Source: Thalassotalea psychrophila (GTDB lineage: Bacteria; Pseudomonadota; Gammaproteobacteria; Enterobacterales; Alteromonadaceae). Taken from it: 64,000 nucleotides of DNA. The stretch lies in NCBI RefSeq assembly GCF_031583595.1, contig NZ_CP134145.1, positions 806,001 to 870,000 on the forward strand, written 5' to 3'. A program made the position numbers and the translations under genes. The notes under the pieces are model-generated. The model saw only the letters and a list, made by a program, of their open reading frames with translations, was not told the DNA's origin and did no database searches. Position 1 is the first letter of the stretch. Each line of letters begins with the position of its first letter. This document shows positions 1 to 64,000 of the stretch, piece after piece.

Positions 1-43
1 GGTGCTATTAATGCGATTGATATTATTTTTATAGATTTTAACA

Positions 44-1543
44 TTAGCTAGATTTAACCTTTATTTCTTTTTTTAGATCCCATTTCATTTTCTTACCTGG
101 CTTTCTGTATTGTGCGTTCGCATCTTTTAACCAAGCATTTAATAGTTTTTTCAACTCTTTCACTTTCTCAGGTTGTTGTTTCGCTAAGTTAGTGGTTTCA
201 CCTTTGTCTTCTTCTAAATTAAATAACTCGACAAAGCCATCATTGTACCAATCAATTAACTTCCATTTGCCATCAATAATAGCTGAACTTATTCTATCGC
301 CAGTAGAGTTAGGACGAGATATCGGAGAGTGCCAAAACATCGGTGCTCTGGTATAGGTTTCGCCTTTGGAAGCTTTTAAATAACTGACTCCATCAAGATG
401 ATCGCTTGGACTCGAATTTAACCCTGCCATTTCAAGTATTGCAGGGTAATGGTCGGTACCAGTTACCTGGACATCAGATGTTGAACCGGCTTTTATCGCT
501 GCTGGCCATTTTACAATGTGAGGAACCCTTATGCCGCCATCATATAACCAGCCTTTTCCGTGCTTATATGGTAAGTTCGATGTGGCCAGTTCCCTATTTT
601 TAGGGCCCCTAGAAGACAGACCGCCATGATCCGAAGTGAAGATAATAATAGTATTGTCGTTAATACCTAATTGCTTTAACTTTGCATTAAGTTGGCCAAC
701 ACTATCATCAACTGCTTTAACCATTGCAGCATATGTTGGATGATTTTGAATTGTCTTATATTTTGAAATGCCTGTGCCATCACTTTTTATATCGTATTGT
801 TTGCCACCCTTTACTGATTCTATTCCCATACTATTGAGTTTATTGGTAAAGTATTTGGTGTCGTCAGTTAAAGACTGAATAGGCGTATGTACAGCATAGT
901 GTGATAATACCAATAGGAATGGGGCTTTTTTATTTCGTTCAATAAAACCTAAAGCTTCTTTAGTCATTCTATGGGTTAAATATTCCCCTTTTTCACCTTT
1001 TGCTTTACCAAAGGTTTCCTTACCTTTTTTTGATTTTGCTCCCCAAGGGAAAAAGTAACTGTCGGGTGCACCCGCAGATCCTGCAAGAATGCTTTCATCA
1101 AAGCCTTGCTGTTTTGGCCAACCACTACCTTCTTTACCTAAGTGCCACTTTCCGATAAATCCGGTGTTATAGCCGGCTTTCTGTAGATGCTCAGCAAAAG
1201 TCACCTTTTCTACAGGTAAGGAGTTTTTTTTATTATGTACTAAGCTGCTGCCGGTTCTTGTTGGGGACTGGCCACTCATAAAACCAATTCTAGATGGTAC
1301 ACAACGGGGATGTGCAACGTAAGTGTTATTAAAAGTGACGCCCTCAGTAGCAAGTTGATCTAAGTTCGGTGTTTCATGAAATTTACTACCGTATAATGCA
1401 ACATCTTGTCGGCCCATATCATCAGCGATGATAAAAACAATATTAGGGGAGGATGGTGTATTATTTTTGTCCGCTTCTGCTTGAGTATTCATACCAATGA
1501 GCGCAATAGATGCGATGATGAGCTTTAATAATTTATTATTCAT
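44..1543 (-). CDS. Secreted type I sulfatase (S1 family, arylsulfatase-like)
   Basis: Sulfatase of the alkaline-phosphatase superfamily, predicted to remove sulfate esters from a glycan in the periplasm or outside the cell. Residues 1-24 form a signal peptide ending near TQAEA. The metal-binding start motif (NIVFIIADDMG, about 34-44) is followed by the CVPSR active-site motif; C81 is the residue normally converted to formylglycine. 'GKWHLG' and 'TSDHGG' motifs are also present, and the 499-residue length is usual. It is divergent from the DUF1800 gene. A LacI-type operator with an embedded -35 box lies 44 bases upstream (1587-1600), linking it to the sulfatase locus 20 kb away. Sulfated substrate unknown. 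Confidence 0.93.
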   Translation of the reverse strand: MNNKLLKLIIASIALIGMNTQAEADKNNTPSSPNIVFIIADDMGRQDVALYGSKFHETPNLDQLATEGVTFNNTYVAHPRCVPSRIGFMSGQSPTRTGSSLVHNKKNSLPVEKVTFAEHLQKAGYNTGFIGKWHLGKEGSGWPKQQGFDESILAGSAGAPDSYFFPWGAKSKKGKETFGKAKGEKGEYLTHRMTKEALGFIERNKKAPFLLVLSHYAVHTPIQSLTDDTKYFTNKLNSMGIESVKGGKQYDIKSDGTGISKYKTIQNHPTYAAMVKAVDDSVGQLNAKLKQLGINDNTIIIFTSDHGGLSSRGPKNRELATSNLPYKHGKGWLYDGGIRVPHIVKWPAAIKAGSTSDVQVTGTDHYPAILEMAGLNSSPSDHLDGVSYLKASKGETYTRAPMFWHSPISRPNSTGDRISSAIIDGKWKLIDWYNDGFVELFNLEEDKGETTNLAKQQPEKVKELKKLLNAWLKDANAQYRKPGKKMKWDLKKEIKVKSS

Positions 1544-1586
1544 GTAAACAGCCGTAAATATTATTTGAGTTTAAACTATCAGTATC

Positions 1587-1600
1587 TGACAACGTTATCA
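1587..1600. promoter_or_regulatory. LacI-type operator overlapping the sulfatase promoter
   Basis: TGACAACGTTATCA, a near-perfect palindrome matching the copies at 23210, 27076, 29127, 39413, 43675 and 47670. On the minus strand TTGATA (1596-1601) is a -35 box and ATAGTT/TAGTTT (about 1573-1579) a weak -10 at 16-17 bases, placing the start of transcription shortly before the sulfatase ATG. Assignment to the window's LacI regulators is inference. Confidence 0.65.
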
Positions 1601-1745
1601 ATAGGTTGTTTCAAATTTACATTAAATTTACTTTTTTAGTTCGAAAGTTAAAAATATCAGTGTAAAGATATGTAAAACCAATGGTGAATGATAATTTTAT
1701 TGTTAATGTTATGTTGAATAAATACATTTAACAGTGGTTATTATT

Positions 1746-3116
1746 ATGAGTACTACAAATAGCAAAGCAACTATTGCAGCAAATCGATTTGGCCTAGGTG
1801 CTAAACCCGGTGAGTTAGAGCTAGCCAAACAAAACCCTAAAAAATGGTTAGCTGCGCAATTAACTCCTGTAGTGTTTGATCAAAACTTGCCTTCATCCAA
1901 TGACGTATTTTTGCAGCTCAGTAAATATCAAGCGATCAAAAGACAAAACAAAAAAAATAAAGTCAGTGAAGAACAAGATAAAAAAGACAATAAAGTCAGA
2001 CAAAAATTTATCCAAACAACCTACCGGAAACTTGCTAGTGATACTTTTGTGCAAAGTATTAACAGTGATAATAGTTTAGCTTGGCGGTTACTCGACTTTT
2101 TCTCAAATCATTTCAGTGTCTCGGCAAACGGAAATGTAATGACCGCTATTGCTGCCACTCTTGAAAGGGAGGCTATTGCAGCCAACTTATTTAATAACTT
2201 TGAAGATATGTTGCTAGCCGTGAGTAAACATCCTGCAATGCTGACTTACTTAAATAATGAACGTTCATTTGGTCCAAACTCTAAATTAGCGACAAAATCT
2301 AAAAAAGCGAAGAAAGGCGTTGGCCTTAATGAGAACTTAGCTCGCGAAATATTAGAGTTACACACTTTAGGTGTGAAGGGGGGCTATAGTCAGGCTGATG
2401 TTATTGAACTTGCTAAAGGCATAACAGGCTGGAGTGTAGCCAATTCGCATAAAGAAGATGCAACCGGCTTTATATACAGGGCGTGGGGTAAAGAACCTGG
2501 AAATAGAGTGTTATTGGGTAAAACTTACAAGCAAAAGGGAATTAAGCAAGGTGAGGCAATGTTAAAGGGTTTGGCCAACCATCCTAACACCGCAAAATTT
2601 ATTTGCCATAAACTGGTAAAGCATTTCATTAGTGACAACCCTGACTCACAGTTGGTAGATATTTTAGTTAAACGCTGGCAAGAAACTGGCGGTAATATAA
2701 AAGAAGTAATGCTAGCGTTAATTAACTCTGAACAGGCATGGCATGTTGAGCAAGAAAAGTTCAAAACGCCACGAGAGTTTTTACAATCTACCTATCGAGC
2801 ACTGCCGCAAAATACTATCAAATTTAAACAATTGTTTTTTACATTAAATACATTTGGTCAACAACCTTTTCAAGCCGGTTCACCAGCAGGTTTTAGCGAT
2901 GAGCAACAAGATTGGGATGGCGGTAATGCGTTAATGTCGAAAATTGATTGGACAACCTTATATGCAAGTAGGATAAGATCAAATGCAGAAAATATTATGA
3001 ATAATACTTTAGCATTAGCTTCATCACACAATACCTACAAGGCAGTTGTTAGAGCCGAAAGTAGAAAACAAGCATTAGTAATGTTGCTAATGAGTCCTGA
3101 ATTTTTACGTAGATAA
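1746..3116 (+). CDS. DUF1800 family protein
   Basis: Member of the DUF1800 family, recognised from the N-terminal 'ATIAANRFGLGAKPGELE' block, the central 'NENLAREILELHTLGV' block and the terminal 'LLMSPEFLRR' signature. No enzymatic function is established for the family. I start it at ATG 1746 (456 aa); a GTG at 1734 in frame would add four residues. No signal peptide is visible. The stop is followed after 14 bases by the DUF1501 gene, the usual partner of this family, so the two are almost certainly co-transcribed and may form a complex. A Lys-rich stretch lies around residues 65-85. Confidence 0.88.
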   Translation: MSTTNSKATIAANRFGLGAKPGELELAKQNPKKWLAAQLTPVVFDQNLPSSNDVFLQLSKYQAIKRQNKKNKVSEEQDKKDNKVRQKFIQTTYRKLASDTFVQSINSDNSLAWRLLDFFSNHFSVSANGNVMTAIAATLEREAIAANLFNNFEDMLLAVSKHPAMLTYLNNERSFGPNSKLATKSKKAKKGVGLNENLAREILELHTLGVKGGYSQADVIELAKGITGWSVANSHKEDATGFIYRAWGKEPGNRVLLGKTYKQKGIKQGEAMLKGLANHPNTAKFICHKLVKHFISDNPDSQLVDILVKRWQETGGNIKEVMLALINSEQAWHVEQEKFKTPREFLQSTYRALPQNTIKFKQLFFTLNTFGQQPFQAGSPAGFSDEQQDWDGGNALMSKIDWTTLYASRIRSNAENIMNNTLALASSHNTYKAVVRAESRKQALVMLLMSPEFLRR

Positions 3117-3130
3117 TGGGGAGTATAATT

Positions 3131-4276
3131 ATGAAAAGACGTCAATTTATTAAAACCCTTGGAGCTTCTGCGTCATTAGTTTTATTGCAAACACCAGCGT
3201 TAGCCGCTGTAAATAAATTAGTTTCTAAGCCGAAGAAAATTGTATGGGTTGTACTGCGAGGAGCAATGGATTCTTTGCATACAATAGTCCCTATTACTGA
3301 TAAAAATTATCATGTCTTAAGACCTAAGTTAGCGCCTTCAATAGCCAACGATTTATTACCTTTATCAACTGATTTTGCTTTTCACCCAGCACTAAAACAC
3401 ATGCATGGTTTATACAAAAGTAAGCAATTATTACCTATTGTTGCCGTTGGCTCTGGTTATCCAAGACGTTCTCATTTTGATGGACAGGATTATTTAGAAA
3501 GTGGCTTGTCGTCATTGGATCATGATACTGGTTGGCTAGGTCGAGCTTTAAATGAGATGACAGCAAATACGAAAGCATTAGCTGTCGCTAATTCTGTTCC
3601 TATTAGTATGCGTAGCAGCAGTAAAGTAAGTACTTGGTATCCTTCTCGTTTAAAAGATGCAGATGAAAATATCTATGAAGCTTTAATGAACTTATATCAA
3701 AATGATGAAATGCTATCGTCGCGTTTGCAAGAGGGCTTGAATACTCAAGAAATGGCAGGCAATACTTCGACCAAAAAGAAAGGTAAGTTTGTTGATTTAG
3801 CTAAATCTTGCGGAAAACTTCTGGCAAATAATGATGGTGTTGATTGCGCTATGTTAGAAGTTGGTGGTTGGGATACTCATAATAACCAGACGGTTAGGTT
3901 AAATCGACAACTTGAAGGACTTGATCAAGGGATTGCTGCACTACAAGCAGAATTGGGTGAATATTGGCAAGACACCGTTGTAATTGTTGCAACTGAGTTT
4001 GGCCGAACTGCCAAAGAAAACGGTACTGGCGGTACTGATCATGGCACCGGTAGTGCCATGTTTATTGCTGGTGGTGCAGTGCAAGGTGGTAAAGTGTTAG
4101 GAGATTGGCCTGGTTTGGCAAAAGAACAACTCTTTAATAACAGAGATTTAATGCCAACAACCAGTACATTTTCATGGATTGGCGCCGTGTTACAACAACA
4201 TTGGCAGCTAGATTCAAAAACAATTGCCAATGTTTTTCCGGATAATCCGGCATACACCACACAACTAATAAGTTAG
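3131..4276 (+). CDS. DUF1501 family protein with twin-arginine signal
   Basis: DUF1501 protein, a family related to the alkaline phosphatase/sulfatase fold, role unknown. The N-terminus (KRRQFIK followed by a hydrophobic stretch to about residue 26) is a clear Tat signal, so the protein is exported folded. 'GGWDTHNNQ' and 'EFGRTAKENGTGGTDHG' are the characteristic family blocks with candidate metal ligands. ATG 3131 is preferred over an ATG at 3116 that overlaps the upstream stop, because GGGGAG (3118-3123) sits 7 bases ahead; this gives 381 aa. It forms an operon with the DUF1800 gene and ends at a strong terminator (4301-4331). Confidence 0.88.
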   Translation: MKRRQFIKTLGASASLVLLQTPALAAVNKLVSKPKKIVWVVLRGAMDSLHTIVPITDKNYHVLRPKLAPSIANDLLPLSTDFAFHPALKHMHGLYKSKQLLPIVAVGSGYPRRSHFDGQDYLESGLSSLDHDTGWLGRALNEMTANTKALAVANSVPISMRSSSKVSTWYPSRLKDADENIYEALMNLYQNDEMLSSRLQEGLNTQEMAGNTSTKKKGKFVDLAKSCGKLLANNDGVDCAMLEVGGWDTHNNQTVRLNRQLEGLDQGIAALQAELGEYWQDTVVIVATEFGRTAKENGTGGTDHGTGSAMFIAGGAVQGGKVLGDWPGLAKEQLFNNRDLMPTTSTFSWIGAVLQQHWQLDSKTIANVFPDNPAYTTQLIS

Positions 4277-4300
4277 CATCAGATTATTTGAACTCAGATC

Positions 4301-4331
4301 AATTAGAGCATGATTTTATCATGCTCTAATT
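4301..4331 (+). terminator. Rho-independent terminator after the DUF1800/DUF1501 pair
   Basis: Perfect 14-bp stem (aattagagcatgat / atcatgctctaatt) with a 3-base loop, followed by TTCTTTCATT. It separates the DUF1800/DUF1501 pair from the downstream cytochrome gene. Confidence 0.75.
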
Positions 4332-4403
4332 TCTTTCATTATTTTAACAAACGGTATAATCTTTACGTCAGTTAGCATAACAAAAATAAAATATAGGCTT
4401 TTT

Positions 4404-6557
4404 GTGCATTTTTCAAACTCATTTTTTCAACTTTTCTTTTTCATTCTAACTCTAGCAAGTATTTGGCTTTCGCCGACTTTATCTGCAAACGAGAACAATA
4501 ATGCTTGTATTAGCTGTCATCAAGATCAAACAACCCAATGGCAAAAATCTGATCATGCAAAGTCTATGGCTATTGCTGATAAGAGCAGTGTGGTTGGAAA
4601 TTTTGATAAGCAAACGGCAGAGCATTATGGACAAAAAGCTTACTTTTATCATCAACAAGGTAAGTATTTTGTCGATATTTCTTATGATGAAAAAACTGAA
4701 ACTCTACCAATAACTTATACCTTTGGCCATTACCCTCTGCAGCAGTATCTAGTAGAAACCGAAAAAGGTCGATTTCAAGTTTTACCATTTGCATGGGACG
4801 CTCGCTCAACTGAAGAAGGCGGACAACGTTGGTACCATAATTATCAAAATGAAGAAATTAAGCCAGCAGACAGACTTCATTGGCGTCAACCACTACAAAA
4901 TTGGAATGGCATGTGCGCCGACTGTCATTCAGATGGTTTGAAACGAAACTATGACAGCAATAACAACCAATTTGATTCAAGCTTTACTGGTATCAATGTT
5001 GGTTGTGTGTCATGTCATGCAAACATGCAAGGCCATGAAGACAAAAAGCAATCTAGTGAAATTAAACAAGGTGGTTGGCAACGAACCTCTGGTGAAAGTA
5101 CCGCTCATTGGGTAGGTGATAAACGTGATAATAGCTTTATGGACCAGTGTTTTTCGTGTCATGCGTTACGCGCACCACTAACGGATGGTATCGACCCGAG
5201 TAAAAAATTCTTAGATCAATTTGCACCACAATTTATCCAAGCTCCTAACTATCATGTTGATGGTCAAATTAAAGAAGAAGTGTATGTTTATGGCTCATTT
5301 TTACAAAGTAAGATGTATGCCAATGGCGTAAACTGTATTGATTGTCATGATCAGCACACAATGAAAATTAAAATTCCAGATAATGGTTTATGTTTGCAAT
5401 GTCATGCCAGTGAAGTATTTGACAAACCTGAGCATCATCACCATGAAAAAGGCAGCGAAGGGGCACAGTGTGTAAGTTGTCATATGCCTGAAAATACTTA
5501 TATGGGCGTTGATGATAGACGTGATCATAGCTTTAAAATCCCTCGTCCAGATTTATCAGAAAAATTCGCTAGTCCAAATGCTTGTACAACATGTCATGAG
5601 CAGCAAGATAATAAATGGGCGGTAAGCTTGTTAAAATCTTGGAAAGTTAAACCAAGGGTTGATAGTGAAACTAGACAAAATTTTTGGCGTTTACAGCATG
5701 GTCAAAGTATTACTTTAGAGCAACATCTAGCGATAGTTAACGATGACGCAATTGATATTATCTCAAGAGCAACAGCATTACAGATGTTGGCATTTAGTAC
5801 TGAACCGCTAAGTCATCAACTGTTAAAACCATTCGTTAACAATGATGAAAACTTACTTCGCCTTGCAGCCGCAGGCACAGCTTCAATAATAAACGCTGGT
5901 TTTAGAGCCGAGTTATTAAGCCCATTACTTATTGATGATTTAGCCGCTATTCGTGTTGCAGCTGCTCGCTCGTTATTGGATGTGTATATTCCAGACAGTG
6001 ACAAGGCAAGTTTTAAAAGTGCCTTAAATGAGCTTATCTTTGCCAATAGGCAAAGTGGTTGGCGTGGTGAAGGGCGGTTAAACCAAGGTATGGTTGATAT
6101 GGCTAAAGAAGATATGCAGGCTGCTGAAAAATCTTATTTGAAAGCCATTTCTGTTGATCCTTACTTTGATTCTGCCTATTCAAATTTGGCCGAATTGTAT
6201 CGTACTCAAGGTAAAACTAATCAAGTAGTTGCGGTATATAACAAAGCGTTAAAAAATATCCCTATTTCAGCGATATTGCATTATGGCTACGGACTGCATT
6301 TTGTTCGCCAACAGCAACTCAACAAAGCGATTCCTTTATTTAAAAAATCAATGGCATTATCTCCACAAGATCAACAATATGCCTATATTTATGCCCTTGC
6401 TATTGATGGTAGTGGAGATACTAATAGAGCTATTGGATTATTAAAAGAAATGGTAAACGTATATGCGCAAAATCAGCAGTTGGTAGAATTAGGTTTGTCA
6501 TTGTCACAAAAAGCAAATAGCAGATCTGACTTTGATTATTTTATGAAATTAAGGTAA
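4404..6557 (+). CDS. Octaheme c-type cytochrome with C-terminal TPR repeats
   Basis: Exported multiheme cytochrome of 717 aa starting at a GTG codon. An N-terminal hydrophobic signal (to about residue 28) leads into eight CXXCH heme-binding motifs in roughly residues 33-400 (CISCH, CADCH, CVSCH, CFSCH, CIDCH, CLQCH, CVSCH, CTTCH), the arrangement of cytochrome c554-like proteins. After about residue 430 come HEAT-like helical repeats and then TPR repeats (about 560-700) suited to protein binding. It is likely a periplasmic or surface electron-transfer protein. It follows the DUF1501 gene behind a terminator, so it probably has its own promoter. Electron donor and acceptor cannot be told from sequence. 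Confidence 0.85.
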   Translation: MHFSNSFFQLFFFILTLASIWLSPTLSANENNNACISCHQDQTTQWQKSDHAKSMAIADKSSVVGNFDKQTAEHYGQKAYFYHQQGKYFVDISYDEKTETLPITYTFGHYPLQQYLVETEKGRFQVLPFAWDARSTEEGGQRWYHNYQNEEIKPADRLHWRQPLQNWNGMCADCHSDGLKRNYDSNNNQFDSSFTGINVGCVSCHANMQGHEDKKQSSEIKQGGWQRTSGESTAHWVGDKRDNSFMDQCFSCHALRAPLTDGIDPSKKFLDQFAPQFIQAPNYHVDGQIKEEVYVYGSFLQSKMYANGVNCIDCHDQHTMKIKIPDNGLCLQCHASEVFDKPEHHHHEKGSEGAQCVSCHMPENTYMGVDDRRDHSFKIPRPDLSEKFASPNACTTCHEQQDNKWAVSLLKSWKVKPRVDSETRQNFWRLQHGQSITLEQHLAIVNDDAIDIISRATALQMLAFSTEPLSHQLLKPFVNNDENLLRLAAAGTASIINAGFRAELLSPLLIDDLAAIRVAAARSLLDVYIPDSDKASFKSALNELIFANRQSGWRGEGRLNQGMVDMAKEDMQAAEKSYLKAISVDPYFDSAYSNLAELYRTQGKTNQVVAVYNKALKNIPISAILHYGYGLHFVRQQQLNKAIPLFKKSMALSPQDQQYAYIYALAIDGSGDTNRAIGLLKEMVNVYAQNQQLVELGLSLSQKANSRSDFDYFMKLR

Positions 6558-6585
6558 GAGGCATTTAGGTAAAAGCTATAAAGTA

Positions 6586-7215
6586 TTAACCTGTTTGTCG
6601 ATACCTTGAGTGAAGTATTTTTACTCGGTCGACATAGACTAATGTTTCCCCATATGGTGGTACGCCACCATATTTTTTCACCGCACCTTCACCGGCATTA
6701 TAAGCTGCGGCGACTAATTTTATGTTGCCTCGATATTTTTTTAATAGCTTGGCTAAATGTTTAACTCCGCCTTGAATATTATCTTCAGCATTTAAAGAGT
6801 TTTTCACGCCCAGTTCTTTTGCTGTTGCAGGCATTAACTGCATTAAACCCTGAGCTCCTACCTTAGATATCGCGTTTTCTTTAAAGTGAGATTCGGCATG
6901 AATAATTGCTCGGATTAATGCGGGGTCGACATTATGTAAAAACGCATTTTTGAGAATTAAATCGCTATAGGCACTAGTATTTAATGGTGTTTTATACCAG
7001 TTAACCATAGATCCAACATTACAGGCGAAACAGCCTACTTGGACTATTTTATAATTTACATTTTGTGGTTCTATATCTGAAAAAGAAGGAATACCTCGCT
7101 TTGATTTATATTTATAAACCAACGGGGTTTCAGCTAAGCTTTTTGGGATCAATAAAACGCCACTTAACGCGAGTACTGCTAGCCAGACCTGAATTTTTGA
7201 TGAGTTAAATCGCAA
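6586..7215 (-). CDS. Lytic transglycosylase, SLT domain
   Basis: Peptidoglycan lytic transglycosylase. A signal or anchor segment covers residues 8-28. The SLT domain spans about 85-205, with catalytic Glu108 in IIHAESHF, the 'GAQGLMQLMPATA' block and the 'AAYNAGEGAV' block. The only start that keeps the signal peptide is TTG at 7215 (209 aa), with a weak AAAAAG upstream, so the exact start is uncertain. It converges with the cytochrome gene, 28 bases away. Confidence 0.88.
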   Translation of the reverse strand: MRFNSSKIQVWLAVLALSGVLLIPKSLAETPLVYKYKSKRGIPSFSDIEPQNVNYKIVQVGCFACNVGSMVNWYKTPLNTSAYSDLILKNAFLHNVDPALIRAIIHAESHFKENAISKVGAQGLMQLMPATAKELGVKNSLNAEDNIQGGVKHLAKLLKKYRGNIKLVAAAYNAGEGAVKKYGGVPPYGETLVYVDRVKILHSRYRQTG

Positions 7216-7311
7216 TTTATTATTCTTTTTAATTTTTTATTTTGTTGATATTCGTTTAAATTTTCAATATTGAGCTTTTAATTATAGCTTGATATTGAAC
7301 TATTGTGAAAA

Positions 7312-7473
7312 CTAAGAGGTAGAAGTACTTGTGTTATTAGTCTTACTTTCAAAATCTTGAGTTACGATAGACAAGGCTTTTAGCACTGTTTCATTATCCA
7401 ATTCATGTTCTTCTAGTATCTGAATAATATCGACCGCCAATTGAATATATGCCGGAGCATTTTTAAGTGTCAT
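7312..7473 (-). CDS. YbaM/DUF2496 family small protein
   Basis: Short gene of 53 aa with an AAGAGAA ribosome-binding site just upstream. The protein begins MTLKNAPAYIQLAVDIIQIL and continues through an acidic helix (EEHELDNETVLKAL) to IVTQDFESK, matching the DUF2496 (YbaM) pattern of ENAP...LAVDLI.LLEEN....TVL.AL.IV..D from enterobacteria and marine relatives. Cellular role unknown. The tail is Thr/Ser/Asn-rich and not conserved-looking. It lies upstream of the lytic transglycosylase on the same strand, about 100 bases away. Confidence 0.75.
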   Translation of the reverse strand: MTLKNAPAYIQLAVDIIQILEEHELDNETVLKALSIVTQDFESKTNNTSTSTS

Positions 7474-7712
7474 GTTATTTCTCTTATTATAACTAATTGT
7501 TTTGTATTAAAAATACACAAAATATACTAGCGGCTTTAGTTGTGTTTTTTTCTATTAATTACTCTCCCCCCTTACTTTTAAAAGGAATCGAGTTAATTTG
7601 TCAATTGAGTGTAAAGCTTTCGTACAACTTATTACAGTTAATAAAATAACATTTTGCTCAATATGTCTTAAAATTAAAGGACCAATTTCAATTATTTTCA
7701 AAAGTTATCAAT

Positions 7713-8426
7713 ATGTTCAAAAACATAATGTTAGCAATTTCAATTATTGCTCTCTCCGGTTGTGTAGCAACAGAAAACTCAACTGCTACTTCCAATGCTC
7801 AATTAGAACAAGTAAATAGTAGTATCACTAACCTTGAACAATCTCTCTCAAAACAAATTGTTGAGAGTTGTAATCAGGATAATCAGCAACTTATTGCAGA
7901 ATTGAAAGCTGCGATTAATACCAACGAAAATGGTAATTCATTACCTGCAGATAAAGAGGTGGTATATGTGGAGCGATGCTCAGTTAAAAACAAGCAAGCG
8001 AACCCGTCAGGCATGATATTGATAGGGGAAGTTGAAAATATATTTTTAGTCAAAGAAAAAACAACTTTTGCCGCAAGAATAGATACTGGTGCCGACACCT
8101 CTTCTTTAGGTGTTTACAATATTACTAAATTTGAACGTGATGGAAAAAAATGGGTGAAGTTTTCTTTGCAAGGTGACAAAGACTCTAAAATATTTGAATA
8201 CGCAATTTATGACACCGTTAAAATTAAGCAGCAAAGTAATATGAAAGCTGAAGAACGCATAGAGATAAAGCTTGCGATTAAAGTAGGCAAAAAAGAATAT
8301 CGCGGCCAAATATTTAATCTTGCCGATCGAAGTCATTTAGAGTTTCAAGTCTTAATTGGCCGCAATTTTTTAAAAGATATTGCCTTGGTTGATGTCAGTA
8401 AAAAACATTTACTAGGTGGAGAATAA
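7713..8426 (+). CDS. Retropepsin-like aspartic protease lipoprotein (RimB / 'ATP-dependent zinc protease' family)
   Basis: Outer-membrane or periplasmic lipoprotein with lipobox ALSGC (Cys17), a helical stretch (about 20-70) and a C-terminal retropepsin-like domain (about 95-237). The aspartic-protease signature is ARIDTGADTSSLG with Asp124 as the catalytic residue; the late 'VLIGRNFL' block is typical of PF05618. The databases' name 'ATP-dependent zinc protease' is historical; the fold is a pepsin half. The next gene starts 3 bases after the stop and encodes the family's standard partner, an inactive transglutaminase/7TM protein. It is probably a dimer cleaving a periplasmic peptide or protein; substrate unknown. 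Confidence 0.85.
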   Translation: MFKNIMLAISIIALSGCVATENSTATSNAQLEQVNSSITNLEQSLSKQIVESCNQDNQQLIAELKAAINTNENGNSLPADKEVVYVERCSVKNKQANPSGMILIGEVENIFLVKEKTTFAARIDTGADTSSLGVYNITKFERDGKKWVKFSLQGDKDSKIFEYAIYDTVKIKQQSNMKAEERIEIKLAIKVGKKEYRGQIFNLADRSHLEFQVLIGRNFLKDIALVDVSKKHLLGGE

Positions 8427-8428
8427 TT

Positions 8429-9925
8429 TTGACCTCTAGAACACCTTTTTTAATAATTGTTTTTGCCCTTATCGTTGCCGGAATTAGTAGTATTTATTAT
8501 CGCCATGTTGAAATGGGGGTGCCATTAACTGCTGGCGAACAAATAGATATTTGGCAAATTGAAGCCGAAATAGAATTCACCGGAAAAAATGAACCTGTAA
8601 ATGCCAAACTAACCTTGCCCAAAGATCCTAAATTCGAACTTGTCGATGAATTTACCGCTTCGCCAGCCTATGGCGTGCATGTTTTTAGAGAAGAAGATAA
8701 GTCAGAAGTTGTGTGGAGTAAACGACAAGTTCAAGGTAAACAAACTTTGTACTATCAAGCCTCGTACAAACACACGTTAAACCCAGAGAAAGAACTTGCC
8801 CCTATTGAGGATGTTGTTGCAGAAACATGGTCTGAGCCTTATCAGAGTTCAGCACAAACCTTATTAAATAATGCAATGGAAAAATCCGGTAACCAACAGT
8901 TTCTGGTGTTACAAATTTTAAATGTAATAAAATCTGATGATCAAAATGTCGCTCTGCTGTTATCAAGGTATTCAAAAACTGAAATTTTTGTTCAGCTTAT
9001 GCAAATGGCAAAGATACCGGCGATGATGGTACGGGGTTTAGTGCTTGAAGATAGCCGTCGTAATCAGCAATTAATCCCATTATTAAAAGTGTATATCAAT
9101 AACGATTGGCAAATGTTTGATGTAGAAAATGGTGAATTAGGCAATGAATTGCCTATTTTAGTGTGGCAACAGGATTCGCCATCATTACTCGATGTGGTTG
9201 GCGGTAGAAATTCTAAGATTGTCTTTTCAATCAGCCACAGTACACAAAGCGCATTACAAGAAGCAAACAGCTCTGCCACTGAAGGTGACTTTTTCGACTT
9301 TGGCTTATATCACTTACCAATTGATGAACAAAACCTATTTAAGGGCATTCTGTTATTACCAATAGGTGCTTTAGTGGTGGTGTTTTTACGAGTGCTTATC
9401 GGCCTAAAATGCAGTGGTACTTTTATGCCTATATTAATTGCTACCTCGTTTATTCAAACTGAATTAGTCAATGGTGTGGTTGGCTTCTTATTAATTGTTT
9501 CTATCGGTCTTATAATTCGATCTTATCTGTCGCACTTGAATTTGCTGCTGGTGTCACGGATCTCGGCCGTGGTCATAGTTGTTATTGGCATTATCGTATT
9601 ATTTACTGTTATCGCTTTTAGAATGGGCTTAACCGAAGCGTTAACCATTACATTTTTCCCAATGATTATTATGGCTTGGACTATAGAGCGGATGTCTATT
9701 TTATGGGAAGAAGAAGGCGGTAAAGAAGTACTTATCCAAGGCGGTGGTAGCTTAATTGTTGCTGTTATCGCGTATTTAATGATGGATAACTATTTAATTC
9801 GTCATTGGGCATTTAACTTCTTAGGCGTACATGCCTTGATTATGGCAGCCATTTTGTTAATGGGCCAATATACTGGTTACCGCTTATTAGAGCTTCGTCG
9901 ATTTAAACCATTAGCAGAAGATTAA
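8429..9925 (+). CDS. Inactive transglutaminase fused to seven transmembrane helices
   Basis: Membrane protein of 498 aa with one N-terminal TM helix (about 7-25), an extracytoplasmic transglutaminase-like domain (about 30-280) and a C-terminal block of seven TM helices (about 305-485). This is the family pair PF14400/PF14402. The Cys-His-Asp triad expected of active transglutaminases is not evident. The start is TTG 8429, with the Shine-Dalgarno GGAGAA overlapping the preceding stop. The fixed neighbourhood with a retropepsin-like protease and an ATP-grasp ligase suggests it presents or transports a peptide-like substrate across the inner membrane (inference). Confidence 0.85.
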   Translation: MTSRTPFLIIVFALIVAGISSIYYRHVEMGVPLTAGEQIDIWQIEAEIEFTGKNEPVNAKLTLPKDPKFELVDEFTASPAYGVHVFREEDKSEVVWSKRQVQGKQTLYYQASYKHTLNPEKELAPIEDVVAETWSEPYQSSAQTLLNNAMEKSGNQQFLVLQILNVIKSDDQNVALLLSRYSKTEIFVQLMQMAKIPAMMVRGLVLEDSRRNQQLIPLLKVYINNDWQMFDVENGELGNELPILVWQQDSPSLLDVVGGRNSKIVFSISHSTQSALQEANSSATEGDFFDFGLYHLPIDEQNLFKGILLLPIGALVVVFLRVLIGLKCSGTFMPILIATSFIQTELVNGVVGFLLIVSIGLIIRSYLSHLNLLLVSRISAVVIVVIGIIVLFTVIAFRMGLTEALTITFFPMIIMAWTIERMSILWEEEGGKEVLIQGGGSLIVAVIAYLMMDNYLIRHWAFNFLGVHALIMAAILLMGQYTGYRLLELRRFKPLAED

Positions 9926-9934
9926 GGGGGTAAC

Positions 9935-10885
9935 ATGTTTGATTTTGTTAGCCCATTTAAGTTACGTGAACGCGGTATTATGGGAATGAACCAACGCAAT
10001 TTTTCCTATATTGGTCGCTATAACGATAGAGCGTTATATCCTAATGTTGACGACAAATTAAAAACCAAAAAATTGGCTATTGAAAGCGGCATTTCGGTGC
10101 CTGATTTACTCGGTGTGGTTCACTTTCAATATGAAGTAAATAGGGTATTTGATATTCTCAAAGATCATGACGGATTTTGCATAAAGCCAGCGAAAGGAAG
10201 TGGTGGTAAAGGCATTCTAGTTATATTAAAAACCGATGAAAATGGCTATATGAAAGCCAGCGGTGAATATGTGCCTAGAGAAGAGGTTGTTCGCCATATC
10301 ACTAATATCCTTGCCGGTCTTTTCAGCTTAGGCGGAGCAGCCGATGTGGCTGTAATTGAAGCACTAATTCAATTTGATCCAACCTTTAAAGGTTTAAGTC
10401 ATGAAGGTGTGCCAGACATTCGTATTATTATTTTTCAAGGCTATCCGATGATGGCGATGCTGCGTTTAGCAACTCACGCAAGTGACGGCAAAGCGAACCT
10501 GCATCAAGGCGCTGTTGGTGTGGGTATAGACATTGCCACTGGAAAAGCTAAACGAGCGGTGCAATTTGATCGGCCAATTACTCATCATCCGGATACTGAT
10601 AAAAGTTTTGCTGATGTTGCTATTGGCAACTGGGACCGCATGCTTACCCTTGCGGCAGGATGTTATGAGATGTCAGGTCTGAAATATTTAGGTGCAGATA
10701 TAGTTCTGGATAAAGAAAAGGGCCCATTAGTACTAGAACTTAACGCTCGACCGGGATTAGCTATTCAAATAGCCAATGGCATGGGGATGTTGCCAAGACT
10801 GAAGCATATAGAGTCTATGGATCACCGCCGCACGGCAAGTATTGAGGATAGAGTGAATTATGCAAAAACTCATTTTAACGATTAG
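9935..10885 (+). CDS. ATP-grasp alpha-L-glutamate ligase-like protein
   Basis: Cytoplasmic ATP-grasp enzyme of 316 aa related to RimK-type peptide ligases and the sugar-transfer-associated ATP-grasp group (PF14397). The nucleotide-binding loop is KPAKGSGGKG (about 85-95), and the metal-binding end of the site is LVLELNARPGLA (about 268-280). It should join an amino acid or amine to a carboxylate using ATP; the substrate is unknown. GGGGG lies just upstream of the ATG and the gene follows the 7TM gene by 9 bases. Its end overlaps the M3 peptidase gene by 26 bases, which implies translational coupling. Confidence 0.87.
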   Translation: MFDFVSPFKLRERGIMGMNQRNFSYIGRYNDRALYPNVDDKLKTKKLAIESGISVPDLLGVVHFQYEVNRVFDILKDHDGFCIKPAKGSGGKGILVILKTDENGYMKASGEYVPREEVVRHITNILAGLFSLGGAADVAVIEALIQFDPTFKGLSHEGVPDIRIIIFQGYPMMAMLRLATHASDGKANLHQGAVGVGIDIATGKAKRAVQFDRPITHHPDTDKSFADVAIGNWDRMLTLAAGCYEMSGLKYLGADIVLDKEKGPLVLELNARPGLAIQIANGMGMLPRLKHIESMDHRRTASIEDRVNYAKTHFND

Positions 10886-12671
10886 CCTGCTTTTTTCGAT
10901 TTTAACGACAGTAAGCTTCGCTTCTAGCGTGAAACCAAGCGCTGCTTTTGGCGCTGATATTCAGCAGCGTTGTGTACAAATGACTACAAGCTTAACTATG
11001 CCAAAAGGATTTACTGAACAGGCCGATTTTTATGGCAATATTCAACAGTTGGAAAGTGTGTTAATTCCGGCTAATAATTTGTTGTTTGAAAGCTACCTAT
11101 ACGCCAATGTTTCCCCTGATAAATCGATCATAACTACAGCTGAGCAGTGCCAGTTAACTACGAGTGCCAACATAGATAACTTTATCGGTTCAGCTCAAGT
11201 CAGTGCATTATTAAAGAAAACAAATTCACTTGCGAAATCTGCATTAGAAAAACGAGTACAAGATAAGTACCAACGCTTAAATCAACAGCTCTCAAATAAG
11301 TATTACGCTAAGCTAAAAGCCGACGGCAAAGCAATTGCTGCTGAATTTCGCAAAGGCGTTAGTGTAAAGGTTACCGACACCTTTGTATTACCAGGTGAAT
11401 GCGCCGAGGGCCTAGATAAAAAATATCAAAAACGTTATTTAAAAGATGGTCAAATGGTTGCTGAATTGAAGGGCAGTCATTATGCAACATTTGTTAAAAG
11501 GTTACCTGAAGAAGCATGTCGCAAACTTGCATACAGTCAGTATCAAGGTCGACATGAAAAAACTAATAAAGACAATTTGTTAGCGTTATTATCCGCACGT
11601 AATAATAGTGCTAAGAGCTTAGGTTACAGCAATTTTGCCGAGTTATCTTTTCAAGATACCATGATAGATAATATTTCTGATGTTGATGCGTTTTTATCAA
11701 ATATTGCTAAAGCTCAACCTGCAACCTATGCACCTTGGGATTACCGCTATATCCCTTATGCAAAAACAACTGATAAAAAAAGTTCTCCTACATTAACTCC
11801 TGTTGAGGCTCATCAAGGATTATTTACATTATTAGAATCTGAATTTGGCTTAACCGTAGTTAAATTAGATGAAGCAGCATGGCACAGCAGTGTTGCTGTT
11901 TATATGTTAAAAGAAGGCAGTGAGAACATTGGTAAGTTTTATTTAGACTTGTATCCTCGTGCTAATAAATATACAAAGAATCGTCATCGAGCAATTAAAC
12001 GTGGGGTTACAGGTGTACAAGCACCTAGTAGCGCACTTATCTTGAACTTACCAAAGAAAGAGTGGAAACAAACTCATGTTAAGTCATTTTTCCATGAGTT
12101 TGGCCATCTAATTCATAACTTAGTAGCGACGCAAAAATACCATATTGTTGCCGGAATAAGCATTGAAAGTGACTTAGGTGAAATGCCAGCAAAATGGTTT
12201 GAGTGGTTAAGCTTCGATCCTAAAATGCAACAACGCATGTTTGGCAAGGTTGTGCTTGCTGGTGAAGCGCCTGATTCTGGTACTACCTTTAATTTACGAC
12301 TTTATCGTGCAGGAATGGCATTAGCGTATTTTTCTCAAGATGTAACCAGCAAAAATATAGAACAGATTAATGCTGAACTGGCATTAAAATATCTCGGACA
12401 TCCTTATGCTAAAGGCTCATCAAGCCAGTACAGCTTTAGTCACTTAGGCACTTATGGACCAAGATATTATAGCTATATTTGGTCAGAGGTTGTCGCTCGT
12501 CGTTTACTCGAAGATTATTTTGCTGGACGCTTTAGTGGACGTGATTATTTAACTTCTTTATTTGAGCAGGGCGGTAGTATTGCCATGACTGAAATGTTTG
12601 CCAAACTGTATAAAAAGCCGCTTACCTTACAAGATATTATTAAATGGGTGTCGTATGAAAAAACTCTTTAA
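10860..12671 (+). CDS. Secreted M3-family (thimet oligopeptidase-like) metallopeptidase
   Basis: Zinc metallopeptidase with a signal peptide (about 1-22, ending VSFASS) and the gluzincin motif HEFGH at His412-His416. Further fold signatures such as 'GIQAPSSALILN'-like text (about 380) and 'HPYAKGSSSQYSFSH' occur around it. At 603 aa it is slightly short for M3 enzymes, most of which are cytoplasmic; a signal peptide is less common. It begins 26 bases inside the ATP-grasp gene, and its end overlaps the first DUF3541 gene by 17 bases, so it is locked into this operon. It probably trims short peptides in the periplasm. Confidence 0.85.
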   Translation: MQKLILTISLLFSILTTVSFASSVKPSAAFGADIQQRCVQMTTSLTMPKGFTEQADFYGNIQQLESVLIPANNLLFESYLYANVSPDKSIITTAEQCQLTTSANIDNFIGSAQVSALLKKTNSLAKSALEKRVQDKYQRLNQQLSNKYYAKLKADGKAIAAEFRKGVSVKVTDTFVLPGECAEGLDKKYQKRYLKDGQMVAELKGSHYATFVKRLPEEACRKLAYSQYQGRHEKTNKDNLLALLSARNNSAKSLGYSNFAELSFQDTMIDNISDVDAFLSNIAKAQPATYAPWDYRYIPYAKTTDKKSSPTLTPVEAHQGLFTLLESEFGLTVVKLDEAAWHSSVAVYMLKEGSENIGKFYLDLYPRANKYTKNRHRAIKRGVTGVQAPSSALILNLPKKEWKQTHVKSFFHEFGHLIHNLVATQKYHIVAGISIESDLGEMPAKWFEWLSFDPKMQQRMFGKVVLAGEAPDSGTTFNLRLYRAGMALAYFSQDVTSKNIEQINAELALKYLGHPYAKGSSSQYSFSHLGTYGPRYYSYIWSEVVARRLLEDYFAGRFSGRDYLTSLFEQGGSIAMTEMFAKLYKKPLTLQDIIKWVSYEKTL

Positions 12672-13758
12672 CGCACTAATCACTTCGCTGTTCCTGTTCA
12701 CCTCGGTATGTAGCGCTGATAGCAGTGAGGAGGTTACAAAATTGAGTTACCAAGACGTATCTCAGCGCATACAAACGACCTTTGAAAGTAATTTATACCA
12801 ATTACCACCAAGGACTCAGGGCCATTATGGAATTCGCTTGTATAGAATGACAGGTGATAAAAAATACCTACCAACGGCATTGTATGATTACTATGTGGTG
12901 AGTGACAGAATGCATACCATAGTGCCGTACTTAAATGATGATGGGTACATTGAAAAAAGCTCGAAACGATTAACCGATGCAATGAGTAAAGGTACGCGAG
13001 GTAAGGCGCGTAGAAAAGCGTTAAAGAAATTTCCTGAATTTATATTTTATGCAGATGAATTACTTCGCTATAGTTCACGGCTAGATGCCTTTGGTGTTGA
13101 ATTACCCGATACAGTTTTGAATACTCTTAAAGAATATGATTTTTTACCTGGGCTAACCGACAAAACTATGATCAGAGCTTGGGCGGCACAGTTGGCAAAT
13201 TATGTGTATTGGTTAAAGCAGTTAGGCATTGCTGATTATTCGAAACAATATAAAAAGGCTTTTCTAGAGGCTTATCCTGACAGTGAAGATGGTCAGTTAA
13301 GTAAATGGCATTTTAGAAACAAGCTGTATGGCCTAACGCACTTCATTTTTGCTGCATCGGGTTACTACCAACATTATGTATCAACCGATGAATTTGGCTG
13401 GATATTAAATTACTTTGAAGCGAATCAAGCGCGTGTTTTAAAGGATGCAACTGATGATATAACCGCAGAAGTTGGTATTAGTTATTTACTGATGGAGAAA
13501 AAGGATCATCCACTAGTAACAGAAACTAAAGATAGATTAGTTCAAGCGTTTAATGCGGACGCTGGTATGGTGCCATCGGTTTCTGGGAAAATAGATTTAG
13601 CGTCTGGTGAACACCGAAACGTGCTGACATTTATGTTATTTACCTGGCCTGAAAAGATGACAGAAGGACCTTATTTCCATGAGATACATTCGGTAAAAAA
13701 ATACTTACCTACCAATGAATTTGAAGATTATGAAGATGAAACCGATGGTGATCATTAA
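12655..13758 (+). CDS. DUF3541 domain protein, first copy
   Basis: Exported protein of 367 aa with a signal peptide (about 1-21, ending CSADSS). It belongs to DUF3541, which has no known function. I start it at ATG 12655, which opens directly with the signal peptide; in-frame sequence extends upstream to 12598 inside the peptidase gene but lacks a better start. Blocks shared with the next gene include 'WAAQLANYVYWLK', 'NKLYGLTH' and 'SGEHRNVL'. The C-terminus is strongly acidic (EFEDYEDETDGD). Its stop overlaps the next start (TAATG). Confidence 0.8.
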   Translation: MKKLFNALITSLFLFTSVCSADSSEEVTKLSYQDVSQRIQTTFESNLYQLPPRTQGHYGIRLYRMTGDKKYLPTALYDYYVVSDRMHTIVPYLNDDGYIEKSSKRLTDAMSKGTRGKARRKALKKFPEFIFYADELLRYSSRLDAFGVELPDTVLNTLKEYDFLPGLTDKTMIRAWAAQLANYVYWLKQLGIADYSKQYKKAFLEAYPDSEDGQLSKWHFRNKLYGLTHFIFAASGYYQHYVSTDEFGWILNYFEANQARVLKDATDDITAEVGISYLLMEKKDHPLVTETKDRLVQAFNADAGMVPSVSGKIDLASGEHRNVLTFMLFTWPEKMTEGPYFHEIHSVKKYLPTNEFEDYEDETDGDH

Positions 13759-14873
13759 TGAAAAATTTTAAAGTTATTTTATCTAAGCCAATACTTGTCG
13801 CTGGATTTGTTCTTTCTAGTTGTTTTTTGCTGCCATTGACAGCCTCTGCAGCTGAAGAAAAACAAGCGATACCAAGTTTAACCGAACAATATTTAGCAAC
13901 CGCTAATCGTATACGTACCAATTATGATAATAATTTTGTAAAACTCAGCGGTAATGCGCAAAATCATTATGCAGTGCGCATGTACCGATTAACCGGCGAA
14001 AAATATTATGCTCAGCAATCTGGCTCTGAAGTATATCAAATTACCGATAGACTAAATTTTTATCTACAGAACCTAGATTCAGAAGGCTGGCGTGATGGCC
14101 AAGCGCAAGCAATGATCGATGCTTTACCAAATACCCGTCGTGGTAAATTAAGACAAAAGGCATTAAAGGACACAGGGGATAGACGCTTTGCTTTATATCT
14201 TGTTTATCAAATGGCAAAGTTGGATGAATATGGTATTAAGCATCCCGGCCATGAAAAGTTTGTCGCTTATTTAAAACAGGCTGACTTGCATGATTTATTA
14301 ATGTCAGCAGATTTTATTCATGCCTATGCGGCGCAGGTTGCTAACTATGTATATTGGTTAAAATATACAGATGTTGTAGATTGGACTGCCGATTTAAAGC
14401 CAGCATTTGAACAAGCCTATCCAGATAAAAAGGATGACGAGTTAAGTAAAAACGAATTTAATAATAAACTTTATGGTTTAACTCATATTGTTTTAGCTGA
14501 TAGTAACTATTATCAACAATCGGTGAGCTTAGATGAACATTCATGGATTCTAGATTATTTTAAATTACGACAAGATAGAATTGTTGAAAAAAGTAAGGAA
14601 GATATCCAAGCTGAAATTGGATTATGTTTTGTACTTGCAGGAGTTAATGAACATCCAACCTTGAATGCAATGAAGCAGGTTATCAATGATGCAGTACACC
14701 CAGATAAGAACATGGTGCTATCAATTAGTGGTAGTGATAATTTAAGTTCAGGTGAGCATCGAAATGTATTAGCATATGCATTGCTTAATTGGCCTGAAAA
14801 ACTACATCAAGGCCCTTATTTAATGAAAGATAAAAAAATGAAAGCCAATCTGCCATTAGTGTATCAACAATAA
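13758..14873 (+). CDS. DUF3541 domain protein, second copy
   Basis: Paralogue of the preceding gene, 371 aa, with a signal peptide (about 1-32, ending ASAAEE). Shared blocks are 'NHYAVRMYRLTGEKYY', 'AYAAQVANYVYWLKY', 'NKLYGLTHIVLAD' and 'SGEHRNVLAYALLNWPEK', in the same order, so the pair is an old tandem duplication. The start ATG overlaps the upstream stop by one base. It is the last gene of the operon that begins with the retropepsin-like lipoprotein. Function unknown. Confidence 0.8.
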   Translation: MKNFKVILSKPILVAGFVLSSCFLLPLTASAAEEKQAIPSLTEQYLATANRIRTNYDNNFVKLSGNAQNHYAVRMYRLTGEKYYAQQSGSEVYQITDRLNFYLQNLDSEGWRDGQAQAMIDALPNTRRGKLRQKALKDTGDRRFALYLVYQMAKLDEYGIKHPGHEKFVAYLKQADLHDLLMSADFIHAYAAQVANYVYWLKYTDVVDWTADLKPAFEQAYPDKKDDELSKNEFNNKLYGLTHIVLADSNYYQQSVSLDEHSWILDYFKLRQDRIVEKSKEDIQAEIGLCFVLAGVNEHPTLNAMKQVINDAVHPDKNMVLSISGSDNLSSGEHRNVLAYALLNWPEKLHQGPYLMKDKKMKANLPLVYQQ

Positions 14874-14880
14874 TTTATTA

Positions 14881-14936
14881 GGTAGTTAGGTAGTTAGGTA
14901 GTTAGGTAGTTAGGTAATTAGGAAATTAGGTTGTTA
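14881..14936. repeat. Seven-unit 8-bp tandem repeat (GGTAGTTA)n
   Basis: Four exact GGTAGTTA units followed by three decayed ones (GGTAATTA, GGAAATTA, GGTTGTTA). The array fills the gap between the DUF3541 operon and the DUF2986 gene and runs into that gene's Shine-Dalgarno sequence (AGGTGAG, about 14935-14941). Each unit contains TTAGG, itself weakly Shine-Dalgarno-like. Unit number could vary by slipped-strand mispairing. Confidence 0.85.
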
Positions 14937-14944
14937 GGTGAGTC

Positions 14945-15109
14945 ATGAATAGAAAAAAGAAAGTAAAATCAACATTGAAAGCACAGTTAAAACGCTCAAA
15001 AGCCAAGTTGCAAAAATCGAGCAAACCTAAGTATATTTCTAAAGCTGAACGAGCAAAACTAGAGCTCGAACAGCAGGGGAACAATGAAAACAACACAAAT
15101 GACGAATAA
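14945..15109 (+). CDS. DUF2986 family small basic protein
   Basis: Small protein of 54 aa. A Lys/Arg-rich N-terminal helix (MNRKKKVKSTLKAQLKRSKA) is followed by KPKYISKAERAKLE and an Asn/Glu-rich tail, the pattern of DUF2986 proteins of Shewanella, Vibrio and Colwellia. Function unknown; charge suggests nucleic-acid or ribosome association (inference). A good AGGTGAG ribosome-binding site is formed at the end of the 8-bp repeat array. Confidence 0.75.
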   Translation: MNRKKKVKSTLKAQLKRSKAKLQKSSKPKYISKAERAKLELEQQGNNENNTNDE

Positions 15110-15136
15110 TTTGAGATGTTTATTAATTTAAACCAC

Positions 15137-15177
15137 GTCATCCTGTGTGAGCCTAAGCGAGGCACGGGACCTCCTTA
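15137..15177. repeat. Possible dispersed intergenic repeat unit
   Basis: A locally GC-richer block beginning CGTCATCCTGTGTGAGCC and ending CACGGGACCTCC stands out from the AT-rich intergenic DNA. It resembles the GTCATCC...GG(G)A(C/T)CTCC class of dispersed intergenic repeats seen in many marine gammaproteobacteria. Only one copy is in this window, so the repeat nature is inferred from form alone. Confidence 0.3.
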
Positions 15178-15219
15178 ATTGACAGTGTGCTTTTAAAATA
15201 ACGCTGTTTTTCTTTCATC

Positions 15220-15239
15220 ATTGCGATAATAATCGCAAT
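15220..15239 (-). terminator. Possible terminator of the PLP-enzyme operon
   Basis: Perfect 8-bp hairpin ATTGCGAT-AATA-ATCGCAAT just downstream of the aminotransferase-fold gene. On the minus strand it is followed by GATGAAAGAAAAAC and not a clean T-run, so it may be a weak or factor-assisted terminator. Confidence 0.4.
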
Positions 15240-15246
15240 CTGTCAG

Positions 15247-16365
15247 TTAATAGTTTGCCTTCACTACATCAATAAATTGCTGAATATCATCTGCATCATT
15301 ATATATATGAGCCGACACTCGCATACCTAAATGACGCGCATCAACGCTGATATTAGCGTCAGCTAGAGCGTCCATAATTTTTTCTTGTTTATCAGAAAAA
15401 TCTAAAATAACTGTTCCACTGCGGATCGCTTTATCTAGTGGAGATTTTAGTTCGCTATCAAACTCGCTCACAATCAAATCAACCATACTTTGATTATGGG
15501 CTCTGATGTTTTCTGAGCCTAATTGAGCAAAGTACTCAATCGAGTGACTTGCTAAAGCAAAAGGTGTTATAGATGGCGTACCACCCCAAAATTTCATTGC
15601 CGATTGATTATAATTAAAATTGTGAATATCGAACTCAAATGGATTTTCATGTGAAAACCAGCCAACATCTTTTGGTTGGCATTGTTCAATAATATCTGGA
15701 TTTACCCATAAATAGCCTGCACCAGGTCCGCCACATAGCCATTTAACACTAGAGCCAATCATAAAGTCTGGTCTTACACTTTGTAAATTTAACGGAATCA
15801 CACCAGCAGATTGAGCAATATCTAACACTGATATTATGCCAAGCTCTTTTGCAAGTGATATCACTTCAGCAACTGGTGCCAACTGGCCTGTGTTTGAATA
15901 GGCATTTGAGATAAATACTAAATCAATATCTTTTGATAAATGTTGTTGCCAAACATTGGTATTAGTAATGTCTAATGTTTTATCAATAAAGCGAATTTCT
16001 GCACCTTGTGGTAGTGCTTTTTGCAACGCAAAACCCATACTTGGAAAATCAATTTCGCTCATCAAAATAACTGTATTTGTTTTCTCTAAAGAGGCTAATG
16101 ACATTACAATTTTTGTTAAACTACTCGACAAGTTCACTTGAGGGCAAAATTGTTCAATTGGAGCATTAAACATAGCGCTTAATGCCGATTGAAAGTTATT
16201 GACCACCTCTAACCAACTGCCCCAAGGCTCTCTGCCTGAGTTTTGCCAAGGTGATAAAAAACTGTCTTTGAAGGCTTGCTCAACAGTGGCTAAAGGCCGA
16301 CCTACTGAGTGATTTAATAGGTAGTTACTATTAGCTAATAAGAAATCTTTTTTAAACTGGCTCAT
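15247..16365 (-). CDS. PLP-dependent aminotransferase class V fold enzyme (kynureninase/cysteine desulfurase-like)
   Basis: Cytoplasmic PLP enzyme of 372 aa. Asp182 (LDIAQSAG) should bind the pyridinium nitrogen and Lys208 (SSVKWLCGGPG) should form the Schiff base. The SSVKWLCGGPGAGYLW block is closest in look to kynureninase-type members. Its ATG overlaps the stop of the upstream PrnB-like gene (ATGA), so the two are translationally coupled. Together with a dioxygenase-fold partner and a divergent Lrp regulator it is likely to act on tryptophan or a related amino acid, but the reaction is not determined. Confidence 0.82.
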   Translation of the reverse strand: MSQFKKDFLLANSNYLLNHSVGRPLATVEQAFKDSFLSPWQNSGREPWGSWLEVVNNFQSALSAMFNAPIEQFCPQVNLSSSLTKIVMSLASLEKTNTVILMSEIDFPSMGFALQKALPQGAEIRFIDKTLDITNTNVWQQHLSKDIDLVFISNAYSNTGQLAPVAEVISLAKELGIISVLDIAQSAGVIPLNLQSVRPDFMIGSSVKWLCGGPGAGYLWVNPDIIEQCQPKDVGWFSHENPFEFDIHNFNYNQSAMKFWGGTPSITPFALASHSIEYFAQLGSENIRAHNQSMVDLIVSEFDSELKSPLDKAIRSGTVILDFSDKQEKIMDALADANISVDARHLGMRVSAHIYNDADDIQQFIDVVKANY

Positions 16366-17534
16366 GTTAAAAGGCTACTTTTTAGAGTTTGAATATCTGC
16401 GTAACGAGTACGAATGTCATCACGTTTGTGCGCTGCACGTCTGTCACGTAGTTTTTCTAATGAATCTAGTAATACGTGTAATGGTGGTCCACTGGCAGTA
16501 ACTTTATCCATATGTTTATCTGCCATCCCCGTTGAAGGTTTAGAAATGTATTTACCTACTAGTTGGTTATGATGTTGAATAGCTGTGGTGCCATGCAGTT
16601 TACATACATCTAAAAATAAGCTTAAGTTTTCTTGATACCATGATTGCTTATGGCAAGCACTGACATTTAAAAAATCATCCATAATACTGCTTCTGCGCAT
16701 CGTATCACGCAAGATCAATTGATCTTCTGGCATCATATATAAAAACTTATCTACTAGCATTTGTGAATAAGAAGGTTCATTAGCAAAGCATAAGCCAAGC
16801 TGTAAATCGATAACGTTAATACCTGCAAAATCACCAGCATTTGCGCCTCGATAGACTTCTTTACCAACACGATATGGTTTGTAATATGGACGTACACAAT
16901 TAAAGAATCTGTCAGTATCGAGCTTCTCAAACAGCAATTTATTAGAATCTATAACATCTTTTAGCCCCTGCTTTGCAACGTTTAATAAGTCAGCGGTAAT
17001 AGGATGAGAAATACCCAATGGTTGAATTTTAATTATTGCATCAGCAGCACGTTTATAAGCCAAAATAGCTTTGGTGTTGTAATCAATAAATACCTTTTCA
17101 TCTTCTAAATGAGTAAAGCGCTTGTAGTTACCATTAAATGCTTTGTTGTGAGTAGTTAAATGTGCAGTGGCAAAACGTGGCGTAACACCAATAGAAGCAC
17201 CAATATGCATAGCAAGGGCAGATGCTTCAATTAAAGGAGATGATCGCTCTCTTGATGGTTCAGTAATTTCGTGGCGACGACAAGCAGCCATATAAAGCCC
17301 AACATTGCCTAATAAATCAAAAGCATTATCAAAACCGTTGTCGGTATTACCTTCATCGAGTAGCGGCAGTATTAATGCGCGACCTTCAGCTTCAAGTTGC
17401 TGCTTAAGATCTTCACCAATATTCACCACATTGGCTTTATCATCTTGTTGCCAATATAGATGTTCTAATTCTGTGTTTAAATCACAAAAGCTGGTTCTGA
17501 TCCATTGATCAAATGCTCGGGAATTTGCGGTCAC
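16362..17534 (-). CDS. PrnB-like protein (DUF1864, tryptophan/indoleamine dioxygenase fold)
   Basis: Protein of 390 aa that I recognise as DUF1864/PrnB family from its start (FDQWIRTSFCDLNTELEHLY) and end (LEKLRDRRAAHKRDDIRTRY). The family is related to heme indoleamine/tryptophan dioxygenases and to PrnB of pyrrolnitrin biosynthesis. Several His residues (for example in TTAIQHHNQ) could be the heme ligand. Fold assignment comes from family knowledge; heme binding and substrate are inference. It is the first gene of the pair, with the start at ATG 17534, and lies divergent from the Lrp regulator with 173 bases between. Confidence 0.72.
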   Translation of the reverse strand: MTANSRAFDQWIRTSFCDLNTELEHLYWQQDDKANVVNIGEDLKQQLEAEGRALILPLLDEGNTDNGFDNAFDLLGNVGLYMAACRRHEITEPSRERSSPLIEASALAMHIGASIGVTPRFATAHLTTHNKAFNGNYKRFTHLEDEKVFIDYNTKAILAYKRAADAIIKIQPLGISHPITADLLNVAKQGLKDVIDSNKLLFEKLDTDRFFNCVRPYYKPYRVGKEVYRGANAGDFAGINVIDLQLGLCFANEPSYSQMLVDKFLYMMPEDQLILRDTMRRSSIMDDFLNVSACHKQSWYQENLSLFLDVCKLHGTTAIQHHNQLVGKYISKPSTGMADKHMDKVTASGPPLHVLLDSLEKLRDRRAAHKRDDIRTRYADIQTLKSSLLT

Positions 17535-17707
17535 GTTCTTATCCTGTATTGCATGACTAAATTAATAGAATTTGTAAAAGCTCATGCTAGCAGAATGATA
17601 AAACAGTAATTCGCTAAAATCTCGCTCTAAAACTTATCTTTGTAGTGGAAATAATCAAAAACTGCTATTGTGTTAATGTATTTAACTAAATAATCTTAGG
17701 CTTTGTA

Positions 17708-18175
17708 GTGATTTTAGATAAAAAAGATAAAATGATAGTTGAAAAACTACAACGTAATGGTCGTATTTCTATGTCGGAGCTTGCGCAAGAGGTGAGTTTG
17801 TCTGATACCCCTTGCTTAAGAAGAGTAAAAAAACTTGAACAAGGAGGCGTGATAGAAGGTTATCAAGCAATCCTAAATAGGCAAGCGTTTAACTTAAACG
17901 TATTGGTATATGCTTTTGTGCGGTTAAGTGCTAATTCAGATAATTTGGCTAACCAGTTTGAACAAACAGTTGCCGGATTAGAGCAAGTGTTAGAGTGCTC
18001 TGTAGTTACTGGTGCTTATGATTATCTGTTGAAGATTATTGCCGAAGATCTAGAAGACTATGAAAGCTTTGTTAAAAAATCATTAGGAAGAATGGATTAC
18101 ATTGCCACTATTGAATCAACAGTGGTACTTAAACAAACTTTTTCTAGAAATACCTTACCAATTAAGCCGTTTTAG
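17708..18175 (+). CDS. Lrp/AsnC family transcriptional regulator
   Basis: 155-aa regulator with an N-terminal winged helix-turn-helix (about 5-60; GRISMSELAQEVSLSDTPCLRRVKKL) and a C-terminal amino-acid-sensing domain (about 66-145). The start is GTG 17708. It is divergent from the PrnB-like/PLP pair, the usual arrangement for a local regulator controlled by an amino acid, here perhaps tryptophan or a relative. Its 3' end overlaps topB convergently by 14 bases. Confidence 0.9.
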   Translation: MILDKKDKMIVEKLQRNGRISMSELAQEVSLSDTPCLRRVKKLEQGGVIEGYQAILNRQAFNLNVLVYAFVRLSANSDNLANQFEQTVAGLEQVLECSVVTGAYDYLLKIIAEDLEDYESFVKKSLGRMDYIATIESTVVLKQTFSRNTLPIKPF

Positions 18176-20108
18176 CGAGCTTCTTTTTGCGGTTAAAACG
18201 CTTCTTTTTAAAACCATTTGTTGGTTTACCTTTTGGCAGCTTACTGAATGATAAATTACTGGCCTGAATAACCATACTTTCTATTACTGATACTAAAGGT
18301 GACATGAAGCTTTGATAATTACTTTGTTGCTCACATATTGCATTTAACGTAGCTTCCCATTGTGCCGTCATATCGGGACTAGTGGCCATTATAGGTAACG
18401 CATCGATTAAAGACTTCCCGACTAATGTCGCTTTTATTTGCTTACCTTGGCGTTCTAAAAAACCACGCTTAAATAATAATTCGATAATGCCTGCACGAGT
18501 AGCTTCTGTGCCTAAGCCGTCCGTATCTTTAAGGATTTTCTTTATGTCATTGTCGGTAACATAGCGAGCGATACCTGTCATCGCTTGTAGTAGTGTTGCA
18601 TCGGTAAAACTTTGTGGAGGTTGGGTGTTTTTTTCAATAAGCTCACCTGCTTGGCAGTGTAAAATGTCACCTTTGATTAATGCGGGTAAGTTTTGTACAT
18701 CATGGTCGGTTGAGTTATGTTGTTTTGAATTAGCCGAGCTAACTGATTTTTTGAATAATACCTTCCAGCCTTGTTGCAGTGGATTTTTGCAATTAACCTT
18801 AAATTCACCACCACTAATGTTTAATAGCAGCTTGGTCTGCTCATAAGTAAAAGCCGGAAAAAATTGTGCTAAATATTGGCGTACAATGAGCTGATAAATA
18901 TTCTTTTCAAAAGAATTTAAATTAATATTGTTGGCTGATTTTTCAGTTGGAATAATGGCATGATGAGCGGTTACTTTTTTATCATTCCAGGCTTTACTAA
19001 CTATGTTTTTATCTGCGCTTTTGGCATGCTCTGCAAAAGGTAAAGCCGACTGTGCTAGCATATTAATAATTTGTTGCGCTTGTTTTAACTGATCTTTAGG
19101 TAAGTATCTACTGTCAGAGCGAGGGTAAGTAATAAGTTTGTGCTTTTCATATAACCCCTGACAAATATCGAGTACCAATTTTGCGTTCATCGAGAATGCT
19201 TTTGCTGCATCTATTTGTAGGGAAGATAAGTTATAAGGCAGCGGTGCGAATTGTTTCTTATGTTCCGTTTTTATATCACTTACCAAGGCTTGCTTGTTGT
19301 TAATTCTAGCAACAACATTTTCAGCTAAGGCTTTCACCAGTACTCTATTTTCATCATCCATATAAGGCTGACATGCCGCACTTGGTTGCCATTTTGCTTT
19401 AAATGTATCACCGCTTTTTGTTTCAATATGGGCTAATACGTCATAAAAAGGTTTACTAACAAAGTTATCAATCTCATTATCGCGAGCTACTACTAGTCCT
19501 AATATTGGTGTTTGTACTCGGCCAACAGATAAAACTCCTTGATAACCTGATTTTTGCCCTTGTATAGTGAAAGCTCTGGTTAAATTGATACCGTAAAGCC
19601 AGTCGGCTCTTGAACGAGCTAGGGCTGAAATAGATAGAGGAATAAAGTCTTTATTTGGTTTCAAGGTATTTAATGCGCGTTTTACTGCAGCTAGATTTAA
19701 ATCACTGATTAACAAGCGTTGAATATTGGCTTTTTTAGTTTTACTCACTTTTAAGTAATCGATTACTTCATCAACCAGTAATTGACCTTCTCGGTCGGGA
19801 TCGCCGGCGTGTACTATAGCATCGCATCGTTTTACTAGCTTTCTAAGAACGGTAAGTTGTGATCGAGTTTGAGTTTTAGGCTTTAACTGCCAAACTTCAG
19901 GGATAATAGGTAAGTGCTGCATATCCCATTTTTTGTATTTTTCATCATAAGCATCGGGATCTACTTGCTCAAGAATATGACCAATACACCAACTAACTAC
20001 ATCGCCATTACCTGCCTCAATATAGCCTTGTTGCTTTTTATGCGGTTTTGGTAAAGCATCGGCAATGGCTCTACCAAGGCTTGGCTTTTCGGCAATGTAT
20101 AGTTTCAT
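18162..20108 (-). CDS. topB: DNA topoisomerase III
   Basis: Type IA topoisomerase of 648 aa that relaxes and decatenates DNA. The N-terminal Toprim domain starts KLYIAEKPSLG and carries DPDREGQ (about 105-111). The active-site tyrosine lies in the LITYPRSDSRYLP block. The basic C-terminus (KKRFNRKKKLAKT) is a likely DNA-binding tail. ATG 20108 is chosen over an upstream in-frame ATG at 20126 because it matches the family start and has GGAATTTTG ahead. Length is close to E. coli TopB. Confidence 0.93.
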   Translation of the reverse strand: MKLYIAEKPSLGRAIADALPKPHKKQQGYIEAGNGDVVSWCIGHILEQVDPDAYDEKYKKWDMQHLPIIPEVWQLKPKTQTRSQLTVLRKLVKRCDAIVHAGDPDREGQLLVDEVIDYLKVSKTKKANIQRLLISDLNLAAVKRALNTLKPNKDFIPLSISALARSRADWLYGINLTRAFTIQGQKSGYQGVLSVGRVQTPILGLVVARDNEIDNFVSKPFYDVLAHIETKSGDTFKAKWQPSAACQPYMDDENRVLVKALAENVVARINNKQALVSDIKTEHKKQFAPLPYNLSSLQIDAAKAFSMNAKLVLDICQGLYEKHKLITYPRSDSRYLPKDQLKQAQQIINMLAQSALPFAEHAKSADKNIVSKAWNDKKVTAHHAIIPTEKSANNINLNSFEKNIYQLIVRQYLAQFFPAFTYEQTKLLLNISGGEFKVNCKNPLQQGWKVLFKKSVSSANSKQHNSTDHDVQNLPALIKGDILHCQAGELIEKNTQPPQSFTDATLLQAMTGIARYVTDNDIKKILKDTDGLGTEATRAGIIELLFKRGFLERQGKQIKATLVGKSLIDALPIMATSPDMTAQWEATLNAICEQQSNYQSFMSPLVSVIESMVIQASNLSFSKLPKGKPTNGFKKKRFNRKKKLAKTA

Positions 20109-20197
20109 CAAAATTCCATTATGCAAATGACATTTTTGACAATAACATTTAACTGTTTATTTATACAGTTAAATATTCAGACTAGAAAGCTTGGAGC

Positions 20198-21208
20198 TTA
20201 AAGTTTAGGGCTGGTTGAGTTTCTTAACACCAATTTACATTTAAATTGACTTTGAACTTCATCAAAATCTTGCTTCTTGATATGACGGATCAGCTTTTGC
20301 ACTGCATGTTTGGCAATATCAAAAATAGGTTGTTTAACCGTAGTTAATGATGGCCAAATTTGCTGAGATACTGGAGCATCATCATAACCAACAACTGATA
20401 AATTAGCTGGAATATTAATATGCATTTGAGCAGCTACTTTTAACACCGCTGCTGCCATATAGTCATTACTAGCAAATATAGCCGTAGGCTTGTGAACTTG
20501 GGTAAGGAGTTGTCTTGCACAGGTTTCGCCTGATTCAAAGGTGAATTGACCCTGTTTAATTAATTCATCATCCACGCGTACATTCATCTCGTCCATTGCT
20601 TGTAAATAGCCTTCATACCGCTTATGCGTTGCACCAAAATCAGGATGGCCTTTAATCATTGCAATATCAGTATGGCCAAGCGAAATCAAATATTTGGTAA
20701 TTTCGTAAGCTGCTTGCTTATCATCGGATACAACATAAGGAGATGAATGTTCTTGATGAAATGGCGAAATTCTAACGAAAGGTATTTCATTTTTATCTAA
20801 TAATGCGATGATTTCTTCATTGTCACATAAAGGATGAGTTAACAAGAAACCATCCTGGCTTGAGTGAGTTATAATTGATTCAATATTATTGATTAAATTT
20901 TCATTAGTATGATCACAAGGCAATATTTGTAAATTGTAACCATCACTATTGGCCTGTTCAATGGCACCATTTTGCAGTTCTAATACATAACTTGGGTTTG
21001 GATTTGAATAAAGCAACGTAAGAATAAAAGAGTTTTGGCCGCGTAAACCTCGTGCTAAAGGGTTTCTTTTAAAGTTTAATTCAGCAACTGCTTTATTAAC
21101 TTTATCTTGCATAGCAGGGCGAACATTAGGCTCATTATTAATAACCCTGGAAACAGTTTTTACCGAAACACCAGCTAAACTAGCAACATCTTTAATTGTA
21201 GCTTTCAT
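20198..21208 (-). CDS. LacI family transcriptional regulator (copy 1)
   Basis: 336-aa LacI/GalR regulator. An N-terminal HTH (IKDVASLAGVSVKTVSRVINNEP, about 4-27) and hinge helix (NPLARGLRG) precede a periplasmic-binding-protein-like effector domain (about 60-330). The recognition helix is identical to that of the second LacI at 46564-47583, so both should read the same 14-base operator repeated in this locus. It is probably a repressor released by a product sugar. The upstream sulfatase is on the same strand but ends at a terminator, so this gene likely has its own promoter. Confidence 0.92.
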   Translation of the reverse strand: MKATIKDVASLAGVSVKTVSRVINNEPNVRPAMQDKVNKAVAELNFKRNPLARGLRGQNSFILTLLYSNPNPSYVLELQNGAIEQANSDGYNLQILPCDHTNENLINNIESIITHSSQDGFLLTHPLCDNEEIIALLDKNEIPFVRISPFHQEHSSPYVVSDDKQAAYEITKYLISLGHTDIAMIKGHPDFGATHKRYEGYLQAMDEMNVRVDDELIKQGQFTFESGETCARQLLTQVHKPTAIFASNDYMAAAVLKVAAQMHINIPANLSVVGYDDAPVSQQIWPSLTTVKQPIFDIAKHAVQKLIRHIKKQDFDEVQSQFKCKLVLRNSTSPKL

Positions 21209-21366
21209 TTTTACTCACATATTTATTATTGTAAAATTAATGCATTGAAGTTTTTTTAATTCCATCAATCTGTATCGGGAAAACAGGGAAATACCCACCT
21301 TATTAATCTTTTCTAGTCAATAGCACTTCAGTTTTATTATATATCTTTAATTGTAATATTATCAAT

Positions 21367-21380
21367 TGATAACGATGCTA
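21367..21380. promoter_or_regulatory. Degenerate operator-like half site upstream of LacI copy 1
   Basis: TGATAACGATGCTA keeps the left half of the locus operator, but the right half is degraded. It lies about 160 bases upstream of the LacI gene. It may allow autoregulation or be chance. Confidence 0.25.
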
Positions 21381-21385
21381 TTATA

Positions 21386-21420
21386 AAATAATAAAAAGGC
21401 CTGCAAAAATACAGACCTTT
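21386..21420 (-). terminator. Terminator after sulfatase 21446-23074
   Basis: Hairpin AAAGGTCTG / CAGGCCTTT read on the minus strand (one mismatch), followed by TTATTATTTT. It sits 25 bases past the sulfatase stop and before the LacI gene. Confidence 0.7.
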
Positions 21421-21445
21421 GATGCTGGGGAGCTTTTAAATTAAA

Positions 21446-23074
21446 TTATTCTGCTTTTATTTTCTTTTTATCGTGTTTCATGAAAGAACGTAATCCATCA
21501 TCGGTTTCACTTTTTTCCCATTGCTCTGGGAATTCAGCCGCTTTTGAACGAGAGCCTTCACGATAAACTGCGCCGGAGCTAAACTTTTCGGTAAATGGCA
21601 CCGTATGCTCACCTTGATTGTTTGCTAAGCGATCAAATAATTTTTTACGCATTTCAACAACTACCGCTAAGTATTTTTCATCGTTAATTAAGTTTTTCAT
21701 TTCACGAGGGTCGTTTTCTAAATCATATAATTCTTCAGTATCCCAAATTCCGTGATATTGAATTAATTTAAAGTTATCAGAGCGTAGTGCAAATGTTGTT
21801 GGTGTTGAAGGGTAATTAAACTCCCAGTAATACTCATATAGGAAATCATTACGCCACTTTCCATCAGCTTCACCTTGGGTAAGATTTAAGAAACTTTTGC
21901 CATCGAAATGATCTGGTGCTTTAACGCCGGCCATTGCCAATAATGTTGGCGCAATATCAATGTTAGCCACCATTTCTTCTACTACTTTCCCTGCTTCTAA
22001 ATAACCTGGAGCATAAGCAAGTAGTGGTACTCGCATAGATTCTTCATAAGCATTGCGCTTATCAATTAAACCATGTTCACCAAACATAAATCCGTTGTCA
22101 CCCATAAGGATAACGGTGGTATTTTCAGTTAAATCGTTTTCTTCTAACCAAGATAATATACGGCCAACACTGTCATCTACAGCCGAAATTGCGCGGTGAT
22201 ATTGTTTCTTATATGACTGTACATCCAATGAACTATGATATGGAAAATCTACACCATGCCAACTGTTACGTTGGTTTTGCACCCACATAGGTTTACCTTT
22301 ACGGTTCTCTTTTGTGTCTGCTTGACTTGCCGGTACTGGTAACTTTACAGCGTCATAAAGGTTTTCATGGCGCTTTGCTGGTGCAAAATTAGAATGCACA
22401 GCCTTATGAGAAAGATATAGCATAAACGGCTTATTATCATTGCGATCAGTTAGCCAATTAATTGAATAATCAGTCAACTCGTCAGTAATGTAACCTGTTT
22501 GCGGTACTCGTTTACCGTTAACATTAAACGTATATGGTTTGCCATTTGGCTTCTTTTTTGGGTAATAGATACCTTGCCCGGGGAAACTTAACCAATAATC
22601 AAAACCAGGTTGTGGCGCATCATTTGCGCCGTGTCCCGCATCTTCGCCCATGTGCCACTTACCAATGAAGGCTGTTTGATAGCCAGCGTCTTGTAAATAA
22701 CTTGGGAAAAATACTGTACCTGGCCTTGGTGGTTTATTATTGTCAACAACACCGTGGTTATGCATGTATTGACCTGTAAGAATTGAAGCTCTACTCGGAG
22801 AACAAAGGGCTGTAGTTACGAATGCATTTTTAAAGTGAACCCCTTCATTAGCTAACTTATCCATATTGGGAGTATTCAGAATAGGGTTTAAAATACCCAG
22901 TTCATCATAACGTTGATCATCAGTAAGGATGTAGATAATGTTGCGCTTTGGGGCTACTGATTTTTCTACAGCTTGCACTGAATATGTTTGGCTACAAAGC
23001 GCAATTAGCGTGCTAAGTCCAATAATTAAGCTTCTGTGTGTACTGACTGAAGTCTTTGCTAATATTTTTTTCAA
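21446..23074 (-). CDS. Secreted type I sulfatase
   Basis: Sulfatase of 542 aa. The catalytic motif is CSPSR, Cys91 counted from the start chosen here. Metal-binding blocks are 'NIIYILTDDQRYDELG', 'GKWHMGEDAG' and 'MGDNGFMFGEHG'. An ATG at 23107 is in frame, but TTG 23074 is better: a strong TAGGAGT lies 6-8 bases ahead and the protein then opens with MKKILAKT and a normal signal peptide ending SVQA. It is divergent from the GH3/sulfatase operon and shares the palindromic promoter at 23196-23237. It acts on sulfated sugars outside the cytoplasm. Confidence 0.92.
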   Translation of the reverse strand: MKKILAKTSVSTHRSLIIGLSTLIALCSQTYSVQAVEKSVAPKRNIIYILTDDQRYDELGILNPILNTPNMDKLANEGVHFKNAFVTTALCSPSRASILTGQYMHNHGVVDNNKPPRPGTVFFPSYLQDAGYQTAFIGKWHMGEDAGHGANDAPQPGFDYWLSFPGQGIYYPKKKPNGKPYTFNVNGKRVPQTGYITDELTDYSINWLTDRNDNKPFMLYLSHKAVHSNFAPAKRHENLYDAVKLPVPASQADTKENRKGKPMWVQNQRNSWHGVDFPYHSSLDVQSYKKQYHRAISAVDDSVGRILSWLEENDLTENTTVILMGDNGFMFGEHGLIDKRNAYEESMRVPLLAYAPGYLEAGKVVEEMVANIDIAPTLLAMAGVKAPDHFDGKSFLNLTQGEADGKWRNDFLYEYYWEFNYPSTPTTFALRSDNFKLIQYHGIWDTEELYDLENDPREMKNLINDEKYLAVVVEMRKKLFDRLANNQGEHTVPFTEKFSSGAVYREGSRSKAAEFPEQWEKSETDDGLRSFMKHDKKKIKAE

Positions 23075-23195
23075 CGTTTTACTCCTACAACAAGGCTTAA
23101 ATTCCATGTAACCTACTAAGCCTGTACTTTATTTTATCCATGAATAGCTGTTGAATATTTATTTTCAATGCTCTCGGGTATTTGACAACTTAATC

Positions 23196-23237
23196 ATTAA
23201 ATACGCTCTTGACACCGTTGTCAAGAGCGTATTTAAT
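23196..23237. promoter_or_regulatory. 42-base palindrome: operator plus symmetrical divergent promoter
   Basis: Two 19-base perfect inverted arms (23196-23214 and 23219-23237) flank the 4-base centre CCGT. The core TGACACCGTTGTCA is the locus operator. TTGACA occurs on the plus strand at 23209-23214 and on the minus strand at 23219-23224, and the same -10-like TATTTAAT lies in each outer arm (15-17 base spacing). One element therefore provides both -35 boxes and both -10 boxes for the sulfatase on the left and the GH3 operon on the right. Confidence 0.75.
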
Positions 23238-23270
23238 AACTAAAAATTATTTATAAAAAGAATCGACATA

Positions 23271-25589
23271 ATGAAAACTAAATTTTCAATCTCTATCTTG
23301 TCATTAGCGGCTTTGTATAGCGCCTCTGTGTATGCCAGTACAGAAACTTTATTACCTTACAAAAACTCTAACTTGAGTGCCGAACAACGTGTTGATGACT
23401 TAATTTCACGTATGACACTGACCGAAAAAGCCGGTCAAATGAGTCAGTACGTTGGACTTGAGCATATTACTGCATCAGAAAAACAGCTAACTGAAGAGCA
23501 ATTAAACAGTTCAGATGCTCATGGTTTTTACCCAGGGTTAAGTATTGAAGATCTGAAAATGATGATTGAAAATGGCGAAATCGGTTCTTTTTTACATGTT
23601 GTAAATGTAAAAGAAGCGAATACATTGCAGCAACATGCAATGAAATCTCGTTTAGGTATTCCGCTAATTATTGGTATAGATGCAATTCACGGTAATGCAT
23701 TAGTCCGTGGTGCAACCGTTTACCCTTCACCGATAAGTGCCGCGAGTTCTTTTAATCTTGATTTGGTAAAAAAATCGTCGACAGAAACGGCCAAAGAAAT
23801 GCGCGCTAATGGCTCACATTGGACCTTTACCCCGAACGTAGATATTGTTCGAGATCCTCGTTGGGGAAGAGTAGGTGAGACATTCGGCGAAGATCCATAT
23901 CTGGTCGCTAAAATGGGCGTTGCCACTGTTGAAGGGTTACAACAAGACGACTTCAAAGGTCATGACAAGGTTATTGCTAATGCTAAACACTTTGTTGGTG
24001 GTGGCGATTCTATTAATGGTTTGAACCTTGCCCCTCTCGATGTTTCTGAACGCACTTTAAGACAAGACTATTTTCCTCCATTTAAAGAGGTCGTTGATGC
24101 CGGCGTTTTTACCATTATGGCTGCTCATAACGAAGTAAACGGTGTGCCCTCGCATGGCAATAAATTTATATTGGATCAGGTACTTCGTGAAGAATGGGGT
24201 TTTTCAGGCTTTGTAGTTAGTGATTGGTTGGACGTTGACCGTTTAAAAACCTTGCATAGAGTTGTTCCAACCCATAAAGAAGCTGTTCATTTAACCATTG
24301 ACTCTGGCATGGATATGAATATGCATGGTCCAAATTTTGCGCCGCCAATTATTGAGTTAGTCAATGAGGACCGTTTAACCGAAAAGCGCATTGATGAGTC
24401 TGTAAAACCAATTCTATTAGCGAAATTTCGCTTAGGTTTGTTCGACACTCCTTATGTTGATGAAGCGTTAAGAGATAAAGTTAACTTTCATCCTGAGCAT
24501 CAAAAAACATCACTTGCTATGGCCCGTGAGTCTATTGTTTTGTTAAAAAATGATAATAATATTTTACCTTTTAAAGCGCCTAAAAATATTTTTATTACTG
24601 GCCCAAATGCTGATGCGCACACCATTTTAGGTGATTGGTCTTTACCTCAACCAGAAGAAAACGTGACAACTGTTCTTGAAGGCTTGCAACAAGTAAGCTC
24701 AAAGCAAGTTAATATTGATTATTTAGATGTAGGCAAACAAGTAAAAACGCTAACAGATAAACAAATTAGCGAAGCAGCTAAACGAGCAAAATCTGCTGAT
24801 GTTAGTATTGTTGTTGTTGGTGAGAACCCACTTCGTTTTGACAATGAAGGCAAAACTTCAGGTGAAAACGTTGCTCGTGCAGAGCTAGATTTATATGGTA
24901 AACAATTAGAGCTAATAAAAGCTGTTCATAGTGCAGGCAAACCTGTGATTGTTGTATTAGTTAACGGTCGCCCTATTTCGGAACCTTGGTTAGTAGAGAA
25001 CGTTGATGCCATAGTTGAAGCATGGGAGCCAGGTAGCTTTGGGGGCCAAGCGGTTGCTGAAGTTTTATATGGCCAGGTAAACCCAAGTGCAAAAATGCCA
25101 ATTTCTGTGCCATACAGTGCTGGCCATATCCAATCAATTTATAATCATAAGCCATCAACTTACTTTAAAAACTATGTCGACTTGCCAACTAAAAATTTGT
25201 ATGAATTTGGTTTTGGCTTAAGTTACAGCACATTTGAATACTCAAATTTGACTCTTGATAAAACACAAATTAACAAAGACGGTAGTGCAACAGCTACAGT
25301 AAGTGTTACTAATACCAGTGATGTTGCTGGTGATGAGATTGTACAATTATATATTCGTGACAATTACAGCCAAGTAACTCGTCCGGTGAAAGAACTGAAA
25401 GGTTTTAAGCGTATACATGTTCCGGCTAATTCAGCTGTCGATGTGAGTTTCAAAATCAATCCAGACATGTTGGCATATTACAATTTGGCGATGCAATGGG
25501 GGGTTGAAGCCGGTGATTTTACTTTAATGCTAGGTTCATCTTCAAAAGATACTGATCTTCAAACGATTACTCTTAATGTGAAAAAATAG
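23271..25589 (+). CDS. Glycoside hydrolase family 3 (periplasmic beta-glucosidase/beta-xylosidase, BglX-like)
   Basis: 772-aa exo-acting beta-glycosidase. A signal peptide (about 1-22, ending SVYAS) is followed by the GH3 TIM barrel (about 35-390) with the nucleophile Asp318 in FVVSDWLDV, the (alpha/beta)6 sandwich (about 415-620) and a C-terminal fibronectin III-like domain (about 670-765). Layout and length match BglX. It should release terminal glucose or xylose from oligosaccharides in the periplasm. First gene of a two-gene operon with a sulfatase 9 bases downstream, driven by the palindromic promoter. Confidence 0.92.
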   Translation: MKTKFSISILSLAALYSASVYASTETLLPYKNSNLSAEQRVDDLISRMTLTEKAGQMSQYVGLEHITASEKQLTEEQLNSSDAHGFYPGLSIEDLKMMIENGEIGSFLHVVNVKEANTLQQHAMKSRLGIPLIIGIDAIHGNALVRGATVYPSPISAASSFNLDLVKKSSTETAKEMRANGSHWTFTPNVDIVRDPRWGRVGETFGEDPYLVAKMGVATVEGLQQDDFKGHDKVIANAKHFVGGGDSINGLNLAPLDVSERTLRQDYFPPFKEVVDAGVFTIMAAHNEVNGVPSHGNKFILDQVLREEWGFSGFVVSDWLDVDRLKTLHRVVPTHKEAVHLTIDSGMDMNMHGPNFAPPIIELVNEDRLTEKRIDESVKPILLAKFRLGLFDTPYVDEALRDKVNFHPEHQKTSLAMARESIVLLKNDNNILPFKAPKNIFITGPNADAHTILGDWSLPQPEENVTTVLEGLQQVSSKQVNIDYLDVGKQVKTLTDKQISEAAKRAKSADVSIVVVGENPLRFDNEGKTSGENVARAELDLYGKQLELIKAVHSAGKPVIVVLVNGRPISEPWLVENVDAIVEAWEPGSFGGQAVAEVLYGQVNPSAKMPISVPYSAGHIQSIYNHKPSTYFKNYVDLPTKNLYEFGFGLSYSTFEYSNLTLDKTQINKDGSATATVSVTNTSDVAGDEIVQLYIRDNYSQVTRPVKELKGFKRIHVPANSAVDVSFKINPDMLAYYNLAMQWGVEAGDFTLMLGSSSKDTDLQTITLNVKK

Positions 25590-25597
25590 GAATAAAA

Positions 25598-27025
25598 ATG
25601 CATTTTTCGAAACTCATTACAACAATAGCAATTACATTAAGTTGTGTATCAATTACGGCTTTTGCTGCAGCTGAGAAAAAACCACTTAATGTGTTATTTA
25701 TCGCAGTGGACGATTTAAAACCATTAATAGGAGCTTATGGTAATGATAAAATTATCACTCCTAACATTGATGCTATTGCGGCACAAGGAACGCTATTTAA
25801 CAACGCGTATTCTCAATGGCCAGTTTGTGGACCTTCTAGAATGAGTTTACTTACTGGTTTGCGTCCTGAAGTTAATGGCATTATGAATTTAAAAGATAAA
25901 ATTCGTGACGTAAACCCTAGTGTGGTGACCTTACCGCAATTGTTTATAGAACATGGCTATGAGACTGCTGCTGTGGGTAAAATATTTGATCCACGAAATG
26001 TTGATAGTCGCAAAACAGATGATCCTGCATCATGGTCAATTGCCTATAAACCACCTACTTCTTTTATGAAAGGTAAGCAAAAATTAGCGGTAGAATCGTT
26101 AGAAGGGCCAATAGAAAAATTTGTAGATGGCAACATCAACAAACGCAGCATTAAACTATTAAAACAAATGGCTGACAGCAACAAACCATTCTTTTTAGCG
26201 GTAGGTTATAAACGCCCACATTTACCGTTTACTGCACCTAAACAATTTTTTGATTTATACGATCCTGCAACATTCACTTTAGCGCCGTTTCAGCAAGCTC
26301 CTAAAAACAGTAATGCCAAATATATTTTAAATAATAATGGTGAAATGTTGACCTACAAACCTACACCAAAAGCCGGTGAAAAGGTGAAACCCTACCCTAA
26401 AGGACCATTTTCTGAAGCCCATCAACGAGAACTTATCCACGGTTACTACGCCGCGGTGAGTTTTGTCGATCATTTAGTGGGTGAATTAACCGCTGAACTT
26501 GAAGCGACGGGGCAAGCGGATAACACAGCTATTGTGTTTTGGGGTGATCATGGCTTTCACTTAGGTGATCACGGTATGTGGGGTAAGCATACCACTATGG
26601 AGCAAGCCAACCATGTCCCATTAATTATTAAAATGCCAGGACAAAAAGCCAGTGTTTATAAAAAGCCGGTTGGCTTAATGGATATTTATCCAACGTTAGC
26701 TGAGCTGAGTAAGTTGAAATTACCTTATGAATTAAATGGTGACTCGTTAGTGCCTGCAATGAAAGGCCAAAAAGAAAGCAAGCAGCCTGTGGCAATAAGC
26801 CAATATAAACGCGTTGGAGCATTTGGTTATTCGTTACGCACAGAAAAGTACCGTTACACTGAATGGTTAAGTAAAAATAAAAAAGTTGTCTATCGTGATT
26901 TGTACGATATGGAGCATGATAGTGGTGAAACCAATAACGTAATAAATGATCCTAAATACCAAGATGTTGCCGATACTCTGGCTAAATTGTTACGTGAAAA
27001 TAACAAGGGATTGAAACGTCTATAA
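25598..27025 (+). CDS. Secreted type I sulfatase (iduronate-2-sulfatase-like)
   Basis: Sulfatase of 475 aa with a signal peptide (about 1-24, ending FAAAE). Motifs: NVLFIAVDDLKPLIGAYG (about 31-48), CGPSR with Cys77 as formylglycine precursor, and 'WGDHGFHLGDHGMWGKHT' with active-site ligands. The DDLKP and HLGDHGMWGKH blocks are those of the iduronate-2-sulfatase-like branch, also shared by the sulfatase at 42149-43621. It follows the GH3 gene by 9 bases in one operon, with a GGAATAAAA ribosome site. Confidence 0.92.
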   Translation: MHFSKLITTIAITLSCVSITAFAAAEKKPLNVLFIAVDDLKPLIGAYGNDKIITPNIDAIAAQGTLFNNAYSQWPVCGPSRMSLLTGLRPEVNGIMNLKDKIRDVNPSVVTLPQLFIEHGYETAAVGKIFDPRNVDSRKTDDPASWSIAYKPPTSFMKGKQKLAVESLEGPIEKFVDGNINKRSIKLLKQMADSNKPFFLAVGYKRPHLPFTAPKQFFDLYDPATFTLAPFQQAPKNSNAKYILNNNGEMLTYKPTPKAGEKVKPYPKGPFSEAHQRELIHGYYAAVSFVDHLVGELTAELEATGQADNTAIVFWGDHGFHLGDHGMWGKHTTMEQANHVPLIIKMPGQKASVYKKPVGLMDIYPTLAELSKLKLPYELNGDSLVPAMKGQKESKQPVAISQYKRVGAFGYSLRTEKYRYTEWLSKNKKVVYRDLYDMEHDSGETNNVINDPKYQDVADTLAKLLRENNKGLKRL

Positions 27026-27075
27026 CGGTTAATACAAAAGCTTTAATGCTTAGCGTAGCATCAAAATAAAACGGT

Positions 27076-27089
27076 TGATAACGTTATCA
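27076..27089 (+). promoter_or_regulatory. LacI-type operator overlapping the MFS transporter promoter
   Basis: TGATAACGTTATCA, a perfect 14-base palindrome (16 bases with flanking T/A). TTGATA (27075-27080) serves as -35, and TATGCT (27097-27102) as -10 with 16 bases between. The same TGTATGCTAAT text follows the operator before the TonB receptor. A leader of roughly 125 bases would precede the transporter ATG. Confidence 0.75.
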
Positions 27090-27233
27090 ATTGCTGTATG
27101 CTAATAAAAGATTCATACAATTTACCAGTTCGATTTGCAAACATAGTTAACGATAATATGATGTGTGATGTACTGGTAGATTGTAAAAATAAAACTATAA
27201 AAATTTAACAAAGCAATTTATATCGGAAATATT

Positions 27234-28529
27234 ATGGCATCACTTGCAAGTACCAATGAACAAACTATTGTTGCACCTAATGAAAATCTTAATAACAACG
27301 TCAGCTTAGTTATTCTAACTTCACTGTTTTTTCTTTGGGGGTTTATCACTTGTTTAAATGATATTTTGATCCCTCATTTAAAGGGCGTATTTTCTTTAAA
27401 CTACACGCAGGCGATGCTAATTCAATTTTGCTTTTTTAGTGCTTACGCCATTATGTCTATGCCTTCGGCCAGCTTAATCAAAAGAGTTGGTTTCAAAATG
27501 GGAATAGTGTCAGGATTAGTTATTGCAGGCATTGGCTGCTTAATGTTCTATCCTGCAGCTTCAAGTCAATCTTATCCTATGTTTTTAGCTGCATTATTTG
27601 TACTTGCATCAGGAATTACTTGTTTGCAAGTATCTGCTAACCCTTACGTAACAGCGTTAGGTGAAGCCAAAACTGCATCAAGTCGTTTAATAATGACGCA
27701 AGCGTTTAACGCTTTAGGTACTACTGTAGCGCCATTTTTTGGTGGTTTATTAATTCTTTCTGGCGTTGCTATTGGTGTTGAAGAACTAAGCTTAATGTCT
27801 GCTGCTGAACAAGCACAATATAAAATTGCTGAAGCTCAATCGGTACAAATCCCTTATGTTGGATTAGCAGTGGTTTTATTTATTCTAGCTGCTATTTTTG
27901 TATGGTTAAAACTACCAACAATTTCTAGTATTGATGGTGATGAATCAACAACAGCAAGTGAGAAGGTTAAATCGGCATGGACATTTCCGCATTTAACTTT
28001 AGGTGCTGTGGCCATTTTCGTTTATGTAGGCGCAGAAGTTTCAATTGGTAGTTTCTTAATTAACTTTATTAGTGAAGAGAATATCTTAGGTTTAGCTGAA
28101 GCTGAAGCTGCTCATTACATTGCCTATTATTGGGGCGGGGCGATGGTTGGTCGATTTATTGGTGCTGTTCTTACGCGCTACATTGCTGCAAACAGAATAT
28201 TAGTATTCAACTCTATTGCATCGGTTAGTTTGATTTTCGTTGCGATGTTTACCAATGGCTATGTTGCAATGGTTGCTATTTTAGCGGTAGGTTTATGTAA
28301 CTCTATTATGTTCCCAACTATCTTTTCATTGGCAGTAACCGACCTTGGTAAGGCGACTAGCCAAGGCTCAGGTATTTTATGTTTAGCAATTGTTGGTGGA
28401 GCAATTATTCCTCTATTTCAAGGCGTTTTAGCCGATACAATTGGTATTCAATTAGGATTTATATTACCTGCAGTATGTTATATATTTATTGCATACTACG
28501 GCTATAAAGGTGCGTTGATTCGCAAATAA
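27234..28529 (+). CDS. MFS sugar transporter, FucP/GluP family (copy 1)
   Basis: Inner-membrane sugar:H+ symporter-type protein of 431 aa with about 12 TM helices. The family is shown by '[20 protein letters not shown]' near residue 30-50, 'SANPYVTALG' and '[12 protein letters not shown]'. It should take up a monosaccharide released by the locus enzymes. The paralogue at 47864-49168 shares most of these blocks. The ribosome site is GGAAA. The EF-hand gene follows 45 bases downstream. Confidence 0.9.
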   Translation: MASLASTNEQTIVAPNENLNNNVSLVILTSLFFLWGFITCLNDILIPHLKGVFSLNYTQAMLIQFCFFSAYAIMSMPSASLIKRVGFKMGIVSGLVIAGIGCLMFYPAASSQSYPMFLAALFVLASGITCLQVSANPYVTALGEAKTASSRLIMTQAFNALGTTVAPFFGGLLILSGVAIGVEELSLMSAAEQAQYKIAEAQSVQIPYVGLAVVLFILAAIFVWLKLPTISSIDGDESTTASEKVKSAWTFPHLTLGAVAIFVYVGAEVSIGSFLINFISEENILGLAEAEAAHYIAYYWGGAMVGRFIGAVLTRYIAANRILVFNSIASVSLIFVAMFTNGYVAMVAILAVGLCNSIMFPTIFSLAVTDLGKATSQGSGILCLAIVGGAIIPLFQGVLADTIGIQLGFILPAVCYIFIAYYGYKGALIRK

Positions 28530-28574
28530 AAACCATTAAATAAAACTATAACTATAAAATTAATAGGAAGTATT

Positions 28575-28859
28575 ATGAAAAAAATTTATACAACAGTAGC
28601 AGTGGCAGCATTAATGCTTGGTTCTATTAGCAGTGCAAATGCTATTAGTGAACAATATTTTGCTAAGCTTGATATAAACAACGACGGCTCATTAGATGTA
28701 AGTGAGTTCTCAAAAAATTTAGATAAATATTTTGAGAAAAAAAATATTACTGATCCAGAAGATAAAAAGAAAAAAGCCAAAAATGGTTTTAATAAAAAAG
28801 ACTTAAATGGCGATGGTAAACTTACTTTTGAAGAAATGAATACTGAACCAAAAAAATAA
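28575..28859 (+). CDS. Secreted EF-hand calcium-binding protein
   Basis: 94-aa exported protein with a signal peptide (about 1-23, ending SANA) and two canonical EF-hand loops: D33-E44 (DINNDGSLDVSE) and D76-E87 (DLNGDGKLTFEE). Both loops have acidic residues at the liganding positions. It lies between the MFS transporter and a strong terminator, so it belongs to the sugar regulon. It may buffer calcium, which sulfatases need and sulfated glycans bind, or sense it (inference). Confidence 0.85.
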   Translation: MKKIYTTVAVAALMLGSISSANAISEQYFAKLDINNDGSLDVSEFSKNLDKYFEKKNITDPEDKKKKAKNGFNKKDLNGDGKLTFEEMNTEPKK

Positions 28860-28880
28860 CGTTAGTATTATTATTTAAAT

Positions 28881-28917
28881 AAAGCCCTAAGTAAAAATTT
28901 TACTTAGGGCTTTTTTT
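28881..28917 (+). terminator. Strong Rho-independent terminator
   Basis: Perfect 15-bp stem (28881-28895 with 28899-28913), a 3-base loop and a T7 tail. It ends the MFS/EF-hand operon. The 320 bases from here to the TonB receptor hold no other gene; they contain the receptor's promoter and operator. Confidence 0.9.
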
Positions 28918-29126
28918 ATTCATAAATGACTGAACTAAGAATTGTATTAGACAAGTCTAGTACTGTTTATTTATGCCGAACTGGTTAAGTTGGTTGTTAT
29001 GTAAGTGATTGATTTTTTGATTTATTTTTACTTTGTTTTAGTTTTTTTGTGAAGCAACATTTCATTAATAAAAGTCATTTGTTAAATAATTTATACTATT
29101 TTGTAAAGTTGTGTAAGTTTATGCTT

Positions 29127-29140
29127 TGACATCGTTATCA
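29127..29140 (+). promoter_or_regulatory. LacI-type operator overlapping the TonB receptor promoter
   Basis: TGACATCGTTATCA. TTGACA (29126-29131) is a consensus -35; after 16 bases TATGCT (29148-29153) serves as -10. The start of transcription would lie about 80 bases before the receptor ATG. Confidence 0.75.
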
Positions 29141-29238
29141 TTTGATGTATGCTAATTGTACTAAAAAATTAATAATAAGTGTTTTTAATTGCTTTCTAAA
29201 GATAGCAACTAGTGAAAATTATAACTCAGGGGAAGGAA

Positions 29239-32037
29239 ATGCTAGACAACTCTAAAAAGTCATTGTTGGCTCTTAGTATCTTAGCTATTTTACACGGCAC
29301 TGCATGGGCTCAAGAAGAAAGCACAGCAACGGCTAAAGTAGAAGCTGATAAAGTTACCACAGAACAAGCTGACAGTGATGTACCAAAAAAAGATATTGAA
29401 GATATCGAAGTTATTGAGGTACAAGGTACTCGTGGCAGTTTAAAGCGCTCTATGAATGCTAAACGCTATGCTGACCAGGTTATGGATGGTATTTCTGCTG
29501 AAGACATTGGTAAGCTGCCTGATAATAATATTGCTGAAGCGCTTTCTCGGGTTGTTGGTGTTTCTTTAAGTCGTGAAGATGGTGAAGGTCAATACATAAG
29601 TATTCGAGGTATGGACCCTTCACTGAGTACTGTTACGGTAAATGGGCAAACTATGGGCTCTACTGCAAATGGTAGTGCCGAAACTAGTGGCTCTCGCAGT
29701 GTGAACTTAAATAATGTAGATAGCTCTATGGTTTCTGCTATCGAAGTATTTAAAAGCCCTACGGCTAATATGATTGAAGGTTCAATTGGCGGTACTGTTA
29801 ATCTTAAGTCACGCGATCCTATTGCGACTGGGGATAGAGGTTCAATTGGTATTAAAGGTGAGTACAATGAAATTTCTGAAGAATATGGTAATGCTTTAAA
29901 CTTGCTACTTAATACCGCAAACGAAGCTGAAACCTTTGGTGCAAATCTTACTGTAAGTACGTACAACCGTACCACCCAACGTAATTCATTTGAATCAAAA
30001 GGTTGGCGTAAACAAGCTAAGACTGAAGGTCTGGAATTAGAATATGCTGATATACCAGGTGAACTATATAAAATCGAAGATATTCGCTCTAAAAATGTAG
30101 TAGAAGATCGTGACCGTATTAACGTCGGCTTGAAGCTACAATGGTTACCAACCGATTCTTTAGATGCTAAGTTAAATATCCTCTACGGTAAGCAAGATAT
30201 AAGTCAAGAAAGTCTACGTAGTATTTATATTTTTAGACATGAAAAACGATTAATTGACGCAGATAGTATTGAGATTGATTATGAAGACGCTGATTCAAGT
30301 GAACGTACTCTTGTTGATTATGGTGAAGATCCACTTGCCAATAGCAGCGGCAATGTAATTCAAGAAATTTCTAGTTGGAATCCAGCGTCGGCCAGTCAAA
30401 ATAATTATGAATCTGAAGCCTATTTTTCTGAAGCGGAAAAAGAAATTTATAATGTAAGTTTAAGCGTTGATATTGATGTATCAGAAAATTTAACCATTAC
30501 ACCTATAATAGGCATGAGTTCAGCTGAAGATAAAACCGAATGGGTTACCCCAGCGTTTGCAGCTAATGCTGACAATATTGGTTTTAGGCTAGAAAACGGC
30601 ACTTGGGACCCTGAAATAATTTATTCTGATGATCCCGCTGATTTGCATGCACTTGAACCTGAAAATATGTACCTTAAGCGTTTGAGTTTTGCTGAACGTA
30701 GTTTAACGGATGATCAAACTTTTCAACAAGTTGACTTTAATTATCAGTTAGACAGTGAATACTTCAGAGGTATTGAATTTGGTCTACGCCATTCTGATAA
30801 TGAAAAGGATTGGGATCCAAAACGAAGTGATCCAACAGGTACTGTCGAAGATGTTGAATCAGCTATTGGCGAGCAAGTCATGTTTGCTGATTATGCAAAA
30901 TTAAGAACTATCAATAATCAAACAAAATATGCTCCACAAGATAGCTGGTTTGCCCCGATTGAAGACAAAATTGTTAAAAACTTTAAGCAGTACGCTATTA
31001 TCGAATCTACGCCAACAGAACCATATAATATTAAAGAAGAAGTATTTGCTGGATATGTGCAAGTAAATATTGATGCAACATTATTTGATATTCCTGTTCG
31101 TGGTAATGCAGGTGTTCGTTATGTTGAAACTAAAGTTGAAGCAAGTGCCAATCGTAATGAATCCCTAAATGGGCAAGAATGGGTTTGGACCACGTTTGAA
31201 AATGATTATGAAGACGTATTACCAAGCGTTAACTTAGCTTTTATTTTAACTGAAGACTTTATTTTACGTGCTGCTGGCGCTAGCGTTATGGCGAGACCTA
31301 ATCATCGTCAGCTTGCTCCGGGTTTTAGATACGTTGACGATGGTAAAGAAGATCCTCATTACAACTTTGGTAATCCGTATCTTTCTCCATACCGTGCTAA
31401 TCAATATGATTTAAGTGCCGAATGGTATTTTAATGCTGAAAGTTTAGTGTCAGTAGGTTTGTTTTATAAAGATATTGACAACTTTATAGTTACGATCAAC
31501 GAAGAACGAACTATTCCTGAATATAATAATGGCTTTCCAATTATTGTTAAGCAGCCTATTAATGGTGAAGAAGCAGAAGTATCTGGTGTAGAGTTTAGTT
31601 ATCAACAGGCTTTTGTAAATTTACCTTCGCCATTTGATGGACTTGGTACTGCGATTAATTACACCTATAACGACACAAATGCTGAATTACCAAATGATGT
31701 AAACAATGCAGTAAGCAGCTTACCTGGCTTCTCAAAAGATACCTTTAATACCACAGTTTATTGGGAAAAATACGGAGCAAATATTAGGCTTGCGTATAAC
31801 TTCCGTAGCGAGTATTTCAAAAATTATGCATTTACCGGCGAAACAGTCCATGTTGATGACTTTGAGCAGTTAGATTTAAGTGCCGGATATCGTTTCAATA
31901 AGACTATGTCTGTGTCATTTGTAGCCCGTAATATTTTAGGTGAAGAAACATTCGAATACGTAAACATACCTTCGCAGGCATTTTCCGCTAAAGATAACGG
32001 TAGAACATATAGCCTAGGCTTTAAATATAACTTTTAA
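29239..32037 (+). CDS. TonB-dependent receptor (Caulobacter type), glycan importer
   Basis: Outer-membrane receptor of 932 aa. After a signal peptide (about 1-25, ending TAWAQ) comes a charged linker, the plug domain (about 65-200; KLPDNNIAEALSRVVGVSLSR and YISIRGMDP) and a 22-strand barrel ending in the classic terminal Phe (SLGFKYNF). This type imports plant and algal oligosaccharides in Alteromonadales and Caulobacter. ATG 29239 is preferred to GTG 29212 because AGGGGAAGGA directly precedes it. A lipoprotein gene follows 51 bases downstream. It has a consensus promoter with an embedded operator. Confidence 0.93.
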   Translation: MLDNSKKSLLALSILAILHGTAWAQEESTATAKVEADKVTTEQADSDVPKKDIEDIEVIEVQGTRGSLKRSMNAKRYADQVMDGISAEDIGKLPDNNIAEALSRVVGVSLSREDGEGQYISIRGMDPSLSTVTVNGQTMGSTANGSAETSGSRSVNLNNVDSSMVSAIEVFKSPTANMIEGSIGGTVNLKSRDPIATGDRGSIGIKGEYNEISEEYGNALNLLLNTANEAETFGANLTVSTYNRTTQRNSFESKGWRKQAKTEGLELEYADIPGELYKIEDIRSKNVVEDRDRINVGLKLQWLPTDSLDAKLNILYGKQDISQESLRSIYIFRHEKRLIDADSIEIDYEDADSSERTLVDYGEDPLANSSGNVIQEISSWNPASASQNNYESEAYFSEAEKEIYNVSLSVDIDVSENLTITPIIGMSSAEDKTEWVTPAFAANADNIGFRLENGTWDPEIIYSDDPADLHALEPENMYLKRLSFAERSLTDDQTFQQVDFNYQLDSEYFRGIEFGLRHSDNEKDWDPKRSDPTGTVEDVESAIGEQVMFADYAKLRTINNQTKYAPQDSWFAPIEDKIVKNFKQYAIIESTPTEPYNIKEEVFAGYVQVNIDATLFDIPVRGNAGVRYVETKVEASANRNESLNGQEWVWTTFENDYEDVLPSVNLAFILTEDFILRAAGASVMARPNHRQLAPGFRYVDDGKEDPHYNFGNPYLSPYRANQYDLSAEWYFNAESLVSVGLFYKDIDNFIVTINEERTIPEYNNGFPIIVKQPINGEEAEVSGVEFSYQQAFVNLPSPFDGLGTAINYTYNDTNAELPNDVNNAVSSLPGFSKDTFNTTVYWEKYGANIRLAYNFRSEYFKNYAFTGETVHVDDFEQLDLSAGYRFNKTMSVSFVARNILGEETFEYVNIPSQAFSAKDNGRTYSLGFKYNF

Positions 32038-32088
32038 TTTAATAATAAAAACGAAAACAATTAAATTAAACAAACTAGGGGAACTAGT

Positions 32089-33705
32089 ATGAACAAAAAA
32101 TCATTATTGGTATCGTCATTGACCGCTCTGGCTTTAATGGGCTGTGATGGATCGTCTGATGAAGGTACTGAACCAGTATTTAAAGCTTTTATGGAAGCGA
32201 TTGAATTTACAGATGCTAATTTAAAAGCATGTGTAGAGCAAACTATTGAAGATCAGGATATAAACCAATCAGCACAATTAACGCATTTAGATTGTGAACA
32301 ACCAATTGTTGATGCTTCTGGCTTAGAAAATTTTTATAGTCTAGAGTCTATCAACCTTGCAACTGCTGGTATGTCATGTGAAGAGTATGATCAAGTACAA
32401 AAGCAGTTGAATTTGCCTGGATTTCAATATGGCCGCAATGAGCCAATTGATGTACAACAAACTGACGAGTGTTTTTATAATGAATTAGAGTTTGCCGATG
32501 CACATTTAAGAGAGTGTGTTGTAAACGAATATAACCTAAATGGCTGGGCATCGACTGACGATTTAACTGTGCTTAGCTGTACTAATAGTGCAATTAAATC
32601 TATTGCAGGCTTGGAGGTTTTTACCGAGTTAATGTCATTAGATATTACAGAAACTTCAGTAAACTGTGCAGAAGCGTTTGATTTTGATGAAAGTAACCCG
32701 AACACAACGGTAGCTAACCCGAGCGTTTGTAATATTTCTAATATTGATTTTTCAGCACCGGTTGAGCAATGTGTTACTGCTAACACACCTGAAAGTGGGC
32801 TTGTTATTCATTTAGAGGCGCTTACTTGTGCAGATGAGAACATCATAGATTTAACCGGTTTAGATTTATTAACCTCATTAAAAACATTAGATATTTATGA
32901 AACAGGCACTGATTGTCAAAGCATTACTTTGTTAAAACAGGACTTACCTGAAACAGAGATGTTCGTTCCTGAACAATGTGTTTTAAATGCAGACATGCTA
33001 TTAACAAATTTACCGCGTCCATACCCGGTATTAGATGAAGCGGGTGAAATTGCTTATGTTACTTTCCCTGATCCTAAAACGCGCATGTGTTATGAAAGAC
33101 TGACTGAAAATAAAACTAAACTAGGTCAAGTGACGCAATTAAAGTGTGGTTGGAATAATGAAGATGAGAGAGGGCTGGGTTCGTTTGAAGGTGCCGAATA
33201 CCTTTTATTTGTTAAAGAAGTAGCTGGTTCACATAGTGTGGTACAAGATTTATCGCCACTTTATAATTTACCAGCATTAACCCATATAGATATCGCTTAT
33301 AACCTAGTAATTACTACCGAGCAATATGCTGAACTTGGTGAGCATCAAGGTGCCAACATTACTCATTTGCGTGCTATGGGTATGAGCTTTGTAAATTTAG
33401 ATGCATTAGAGCAATTCACTGCTGCAATAGAGTTAAACTTAAGTTCAAGTAATTTGAGGTTTGATCCTGAAGCGTCAGATTGGGGAGCTATTCCAAAAAT
33501 GACAAGCTTGAAAACATTACTTTTAAAGAAAAATAAAATACAATCATTACAGCACCTGCATGTTATGACTGCTCTAGAGGAAATTAATATTCAAGAGCAA
33601 GCTGATAATGGTATTTTAACATTACCATGTACAGAGGTTGATGCTCTGCAAGCTGCACTTCCTGACCTGAATATCATTCAAGATGCAAAAACTTGCTTTG
33701 AGTAA
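32089..33705 (+). CDS. Leucine-rich-repeat-like lipoprotein paired with the TonB receptor
   Basis: 538-aa lipoprotein with lipobox ALMGC (Cys19). The body contains about four imperfect Cys-bearing repeats (roughly residues 40-115, 130-205, 215-285 and 325-380) of the form DANLKACV...LTHLDC...I.DASGLE....LESI, then plainer leucine-rich repeats (about 380-520). I do not recognise a named family. Its place directly behind a glycan TonB receptor, with an AGGGGAA ribosome site and the shared promoter, suggests a surface or periplasmic glycan-binding partner, a job done by SusD in Bacteroidetes (inference). Confidence 0.8.
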   Translation: MNKKSLLVSSLTALALMGCDGSSDEGTEPVFKAFMEAIEFTDANLKACVEQTIEDQDINQSAQLTHLDCEQPIVDASGLENFYSLESINLATAGMSCEEYDQVQKQLNLPGFQYGRNEPIDVQQTDECFYNELEFADAHLRECVVNEYNLNGWASTDDLTVLSCTNSAIKSIAGLEVFTELMSLDITETSVNCAEAFDFDESNPNTTVANPSVCNISNIDFSAPVEQCVTANTPESGLVIHLEALTCADENIIDLTGLDLLTSLKTLDIYETGTDCQSITLLKQDLPETEMFVPEQCVLNADMLLTNLPRPYPVLDEAGEIAYVTFPDPKTRMCYERLTENKTKLGQVTQLKCGWNNEDERGLGSFEGAEYLLFVKEVAGSHSVVQDLSPLYNLPALTHIDIAYNLVITTEQYAELGEHQGANITHLRAMGMSFVNLDALEQFTAAIELNLSSSNLRFDPEASDWGAIPKMTSLKTLLLKKNKIQSLQHLHVMTALEEINIQEQADNGILTLPCTEVDALQAALPDLNIIQDAKTCFE

Positions 33706-33725
33706 ATATTAACATTAACTAAATA

Positions 33726-33759
33726 AAAACCAGTTCACTTTGAGCTGGTTTTTTTTTCG
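33726..33759 (+). terminator. Terminator after the TonB receptor operon
   Basis: Stem AAAACCAGTTC / GAGCTGGTTTT with one G-T pair, followed by a long T-run, 20 bases past the lipoprotein stop. Confidence 0.85.
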
Positions 33760-34447
33760 TTTTGTATAGCAATTCACTTTACATTTTGAACCGATATATT
33801 CATCTTATAAAAATGTTTATTAAGCCTGCTTGAAAGGCTAGACAACTCTGAATTACTGTTAAATTATTTTCTACCTCATAGCCTATACCCATTTATATTT
33901 CTTATTGTAGCTCTATCTAGGCATTAATAAACTAGCAAGCATTCTTGCATTAAAGATTACATCTAAAGCACTGTTTAAACATACACATTAACTGATAGCT
34001 TTGTTGATATATTTGTTAGCCAATTTGACCTAATATTTCTAAGGGATTATCGTTGCTTAATTGATTTTTTAGGCGACGTCATTGATGCACTAGCTTGAGC
34101 GACACAGGATGCCAAAGCTGATAACGACCGTTTATGCTGTATTCTCCTCAATGCCTTGCTTACAAGCCTTTAAGTTCTCACAGAGTAGAGTAGGAAGTAA
34201 CTTATTCAGCTTGGTATGTAATCCTCTAAAACTAAGTATATAGAGTAATTATTTCCTGTCATAGACAAAGCCTTAGAGCTCTTAATTTTATAAGAACCGA
34301 TACCAGCATCGCTACCTATTCAAATGGATTATGTGACTGTTTAGCGCTAACACAAAGTGGTTTTGCAGATGTTGAAATTACAATTCTGGTGGGCTGTGTA
34401 GTAAATAAAAGAGACTAAGTGGCAATGGAAAAGCGTATATCCGCAGT
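33760..34447. other. Gene-free stretch between two terminators
   Basis: About 690 bases in which I find no supported gene. Short open stretches (for example about 34240-34410 on the plus strand) lack start codons and ribosome sites. No operator, RNA family or mobile-element end was recognised. It may be decayed coding DNA; the base composition is a little less AT-rich than other gaps here. Confidence 0.5.
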
Positions 34448-34480
34448 AAAAAAAAGTCCCTCGTAATAACGAGGGACTTT
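34448..34480 (-). terminator. Terminator of the 1595-residue CBM protein gene
   Basis: Perfect stem AAAGTCCCTCG / CGAGGGACTTT with a 6-base loop; on the minus strand it is followed by a run of T. It lies 55 bases past the stop. Confidence 0.9.
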
Positions 34481-34534
34481 CTATGAGTGCTAGCTAGTGG
34501 TTAGCTGCAAAAGGTCTCAAAGATATAAACCCTA

Positions 34535-37500
34535 CTATTTAGTTCTTCTAGCGAAGAAGCCAAACGATAATAACATCATTAACCAATATGCTGCGCCACC
34601 ACCACTACCTTCTGGGTAAAGTTCATCTGCAGAGTGTTCTGCTTCAGGTAAGGTAACTTGCAATGTTTTCTCTGTGATTGAAAGGCCATCGGTAATTGTC
34701 ACAACAATTTCTACAGTAGCACCTACACGGTAATCATAGTGATTAAGCTTATAGTTTAAGCCCGTAACATGTTCGCCATTAGAGTTTGTAGCAGGGTAAC
34801 CATCAACCATCCAAGAAACTTCTAACTCATCTCCATCAATGTCTGCTGCTTCAAGTAAAATTTCAGTAGTGCGCTCTTCATCGTTAGTAATAGTTTCACC
34901 TTCAATGAAGCTGAATGTTGGCGCGCTATTTAACTGTACTAATTTAGTATACGTTACAGTATCTTTCTGATCTGATACTTCCACAGCAACTTCAACTACC
35001 TCACCAGCAGAGAAATCCGCAAAGTTAACTGTAAATGTAAGTTCGTTATAGTCTGTTACTTCAACACCATTTACAAACCACTTGAAGGTAATAGCATCGG
35101 CATCTTCAGGGTCATAATCAGTCATAGCAGCCGTTACAACGAAATCACCATTGCCAACATCTGTTAACTCTTCAAATATAACCACAGGTGCACTATTTTG
35201 TTTCTCACCAGGAATTGTAATTCGAGTATTCGTTGGCATAGACGCTAACTCACCACTTACAGCTACTACCTCGATAGAGAACGTACGACCAGAGTATTCT
35301 ATTGATAAATTATCAAAGCTAATCGAATCAGTTGTTGCGTCTTGTACTACACCGTTTATTTTCCACTCATATTCAATTGCTGCTGAGTTATCAATGTAAC
35401 CAACCGCCGTTAACGTGGTTGTATCGTTTGCGTCGGTAACGTTTAATGCTGCAATTACTGGGTTAAATGTGTCGTCAAATACGTTATGAACACCGTCATT
35501 ATCTAAATCGTCATCATAAACGTCAATAACCATATCGCCATCTAAGTCGACAGCATTTCCGCCAACAGGTGTTAAATCTTCACCATCGAGCTCTAAATCA
35601 CCATCATCATTGTTGCTTACCGCGTTTAAAATACCATCACCATCTGAATCAATGTCGTTGATAACATTTAGCTCTAAATCGTCAAACCAAACTTTTACTC
35701 CTGGATCTTGATTCATTACTATTTGTACTCGCAAAAGATCCGCAGGACTTCCTTCTCCATCTACATCAATTTGCGCATCAAATTCAAAATAAGTCCAATC
35801 AGTTGTACTGGTAAACATCTCATGAAGTTTAAGTGCGTTTGTTTTAGTCTTATCTATAGTGGTGTTTTTAGCCCAGGCTTGCACTTCTAATCTTGTTAAA
35901 GCAGAGCTTTCTGGTATTTCGATTTTAACCCAACCAGCAATTCTAACATGATTGATTTTTTCGCCTGTTACTGCTGTTAGTTCTGGGGACCTCAACTGAA
36001 AAATGTCAGTTGCAGGCGTTGTTGCACCTGGTTGCAACAAAAATGCATTAAGGGCATTTTTACCAGCCGTTTCATCTACATTTGCCGTAAAGTCAGGATT
36101 ACCTTTGAACCAGGTAAACCATTTCATACCGTCTTTTCCTGCTGGAATATCATAATTAATATTCGCATTTCCACCAATAGCGGCTAATACGTTTGTTGCC
36201 GGCTGACTAAATAATGGTGAAGTTGGGTAACTATCATAAACATTATCCCACCCATCAAAATCTAGGTCGCTTAGGTTACTTTCTGGATCTAATGGATCTG
36301 TACCTGCAGATTCTTCTTCTTCATTACTATAACCATCACCATCTATATCAACTGGAGTTGAATCTGGGTTAGTTGGAGAACTACCTGCGTCTTCTTCTTG
36401 TTCATTTGTATAGCCATCTTCATCAATATCGACATTGTCCATAACAACTACCCATTCTTGGGTGTTGGCGTTACCATGAACATCGGTAGCTGTTATTGAA
36501 AGAGTAACTTCTTCATCTTCAGTATAATCAGCATATAATAAGGTCATGGTAGTTTCTGTGCTGTCTAATTGTTCACCATTTAACGTCCAATAAAATGTGA
36601 ACTCATCGCCATCATCATCTATTATGCTTACATCAAAAATGCGGTCTGATGCTAACGTTGTTCCCATCGTATGGCCGAACCTTGGTGCTGCATTTTTTAT
36701 GTCGCCAAGCATTTGAATCGTTTTACTAATTACAGCTGAAGGTTCATCGCCGCTGGTGGCTTGTACTGTGACAACAAATTCTCTACCGGAAGTATCATCA
36801 GTATTGACAAAAACTAATTGATTTCCAGTTTCAGCGTCAACTGTACCATTGATAGTCCAAACATAAGTTATGTCATCATCTAAATCGAATGCAACGGCAG
36901 TTAATGTACTTTCTGTTGCTGTTGTAATTTCGGTTAAATCTGGATTAATAAACAGATTGAAATCACTGTCAAAAGGATTGGCAACTCCATCGTTATCGTA
37001 GTCGTCATCGTAGTCATCTGGAATAGCGTCACTATCGCTATTTGGGGCATCATCACCTAAAGGTGTATCGTCTTCGCCATCAAGTAATGTTGGGGTCTCA
37101 TCTGCAAGTTCAGCAACACTGTCATCATTGTTGTCTGACGCGTTAGAAATGCCATCGCCATCTGAATCAATGTCGTTAATTACATTTAGTTCTAAATCGT
37201 CAAACCAAACTTTTACGCCAGGAGCTTGATTCATTGCTAAATCAAAACGCAACGAGTTTGTTCCGGCAGGTAGCTCGTAATCCATTTCAAAATAAGTCCA
37301 GTCAATTGTACTGTTATATTTTTCATGTAAACTTATTTGCGGGTTATAGTAGTTCCCCGATGGTGACTTACTAAAAAGAGATGGTTTCAATAGAGTTAAT
37401 TCTGCGTTGTCTTCCATTTCTATTTTAACCCAGCCAGCAAGTCGAACATGAGTTATCTGTTGACCTTCAACAGTGGTTAACGTTGGACTTCTTAATGCAA

Positions 37501-39322
37501 ACTTTTGAGGATCTGCTGTAGTTTCACTTGTTTCTAATAAAAAGGCATTGGGTGCATTATGTCCTTCATTTTCATCAATTGTGACTGAGTATGAAGTTAC
37601 ATTCTTATGTTTCCACGTAAACCATACCGTACCGTCACCAGCGCTTGTACCTAAAGTGCCAATATCATTTGCATCTGCGCCAATGCCTGTTAATACGTTT
37701 GTTGCAGGCTGGCTAAATAGTGGTAGTGCTTCAAACTCATCAACATCATTATTCCAGCCATCACCGTCAATATCTGTTGAATTACTGTTAGCATCTTTCG
37801 GGTCGGTGCCCGCAACTAATTCATCTGCATTTAAATCACCATCACCATCGATATCATCATCGATGTTCAATGTGCGACCAGTTGTTGGGTCAACACAACT
37901 TAATAAGGTGGTGTCTGGGTTAATTGCTGCATCATTACAGTCAGCGGTTAAGAATCTATCAACCATATCTGCGGTTGCAGCTGTATAACCTTCATGAGTA
38001 GGATTGCTATCACCGTCTTGATCATGGGCTGCAATACTTTCATCAGGAAACGCATCAATCGGATTTGAGCTTTCTAATGCTGCTAAACAAAACTCATTAC
38101 ATGGGTCATTATAATAATCTGGATACTCATCACCATCGCTATCAACAGATGCTGCGGCGTTAAATGGCAGGTCATCATCGCCATCGGCAATACCATCTTC
38201 ATCTACATCACCTGGGAAGTCTAAAGCATCATTTGGATCTGTTCCTAATAATCCTTCTTCTGTATTACTGTAACCATCTTCATCATTATCATAATCTACA
38301 GGAATTGTGCCACACATTTCATTTGGTGCTACACCTGTTAATGGGATAGTACATTGATCGGCCAAGTCATTACCCGTTAAGTCGGTAAAAGCGCCTATTT
38401 CATCTGGAAATGCGTCAATAGTATTTGTAGTTGTTAGTTTGTCTGCTTCACAAAATTCGTTACAAGGATCGTTGTAAGCATTAGGGTAGGTATCACCATC
38501 AGTATCAACTGAGAAGGCTGCATCGTTTTCAAAAGCGTCTTCGTCATTTAATATGCCGTCATCATCTAAGTCGTCATCAGTAACTGGTGGGTTAATAATT
38601 ACTTCTGTTGACAAAAATATATCATCAAAAGCTATTTTATCGAGCCTATCTACACCACCAGAAACAATATGTATATTTACATTTCCAGTATATGGCTCTG
38701 AAAACTCATGAATGTATTTACCAATGACCCAAGCATTACTATTGTCATCAGGTAAAGTTTCAACTATTACTTCACCGGAATCTAATATTAATTTTATTTG
38801 GTTATCACTTGGGTATACAGCTGTTTTGCTCGTTGTTTGATACACATATGATAAGTAAAGTTTGCTAGAGTTTTCTATAGCAATAGGGGCTCTTAATTCA
38901 GCTGTTTTCCCCTCGCGAGCAACATACTTCTGTGTGCCTGCTTTATCATCAGCTCGCGTATATCCCGGAGGATTATAGTATGACAATTCAGGGTAATATC
39001 CAGTTCCACCTTTTATGCCATTTTTCCAAGACCATGTGACGTCTTTTGTGCAATCGCCTTTTAAACCATTTAGTTCGGAGCTAATTAATACATAGACAGC
39101 AGCTTCTAACAATGTATTACACAGGTCGAAAGATGGATTTACAACAAGGTTTTTACCTGCTGTCGTAGAGTTTATATGATTTAAGTAATTACCACCTAAA
39201 TCGACCTCAGATGGAAAGTTTTCATCAATAGCTGCATTAGCCCCTACAGGTAAAAGCAAAGCTAACCCGAATGCTTTGCTGAACATTGTAAGTTTAGTCT
39301 TATTGGTTTTGCCGTAACTCAT
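34535..39322 (-). CDS. Giant secreted CBM/thrombospondin-type-3 repeat protein with GlyGly-CTERM
   Basis: 1595-aa surface protein. After a signal peptide (about 1-30) there are three jelly-roll domains resembling CBM4/9 (about 50-240, 535-715 and 1040-1225), each closing with an FDD(L/I) strand; the second and third are clear duplicates (shared 'VKVWFDDLELNVINDIDSDG'). Between them are many DxDxDG calcium-binding TSP3-type repeats (about 250-530, 715-790, 965-1035 and 1225-1280), and two Ig/PKD-like regions follow (about 790-960 and 1285-1560). The end, GGGAAYWLMMLLSFGFFARR, is a GlyGly-CTERM signal for type II secretion and rhombosortase. No catalytic domain is seen; it probably binds glycan at the surface. 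Confidence 0.88.
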   Translation of the reverse strand: MSYGKTNKTKLTMFSKAFGLALLLPVGANAAIDENFPSEVDLGGNYLNHINSTTAGKNLVVNPSFDLCNTLLEAAVYVLISSELNGLKGDCTKDVTWSWKNGIKGGTGYYPELSYYNPPGYTRADDKAGTQKYVAREGKTAELRAPIAIENSSKLYLSYVYQTTSKTAVYPSDNQIKLILDSGEVIVETLPDDNSNAWVIGKYIHEFSEPYTGNVNIHIVSGGVDRLDKIAFDDIFLSTEVIINPPVTDDDLDDDGILNDEDAFENDAAFSVDTDGDTYPNAYNDPCNEFCEADKLTTTNTIDAFPDEIGAFTDLTGNDLADQCTIPLTGVAPNEMCGTIPVDYDNDEDGYSNTEEGLLGTDPNDALDFPGDVDEDGIADGDDDLPFNAAASVDSDGDEYPDYYNDPCNEFCLAALESSNPIDAFPDESIAAHDQDGDSNPTHEGYTAATADMVDRFLTADCNDAAINPDTTLLSCVDPTTGRTLNIDDDIDGDGDLNADELVAGTDPKDANSNSTDIDGDGWNNDVDEFEALPLFSQPATNVLTGIGADANDIGTLGTSAGDGTVWFTWKHKNVTSYSVTIDENEGHNAPNAFLLETSETTADPQKFALRSPTLTTVEGQQITHVRLAGWVKIEMEDNAELTLLKPSLFSKSPSGNYYNPQISLHEKYNSTIDWTYFEMDYELPAGTNSLRFDLAMNQAPGVKVWFDDLELNVINDIDSDGDGISNASDNNDDSVAELADETPTLLDGEDDTPLGDDAPNSDSDAIPDDYDDDYDNDGVANPFDSDFNLFINPDLTEITTATESTLTAVAFDLDDDITYVWTINGTVDAETGNQLVFVNTDDTSGREFVVTVQATSGDEPSAVISKTIQMLGDIKNAAPRFGHTMGTTLASDRIFDVSIIDDDGDEFTFYWTLNGEQLDSTETTMTLLYADYTEDEEVTLSITATDVHGNANTQEWVVVMDNVDIDEDGYTNEQEEDAGSSPTNPDSTPVDIDGDGYSNEEEESAGTDPLDPESNLSDLDFDGWDNVYDSYPTSPLFSQPATNVLAAIGGNANINYDIPAGKDGMKWFTWFKGNPDFTANVDETAGKNALNAFLLQPGATTPATDIFQLRSPELTAVTGEKINHVRIAGWVKIEIPESSALTRLEVQAWAKNTTIDKTKTNALKLHEMFTSTTDWTYFEFDAQIDVDGEGSPADLLRVQIVMNQDPGVKVWFDDLELNVINDIDSDGDGILNAVSNNDDGDLELDGEDLTPVGGNAVDLDGDMVIDVYDDDLDNDGVHNVFDDTFNPVIAALNVTDANDTTTLTAVGYIDNSAAIEYEWKINGVVQDATTDSISFDNLSIEYSGRTFSIEVVAVSGELASMPTNTRITIPGEKQNSAPVVIFEELTDVGNGDFVVTAAMTDYDPEDADAITFKWFVNGVEVTDYNELTFTVNFADFSAGEVVEVAVEVSDQKDTVTYTKLVQLNSAPTFSFIEGETITNDEERTTEILLEAADIDGDELEVSWMVDGYPATNSNGEHVTGLNYKLNHYDYRVGATVEIVVTITDGLSITEKTLQVTLPEAEHSADELYPEGSGGGAAYWLMMLLSFGFFARRTK

Positions 39323-39412
39323 CTCTTTCCCCTGAATTTTTAATTCGTATTCGCATATTAGTTATTTTTATCGCGAGTATTAATATTTGTACATAACTTA
39401 ATCTACCATATT

Positions 39413-39426
39413 TGACATCGTTATCA
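39413..39426 (-). promoter_or_regulatory. LacI-type operator overlapping the CBM protein promoter
   Basis: TGACATCGTTATCA. On the minus strand TTGATA (39422-39427) is the -35 and TAGATT (39400-39405) the -10 at 16 bases. The leader before the ATG would be about 70 bases. Confidence 0.75.
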
Positions 39427-39470
39427 AGTTTATTCTTTACAAATCTTTACAGAATTACTTTTGCATAACA

Positions 39471-39505
39471 AAAAGCCAATAAATGATTAACATTTACTGG
39501 CTTTT
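39471..39505 (-). terminator. Terminator after the sulfatase/GH3 operon
   Basis: AAAGCCAGTAAATG / CATTTATTGGCTTT read on the minus strand (one mismatch in the stem, 5-base loop), followed by TTGTT. It lies 65 bases past the GH3 stop. Confidence 0.75.
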
Positions 39506-39570
39506 ATTAACGCTGTGTTGATGTTTTAGTGTCTTATTTAAGCACTGGAATTAAAATAGTATTTTCTATT

Positions 39571-42123
39571 TTACTGATACATAAAGCTGGTATTTAATTT
39601 AATATCAGTATGTGAAGCACCTATTAGAATATCAAATTGTCCTGCTTCAGCTAGCCAATCATTAGTGTTTACATCCCAAAACGATAAATCGCGCTGCTTT
39701 AATGTCATAGCTACTGTTTTAGTTTCACCTGGCTCTAACCAAACCTTAGAAAAACCTTTTAATTCTTTAGCGGGACGGTCTACACTTGCTTCAACGTCAT
39801 TTAGGTATAATTGTACAATTTCACTACCGGCTACTTTACCTGTATTTGTTACCTTAACTTTAATTTCCACTTCTTCACCTGAAGAAATGTTTGCAGAAGA
39901 AAGTTCTACGTTATCATAACTAAACGTAGTGTAAGACAAGCCATGACCAAATGGGAAGATAGGCTTAATATTTTGCTGTTCAAACCAACGATAACCTATA
40001 AATACACCTTCTTTATAGAAAGATTCTTTTGAGTTGTAGTCGTTCAGTGCAATTGCAGCGGTATCTTCTAAAGCAACGGGTAGGGTGATTGGCATTTTAC
40101 CGCTAGGATTAACATCACCAAATAGCGCATCAGCATAAGCGTGACCGCCTTCCATACCGCCGTACCAGCCCCACATAATTGCTTTGGCATTGTTTACCCA
40201 TGGCATTTCAACGGCTGAACCTGCATTTAAAAATACCACTGTGTCAGAGTTTGCCGCTAATAAATTTGCAATAACTGTGTCTTGGCCGTTAGGTAGTTTC
40301 ATATCTACACGGTCTTGCGACTCACGATCATCAGCATGGCTTAAGCCGCCAAAGTAAATAACTGCATCAGCTGCTTTTGCCGCTGCAATGTATTCTTCTT
40401 TGCTAGCAAATAAGCTGCTTGGGGCATCCCAACCTAAAACAAAGTTTTGGTTACCATCGTATTGAAGTTCAAACTTGTATTCTTTATCAATACTTAGTTC
40501 AAGAGGGTAGTTAAACTCCTTACCATCTTCACTTGAATGCGTTAATATTTTTTTGCCATTAACTTTTAACCTAAAGTCACCAATAGCACTTAGTTTCAAG
40601 GTATGAACACCTGATTCTAAAGGCTTAATCGTGGTCTTCATGGTGACATGTTCCATGCTTGAATCCGCAGGAGCGGTGTAAGCTGAATCGGGCACCCATG
40701 ACCAATGTTTCCAATTTTTACGTGCTTTCTCTTTCCAATTAGATACTTGCCACGCTGGTGTGCCTGTACCAGGGTTACTCCTAATGATGTAATCGCCAGC
40801 AATTGCAGGAATACCAGTATCAGAGCGGGTGCGTAAAAAAGTAATATTTACATCGTCGCCAAGCTTAGTTTTTAAACCTTCTAGAGGGCTGATTTCGTAA
40901 AGTGATTTAACTTGTGAAGAGCCGCCGCCTTTACCGTGCTCTTTGTCAGTATTTGGACCAAGTACTAAGATGTTTTGAAGTTCATCTTTTACTAATGGTA
41001 ATACACCGTCGTTTTTCAGTAATACAATACCTTCTTCGGCAATTTTACGAGCAGCCTCTCTGTGTTCAGGAATGTTACGCTGACCAGATAAACGGTTTTT
41101 ATCCATCATGCCAATACGTAATTGCACGCGTAAAATACGACGAATTTTGTCGTCTAAAACGGCTACCGGAATTTTTCCTTCTTTCAGCATTTTCAAAAAT
41201 GGTTTAGCTAATTTGTAATCATCAAAGCTTTCAGCGCGAGTACCCATTTCGATATCCAGACCGTTCATGGCAGCGTCATAGGTATTAATGTTTACGTCCC
41301 AGTCGGTAAGTAATACACCGTCAAAGCCCCATTCACCTTTTAGAATATCGTTAACCAAGTACTTACTTTGGTTGGCATTGGTACCACGGAAACTATTGTA
41401 AGCACCCATGATAGTGTAAACTCCGGCCTCTTTAACGCCGGCTTCAAATACTGGCAGGTACACTTCACGTAAGGCTCGTTCACCAGGAATAGCATCAACT
41501 TTTTGACGATTCAACTCTTGCGTATTTAGGGCGTAATGCTTTAAGTTTGCAGCAACGTCGTTGGCTTGAATTGCTTTGATTTCTGGAATAACCATAACTG
41601 ACGCTAAATACGGGTCTTCACCAAAGTATTCAAAGTTACGGCCATAAGTTGGTAAGCGCGCTAAGTTAACACCGGGTCCTAAAATAACATCTTTACGACG
41701 ATGTCTAGCTTCCGCACCCAATACATTACCATGCAGTTGTGCCATTTCTGGGTTCCAACTTGCGGCAACGGTAGTTAATGGTGGCAAGTAAGTTGACTGA
41801 TCATCGGTCCAACCGGCAGATTTCCAGCTGTCCCTAGATACTTCTTTACGTACGCCATGCGGTCCGTCACTCATCCACATTTCGTGAATACCTAAGCGCT
41901 CAACAGATGCTATGGCAAATTTACTATTGGCATGAACAAGAGATACCTTTTCTTCTAATGTAAGCTGTGCAAGTAGGCTTTCAACTTTTTGCTCTACTCC
42001 CGCAAGCCTGTTTTGTAGCGGAGTAGCTTGTACTGTGCTGTTTGAATTTGTTTGTACGTCGGTACATGCAATTGTGCCGGTGCTTAATAAGGCTGCGGCA
42101 ATTAATTTTAGTTTATAGTTCAT
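39571..42123 (-). CDS. GH3 beta-glycosidase lipoprotein with PA14-type insert
   Basis: 850-aa GH3 enzyme anchored as a lipoprotein (lipobox GTIAC, Cys20). The barrel carries the nucleophile Asp274 in LLTDWDV. A PA14-like beta domain (about 450-600; 'LKLSAIGDFRLKVNGKKI') is inserted in the second domain, and a fibronectin III-like domain ends the protein (about 755-835). PA14 inserts usually shape the sugar pocket. ATG 42123 is chosen because GGAAAG lies 5 bases ahead and the lipobox follows; the frame stays open further upstream into the sulfatase gene. It should release terminal sugars from long or branched oligosaccharides. Confidence 0.9.
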   Translation of the reverse strand: MNYKLKLIAAALLSTGTIACTDVQTNSNSTVQATPLQNRLAGVEQKVESLLAQLTLEEKVSLVHANSKFAIASVERLGIHEMWMSDGPHGVRKEVSRDSWKSAGWTDDQSTYLPPLTTVAASWNPEMAQLHGNVLGAEARHRRKDVILGPGVNLARLPTYGRNFEYFGEDPYLASVMVIPEIKAIQANDVAANLKHYALNTQELNRQKVDAIPGERALREVYLPVFEAGVKEAGVYTIMGAYNSFRGTNANQSKYLVNDILKGEWGFDGVLLTDWDVNINTYDAAMNGLDIEMGTRAESFDDYKLAKPFLKMLKEGKIPVAVLDDKIRRILRVQLRIGMMDKNRLSGQRNIPEHREAARKIAEEGIVLLKNDGVLPLVKDELQNILVLGPNTDKEHGKGGGSSQVKSLYEISPLEGLKTKLGDDVNITFLRTRSDTGIPAIAGDYIIRSNPGTGTPAWQVSNWKEKARKNWKHWSWVPDSAYTAPADSSMEHVTMKTTIKPLESGVHTLKLSAIGDFRLKVNGKKILTHSSEDGKEFNYPLELSIDKEYKFELQYDGNQNFVLGWDAPSSLFASKEEYIAAAKAADAVIYFGGLSHADDRESQDRVDMKLPNGQDTVIANLLAANSDTVVFLNAGSAVEMPWVNNAKAIMWGWYGGMEGGHAYADALFGDVNPSGKMPITLPVALEDTAAIALNDYNSKESFYKEGVFIGYRWFEQQNIKPIFPFGHGLSYTTFSYDNVELSSANISSGEEVEIKVKVTNTGKVAGSEIVQLYLNDVEASVDRPAKELKGFSKVWLEPGETKTVAMTLKQRDLSFWDVNTNDWLAEAGQFDILIGASHTDIKLNTSFMYQ

Positions 42124-42148
42124 TGATACTTTCCAGAAACGGTATAAA

Positions 42149-43621
42149 TTATGATTTATTTGCGATGTGGATTTGTTGCTGTAATTGCACACTTAGATTT
42201 TCTACATCGTTTTGATATTTTTTATGTTCAGCAACGTTAACCAACTCTTCTGGATCATTGTCATGATCAAAAAGCATACGAGCGATTACTTTATCTTGCT
42301 TATTGCGCCATTCTGTATAATGAAAGCGGTTGGTTCTGATCGAATCTGAGTTTTTCCAACGAGTGAAAATCTCGTTTTTGCCTTTACTGTTTTTTGTGGT
42401 TAATTGCGGCACTAAGCTTACGCCATCTACTTGTTGTACTTTAGGAAGGTTAGCGAGTTCAACTAATGTTGGATAAATATCAACAGACTCAACAATGCCT
42501 TCAACTTTGTTGTCAGTTAAAAGCGCAGGGCCATTGAATATTAATGGTATTTGATTGGCTACACTGTAGGCAGAGTGTTTCGCCCATAAGCCATGTTCAC
42601 CTAAACTCCAACCATGATCTCCCCAAAGTACGATTATCGTATTTTCATCTAACTCTAGTTCACTTAACGTATCTACTATTAGGCCAACTAAAGCGTCTGA
42701 ATAGCTTGTTGCAGCAAAATAACCATGAACTAATTGTTTAGCTAAATCGGCAGGCATAGCACCTTTTTTAGGCATACCGTAGTAACTACGAAGCTCTCCC
42801 CAAGAATGGCTAGAGTTTTTAGGAGCATCTTTGGCGAGTGAATTGCTAGTAGCTACAGGTAACTCATCGTGGTTATACATATCCCAATATTTCTGCGGAG
42901 AATTGAAAGGTAAATGTGGCTTTTTTAAACCGACAGCCATAAAGAATGGTTGTTTATTTTTCTTAAATGTCTCAAGTTCTTGTGTAGCACGCTTTGCAAT
43001 TTGACCATTGAAATATTGGAAGTCATCAACGTTAGCTATTTCAAAAGCTGGACCTTTTTTATTGTCATCAAATACCTTGTTAGCTTCAGCCGTTTGATAA
43101 TTCATGCGAATTTTAAGGTTAGCCTTTTGGTTATTTTTACCTTTCAGTTTTAGAGCTTCATCTGGGCGCCAATTTGTATGCCAACCGTCTTTTTTATCAT
43201 TTTGATTATTAAATACTTTACCTAAACTTACCGTAGTATATCCGTTACTTTTAAAGTGTTGAGCAAGGCTAATTGCATCAGGAGTATCAACGTCGGCAGG
43301 GCTAAAAGCTAAAAACCTGTCTTTGCTACCACGTATGCCAGTCATCAGGCTTGCTCGCGATGCACCACAAACTGGAATATTGCTGTAAGCTCTATTAAAT
43401 GCCACGCCCGTGTTAGCAAGTTTATCTATATTAGGAGTTTTAGGACCTTGCTTTGCGTATGGGCCATAAGTGACGCGCATATCATCTATCATGATAAACA
43501 ATACATTCGGTTTTTCTTGGGCAACAGGTTGTTCTATTGCGAAAACAGGCATCGTTATACTTATTGCTAAAACGGTTAATATGGTCAAACCTAAGTTAGA
43601 TAAAATTTTTAGAGATCGCAT
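42149..43621 (-). CDS. Secreted type I sulfatase with CxASR motif (iduronate-2-sulfatase-like)
   Basis: 490-aa sulfatase with a signal peptide (about 1-28, ending VFAIE). The active-site motif is CGASR (Cys85), with Ala in place of the usual Pro; this is an accepted variant. 'NVLFIMIDDMRVTYGPY' and 'WGDHGWSLGEHGLWAKHS' place it near the sulfatase at 25598-27025. GAGG lies ahead of the ATG. It precedes the PA14-type GH3 by 25 bases in one operon, and the operator/promoter at 43675-43688 lies 54 bases upstream. Confidence 0.92.
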   Translation of the reverse strand: MRSLKILSNLGLTILTVLAISITMPVFAIEQPVAQEKPNVLFIMIDDMRVTYGPYAKQGPKTPNIDKLANTGVAFNRAYSNIPVCGASRASLMTGIRGSKDRFLAFSPADVDTPDAISLAQHFKSNGYTTVSLGKVFNNQNDKKDGWHTNWRPDEALKLKGKNNQKANLKIRMNYQTAEANKVFDDNKKGPAFEIANVDDFQYFNGQIAKRATQELETFKKNKQPFFMAVGLKKPHLPFNSPQKYWDMYNHDELPVATSNSLAKDAPKNSSHSWGELRSYYGMPKKGAMPADLAKQLVHGYFAATSYSDALVGLIVDTLSELELDENTIIVLWGDHGWSLGEHGLWAKHSAYSVANQIPLIFNGPALLTDNKVEGIVESVDIYPTLVELANLPKVQQVDGVSLVPQLTTKNSKGKNEIFTRWKNSDSIRTNRFHYTEWRNKQDKVIARMLFDHDNDPEELVNVAEHKKYQNDVENLSVQLQQQIHIANKS

Positions 43622-43674
43622 TGTGCCTCAGTAAGTTTAAAATTATTATTAATAGTTAAATAGAATACAGATTC

Positions 43675-43688
43675 TGACAACGGTGTCA
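43675..43688 (-). promoter_or_regulatory. LacI-type operator overlapping the sulfatase/GH3 promoter
   Basis: TGACAACGGTGTCA. On the minus strand TTGACA (43684-43689) is a consensus -35 and TATTCT (43662-43667) a good -10 at exactly 16 bases. This is the clearest example of the operator arm acting as the -35 box. Confidence 0.8.
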
Positions 43689-43776
43689 ATTGATGTTGTA
43701 TATTACCGTGTAAAGATTTTGTAAAAGAGCTTATGGCTGATAAATTCGTTAATGAACTTACCAGCTTAATTGCTAG

Positions 43777-44856
43777 TTACTTTATCAGCTTAGTTAATTC
43801 TTCTGCCAACATACGAGCGCCATTAACGCCTAAATGGACTGGATCTTTAGGATTATCTTCGCGTAAGTTTTTCGCTGAAGTAATTTCATCACCCTCAATT
43901 ACAGTAATATTAATGTCGCCAGATAGTTGTTTTGCTTTCACGACATCAATTACGGCTTGACGGTAAGCTTGTATTGGTTGGTCTATATGCTTGGCTTTTT
44001 GAGTTTTTGTAAATAACGGTGTTATACAATAAATTTGTGTTTCAGGGTGATATTTACGGATGATGCTTAGTATTTCATCAATGTTGCTTTGGTATTGTTT
44101 TACATCTGCTTTTGGTGAGTTCCAATCATTGTAGCCAATTAGTAAGGTGATCAGCTTAATGTCATCAAAATCTTTTAACATTTCAGCAGTTGGAATAGAT
44201 GTTTTACCCCCTCCTACAGCTATATTATATAGTTCTAAATCAAGAGCTTGTGAAACAATGTATGGGTAAGTCAAATGCGTGGCAGAACCTTGTCCAACAC
44301 CATGAGTAATAGAGTCACCTATAGCTACGTATTTTGCTTTTCTAGGTGTTTTAATTGCTAATATTTCACTGTCATCATCTAACGTAATCGATTGTAGTGC
44401 AACATTAGACCAGCTTGGCAGTGTTAAACGGTACTCTTTGTATTGCGAGTTATCGCTTTTGTAATTGAGCAAAAATTTCTTATCTTTACGCTTAAATTTA
44501 AACGTTTTTACTAGGGTATCATTTTCATACAATGCAAATTCTGAACCTCTGTTCTCTTTGGGAAGAGGAATAAATTCAAAATTAATTTCTTGGCTTTTAG
44601 TGGCTAAGTTGACAACAATGCCAGATGTGGTTTGCGCTTTTTCAGGGTTAAAAGCTAGCTTCATTTTTGGAACTGCCAAAGTTCCTTTGTTATGGCGAGA
44701 AAAGCTAACTTGCTTGTTTTGATGATATACGTAGTTTGTACCTAAATAACGAATATTGTCATTTGCTAAGTCAACTGTTTTAGCCGCCATTGCCGGGGTA
44801 ATAGCTGCGAAGGCAATTAAAGCCGTTGTAATAAAAAGGTGTTTTAAATTCATCAT
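43777..44856 (-). CDS. Secreted SGNH/GDSL esterase with N-terminal beta domain
   Basis: 359-aa exported hydrolase with a signal peptide (about 1-25, ending AMAAK). Residues 30-165 look like a beta-sandwich, and the SGNH domain follows: GDSITHG (Ser182), GGGKTS, the 'GYNDWN' block with Asn, and DPVHLG (Asp338, His341) completing the triad. A beta-sandwich in front of an SGNH domain recalls CE2-type acetyl-polysaccharide esterases, so removal of O-acetyl groups from the same sulfated glycan is likely (inference). It follows a sulfatase by 7 bases. Confidence 0.85.
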   Translation of the reverse strand: MMNLKHLFITTALIAFAAITPAMAAKTVDLANDNIRYLGTNYVYHQNKQVSFSRHNKGTLAVPKMKLAFNPEKAQTTSGIVVNLATKSQEINFEFIPLPKENRGSEFALYENDTLVKTFKFKRKDKKFLLNYKSDNSQYKEYRLTLPSWSNVALQSITLDDDSEILAIKTPRKAKYVAIGDSITHGVGQGSATHLTYPYIVSQALDLELYNIAVGGGKTSIPTAEMLKDFDDIKLITLLIGYNDWNSPKADVKQYQSNIDEILSIIRKYHPETQIYCITPLFTKTQKAKHIDQPIQAYRQAVIDVVKAKQLSGDINITVIEGDEITSAKNLREDNPKDPVHLGVNGARMLAEELTKLIK

Positions 44857-44863
44857 TGCTTTT

Positions 44864-46528
44864 CTACTTACTTAATTTTTTATTGATTTCTTGGCTTTCT
44901 TGCCAGCCATAACGTATCGCCTTTGCTGTTACCGTATCACCACTTTTAACGGCAAAAGGTTGATTGTAAACACGCCACTTTCCTCTATTTATTTGATAAC
45001 CAAGTGATGCGCCATTATTGCTATTTGCTAGTACAACTAAACCTTCATTATTGATACTAATTGTTGGCTCAGGAGTAAGAGGTTGCTTACCTTGTGGCCA
45101 AAATAGATTTGCTTGGTCAATTTCTTTTAATTTACTGTAGTCTTTTACTTTGTGCTGCCAAGTAGTGAGTGCAGCACGCATTTTAGCTAATTGCTGCTGA
45201 TGTGCAGGATCTTTAGCAAGATTATTTACTTCATCTGGATCGCTTTTTATGTTGTACAATTCTTCTTTGGGTCTTGGCAAAAACCAAGCTTTTTGAGCTG
45301 CGTTCATTTCACCGTTTTCAAACGTGCGCCATAACTCGCCCATAATAGGTAACTGCTCGCGATAGGCTAATTTTGTACCTCCGGGTTTATTCGGTAAATA
45401 GTTACGAATGTACTTAAATTCACTACTTCGAACGGCGCGTTCATAAAAATATTGTTCATCAAGTCTATCTTTTGAAGCAAATACATATTCACGTTTAGCT
45501 AGTGCATTATCTGCTAATAAGGCTGAACCTTGAATGTAACTAGGTACATCTACATTAGCCATGGCTAAAATTGAAGGTGCTAAATCGACAAAACTGATTA
45601 ATTGCTGATTTACGGTATTTTCACTGATACCTTCAGGTTGGTATTTTTCAGGCCAATGTACAACTAGAGGAACTTTTATACCACTGTCGTAAATCTCACG
45701 TTTGCCTCGAGGTAAGCCATCACCGTGATCGGTAGTCCAAATTATTATTGTATTGTCGGCCAAGCCTTCAGCTTTTAATCTGTCTAAAATGGCACCAACT
45801 TGCCTATCCATTGCTGATACATTGTTATAAATTTGCGCTAACGCTTCACGAACAATTTTGGTGTCAGGGTAATAAGCAGGAACACTCACTTCTTTAGGCT
45901 TTATAATTTGTTTAACAATGCCTTTGGCAACATTCTTGGCAACTTTTTCAGGAAACAAGGCACTTTCATGGCTGATGTTAAAATGATACATTCCAAAAAA
46001 TGGTTGATCTTGCTCTCTGCCTTTCCAGTCAGGTTTGCTACCTTCGTAATCCCAAACCGTGAAAGGTCCAGAATGAGCGGTTATTTCACTAAACTGATAA
46101 TCTAATTTAGAAGACACATAAGTGTAATAACCATTCTTTCGTAATAGCTCTGGAAATGCTTTTATTTCTTCATTTGGCACTGCGCGATAAAGTGATTCTT
46201 TATAATCGCGAGTGCGCATATGTTGACCACCAATACTTGCTTGATGAACACCAGTAATTAATCCTGTTCTACTTGGCGCACAAACACCGGCAGTAGTGAA
46301 AGAGTTTGGATACATGATGCTTTTAGCTGCTAATGCGTCAATATTTGGTGTGATCGCTATGTCATCACCAAATGCTTTCACATGAGAGCTCATATCTTCA
46401 GCAACTAATAATAAGATGTTTGGCCGCGTATTTTTTGTAATATTGTCGCCTGAGGCAGAAGTATTGAAACTAATCAGAATAACTAGCGTTGTTAGAGCAC
46501 GATTAAAGAATGTTGACTGTAAACTCAT
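44864..46528 (-). CDS. Secreted type I sulfatase (heparan-N-sulfatase-like branch)
   Basis: 554-aa sulfatase with a signal peptide (about 1-26). Motifs: NILLLVAEDMSSHVKAFG (about 37-54), CAPSR with Cys83, and 'WTTDHGDGLPRGKREIYDSG'. The AEDMS...FG and DHGDGLPRGKR blocks resemble the N-sulfoglucosamine sulfohydrolase branch, different from the iduronate-like pair in this locus. A beta-rich tail (about 480-554) is additional. It lies between LacI copy 2 (35 bases upstream) and the SGNH esterase (7 bases downstream), probably one operon. Confidence 0.92.
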   Translation of the reverse strand: MSLQSTFFNRALTTLVILISFNTSASGDNITKNTRPNILLLVAEDMSSHVKAFGDDIAITPNIDALAAKSIMYPNSFTTAGVCAPSRTGLITGVHQASIGGQHMRTRDYKESLYRAVPNEEIKAFPELLRKNGYYTYVSSKLDYQFSEITAHSGPFTVWDYEGSKPDWKGREQDQPFFGMYHFNISHESALFPEKVAKNVAKGIVKQIIKPKEVSVPAYYPDTKIVREALAQIYNNVSAMDRQVGAILDRLKAEGLADNTIIIWTTDHGDGLPRGKREIYDSGIKVPLVVHWPEKYQPEGISENTVNQQLISFVDLAPSILAMANVDVPSYIQGSALLADNALAKREYVFASKDRLDEQYFYERAVRSSEFKYIRNYLPNKPGGTKLAYREQLPIMGELWRTFENGEMNAAQKAWFLPRPKEELYNIKSDPDEVNNLAKDPAHQQQLAKMRAALTTWQHKVKDYSKLKEIDQANLFWPQGKQPLTPEPTISINNEGLVVLANSNNGASLGYQINRGKWRVYNQPFAVKSGDTVTAKAIRYGWQESQEINKKLSK

Positions 46529-46563
46529 TATTTTTCCAATGGATGTTAGTTATTGATAATACG

Positions 46564-47583
46564 TTAATTTTTGCAAATGCTTGAGGAGTCTCTGATAACT
46601 AACTCACATTCAAATATCGACTTTATTTCGTCCCAAGTATTTTGCTTTATTTTACAAATAAGCTTTTGTGTTGCTATCTGGCCAAGTAAATGAATTGGTT
46701 GTTTTACTGTGGTAATTGCAGGCCATACTTGCTGTGATACTGAGGTATCATCATAACCTGCAATGGTAAGGTCTGCGGGGACGGCTAAGTTAAGCTGTTT
46801 GGATACTTTTAATACCCCTGCTGCCATGCAATCGTTGCTAGCAAAAATTGCAGAAGGTTTATGTTCTTGTGCAAGTAGTTGCCTTGCGCAATCTTCACCT
46901 GATTCAAAAGTAAAAAGCCCCTGCTTAATCAATTGTTCGTTTAGGTAGATATTATATTCTTTAAGAGCTTGCTTATAGCCAGCATATCTTTTATCGGTAT
47001 CAGAGTGATCAGGATGACCCTTAATAAAACCGATATCTGTATGACCTAAAGATATCAAGTATTTAGTCATATCATATGCTGCTTTTTGATCATCACTACC
47101 TACAAATGGTGAATTATGTTCACTGTGAAGTGGTGAAATCCGCGTATATGGAATGTCTTTATTTTCTAGAAGTTCAATTAATTGATGATTGTCACTAAGC
47201 GGCAAGGTTAGAATTACACCATCTTGTGGTGAAGCATCTAGAAATGTTCTTATAGTTTCAATTATGTTTTCATCTTTATGGTCACAAGGAAATATCTGTA
47301 AATTATATCCTTCCGCATTTCCTTGCGCCATGGCCCCATTTTGTATTTCGAGTATATAATCAGGATTAGGGTTAGAATATAGCAAGGTGAGTATAAAGGT
47401 TTTGTTGCCTCTTAAACCTCTGGCCTGAGGGTTCGGTTTAAAGTTTAACTGGGCAACTGCAGAGTTAACCTTATCTTGCATAATAGGTCTAACATTAGGC
47501 TCTTTATTCAGCACCCTAGATACAGTTTTTACTGACACACCAGCCAAAGCGGCGACTTCTCTAATTGTAACTTTACTATTCAA
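46564..47583 (-). CDS. LacI family transcriptional regulator (copy 2)
   Basis: LacI/GalR regulator of 339 aa, clearly paralogous to copy 1 (20198-21208). The HTH (VTIREVAALAGVSVKTVSRVLNKEP) and hinge (NPQARGLRG) are nearly identical; the effector domain differs more. An in-frame ATG exists at 47607, but TTG 47583 has AGGACG 8 bases ahead and aligns with the start of copy 1. It is probably the first gene of an operon with a sulfatase and the SGNH esterase, behind an operator at 47670-47683, so it likely represses itself. Confidence 0.9.
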   Translation of the reverse strand: MNSKVTIREVAALAGVSVKTVSRVLNKEPNVRPIMQDKVNSAVAQLNFKPNPQARGLRGNKTFILTLLYSNPNPDYILEIQNGAMAQGNAEGYNLQIFPCDHKDENIIETIRTFLDASPQDGVILTLPLSDNHQLIELLENKDIPYTRISPLHSEHNSPFVGSDDQKAAYDMTKYLISLGHTDIGFIKGHPDHSDTDKRYAGYKQALKEYNIYLNEQLIKQGLFTFESGEDCARQLLAQEHKPSAIFASNDCMAAGVLKVSKQLNLAVPADLTIAGYDDTSVSQQVWPAITTVKQPIHLLGQIATQKLICKIKQNTWDEIKSIFECELVIRDSSSICKN

Positions 47584-47669
47584 TTTTATCGTCCTAATAA
47601 AAATCATTAAGCATTTGCCAATGACTCAATAATTTTTTAATTCTTCTTTAGTGAACTATGCAGTAAAAT

Positions 47670-47683
47670 AGATAACGTTGTCA
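47670..47683. promoter_or_regulatory. LacI-type operator between divergent LacI and MFS operons
   Basis: AGATAACGTTGTCA, one base off the consensus. On the minus strand TTGACA (47679-47684) is the -35 for LacI copy 2, with a weak -10 (TGCATA, 16 bases). On the plus strand an AT-rich TATTATAAA (47697-47705) could be the -10 for the transporter operon, so one site may control both directions. Confidence 0.65.
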
Positions 47684-47809
47684 ATAAGGCGTGTCATATT
47701 ATAAATTTATATTGATTTACACAAAAAAATTCCGCTATAGTGCTACAGCTAAATTATTTATCCGTGTTAGTTGTGTTCACTAAATTGAGTTCTTGATAGG
47801 AAATGTAAA

Positions 47810-47851
47810 ATGATAAAACCTTTAATACCAATTCAATATGACTATATCTAA
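47810..47851 (+). CDS. Possible 13-residue leader peptide ahead of the MFS operon
   Basis: ATG-to-TAA frame encoding MIKPLIPIQYDYI, with AGGAAA placed 7 bases ahead and its stop 12 bases before the transporter ATG. The ribosome site is as good as that of the transporter itself. It could couple or attenuate translation. No family is known and chance is possible. Confidence 0.25.
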   Translation: MIKPLIPIQYDYI

Positions 47852-47863
47852 AAAAGGTTCTCT

Positions 47864-49168
47864 ATGTCTGACTTGAATGCTAAGAGTCAATTAAGTAACA
47901 AAAATAATGTTGAACAAGGCTTAAGCTATAATTTTACGTTAGTTATTTTAACATCTTTGTTTTTTATGTGGGGCTTTGTTGCTTGCTTAAATGACATACT
48001 CATTCCACATTTAAAAAATGTATTTGATTTAAATTACACGCAAGCAATGTTGGTGCAATTTTGTTTTTTTAGTGCTTATTTTCTGGTATCAATTCCAGCT
48101 GGGAATATTGTAAAGAAAATAGGCTATAAATCGGGGATCGTTACTGGGTTGTTCATTGCTGGGCTAGGCTGCCTCACTTTTTACCCTGCTGCATCAACAC
48201 AATCTTATCCTGTGTTTTTATTAGCCTTGTTTGTATTGGCTTCCGGAATTACTTTTTTACAAGTTTCTGCAAACCCCTATGTAACTTTACTCGGCCCCGT
48301 TAAAACTGCATCGAGTAGGTTAACATTAACCCAAGCATTTAATTCACTAGGTACAACGATAGCACCATTAGTAGGTGGTGCCTTTATTTTGGCATCAGTA
48401 GCACTTGGCGTTGAAGAAATTGCCCAATTACCTTTAGCAGAGCAAGCCATGGTAAAGACCGAACAGGCAAATTCTGTCAAATATCCTTACTTAGTCGTTG
48501 CCAGTATTTTATTCAGTTTAGCAATTATTTTTATCGCACTGAAACTGCCAAATTTACATCGAAATGAAGTTGATAACCCGCAGCATAGCTTAGAAAGAAA
48601 AATCTCAATTTGGAAAACCCCACACCTGTTATTGGGCGCTGGGGGGATATTTGTTTATGTTGGTGCTGAAGTTGCAATTGGGAGCTTGATTATTAACTTT
48701 TTAGGCGAAGATCATATCGCTGGAATTTCTCAATCTCAGGCTGCAAATTACGTTGCCTACTACTGGGGCGGCGCTATGGTTGGTCGCTTTGTTGGCGCTG
48801 CTTTAATGCGCTACATTGCAGCAAATAAAATTCTAACGTTTAATGCGCTGGCAGCCATGTGCCTAGTATTAACTGCAGTACTAGGAGAGGGGACACTTGC
48901 AATGTGGGCTATTTTATCAGTTGGCTTATGTAACTCAATTATGTTCCCTACTATTTTTAGTTTAGGGATTCAAGATTTAGGGAAGTCTACAAGTCAAGGC
49001 TCAGGAATTATGTGTTTGGCAATTGCTGGTGGAGCAATTGTGCCAATGATTCAGGGGATTTTGGCAGATTTAATTGGCATTCAATTAGCATTTATTGTGC
49101 CTGTTTTTTGTTATCTATATATTGTATTTTATGGTGTAAAAGGAGCGAGCATTAGGCTCGATAAGTAA
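47864..49168 (+). CDS. MFS sugar transporter, FucP/GluP family (copy 2)
   Basis: 434-aa inner-membrane sugar transporter with about 12 TM helices, closely similar to copy 1: '[20 protein letters not shown]', '[12 protein letters not shown]', '[12 protein letters not shown]' and '[13 protein letters not shown]'. Differences lie mainly in the central loop (about 200-250). It heads an operon with the GH10-like and GH12-like genes; the GH10 start follows its stop directly. Copies 1 and 2 may carry different sugars from the same polymer. Confidence 0.9.
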
Positions 49169-50344
49169 ATGAGCAAAGCGTTATCAATGAAAAGTTTTAA
49201 AGCCGTATTATTTACTAGTTTGTTATTAGGCGGTATGCCTTCGCAAGCTGAAAGTTCGCCTGCTGAGAATAATATAAAGCCAGCAGATGGTAGACGTTAT
49301 AAAGATATAGTGGCTGATAAGTATCCTGAAAATGTATATATCGGTGGCACCATTCAATATGGTGAATTGTTTGGCCCGAAAGGGCAGTTACTAAACGATG
49401 AATTTAGCTATATAACTCCAGCCAATATTTATAAGCAGTCGCACATTCACTCAGCTCCAGGTAAATGGCAATGGCAGAAACCAGATCACTGGATTGCTGT
49501 TGCTAAACAAAATAATCAGTTGGTGCGTATACATGGACCAATAAGTCCACAAGTTTCCAAATGGGCAAAAAATGATAAAAGAACGGCTGTAGAGCTAGAG
49601 ACTAACCTAATTGAATTTATGGGCGCATTGGCAGCACGTTATAATAACGAACCCCATGTAAAGTGGCTGGATGTAGTTAACGAAACGATCACCGAAGAAG
49701 GTACATGGTTTGGCCCTAAGCCAGGTGTTACCGAGTGGGAAAATCCATGGACAACTATGGGGTTCATTACTGATATTCCTGAGCAATTCCCTTTATTAAA
49801 AAAACTTGGTGTACCTAAATATATTGTAAGATCATTTATTGAAGCGAATAAATACGCGCCAAATTTAAAAATGGTAATTAATCAACATCGGATGACAACG
49901 CCAGAATCAATAGCATTAATGAAAGAGTTAGTGATCTACTTAAGAACTTTAGGTTTAAGGGTTGATGCCATTGGCTGGCAGGCACACTTTCGCGCAGAGT
50001 ATACCGAATTTTCAGACATTAATAGTGAAGCGATTAATACATTTGATCAGTTGATTAAATGGTCACATGCCAACAATTTTGAATTTCATGTGACAGAAAA
50101 CAACATTCACTTGAATAAAAATGAAGCATATCAAGCTGAACTCGTAGGTAAGGCTTATGCCAATATTGTGCAAACACTGTTGAACAATCGTAAAACAGGT
50201 GTGGTGTCATGGAATGCTTGGACGATAACTGACGGCCCACATTTTCGTAATCAAAAGACTACAACTACTGGTATTTGGAATGAGAATTATCAACCGCAAA
50301 AAGCATATTATGATATTCAAAAAGTTTTAGAGCAGAGTAAGTAG
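49169..50344 (+). CDS. Divergent glycoside hydrolase family 10 enzyme
   Basis: 391-aa exported GH10-like protein (signal peptide about 1-27, ending SQAES). The acid/base Glu172 lies in WLDVVNETITEEG and the nucleophile Glu310 in FHVTENNIHL; the 'LRVDAIGWQAHF' and 'SWNAWTITDG' blocks are also GH10. However, the classic NEMK block reads NIYK and the GHTLVWHSQ-like block reads HGPISPQVSKW, so residues that bind xylose in true xylanases are changed. It is probably an endo-acting enzyme on a modified xylan-like or other beta-linked backbone. It begins immediately after the transporter stop; a second ATG at 49187 is also possible. Confidence 0.8.
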   Translation: MSKALSMKSFKAVLFTSLLLGGMPSQAESSPAENNIKPADGRRYKDIVADKYPENVYIGGTIQYGELFGPKGQLLNDEFSYITPANIYKQSHIHSAPGKWQWQKPDHWIAVAKQNNQLVRIHGPISPQVSKWAKNDKRTAVELETNLIEFMGALAARYNNEPHVKWLDVVNETITEEGTWFGPKPGVTEWENPWTTMGFITDIPEQFPLLKKLGVPKYIVRSFIEANKYAPNLKMVINQHRMTTPESIALMKELVIYLRTLGLRVDAIGWQAHFRAEYTEFSDINSEAINTFDQLIKWSHANNFEFHVTENNIHLNKNEAYQAELVGKAYANIVQTLLNNRKTGVVSWNAWTITDGPHFRNQKTTTTGIWNENYQPQKAYYDIQKVLEQSK

Positions 50345-50375
50345 TCTAAACACAGAATAATAATTAGGATTACAG

Positions 50376-51917
50376 ATGTTAAATAATAAGATGATCTTGT
50401 TAGTTAAGCTACCAATTTTAATCGTGACAGCTTATCTGTCAAATGTGAGTTATGCTGCTGAGGTAACTAGCGCAACCACGATAATAAAATCTGATCATTA
50501 CTCGCTAACCAACAACCTTTTCAATGATGGTAGTGTGATGACTTATGATGAAAATTCAGTGGAGGTTAATGGCGCTGCCTTTTCACTTAGCTATATCGAC
50601 CAAGGTGGCTCTGGCATGGATTCTTATGTTCAGGGCACTGTTGGCGGTGTTAAAGCTAGTGGTAGCTGGAAACCTGGTAGTGTTGCCTTAACAGGCATGC
50701 CGGTACAAATAGCAAATTTAGATGATAGCTTAAGGTTACAATGGAAAACTTTTCAACAAAACTCTAATGACAGTGATGATAAATGGTGGGCGACCATTAA
50801 TGTAATTTTTGATGCCGGAAATGAAAATTTAGAGCCTGTTGATGCTGACCGTGACTATGATCTAGTGATTAAATTAGAGAGCTATAAACAAGATAGTTTT
50901 GAAGATAAAGAAAAAGCCGATAATAACTCTTATTGGTGGTTTGCGAGAAATGCTGACAGCTCTTTACACCCATTTTCGCTTACTATTGATAATGTTGAAT
51001 ATCAGTGGGCGGTGCGTTACAAGTTTTTCCAAAATAGTGGTACTAAAGACAATAAAGTTCATATCAAATTTATTCCGATAGATAATAACAACGTAGCACC
51101 ATATTTAGATCATTCATTAAAGCTTTTCGTTGATGTAACTAAAGAATATTTAAACTATATTGAATTACCGGTAAGTGAACAAAAGCTTGCCACAGAAAAA
51201 GTGGCCGCTTCGAACTTATGGGTTAAGTCTGTTCGTGCGGGTTATGAGTTATATACGGGGCAAGGTACCTATGGCAATGAATACTTTAAAACTGTAGTAG
51301 ATACATTAGCTCCTAGCAGACCAGAAAATTTTGTTTTGACCGTAATTGACAACGATATCGAATTGGCTTGGCATCAAGATTTAACTGATTCAATTGAAGA
51401 ATATCGCTTATATCGTTCAAAAAATGGAGAGGAGTTTCAACTGCTAGCAAGCAACCTATATGCAAGTGAATATCTGGATGAATCTGTAGAAGCAGATCTT
51501 AGTTATGAATATTATGTAGTAGCAATAGATAGATCTTTTAATGAATCTGCGAGCTCTGATATCACTTCAGTTAATGTTGACGAATCGACTCCAGTTGAAA
51601 CGGATCCGGTTGAAACGGATCCGGTTGAAACGGATCCAGTTGAAACGGATCCAGTTGAAACGGATCCAGTTGAAACGGATCCAGTTGAAACTGAGCCAGT
51701 TGAAACAACACCAGTTGAAACAACACCAGTTGAAACAACACCAGTTGAAACAACACCAGTTGAAACTGAGCCAGTTGAAACTGAACCTGTAGAAGAGGAA
51801 AAAAGTAGCAGTGGTGGTTCTATATACTTTTTATTATTAACTTCAGTTATGCTTTTAAGTCAAAAATACAACTCTAATTCGCCAAAAATTGTAATGTTAC
51901 TGAGGGCCAACTGCTAA
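50376..51917 (+). CDS. GH12-like protein with FN3 domain, PVETx repeats and GlyGly-CTERM-like end
   Basis: 513-aa exported protein. After the signal peptide (about 1-28) residues 35-310 follow the GH12 pattern: 'TGMPVQIANLDD', 'YDLVIKLESY' where GH12 has YELMIWL, 'LTIDNVEYQWAV' and 'WVKSVRAGYELYTGQG' with acid/base Glu291. The GH12 nucleophile Glu is replaced by Asp162, so it may be a weak enzyme or a binding protein. An FN3 domain (about 313-400) leads to 14 PVETx units (residues 406-475) and a hydrophobic SSSGGSIYFLLL end resembling GlyGly-CTERM but with an extra tail. It is last in the MFS/GH10 operon. Confidence 0.7.
   Translation: MLNNKMILLVKLPILIVTAYLSNVSYAAEVTSATTIIKSDHYSLTNNLFNDGSVMTYDENSVEVNGAAFSLSYIDQGGSGMDSYVQGTVGGVKASGSWKPGSVALTGMPVQIANLDDSLRLQWKTFQQNSNDSDDKWWATINVIFDAGNENLEPVDADRDYDLVIKLESYKQDSFEDKEKADNNSYWWFARNADSSLHPFSLTIDNVEYQWAVRYKFFQNSGTKDNKVHIKFIPIDNNNVAPYLDHSLKLFVDVTKEYLNYIELPVSEQKLATEKVAASNLWVKSVRAGYELYTGQGTYGNEYFKTVVDTLAPSRPENFVLTVIDNDIELAWHQDLTDSIEEYRLYRSKNGEEFQLLASNLYASEYLDESVEADLSYEYYVVAIDRSFNESASSDITSVNVDESTPVETDPVETDPVETDPVETDPVETDPVETDPVETEPVETTPVETTPVETTPVETTPVETEPVETEPVEEEKSSSGGSIYFLLLTSVMLLSQKYNSNSPKIVMLLRANC
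51591..51800 (+). repeat. Fourteen 15-bp coding tandem repeats (PVETx)
   Basis: In-frame 15-base units of the form CCAGTTGAAACnnnn encode PVETD (6), PVETE (1), PVETT (4), PVETE (2) and PVEEE (1). The DNA identity between units is very high, so copy number is likely variable without breaking the frame. They form a rigid, acidic Pro-rich stalk between the FN3 domain and the membrane-sorting tail. Confidence 0.95.
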
Positions 51918-53960
51918 TTCTGGCTGCTGCCATACACCAGAGAACACAAATGGGCCATGAATATAGTGAATGTTATCGCCATCGATGACACTGCGACCAT
52001 TAGAGTAATAGTAAGGATAGCTACGCTCTTGGTTGCGTTGTTCAGCTTTGATCACGCCTGTATTACTAATCGGGTTTTGCTCATTTTTTAAATCAAGATC
52101 AAAAAGGTACAAGCCAGTATGATCCCAATTACTATAGCCGACACTACTGTCTGAAAGGTTTACTTCCACAGGAAAGGCTAAGCGATATTTGCTTGCTTCC
52201 GTATTTAATATTGAAATTGCATGATGCTCATAAAGTGCTTGGCTCCAACTGTATCTATCGCCAATAACTGTACTTGCCAATTGCTTGGGTTGATCTAGTT
52301 GCGAAATATCAAACAAGCCTAATTTTACGCCGTCACGACCATCACCTTCTTGGCCAATACCAAATAAATAATTTTCTCCAAGTGGATGTAAATAGGTAGA
52401 AAATCCAGGGATTTCCAATTCACCAGCAATAAGCGGATCGTCAGGATTGGATAAGTCAATTACATAAAGGGGATCTGTACGTTCAAAGGTCACAACATAT
52501 ACACGATCTTGAAAGAATCGTACCGCAAAAATATCTTCATTGGCTTTACCTATTTCTTTAGAACGGCTGTTATTAGGTAACTGACCAATAGCTTCTAGCT
52601 GGTTATTTTCATCATTTGTTTGCAATAAAAACAGTTGATGATCAAGCCTATCATTTTCGTCATCAACTCTTTTAGTTGTGACAATGCGCACTAAGCCATT
52701 GTTTTCATTTATTCTAAATTTTGCACCTTGCCCTAAGTAACCTGGCACAATACCGGTTGAACGGTAGTCTACGCCATTTTCGTTAAGTTGCATTTGCTGA
52801 ATAACCGTATTGCTTTCGTTATGCTCTTCAGACCAAATAGTAGAGGTAAGGTAAATAGCGTTCTCAGACATGTAAAAATCGTGGTAGTAGCCATTAATAC
52901 AAGTTGAACTGTATTGTTCTGGGGCCGTTAAATCAAAAACACTGATATTTATGATATTTCCATTTACTGAGTTACTAGTGTTATCTGCAGGTATATAACA
53001 GTCTTCAGGTTGATTGAGTAGTTTTACATCTTGATTGTCAAAACGGATCATTGGCAATAAGTGCTCTGTGGGTAATGCTGCTAATTGCTCTTCATTTGCC
53101 TTATATTCATCATCAGTTTCCGGTGCAGGAAAAGTTAGTTCAGGCTGGTTTGGGTTGTAAGAACTGATTACATAGAGTTTATTATCAATGCGGCGGCTTT
53201 GTAATAAATAACCTTCAATTTCAATGGACTTTGTTAACGTTGGAATTGCTGGAACGCTTGTATCGTAGGTAAAAATATGCAGGCTTTCTCTAGATTGGTA
53301 GTTGCTTATTCCCCAATCATCAGTAACCTCATTGTAATGATAATCATTAGCAAAAACAGTGAGTTGCTTATCATTTAAATACAACGATTGAAAATTATAA
53401 TTGTCAGTAGACTCAATACGGCTGATCTCAATAGTTTGATTATTTTCATTAGCTTCCATTATTCGAATATAGGATTTTTCAGAATACCAGGAAGTATTGT
53501 CTACAGGCTCTGCTATTGATACATCATCACCACCAACTGTACCAACATGAGCATAACCATAACCTTGTTCGGCTAAAATATATAGATTATCACCATCGTA
53601 CTTTACCCTGTCGGCTTCATCTACACCTGCTTCTATCAAATTGGTTTTTGAAAAATTAGATCCTGAATCGTCTGTAGAGCTAGTTGGTGCAGACTCGGCT
53701 GCAACCACCTCAGGATTGATGTCAGATGCACCATTAAAGTAGAAATAATTTGCTGAGTAGAGCATATTATTACGAATTGTAGATAACGTTTCATCTGCAT
53801 TGTTTGCTTTACGAAAGCCTTCAGTTGATGCTGCCGGCGTATCTAATTCTATAATTTTATATGCTTGGTCTTTGTCATTACTGTTATTGGAAGAATCGCT
53901 GCCACAACTTGCCAGCAAAAAAATTAATGCAAGATAGTTGAGTGATTTTATTATATTCAT
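51897..53960 (-). CDS. Beta-propeller domain lipoprotein
   Basis: 687-aa lipoprotein (lipobox LLASC, Cys19) of the secreted beta-propeller family PF09826: 'TNLIEAGVDEADRVKYDGDNLYIL' (about 105-130) opens the domain, and 'YVIDLSNPDDPLIAGELEIPGFSTYLHPLG' (about 495-525) is the family hallmark. Function unknown; such proteins are thought to bind proteins or polymers at the cell surface. GGAAA precedes the ATG. Its 3' end overlaps the GH12-like gene convergently by 21 bases. An operator-like palindrome at 53977-53990 might place it in the sugar regulon. Confidence 0.85.
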   Translation of the reverse strand: MNIIKSLNYLALIFLLASCGSDSSNNSNDKDQAYKIIELDTPAASTEGFRKANNADETLSTIRNNMLYSANYFYFNGASDINPEVVAAESAPTSSTDDSGSNFSKTNLIEAGVDEADRVKYDGDNLYILAEQGYGYAHVGTVGGDDVSIAEPVDNTSWYSEKSYIRIMEANENNQTIEISRIESTDNYNFQSLYLNDKQLTVFANDYHYNEVTDDWGISNYQSRESLHIFTYDTSVPAIPTLTKSIEIEGYLLQSRRIDNKLYVISSYNPNQPELTFPAPETDDEYKANEEQLAALPTEHLLPMIRFDNQDVKLLNQPEDCYIPADNTSNSVNGNIINISVFDLTAPEQYSSTCINGYYHDFYMSENAIYLTSTIWSEEHNESNTVIQQMQLNENGVDYRSTGIVPGYLGQGAKFRINENNGLVRIVTTKRVDDENDRLDHQLFLLQTNDENNQLEAIGQLPNNSRSKEIGKANEDIFAVRFFQDRVYVVTFERTDPLYVIDLSNPDDPLIAGELEIPGFSTYLHPLGENYLFGIGQEGDGRDGVKLGLFDISQLDQPKQLASTVIGDRYSWSQALYEHHAISILNTEASKYRLAFPVEVNLSDSSVGYSNWDHTGLYLFDLDLKNEQNPISNTGVIKAEQRNQERSYPYYYSNGRSVIDGDNIHYIHGPFVFSGVWQQPELAVGPQ

Positions 53961-53976
53961 CTAGATTTCCATGCGT

Positions 53977-53990
53977 TAATAACGTTATGA
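53977..53990. promoter_or_regulatory. Operator-like palindrome upstream of the beta-propeller gene
   Basis: TAATAACGTTATGA keeps the ATAACGTTAT core of the locus operator but has changed outer bases and no -35-like arm. It is 17 bases ahead of the start codon, where bound repressor could block transcription. Weak candidate. Confidence 0.3.
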
Positions 53991-54058
53991 AGAGCTTGTT
54001 ATTTATACTAAATTTAACTGAGACTTAAAACTTTGTCACCTAATAAATAAATTGAAAA

Positions 54059-54844
54059 TTAACCAGATTCCATTGCTAAAATTGAATTAATATCTAATGT
54101 ATCTATATATTGAATAAAGCCTAACTGTTTTTTCTTTCTCGCCAATACTGCCATGCGATCGGAAAGCTCATTGCCCTCAATGTTGGCATGACCTTTTACA
54201 TGCTTAATTATCAAGTTAGTTTTTAGTTGCTCATATAAAGAAAAACCCTCTTTAATGATTTCAAGGTTTTTAATTTCTTCATTTTTACCGCGAGTCCAGC
54301 CTTTAGCCTGCCACCCTTTTGCCCACTTAGTAATGCAATCAATTGAGTATTTTGAATCTGATAGTACTTGTACCGTTTTCCCTTTAGCAATATGTGGGGC
54401 AGCATAACGAAATGCTTCTAGCATGCCATTTAACTCCGCGGTATTGTTAGTGCCCATAACTTGATGCAACCCATACCAAAGCTCAATTAATGTGTCTTTT
54501 TCATAAACAGCCATACCTGTTCCTGACTTGCCTGGATTGGGTGAGCATGCACCATCACAATAAATATTAAGATCTGCAACCTTCGCAGGCGAAGTCGCTT
54601 TAAGTTTACTTACCGGTTTTGATGTAGTGGTTGGGGGCGAAGATTGATTAGGCGTTTTTGTTAAAGAGCGCTTCATCAATGCTTTGCTATAGGTAGATTG
54701 AAAGGCTTGTTGTGCTTCATCTTTTGATGGAAAGCCCATAAACTGTGCATCAGCTCTTCCAGATGTTAATGATTGCACTGTTGACCAGTCATTAAAGACG
54801 CCTGTTTTTTCGCCTTTCCAAACTACGTAATATTTTTTAGCCAT
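54059..54844 (-). CDS. rnhA: Ribonuclease HI with N-terminal hybrid-binding domain
   Basis: 261-aa RNase H1 of the eukaryote-like architecture. The N-terminal RNA-DNA hybrid-binding (viroplasmin-type) domain covers about 1-50 (KKYYVVWKGEKTGVFNDW), a Ser/Thr/Pro linker about 50-85, and the RNase H domain about 88-245. The catalytic acids are in IYCDGACSPNPG, NTAELNGML, VLSDSKYSID and GNELSDRMA. It degrades RNA in RNA-DNA hybrids in the cytoplasm. Unlike E. coli RnhA, which lacks the extra N-terminal domain. Confidence 0.9.
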   Translation of the reverse strand: MAKKYYVVWKGEKTGVFNDWSTVQSLTSGRADAQFMGFPSKDEAQQAFQSTYSKALMKRSLTKTPNQSSPPTTTSKPVSKLKATSPAKVADLNIYCDGACSPNPGKSGTGMAVYEKDTLIELWYGLHQVMGTNNTAELNGMLEAFRYAAPHIAKGKTVQVLSDSKYSIDCITKWAKGWQAKGWTRGKNEEIKNLEIIKEGFSLYEQLKTNLIIKHVKGHANIEGNELSDRMAVLARKKKQLGFIQYIDTLDINSILAMESG

Positions 54845-55029
54845 TAATTTTTCTTCGTTATCATTATGTTGCTCTTAATAGAGATAATAAAGTGGCTATA
54901 TCTACTTTGCTACTTTATTTTTAGTCTTGTTATAGTTTATAGGATAAAACTATCTAATTAGGCTAACTGAATTTATAATCAGTTATTAGAATTGGTATTA
55001 CGTAATTAACAAGTTCATCAGGAATTTTA

Positions 55030-55440
55030 ATGAGTACAGTTGCAGAACAACAAAATAATCCGTTACATGGTTTAAAGCTTGATGTGTTAGTTAATGAATT
55101 AGTCGATCATTATGGCTTTGAAATTTTAGCTGCGTATACCAATATCAATTGTTTTAAAACCAACCCAAGTATCACTTCAAGTTTAAAATTCTTAAAGAAA
55201 ACTGAATGGGCTCGAGAAAAACTCGAAGACTTTTATTTGTATAAATTTAAAAGAATGCCAAAGCCTGACGACAAAGAGTTTGAAATGCCACCAAGAGCTA
55301 GAGGGTTCAGAGACGGATTAGAGGCAAGAGAGCCACTTGCGTTAACACTTGAGCATGCAGAAGAAGTTAGAGTGAAAAAAGCAGAAAAAACACGTGAACG
55401 TAATGCTGGAAAATTTGATCCTTGGGCGAAACACAAGTAG
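55030..55440 (+). CDS. VF530 family (DUF2132) DNA-binding protein
   Basis: 136-aa cytoplasmic protein. The N-terminal half ([23 protein letters not shown] ... [32 protein letters not shown]) is the VF530 domain, a small helical fold proposed to bind DNA. The charged C-terminal extension is longer than the core domain. An AGGAA ribosome site lies 8 bases before the ATG. It stands alone, divergent from RNase HI. Confidence 0.82.
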
Positions 55441-55593
55441 TTGCATTACAACTTCATTTATACCCAAACAGGCATTAAAGAAATATTTTTAAAACTATTT
55501 TTAAAAATAAACTAGAATTACTCTCTAAACAAAACAACATTATGATAATGTTGAATAATAAATAAGTTTTAGATTGTTAATACGGAGCTTTGT

Positions 55594-56781
55594 TTGGTAA
55601 ATGTTGCTAAGGGATTAAAAGCCACATTAAGTAGTTTGCTCATCATCGCAGCTGTTTTTTTGGGAGTAATGGAAACCCAACAGTACTGGCTTGCCAAAAT
55701 TTCAATTTTTGAACAATCTTTATATGGGTTGTTTATTATCACCATTTTGTTTTCTTCTTATTTTAGTCACAGTAGCATTGCCTTTCTTAGCGCAATTTTA
55801 GGACTTTTTTATCTCACTATTAATGCCAACATGGCATGGTCACCTTGGCTTTTCGACAATAAGAATTGGCTAGTTGTAAATGGATTTTTAGTCTGTGGTT
55901 TTTTAGGGCTGATTAAAGATCGCGGTGTATTCTCAATCCATGGTTTTTACCGAATAATTTTACTCGGGCTGTGTGGCTTTATTGCCTATTTGTGGCTATT
56001 TACTTCTGATGTATTTTCTATGTATTTAAATGCCAATCAGTACCCGGAAAATTGGGGGACATATTTACCCATCGAAGTGCCATTATTTAGTGTTGTTTTA
56101 CTGCTGCTCTGGCGAAGTATAAGCACCGCAAGTTTATCAGTTGTGGCGCTCTTGGTAAGTACACTTGTTTGGGGGTTTGAGCATTATCAATTAATAAACC
56201 TGCCATGGAGTATTATCCTGACGATATTGGTTAGTTACTATATCCTTGTTGTGGTTATCGACTCTTATTCCTTAGCTTATCGTGATGAATTAACTGGTTT
56301 GCCATCTAGGCGTGCACTAAAACAATTATCACTTTCGTTAGGCAACTCATATAGCGTCTCTATGGTAGATATTGATCATTTTAAAAAGTTTAATGATAAA
56401 TATGGTCATGATATTGGCGATCAAGTATTAAAGCTGGTTGCCAGTAAATTAACCGAAGTAAAAAAAGGCGGTAAAGTTTTTCGTTATGGCGGCGAAGAGT
56501 TCACTATTGTATTTCCTAGAAAATCGCTTGAGCAAAGCAAACAAGAATTAGAGCGCATTCGTAAATTAATTGCTAACTATAAAATGGTTATTAGAGATCC
56601 TAAAAGACAAACTAAAGATGAGCGAACTCATAACAAAACGAGTAATAAAAAGGTAAGTGTAACCATTTCAATTGGTGTCGCTAAAAGAACTCAAAAACAA
56701 GATTTTGAGCAAACACTGAAGGTTGCCGACCAGGCTTTGTATAAAGCTAAAAAATCAGGACGTAATAACGTAAGTACTTAA
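55594..56781 (+). CDS. Membrane-bound diguanylate cyclase (GGDEF)
   Basis: 395-aa protein with about eight TM helices (residues 10-225) and a C-terminal GGDEF domain (about 235-395) that makes cyclic di-GMP from GTP. The signature reads GGEEF at residues 299-303, an active form; 'DELTGLPSRRAL' and 'DIDHFKKFNDKYGHDIGD' are intact. The start is TTG 55594 with GGAG 6 bases ahead. The membrane half may sense an unknown signal. No EAL domain or local partner. Confidence 0.9.
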   Translation: MVNVAKGLKATLSSLLIIAAVFLGVMETQQYWLAKISIFEQSLYGLFIITILFSSYFSHSSIAFLSAILGLFYLTINANMAWSPWLFDNKNWLVVNGFLVCGFLGLIKDRGVFSIHGFYRIILLGLCGFIAYLWLFTSDVFSMYLNANQYPENWGTYLPIEVPLFSVVLLLLWRSISTASLSVVALLVSTLVWGFEHYQLINLPWSIILTILVSYYILVVVIDSYSLAYRDELTGLPSRRALKQLSLSLGNSYSVSMVDIDHFKKFNDKYGHDIGDQVLKLVASKLTEVKKGGKVFRYGGEEFTIVFPRKSLEQSKQELERIRKLIANYKMVIRDPKRQTKDERTHNKTSNKKVSVTISIGVAKRTQKQDFEQTLKVADQALYKAKKSGRNNVST

Positions 56782-56800
56782 CTCGACTGATCACTTTAAA

Positions 56801-56944
56801 TTAAAGAACTAATAGCAATACTACAAGCAATGGCACAACAATAAATACCGTATAAAGAAACACATTATCTGACCACTTAGTTTGCGTCTTTGCTTCTTTA
56901 TGTTTTGTTGGTTTTTTCTTAGGTTGTCTTTTTTTTGTTGTCAT
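56801..56944 (-). CDS. Small Lys-rich single-TM protein
   Basis: 47-aa frame: a strongly basic N-terminus (MTTKKRQPKKKPTKHKEAKT), then one hydrophobic segment (about 28-47, VFLYTVFIVVPLLVVLLLVL). AAGGGA lies 7 bases ahead of the ATG. By the positive-inside rule the N-terminus stays in the cytoplasm. No family recognised; ribosome site, composition and clean gap argue for a real gene. Confidence 0.5.
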   Translation of the reverse strand: MTTKKRQPKKKPTKHKEAKTQTKWSDNVFLYTVFIVVPLLVVLLLVL

Positions 56945-57170
56945 AGGGCATCCCTTATTATTATTTTTCTATTTAATTCATTATGCACAAAAAAACAGAA
57001 AATGGAAAAATCAAAAAGATATATTTTATCAAGATACTGTTTTTTAATAGATAGTTACAGTGCGTGGCTGATCTAATAATGCTTTGAGGAATAAGACATT
57101 TACTGGATGGTTATAATTATTGTTTTTTATGGGATAGTAATGCACACATTAAAAAAAATAGAGCCATTTG

Positions 57171-57737
57171 ATGATACCTAACATTGACACCGTTGAACCA
57201 CATTCATCATTACTGACTGAGTATTTAGCAGAGGTCAAAAAGCTCAGTACAGAACTTTCTGTACTCGATTTGGCTTGTGGCAGTGGTCGAAATGGTCTGT
57301 ACTTGGCTAGTAATGATATATCGGTTACTTTTGCAGATAGAAATAAAATGTCGTTAGACAAAATTTCAGATACAAGTGTAAATTCAGTGCCTTCTGGAAA
57401 AACTGAGCTATGGCAAGTGGACTTTGAAGATGAAAATACCAGTCCTTTATCTGATAAATGCTTTTCTGCAGTTATTGTATACCGCTATTTACATCGCCCC
57501 TTGTTCGAAAGCATCAAAACATCAATACAACCTGGTGGTTTGGTTATCTATGAAACCTTTACTACAGAACACCCTCAATTTGGACGACCTAAAAACCCAA
57601 ACTTTTTATTGAAACACAATGAATTATTGCAGCAGTTTTCGGGTTGGGAAGTGTTGCACTACTTTGAAGGCATTGTGAGTAAAGGCGAAGGACAAGGCTC
57701 ACAAGCGATAGCACAAATTGTAGCTCGGAAACCTTAG
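57171..57737 (+). CDS. Class I SAM-dependent methyltransferase
   Basis: 188-aa cytoplasmic protein with the SAM-binding motif LDLACGSGRNGLYLA (about 34-48), an acidic loop after strand beta-2 (TFADRN) and 'CFSAVIVYRYLHRPLFESI' corresponding to motif IV. The YRYLHRPLF text is typical of small methyltransferases annotated near tellurite/thiopurine methyltransferases; substrate unknown. ATG 57171 is taken as start; TTG 57168 is equally possible. Confidence 0.82.
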   Translation: MIPNIDTVEPHSSLLTEYLAEVKKLSTELSVLDLACGSGRNGLYLASNDISVTFADRNKMSLDKISDTSVNSVPSGKTELWQVDFEDENTSPLSDKCFSAVIVYRYLHRPLFESIKTSIQPGGLVIYETFTTEHPQFGRPKNPNFLLKHNELLQQFSGWEVLHYFEGIVSKGEGQGSQAIAQIVARKP

Positions 57738-57934
57738 ACTAGTGATCTTATAGATATAATTTTTCTTTGTCAGTTAATAGCTTACGCTAATATAGCGCCT
57801 TTTTGTTAATAATGGTGATAGTCAGATTTTGTACTAAAATGGTATTAATTATCTTCGTACCTTGTATTTTGTTTTAGGGATAGTTCATTGGCAAAGATAA
57901 TAATTCAATAAGAATAACTATTTAGGAATTAATT

Positions 57935-59602
57935 ATGCTCACCGATAATGAAATTGCCAAACAATGTCAGACTAAAGATATAACAGAAATAACCAAATCG
58001 TTGAATATCGACGAGCAGTTTTTAATCCCCTTCGGCCGTGACATTACTAAAATTAATATCGATGCACTGAAGCAAGAATCGAAACAAAAAAACAGTAAGT
58101 TAATCTTAGTTTCTGCTACCACACCAACACCTGCCGGTGAAGGTAAAACCACAACAACCATTGGTCTTGGCCAAGCTTTTACCCAGTTAGGTGATTCTGT
58201 TTGCCTAGCATTGCGCGAGCCCTCTTTAGGCCCTTGTATGGGGATGAAAGGTGGTGCTACTGGTGGAGGCTACTCACAAGTGCTGCCAGTAGAACGTATC
58301 AATCTTCATTTTACCGGTGATTTTCATGCCATAACCAGCGCCAATAATATGATCTCTGCCACTATTGATAATCATGTGTTTCATGGCAATGCACTTAATA
58401 TCGATCCGCGTCAAATAGTCTGGCGCCGAGTCATGGACATGAATGACAGAAGCCTGAGAAATATAGTGCTTGGCCTTGGGGGTAAGATGCAGGGCATTCC
58501 AAGGGAAGGGGGCTTTGATATCACCGCCGCTTCTGAAATTATGGCGATTTTATGCTTAACAAAAGGTTTCAAAGATTTAGAACGTCGCTTAAATAATACT
58601 CTTATCGGTTACAGTTATTCTGATCAACCTGTGTTTGTAAGAGCACTAGGTATTACCGGTGCTTTATTGGCATTGTTAAGAGACGCATTACATCCTAACT
58701 TAGTACAGACCCTGGAGGGTACACCAACCTTTATTCACGGAGGACCATTTGCTAATATCGCCCATGGTTGTAATAGTATTTTGGCGACTAAAATGGCAAT
58801 GCATCATGCCGAGTGGGCAGTTACAGAAGCTGGCTTTGGTTTTGATTTAGGCGCTGAAAAATTCTTTGATATAAAATGTAGAATCGCTGAACTTGATCCT
58901 GCTGCTGTGGTGTTAGTGACCACAGTTAGGGCGTTAAAAATGCACGGAGGCATGGATAAACGCCATCTAACCACAGTGAATTTAGAATTTGTTGAACAAG
59001 GATTGGATAATCTTGATAAGCACATTGAAAGTGTTGAATTATTCAATAAAGAACCAGTTGTTGCTTTAAATCGATTTGCCGATGACAGCGATGAAGAAAT
59101 CGCCATTATTAGAAAGCACGTTGAAGCAAAAGGTATTTTGTTTGCTGAAAGCAATCACTTTACCGAAGGGGGTAAAGGCTCTATCGAATTGGCTGAAAAA
59201 GTTAAACTTGCCGCGGCTAAGTCGAAACCTTTTACACCTATGTATGAACTGGATGATTCAGTGTTTGATAAAATTAGTAAGGTTTGTAAGGCTATGTATG
59301 GAGCGAAAGATATTGCCTTGACTAAAGCAGCTGAAAAAGACTTACATCATGTGCAGCATTTACAACTTGAACATTTACCTATTTGTATTGCCAAAGCGCC
59401 AAGCTCACTTTCCGATGATCCGCTTTTACACGGTCGACCCAGAGATTTTCAGGTTACGGTGAGAAATATTCAAGTTAATGCCGGAGCAGGGTTTTTAGTC
59501 GTGCTAACGGGTAATATCATGCGCATGCCAGGATTACCAAAAGAGCCCGCGGCTACCAAAGTAAAACTGTTGGAAAATGGTGAAATCATTGGGGTTAGTT
59601 AA
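57935..59602 (+). CDS. fhs: Formate-tetrahydrofolate ligase
   Basis: 555-aa enzyme that makes 10-formyl-THF from formate, THF and ATP for one-carbon metabolism. The P-loop TPAGEGKTTTTIGLGQA (about 63-80) and 'LREPSLGPCMGMKGGATGGGYSQVLP' are diagnostic. It is full length, with an AGGAATT ribosome site ahead of the ATG. It is preceded by 197 bases without a gene and followed by a terminator. Confidence 0.96.
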   Translation: MLTDNEIAKQCQTKDITEITKSLNIDEQFLIPFGRDITKINIDALKQESKQKNSKLILVSATTPTPAGEGKTTTTIGLGQAFTQLGDSVCLALREPSLGPCMGMKGGATGGGYSQVLPVERINLHFTGDFHAITSANNMISATIDNHVFHGNALNIDPRQIVWRRVMDMNDRSLRNIVLGLGGKMQGIPREGGFDITAASEIMAILCLTKGFKDLERRLNNTLIGYSYSDQPVFVRALGITGALLALLRDALHPNLVQTLEGTPTFIHGGPFANIAHGCNSILATKMAMHHAEWAVTEAGFGFDLGAEKFFDIKCRIAELDPAAVVLVTTVRALKMHGGMDKRHLTTVNLEFVEQGLDNLDKHIESVELFNKEPVVALNRFADDSDEEIAIIRKHVEAKGILFAESNHFTEGGKGSIELAEKVKLAAAKSKPFTPMYELDDSVFDKISKVCKAMYGAKDIALTKAAEKDLHHVQHLQLEHLPICIAKAPSSLSDDPLLHGRPRDFQVTVRNIQVNAGAGFLVVLTGNIMRMPGLPKEPAATKVKLLENGEIIGVS

Positions 59603-59689
59603 CATGAAACTTAATTCTATGAGTAAAAGGCAGTTCGTCGGACCATTTATCTTAAATTTTTAGAATCTTTATAAGTGTTGTTTAAGGCC

Positions 59690-59705
59690 TTCCCTGAGCA
59701 GGGAA
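59690..59705. other. Short hairpin downstream of fhs
   Basis: TTCCCTG-AG-CAGGGAA, 7 bp with a 2-base loop (a tight loop for RNA), in a GC-richer patch ending GGGACCTGC. No T-run follows. It might be part of an intergenic repeat. The rest of the 59603-59924 gap holds only the terminator at 59871. Confidence 0.3.
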
Positions 59706-59870
59706 AGGGACCTGCAGTATCATAATCGTGATGGCTGCTAAAACGTTGGGAACTTTTTAGGTATATAAATTTAAGTGCTTAACTTGAGCAAGTGACAGCC
59801 AAAATGATGTTTTATAAAAATTATGATTTAATAATGTCTAAGTAAAGCAACAAAATAATGTTATTTGAAG

Positions 59871-59899
59871 AAAGCCTTTATTAATAAAATAAAGGCTTT
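59871..59899. terminator. Bidirectional terminator between fhs and the DUF1232 gene
   Basis: Perfect 12-bp stem AAAGCCTTTATT / AATAAAGGCTTT with loop AATAA. T-rich DNA follows on both strands. It serves two convergent genes. Confidence 0.8.
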
Positions 59900-59924
59900 T
59901 AAATTTTGTGTAGGTTTTATAAGG

Positions 59925-60473
59925 TTAAAATATAGAACGAAATGATGATCCACCACCACGACGAGAAGAACGACGGTTTCTCATTCGTGAGTGCAATTCA
60001 CGACGTTTAGCATCTAGCCATTCATCTCTGGTAATCGTTTCATCACCAGATCTGTCTTGTTCACGAATACGGTACGCACAAAATTCATCAAACGCCTCAA
60101 TATCGTCTTTTAAATCTTCGGCCACCAATTCAATCATAATAGCGTCATCTAAAAAGCCAAGTACAGGAATATGATCAGGTACTAAATCTTCAGGATCACT
60201 GAAATAAGCTAGAGCACTTAATACATCGCCGCGTTCTTCTTCTGGAATTTTCCATTCACTGTCTTCGATCATCGCGATAAGGGTTTCTAATTTTTCAATT
60301 CGTTCGCTGACAAAAGCTGGAACATTCCCTTCTACATCTTTGATTAGCTTTTTCGCATTGGCTAAAATCACCTGCTCGGTTAATTGTTTTGCGCCTGCTT
60401 GGGCTTTGCGCATAACACCGCGAAAATGTTCTAAGTCTGATTCTTTTAACTCGAAAGTCACTTCAAACGCCAT
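59925..60473 (-). CDS. YkvA/DUF1232 domain protein
   Basis: 182-aa protein. DUF1232 is in the middle (about 85-125: LSALAYFSDPEDLVPDHIPVLGFLDDAIMIELV), the family's helical hairpin; the N-terminal part is helical and the C-terminus Arg-rich (HSRMRNRRSSRRGGG). No clear signal peptide. AAGGAG precedes the ATG closely. Function unknown. Confidence 0.82.
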   Translation of the reverse strand: MAFEVTFELKESDLEHFRGVMRKAQAGAKQLTEQVILANAKKLIKDVEGNVPAFVSERIEKLETLIAMIEDSEWKIPEEERGDVLSALAYFSDPEDLVPDHIPVLGFLDDAIMIELVAEDLKDDIEAFDEFCAYRIREQDRSGDETITRDEWLDAKRRELHSRMRNRRSSRRGGGSSFRSIF

Positions 60474-60723
60474 TGTATTTCTCCTTATTATGGATGTCGT
60501 TTTATAATATTTTGATAAAATGTAACTATTTAAATTTAACAGAGAATTTACAATTAACCAGATAGTGATGCATATATTTCAGTTTAATTGTGTAAAAGTA
60601 TGAATATAGTCGTTTTTATTCAATAATAAAGTCAATAAAATTAATTAAATTATTGTAATTACTCATTTATGTTCTCAATGTTGTTCGTTTAGAGGACATA
60701 TCTAAATAGAGCATTTAGTTATT

Positions 60724-61983
60724 ATGACCAACACAGATATTCAACATACGCAGTTAAGTTCAACCGATATAGGGGGTGATAACAAACCTAGTTGTAGTAA
60801 TTGTCACTCGCCCCTCACCGGCCCTTTTTGTGCTCAATGTGGGCAAGGAACAGATTCGACAATTAAATATTTTTGGTTAGTAATATTACACCTACTCGAC
60901 GATATATTTAGTTTTGATTCTCGGGCAAGTCGTACAGTGTGGCCATTAATAACCCGTCCAGGTTTTCTTACTAATGAATATATACTTGGCCGAAGAGTCC
61001 ATTATGTACCACCACTTAGACTGTATCTATTTATCAGTATCGTCTTTTTTATCACCTTGAAGTTTTTTGCCGCCAGCGAAAACAATGGCGTGATTAACAT
61101 TAAAAGTGATGAAACTGCATTGGTGAAAGTGACGAATCACATCGGTGAATTAGAGCAGCAACGTGCTGTATTGTTAACTTCTCAGCCCGAAGAGTCGCAA
61201 GCCCAAATAGAAGAGTTGCAACGACTGAACCTAGCATTGGATAAGTTCAATAACTATCAAACCGATCTGGCTAACCAGGACGATAAAATTCTAAAAGCCA
61301 TTGCTGGCGAACTGGTTGCTTTGGAATTTCGACAATTAAAGTCAGGTAAACCATTAATACCCAAAGATCAAAAACAATATACTAATTTGATCAAGCAGAT
61401 TACCAAAGTAAGAAATGGCGAGAAAGTTAATTTGCTGAGTATTGGTAACAGTGGTGATGGCACCATTACATTGCCATTCTTATCCGTTCAAGAGAATGAA
61501 AAACTTAACGGTTTTGCCAGCCAGTTAGAAAAGAAAGCTTCAAAGGCATTGCAATCAGATACGGGACCTTTACTGCAGCAAATTATAAGTAAATTACCGC
61601 AATTAATGTTTGTGTTATTACCTTTATTTGCTGCGTTACTGAAAATTATGTATTTGTTCTCCAAGCGCTTCTATATGGAACATTTAACGGTAGCCCTACA
61701 TAGCCACAGCTTTGTGTTTTTCATTATATTTTTGCTTGAAGTTATTGATATGTTGCAAGACCAACTGCCTGCTTCTTTGTTTTGGCTTGATGCAACATTT
61801 AATATGTTAGCAACAGGACTATTGATTTGGATACCTATTTACTTATTCATTATGCAAAAACGAGTTTATAAACAAGGCTATATCATCACCACAATTAAGT
61901 ATTGTATGGTCGGTATGGCTTATACTGGTTTAATTAGTATTACCGGTATGATCGCTTTTATTTGGGGATTAACGAACCTTTGA
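60724..61983 (+). CDS. DUF3667 zinc-ribbon membrane protein
   Basis: 419-aa protein. A four-Cys zinc ribbon (CSNCHSPLTGPFCAQCGQ, about 20-37) is followed by 'SRTVWPLITRPGFLTNEYILGRR', the DUF3667 hallmark, one TM helix (about 97-115), a long soluble coiled-coil-like region (about 130-290) and four TM helices to the end. Function unknown. In other bacteria these proteins are often lone genes, as here. Confidence 0.82.
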   Translation: MTNTDIQHTQLSSTDIGGDNKPSCSNCHSPLTGPFCAQCGQGTDSTIKYFWLVILHLLDDIFSFDSRASRTVWPLITRPGFLTNEYILGRRVHYVPPLRLYLFISIVFFITLKFFAASENNGVINIKSDETALVKVTNHIGELEQQRAVLLTSQPEESQAQIEELQRLNLALDKFNNYQTDLANQDDKILKAIAGELVALEFRQLKSGKPLIPKDQKQYTNLIKQITKVRNGEKVNLLSIGNSGDGTITLPFLSVQENEKLNGFASQLEKKASKALQSDTGPLLQQIISKLPQLMFVLLPLFAALLKIMYLFSKRFYMEHLTVALHSHSFVFFIIFLLEVIDMLQDQLPASLFWLDATFNMLATGLLIWIPIYLFIMQKRVYKQGYIITTIKYCMVGMAYTGLISITGMIAFIWGLTNL

Positions 61984-62113
61984 TTAAAGCGTCCTAATAA
62001 TGGAGTTTATTAGGATTAACTGCCCAATTCATCAGATACTTTAATGGAGAACTTGCCGATTTTGAGGCTTGAATGGGATAGCCTGCTGATAATGAAAACT
62101 TGTGATGTTTGGT

Positions 62114-62168
62114 CTTCGCGGAGGCTTGTACGTGAAGGAAAGCGAGTTAGGTGCAAATCCGCCTAACT
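62114..62168 (+). other. Two adjacent hairpins, possible structured leader RNA
   Basis: CTTCGCG(10-base loop)CGTGAAG at 62114-62137 is followed by GAAAGCG and then AGTTAGGTG-CAAATC-CGCCTAACT (62145-62168), a 9-bp stem with one G-U pair and a T-loop-like CAAATC. They precede the DUF3016 gene by 60 bases. The block is GC-richer than its surroundings. I cannot match it to a riboswitch; it distantly recalls RNA found upstream of group II intron maturases, but no maturase is present. Confidence 0.35.
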
Positions 62169-62227
62169 ATTTACACCTGAAATATTGGGTACTAAAATTA
62201 TTCCTATATAGGAGTAGGAGAAATACT

Positions 62228-62746
62228 ATGAAAAAACCATTAGCACTAATACTAATTATGCTATTAGCATCGTGCTCAAACACAACTGTAGAACCAAAAA
62301 CAGTATCAGCAACTGATGGATTAGCTACAGTAAGACTGGTTAATCCTCATGATTTTACTGACATAGAAACCGGTAATTTTGGTATACAGTCTGATTTCGA
62401 GCAGAGTGTAGCTAACAAGTTGGCTGAGGCATTAGCAGACCACTTTAAAGAAACTGATGGAACTATTGATATTACATTCACTAATATTGATTTAGCAGGC
62501 GAAACTAGGTTCAATACGCAGGAAATACGTGTATTAAAAGATTTATATATCCCACGCATGTCGTTCGAGTATGTATTCAAAGATGTAGCAGGTAACGTTA
62601 TGCTAGCTGATACCGTTGATATTAAAGATATGGGCTATCTATCCAAAAGACTAACGGGTAGAGAAGCTAATGACTCGATAGGATACGACACGCGTATGCT
62701 AATAGAATACTTTGAGGAAGTCTTAAAAAAGGTTAACAAAACATAG
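62228..62746 (+). CDS. DUF3016 family lipoprotein
   Basis: 172-aa lipoprotein (lipobox LLASC, Cys16). The remainder (VRLVNPHDFTDIETGNFG ... DITFTNIDLAGETRF ... IPRMSFEYVF) matches DUF3016, a family of small proteins in Alteromonadales with unknown role. ATG 62228 is chosen over an open upstream extension to 62102 because of the strong GGAGTAGGAG ribosome site and the lipobox. Confidence 0.82.
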   Translation: MKKPLALILIMLLASCSNTTVEPKTVSATDGLATVRLVNPHDFTDIETGNFGIQSDFEQSVANKLAEALADHFKETDGTIDITFTNIDLAGETRFNTQEIRVLKDLYIPRMSFEYVFKDVAGNVMLADTVDIKDMGYLSKRLTGREANDSIGYDTRMLIEYFEEVLKKVNKT

Positions 62747-63086
62747 GCTATGTATTTAATAGTATTTTAACCCAGAATTACAGCATACTTGTTAGGTCAG
62801 GTTATGTGCTTGCTTCGCACGAATAACATGATCATAACCACATCCATGATATCGCATTAGCATTTTGATTTATGATAATGAAACTTACTTATGTAAAATA
62901 ATTTATTCGTCAAACAAACAATTCATTAGTATAAATGACTAATAATCAATAAATTATGCGCGCTTAACATTGTCTTTGCATTTATCTAATTGTTTTTTAA
63001 CGTTTTTATTTTTGGCGCGTTACTTGCTATATATCTTTCAATAAATATACGAAATTTAAGTTAGATAATTGTATCAAGGATATAAA
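62747..63086. other. Gap of 340 bases without a gene
   Basis: Contains an imperfect hairpin at about 62805-62832 (GTTAT and GTGC pairing with GCAC and ATAAC) without a T-run, then very AT-rich DNA that probably holds the DUF2306 promoter. No reading frame, operator or mobile-element end was recognised. Confidence 0.4.
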
Positions 63087-63917
63087 ATGACCCAAGCAGC
63101 AACAACAACCGGTAACGATTTATTTGCCCACTCATCTAGTAATAATTGGTTAAGTCACAGCGCTAAAATGTGGTTTTTAGTGACGGTGCTCGGCCAATGG
63201 ATGTTTGCATTTTATGTCGCGATGTTTTACGGCGGAGTTTCCTTAGATGGTGACTTTGCCCAATGGAATAAAGTAATGCCTCATGGCTATATAGCTGGCG
63301 ATACCATCGGTAATATTGCCGTCGGAGTGCATCTGCTTCTTGCCTTAGTCGTTTTAATTGGTGGGCCATTACAGCTTATCCCTCAAATTAGAAAATTAGC
63401 GCCAAGGTTTCACCGCGTAAATGGCCGAATTTATATATTAACAGCACTGATTTTAAGTGTTGGCGGGCTATTTATGGTATGGACTCGCGGGGTAGCAGGT
63501 GGTGATATTGGCAAATATAGCATTAGCTTAAACGCGATTTTAATCATTGTATTTGCAAGCTTAGCTGTTTATTTCGCAATAAAGCGGGATATAAAAACAC
63601 ACCGCCGTTGGGCAATTAGACTTTTTATTGTTATGGGAGGAGTGTGGTTTTTTCGCATTGGTTTAATGTTGTGGTTAATGATTCATCAAGCACCAGTAGG
63701 GTTTGATCCTAAAACATTTGAAGGCCCATTTTTAACATTCTTAGGCTTTGCACAATACCTTATCCCGTTAGCAGTTACGCAGTTATACTTTAAAGCTGCT
63801 GAAAGCAATAACAGCCAGAATAAGATAATAATGTCTGTTGCTCTTATCGTATTAACTTTAGCAATGGCTGGTGGTATTTTTTCTGCGACAATGGGAATGT
63901 GGTTACCACGAATTTAG
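63087..63917 (+). CDS. DUF2306 membrane protein
   Basis: 276-aa integral membrane protein with about seven TM helices. The block 'GGPLQLIPQIRKLAPRFHRVNGRIYIL' (about 98-125) and 'KRDIKTHRRWAIRLFIVMGGVWFFR' (about 170-195), with conserved His and Arg, are DUF2306 signatures. Function unknown; the family is distantly like other heme/quinone-type membrane helices, but that is not established. ATG 63087 with AAGGAT upstream is chosen over a TTG 18 bases earlier. Confidence 0.85.
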   Translation: MTQAATTTGNDLFAHSSSNNWLSHSAKMWFLVTVLGQWMFAFYVAMFYGGVSLDGDFAQWNKVMPHGYIAGDTIGNIAVGVHLLLALVVLIGGPLQLIPQIRKLAPRFHRVNGRIYILTALILSVGGLFMVWTRGVAGGDIGKYSISLNAILIIVFASLAVYFAIKRDIKTHRRWAIRLFIVMGGVWFFRIGLMLWLMIHQAPVGFDPKTFEGPFLTFLGFAQYLIPLAVTQLYFKAAESNNSQNKIIMSVALIVLTLAMAGGIFSATMGMWLPRI

Positions 63918-64000
63918 TTTATTTATCACTGATATAATTACGTGAATATATTTGTGGCGTTTGTTGGTTTGGACTTAGTCTTAATATTTGGTGAACCTGC

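Follow-up and report, generated by a model that had tools for sequence, protein, structure and literature searches.

A putative LacI operator repeated across a split locus for a predicted sulfated glycan in Thalassotalea psychrophila

Introduction

Control of a gene set by a repeated operator is a known kind of control. Local sugar regulons of LacI-family regulators have been described (Front Microbiol 2014, PMC4052901). According to the part of that paper drawn on here, LacI sites are even palindromes with a CG centre, more than 75% of them are located 30-140 bp upstream, and 72% show autoregulation. The locus analysed here is similar to these regulons in having an even, CG-centred palindrome, mostly 30-140 bp upstream, with transporters, hydrolases and lacI as targets. 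Unlike the regulons in that part of the paper, it contains two LacI paralogues in one locus and about eleven units in two halves; one of its targets lies unlinked in a relative, and its operator covers a -35-like box. Xylan is nowhere mentioned in the text of PMC4052901.

NagR of Shewanella, which acts on N-acetylglucosamine genes, is also of the LacI family, and a TonB receptor and an MFS-type permease are among its partners in the portion of the source used (PMC2996990). A NagR-like LacI in our genome has nearly the same helix as the LacIs of the locus, but its operator is TGACAGCGCTGTCA, preceded by an A; NagR as a name and the nag genes of this genome were judged by eye.

In gene content, the locus is similar to predicted sulfated-xylan PULs of marine Bacteroidetes, where GH10, GH3 and several sulfatases occur together (PMC6794258, in the sections considered). 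Their sulfated-xylan activity is a prediction in those sections, as it is here. Unlike these PULs, the locus is proteobacterial, with LacI, a TonB receptor and MFS transporters, and no SusD-like protein was found by Pfam among the proteins scanned. No literature was found that links LacI, sulfatase, regulon, TonB-dependent receptor and marine.

The host bacterium is probably marine. We describe sites that, as predicted from the DNA, very probably serve as operators in a local regulon of the LacI family, directed at a sulfated glycan that is probably xylan-like.

Results

Operator sites

The window is the entire stretch of DNA analysed, 64,000 nucleotides starting at genome position 806001. A preliminary description had reported seven operator copies in it, and all are present, at 1587, 23210, 27076, 29127, 39413, 43675 and 47670. 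Six of the seven fit TGAYAHCGDTRTCA exactly. The site at 47670 (AGATAACGTTGTCA) is one base off TGAYAHCGDTRTCA, and was accepted on its conservation, since the site in the orthologous promoter between LacI2 and MFS2 in Thalassomonas sp. M1454 (genome G148) is 14/14 identical. With both strands counted, the window contains 33 matches to TGACAACGTTATCA at three mismatches or fewer, compared to a mean of 7.25 and a maximum of 16 in 100 shuffles.

Across the genome, exact TGAYAHCGDTRTCA is found at 8 places, all inside one 67-kb stretch of the 4.81-Mb contig. Two of them, at genome positions 782417 and 793593, are located left of the window. The eight exact sites and the variant at 47670 bring the total to nine operators. 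All nine are even palindromes with a central CG. Exact TGAYANCGNTRTCA is found at 12 places genome-wide (2 for the control), of which 8 lie between genome positions 782417 and 849688 and 4 have the form TGACAGCGCTGTCA. These NagR-type sites aside, no exact match in this genome falls outside the locus. Many unrelated matches genome-wide, which the preliminary description had named as a refuting result, were not seen for the exact form.

Relaxed searches of the genome stayed at the level of noise, with 40 matches at one mismatch versus 47 for a reversed-pattern control, thus no excess, and 562 versus 543 at three mismatches to TGATAACGTTATCA. Such sites were therefore rejected as operators, among them 25744, 29346, 51347 and 53977. 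The site at 23183 (TGACAACTTAATCA), close to 23210, was also not taken as an operator; the M1454 sequence compared with it shows no counterpart.

Organization of the locus

The locus is split and spans 782-858 kb of the genome. The nine operators in it stand before eleven transcription units for glycan use, with units assigned from gene order. The proposal of one operator before nearly every unit of the sulfatase locus is borne out for an operator-like palindrome, as is its absence before unrelated intervening genes: no exact site precedes the genes between the two halves.

The first operator in the window (TGACAACGTTATCA, 1587-1600) is located about 44 bp upstream of the sulfatase C operon on its left and about 134 bp upstream of the DUF1800 and DUF1501 genes on its right (1734-4276, + strand), which diverge from it. 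Its counterpart in M1454 (contig C32, position 177548) is 12/14 identical. Sulfatase C (CVPSR; 44-1543, - strand) had been described as recruited from 20 kb away. This distance is an edge effect, true only inside the window. The gene heads a putative operon, sulfatase-GH10-CE2-GH29-sulfatase, which runs on left of the window in the second half of the locus. In M1454, its orthologue is one DUF1800/DUF1501 pair away from LacI1, within the same 35-kb locus. The second half and this orthologue together rule out a lone distant recruit.

LacI1 (20198-21208, - strand; 77% orthologue in M1454) is downstream of sulfatase D (CSPSR; 21446-23107, - strand). The operator TGACACCGTTGTCA (23210-23223) lies between sulfatase D and the divergent GH3a, at the centre of a longer dyad (23196-23237), and is 14/14 identical in M1454. 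GH3a, whose nearest solved relative is a beta-xylosidase, and sulfatase E (CGPSR) follow on the + strand (23271-27025). The perfect palindrome TGATAACGTTATCA (27076-27089) precedes MFS transporter 1 (27234-28529, + strand; 85% orthologue in M1454) and is overlapped by TTGATA-16 bp-TATGCT. Similarly, TGACATCGTTATCA (29127-29140), overlapped by TTGACA-16 bp-TATGCT, precedes the TonB-dependent receptor and a leucine-rich-repeat protein (29212-33705, + strand), both with orthologues in M1454.

The operator at 39413-39426 (14/14 identical in M1454) is about 90 bp before a 1595-aa secreted protein (34535-39322, - strand), previously called a CBM protein. Pfam finds only TSP3 repeats in it, and M1454 has a relative. 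Sulfatase F (CGASR) and GH3b (39571-43621, - strand) are preceded by the operator at 43675-43688, about 54 bp from sulfatase F and 13/14 identical in M1454. LacI2, sulfatase G (CAPSR) and a GDSL esterase-like protein form a putative operon (43777-47607, - strand). The variant operator (47670-47683) is located between LacI2 and MFS transporter 2, which is followed by GH10c and a 513-aa secreted protein (47864-51917, + strand). MFS2 is about 180 bp from its operator, and gaps inside the putative operons reach about 276 bp. Absent from the preliminary description were the two further sites, the DUF1800/DUF1501 pair that diverges from site 1587, the -35 overlap, the unlinked target and the backbone, which is probably xylan-like.

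GH10, beta-xylosidase-type GH3 and sulfatases occur together in the locus, as judged by sequence only. This enzyme set suggests a sulfated xylan-like polymer as the predicted substrate. No polysaccharide lyase family is found among the Pfam matches of 40 chosen proteins. An 811-aa protein gave no convincing PDB match, with a best E of 0.084.

Overlap with promoter elements

Read towards targets on one side only, the operator usually contains a TTGAYA (-35-like) box. TANNNT is found 16-18 bp on from this box at 23 of 34 one-sided sites and on the far side at 9 of 34, in a test picked after the aligned sequences were viewed and on sites that include orthologues. With the four-base window placed elsewhere, the far side gives as many as 12/34. 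A T precedes the site in 32/34 one-sided sites, compared to 22/34 on the far side. Of 20 orientations at divergent sites, two keep the -10 spacing. A weight score for -10 boxes in general was marginal (reached by 45 of 1000 shuffles), and a general scan for promoters over 23100-29300 gave 24 matches versus 23.0 in shuffles. The box in the operator and the TANNNT spacing suggest that repression may occur by blocking RNA polymerase.

Conservation in relatives

In M1454, both halves of the locus lie together. For eight of the nine operators, the orthologous promoter carries a counterpart, with a 14-mer identity of 0.90, compared to 0.52 and 0.53 for the 30 bp on either side. Among 40320 operator pairings, 132 do as well as the orthologous pairing. 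One counterpart sits on another contig, so that the regulon probably extends to unlinked genes. The homologue that is unlinked in Thalassomonas has 708 aa and would be expected to share this control.

With sites carrying G at position 6 or C at position 9 excluded as NagR-type by our own sorting, exact sites on the locus contigs number 9/10 in G003, 12/12 in G135, 6/6 in G147 and 6/15 in M1454. The motif is thus less confined in Thalassomonas. Eight of the 15 M1454 sites lie neither in the locus nor at the 811-aa homologue, and several precede no evident glycan gene, which counts against the regulon reading. A matrix motif scan of the relatives covered 14 of their loci. LacI genes accompany the sites in four relatives, and LacI relatives with E below 1e-100 are found in 3 of 147 genomes, this one included.

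Discussion

In the regulon we propose, a LacI dimer would occupy the operator and block RNA polymerase when substrate is absent. A breakdown sugar would free LacI from the operator, and the receptor, transporters, sulfatases, GH10, GH3 and esterases would then increase together. LacI2 would be under the same sites directly, LacI1 perhaps via read-through from sulfatase D.

Both LacIs carry PF00356 and PF13377 (HTH and sugar-binding domain; Pfam). The preliminary description had pointed to their equal recognition helices, but these do not show that both read this site. We rejected this evidence, since the NagR-like LacI (3219576), with VSIKTVSRV instead of VSVKTVSRV, adjoins TGACAGCGCTGTCA; the helix does not settle operator identity. 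This leaves it a fair chance, though short of even, that only one LacI reads the operator and the second acts on a different target or in a different role, which would refine the proposed regulon rather than replace it. Consistent with a single reader, G003 has the same operator set and one close LacI, the next matches being 41% and 39% identical. However, both paralogues are retained in the same locus of M1454, and a conserved operator is found at LacI2's own promoter. It seems rather unlikely that paralogues with different sugar effectors share one operator doubling as the -35 box, so that all units of the split sulfated-xylan regulon, an unlinked glycosidase and DUF1800/DUF1501 would open only with two breakdown signals.

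The near-equal helix, together with the TGAYA half-site and CG centre that TGACAGCGCTGTCA shares, could also point to another regulator, such as the NagR-like LacI or a LacI at 4547463, which would coordinate the locus with other sugar genes. We consider this highly improbable. The four NagR-type sites have an A before the site and are separated from the locus class by positions 6 and 9, and in four relatives the locus sites are accompanied by LacI genes. The -35-like box inside most one-sided sites would also fit a palindrome that an activator binds or that acts mainly as a promoter element, but the dyad symmetry and CG centre exceed such a box, a site over it fits blocking better, and divergent sites keep the palindrome and not the spacing. 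An activator site or promoter element is therefore improbable, and a repressor operator remains our preferred reading.

The motif offers a means to find genes for one poorly known sulfated glycan, including genes outside the cluster. It ties role-less proteins to this glycan, namely an Asl1-like glycosidase relative and possibly DUF1800/DUF1501. The locus is also well suited to the question of whether a pair of paralogous repressors can use a common operator.

DUF1800 failed as a marker of the regulon, being present in 46 of 98 family genomes and widespread without this locus. The DUF1800/DUF1501 pair is arranged in M1454 as it is here, and in G135 both are located behind the MFS2 site; they are possible members of the regulon.

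Distribution of the operator

All seven sites claimed in the preliminary description (window positions 1587, 23210, 27076, 29127, 39413, 43675 and 47670) were found in place. The window holds 33 matches with at most three mismatches, both strands counted, compared to 7.25 expected from shuffled sequences. The search was extended to the single contig of 4,806,223 bases, of which the window covers positions 806001-870000. Exact TGAYANCGNTRTCA is found at 12 places in this genome, compared to 2 for the reversed control. Eight are TGAYAHCGDTRTCA, and every one is located within 782417-849688. The chance of eight evenly scattered sites being so clustered is about 1e-15, which is a guide only since the interval was picked from the sites. 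Four are TGACAGCGCTGTCA, all preceded by A. Three of these (3206791-3219379) surround a LacI gene and genes that appear nag-like by eye. The fourth, at 3610131 (L017:7131), lies outside the nag-like locus, between an ORF starting MNELEKFYPIKESAKKH and a short lipoprotein-like ORF; Thalassomonas sp. M1454 (G148) repeats this pairing at L093:3647. With one mismatch allowed, 40 places are found in the genome and 47 for the control. Because this count is not above control, site 47670, one base off the exact form, rests on conservation.

Organization of the locus

Two exact sites are located to the left of the window. Site 793593 precedes a sulfatase, a GH10, a polysaccharide deacetylase and a BD-FAE-type esterase. 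Site 782417 precedes an 811-residue protein with only Ig-like domains in Pfam. Leftward of site 1587 are sulfatase C, GH10, CE2, GH29 and sulfatase B, which we infer to form one transcript (gaps up to ~276 bp). Genes for DUF1800 and DUF1501 proteins diverge from it to the right. The left-edge sulfatase, proposed to be a distant single recruit, instead heads a multi-gene set running left beyond the window. Since sites and glycan genes extend there, the locus consists of two halves, ~782-808 and 826-858 kb. The genes in between lack exact copies of the operator, in line with what had been proposed: none is found in 807600-829210.

The locus encodes seven sulfatases, three GH10, two GH3, one GH29, one CE2, one deacetylase, two further esterase-like proteins, two MFS transporters, one TonB receptor and two LacIs. 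All seven sulfatases contain the Cys-type C-X-P/A-S-R motif.

Conservation in related genomes

Eight of the nine operators are matched at the orthologous promoter in G148; operator 793593 has no counterpart in the G148 stretches read. Ungapped identity is 0.90 for the 14-mers and 0.52 and 0.53 for the 30-base flanks. Orthologous pairs are more alike than others, and their sum is reached by 132 of 40320 pairings. The G148 homologue of the 811-residue protein, 708 residues long, is encoded on contig C12, apart from locus contig C32. Its operator is kept, with 12 of 14 bases identical, or 14 of 14 if one of the two sites is reverse-complemented. This unlinked homologue is the best sign that the set is defined by the operator rather than by neighbourhood alone. 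The 22 homologues listed for the 811-residue protein include a Pontiella sulfatireligans entry, named at source as Asl1-like glycosyl hydrolase catalytic.

Operator 23210 is at the center of a dyad (window 23196-23237) with 20 matches among its first 21 base pairs. The G148 dyad at C32:171883 is equally long. Its arm letters differ on both sides through matching changes, and the 14-mer inside is identical.

Close relatives of LacI1 are encoded by a C. psychrerythraea MAG (L018, in genome G147), Colwellia sp. 75C3 (L019, matched to G135), an Alteromonadaceae MAG (L020, matched to G003) and Thalassomonas sp. M1454 (L021, in G148). Exact TGAYANCGNTRTCA counts are 15 in G003, 24 in G135, 13 in G147 and 20 in G148, with controls of 0, 0, 2 and 3, respectively. 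After exclusion of sites whose sixth base is G or ninth base is C, a sorting of our own, the locus contigs hold 9 of 10 sites in G003, 12 of 12 in G135, 6 of 6 in G147 and 6 of 15 in G148. The sites precede sulfatase C/D/E/F, GH3, GH10, TonB receptor, MFS and LacI relatives in a set that varies by genome, and some precede proteins with no relative in the window.

G148 departs from this confinement: six exact sites are in the locus, one precedes the 811-residue protein homologue and eight are elsewhere. Three of these eight precede a PSCyt/PSD-type protein, a protein whose PSCyt3 match is below threshold and a GH9 protein, respectively; the others have no evident glycan gene. The PSCyt-related sites are L089:3773 and L094:3832. 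An additional G148 LacI, 47% identical to LacI1 and encoded ~9 kb from the GH9 site, may use a similar site.

More distant LacI relatives adjoin TGACACCGGTRTCA (L022:8692 and 11082; L024:11072; L025:8581 and 11122; L077:8346; L078:8406), near genes judged by eye as glucokinase-like and of central sugar metabolism. These sites are another branch of this operator type.

The LacI paralogues and probable repression

LacI1 (window 20198..21208, minus strand) and LacI2 (within 43777..47607, minus strand) are 63-64% identical. Their G148 orthologues are 77% and 67% identical to them, respectively. A tree built from 13 selected LacI sequences, with 4 of 10 inner branches well supported, contains a LacI1 pair (94/97, slightly under the well-supported mark) and a LacI2 pair, as well as another two groups from the Colwellia-type genomes. 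G003 has operators and a single close LacI, indicating that one LacI suffices for such a regulon; in T. psychrophila, one or both paralogues may read the site. The preliminary description holds in what it observed and in part of its interpretation; its argument from a shared recognition helix fails, as the helix of the NagR-like LacI is nearly equal.

We analyzed 44 operators from five genomes, 34 of which have targets to just one side. When these are oriented towards the target, the base before the site is T in 32 of 34; the far side has T in 22 of 34. With this T, the operator contains the -35-like box TTGAYA. A -10-like TANNNT at 16-18 bp is found on the target side in 23 of 34 and on the far side in 9 of 34 (Fisher p 0.001, which is optimistic, as the sites are partly orthologous and the test was devised after viewing them). 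By genome, the rule holds in 4/6 (T. psychrophila), 4/5 (G148), 3/7 (G003), 7/10 (G135) and 5/6 (G147). Three results count against it: at divergent sites it holds in 2 of 20 orientations, a general -10 score is only marginal, being reached by 45 of 1000 shuffles, and a general promoter scan of window 23100-29300 revealed no enrichment (24 versus 23.0). The likeliest reading is repression through the -35 region, which a repressor on the operator would block.

As described in PMC4052901, LacI sites are mostly even palindromes with a CG center, >75% of them 30-140 bp upstream, and autoregulation occurs in 72%. The present locus fits the pattern described there. This type of control, a local LacI-family regulon, is already known; the two paralogues in one locus and the operator over a -35 box are worth testing.

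Possible substrate

The closest solved structure to GH3a is a beta-xylosidase, and beta-glucosidases also match. GH10c is remotely related to endo-xylanases (best E 4e-12). Sulfatase D is closest to an N-acetylglucosamine-6-sulfatase entry and sulfatase G to S1_8 sulfatases, matches that are insufficient on their own to identify a substrate. According to PMC6794258, the combination of GH10, GH3 and sulfatases is a sulfated-xylan or xylose-rich pattern among Bacteroidetes. The likeliest substrate is a sulfated, acetylated xylan-like glycan, an assignment we hold to be somewhat probable.

A multihaem cytochrome c/TPR protein is encoded at window 4404-6557, with no exact operator directly upstream. 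A 65% relative adjoins GH10c in G148, and a 37% relative is located between GH10c and GH3b in G135.
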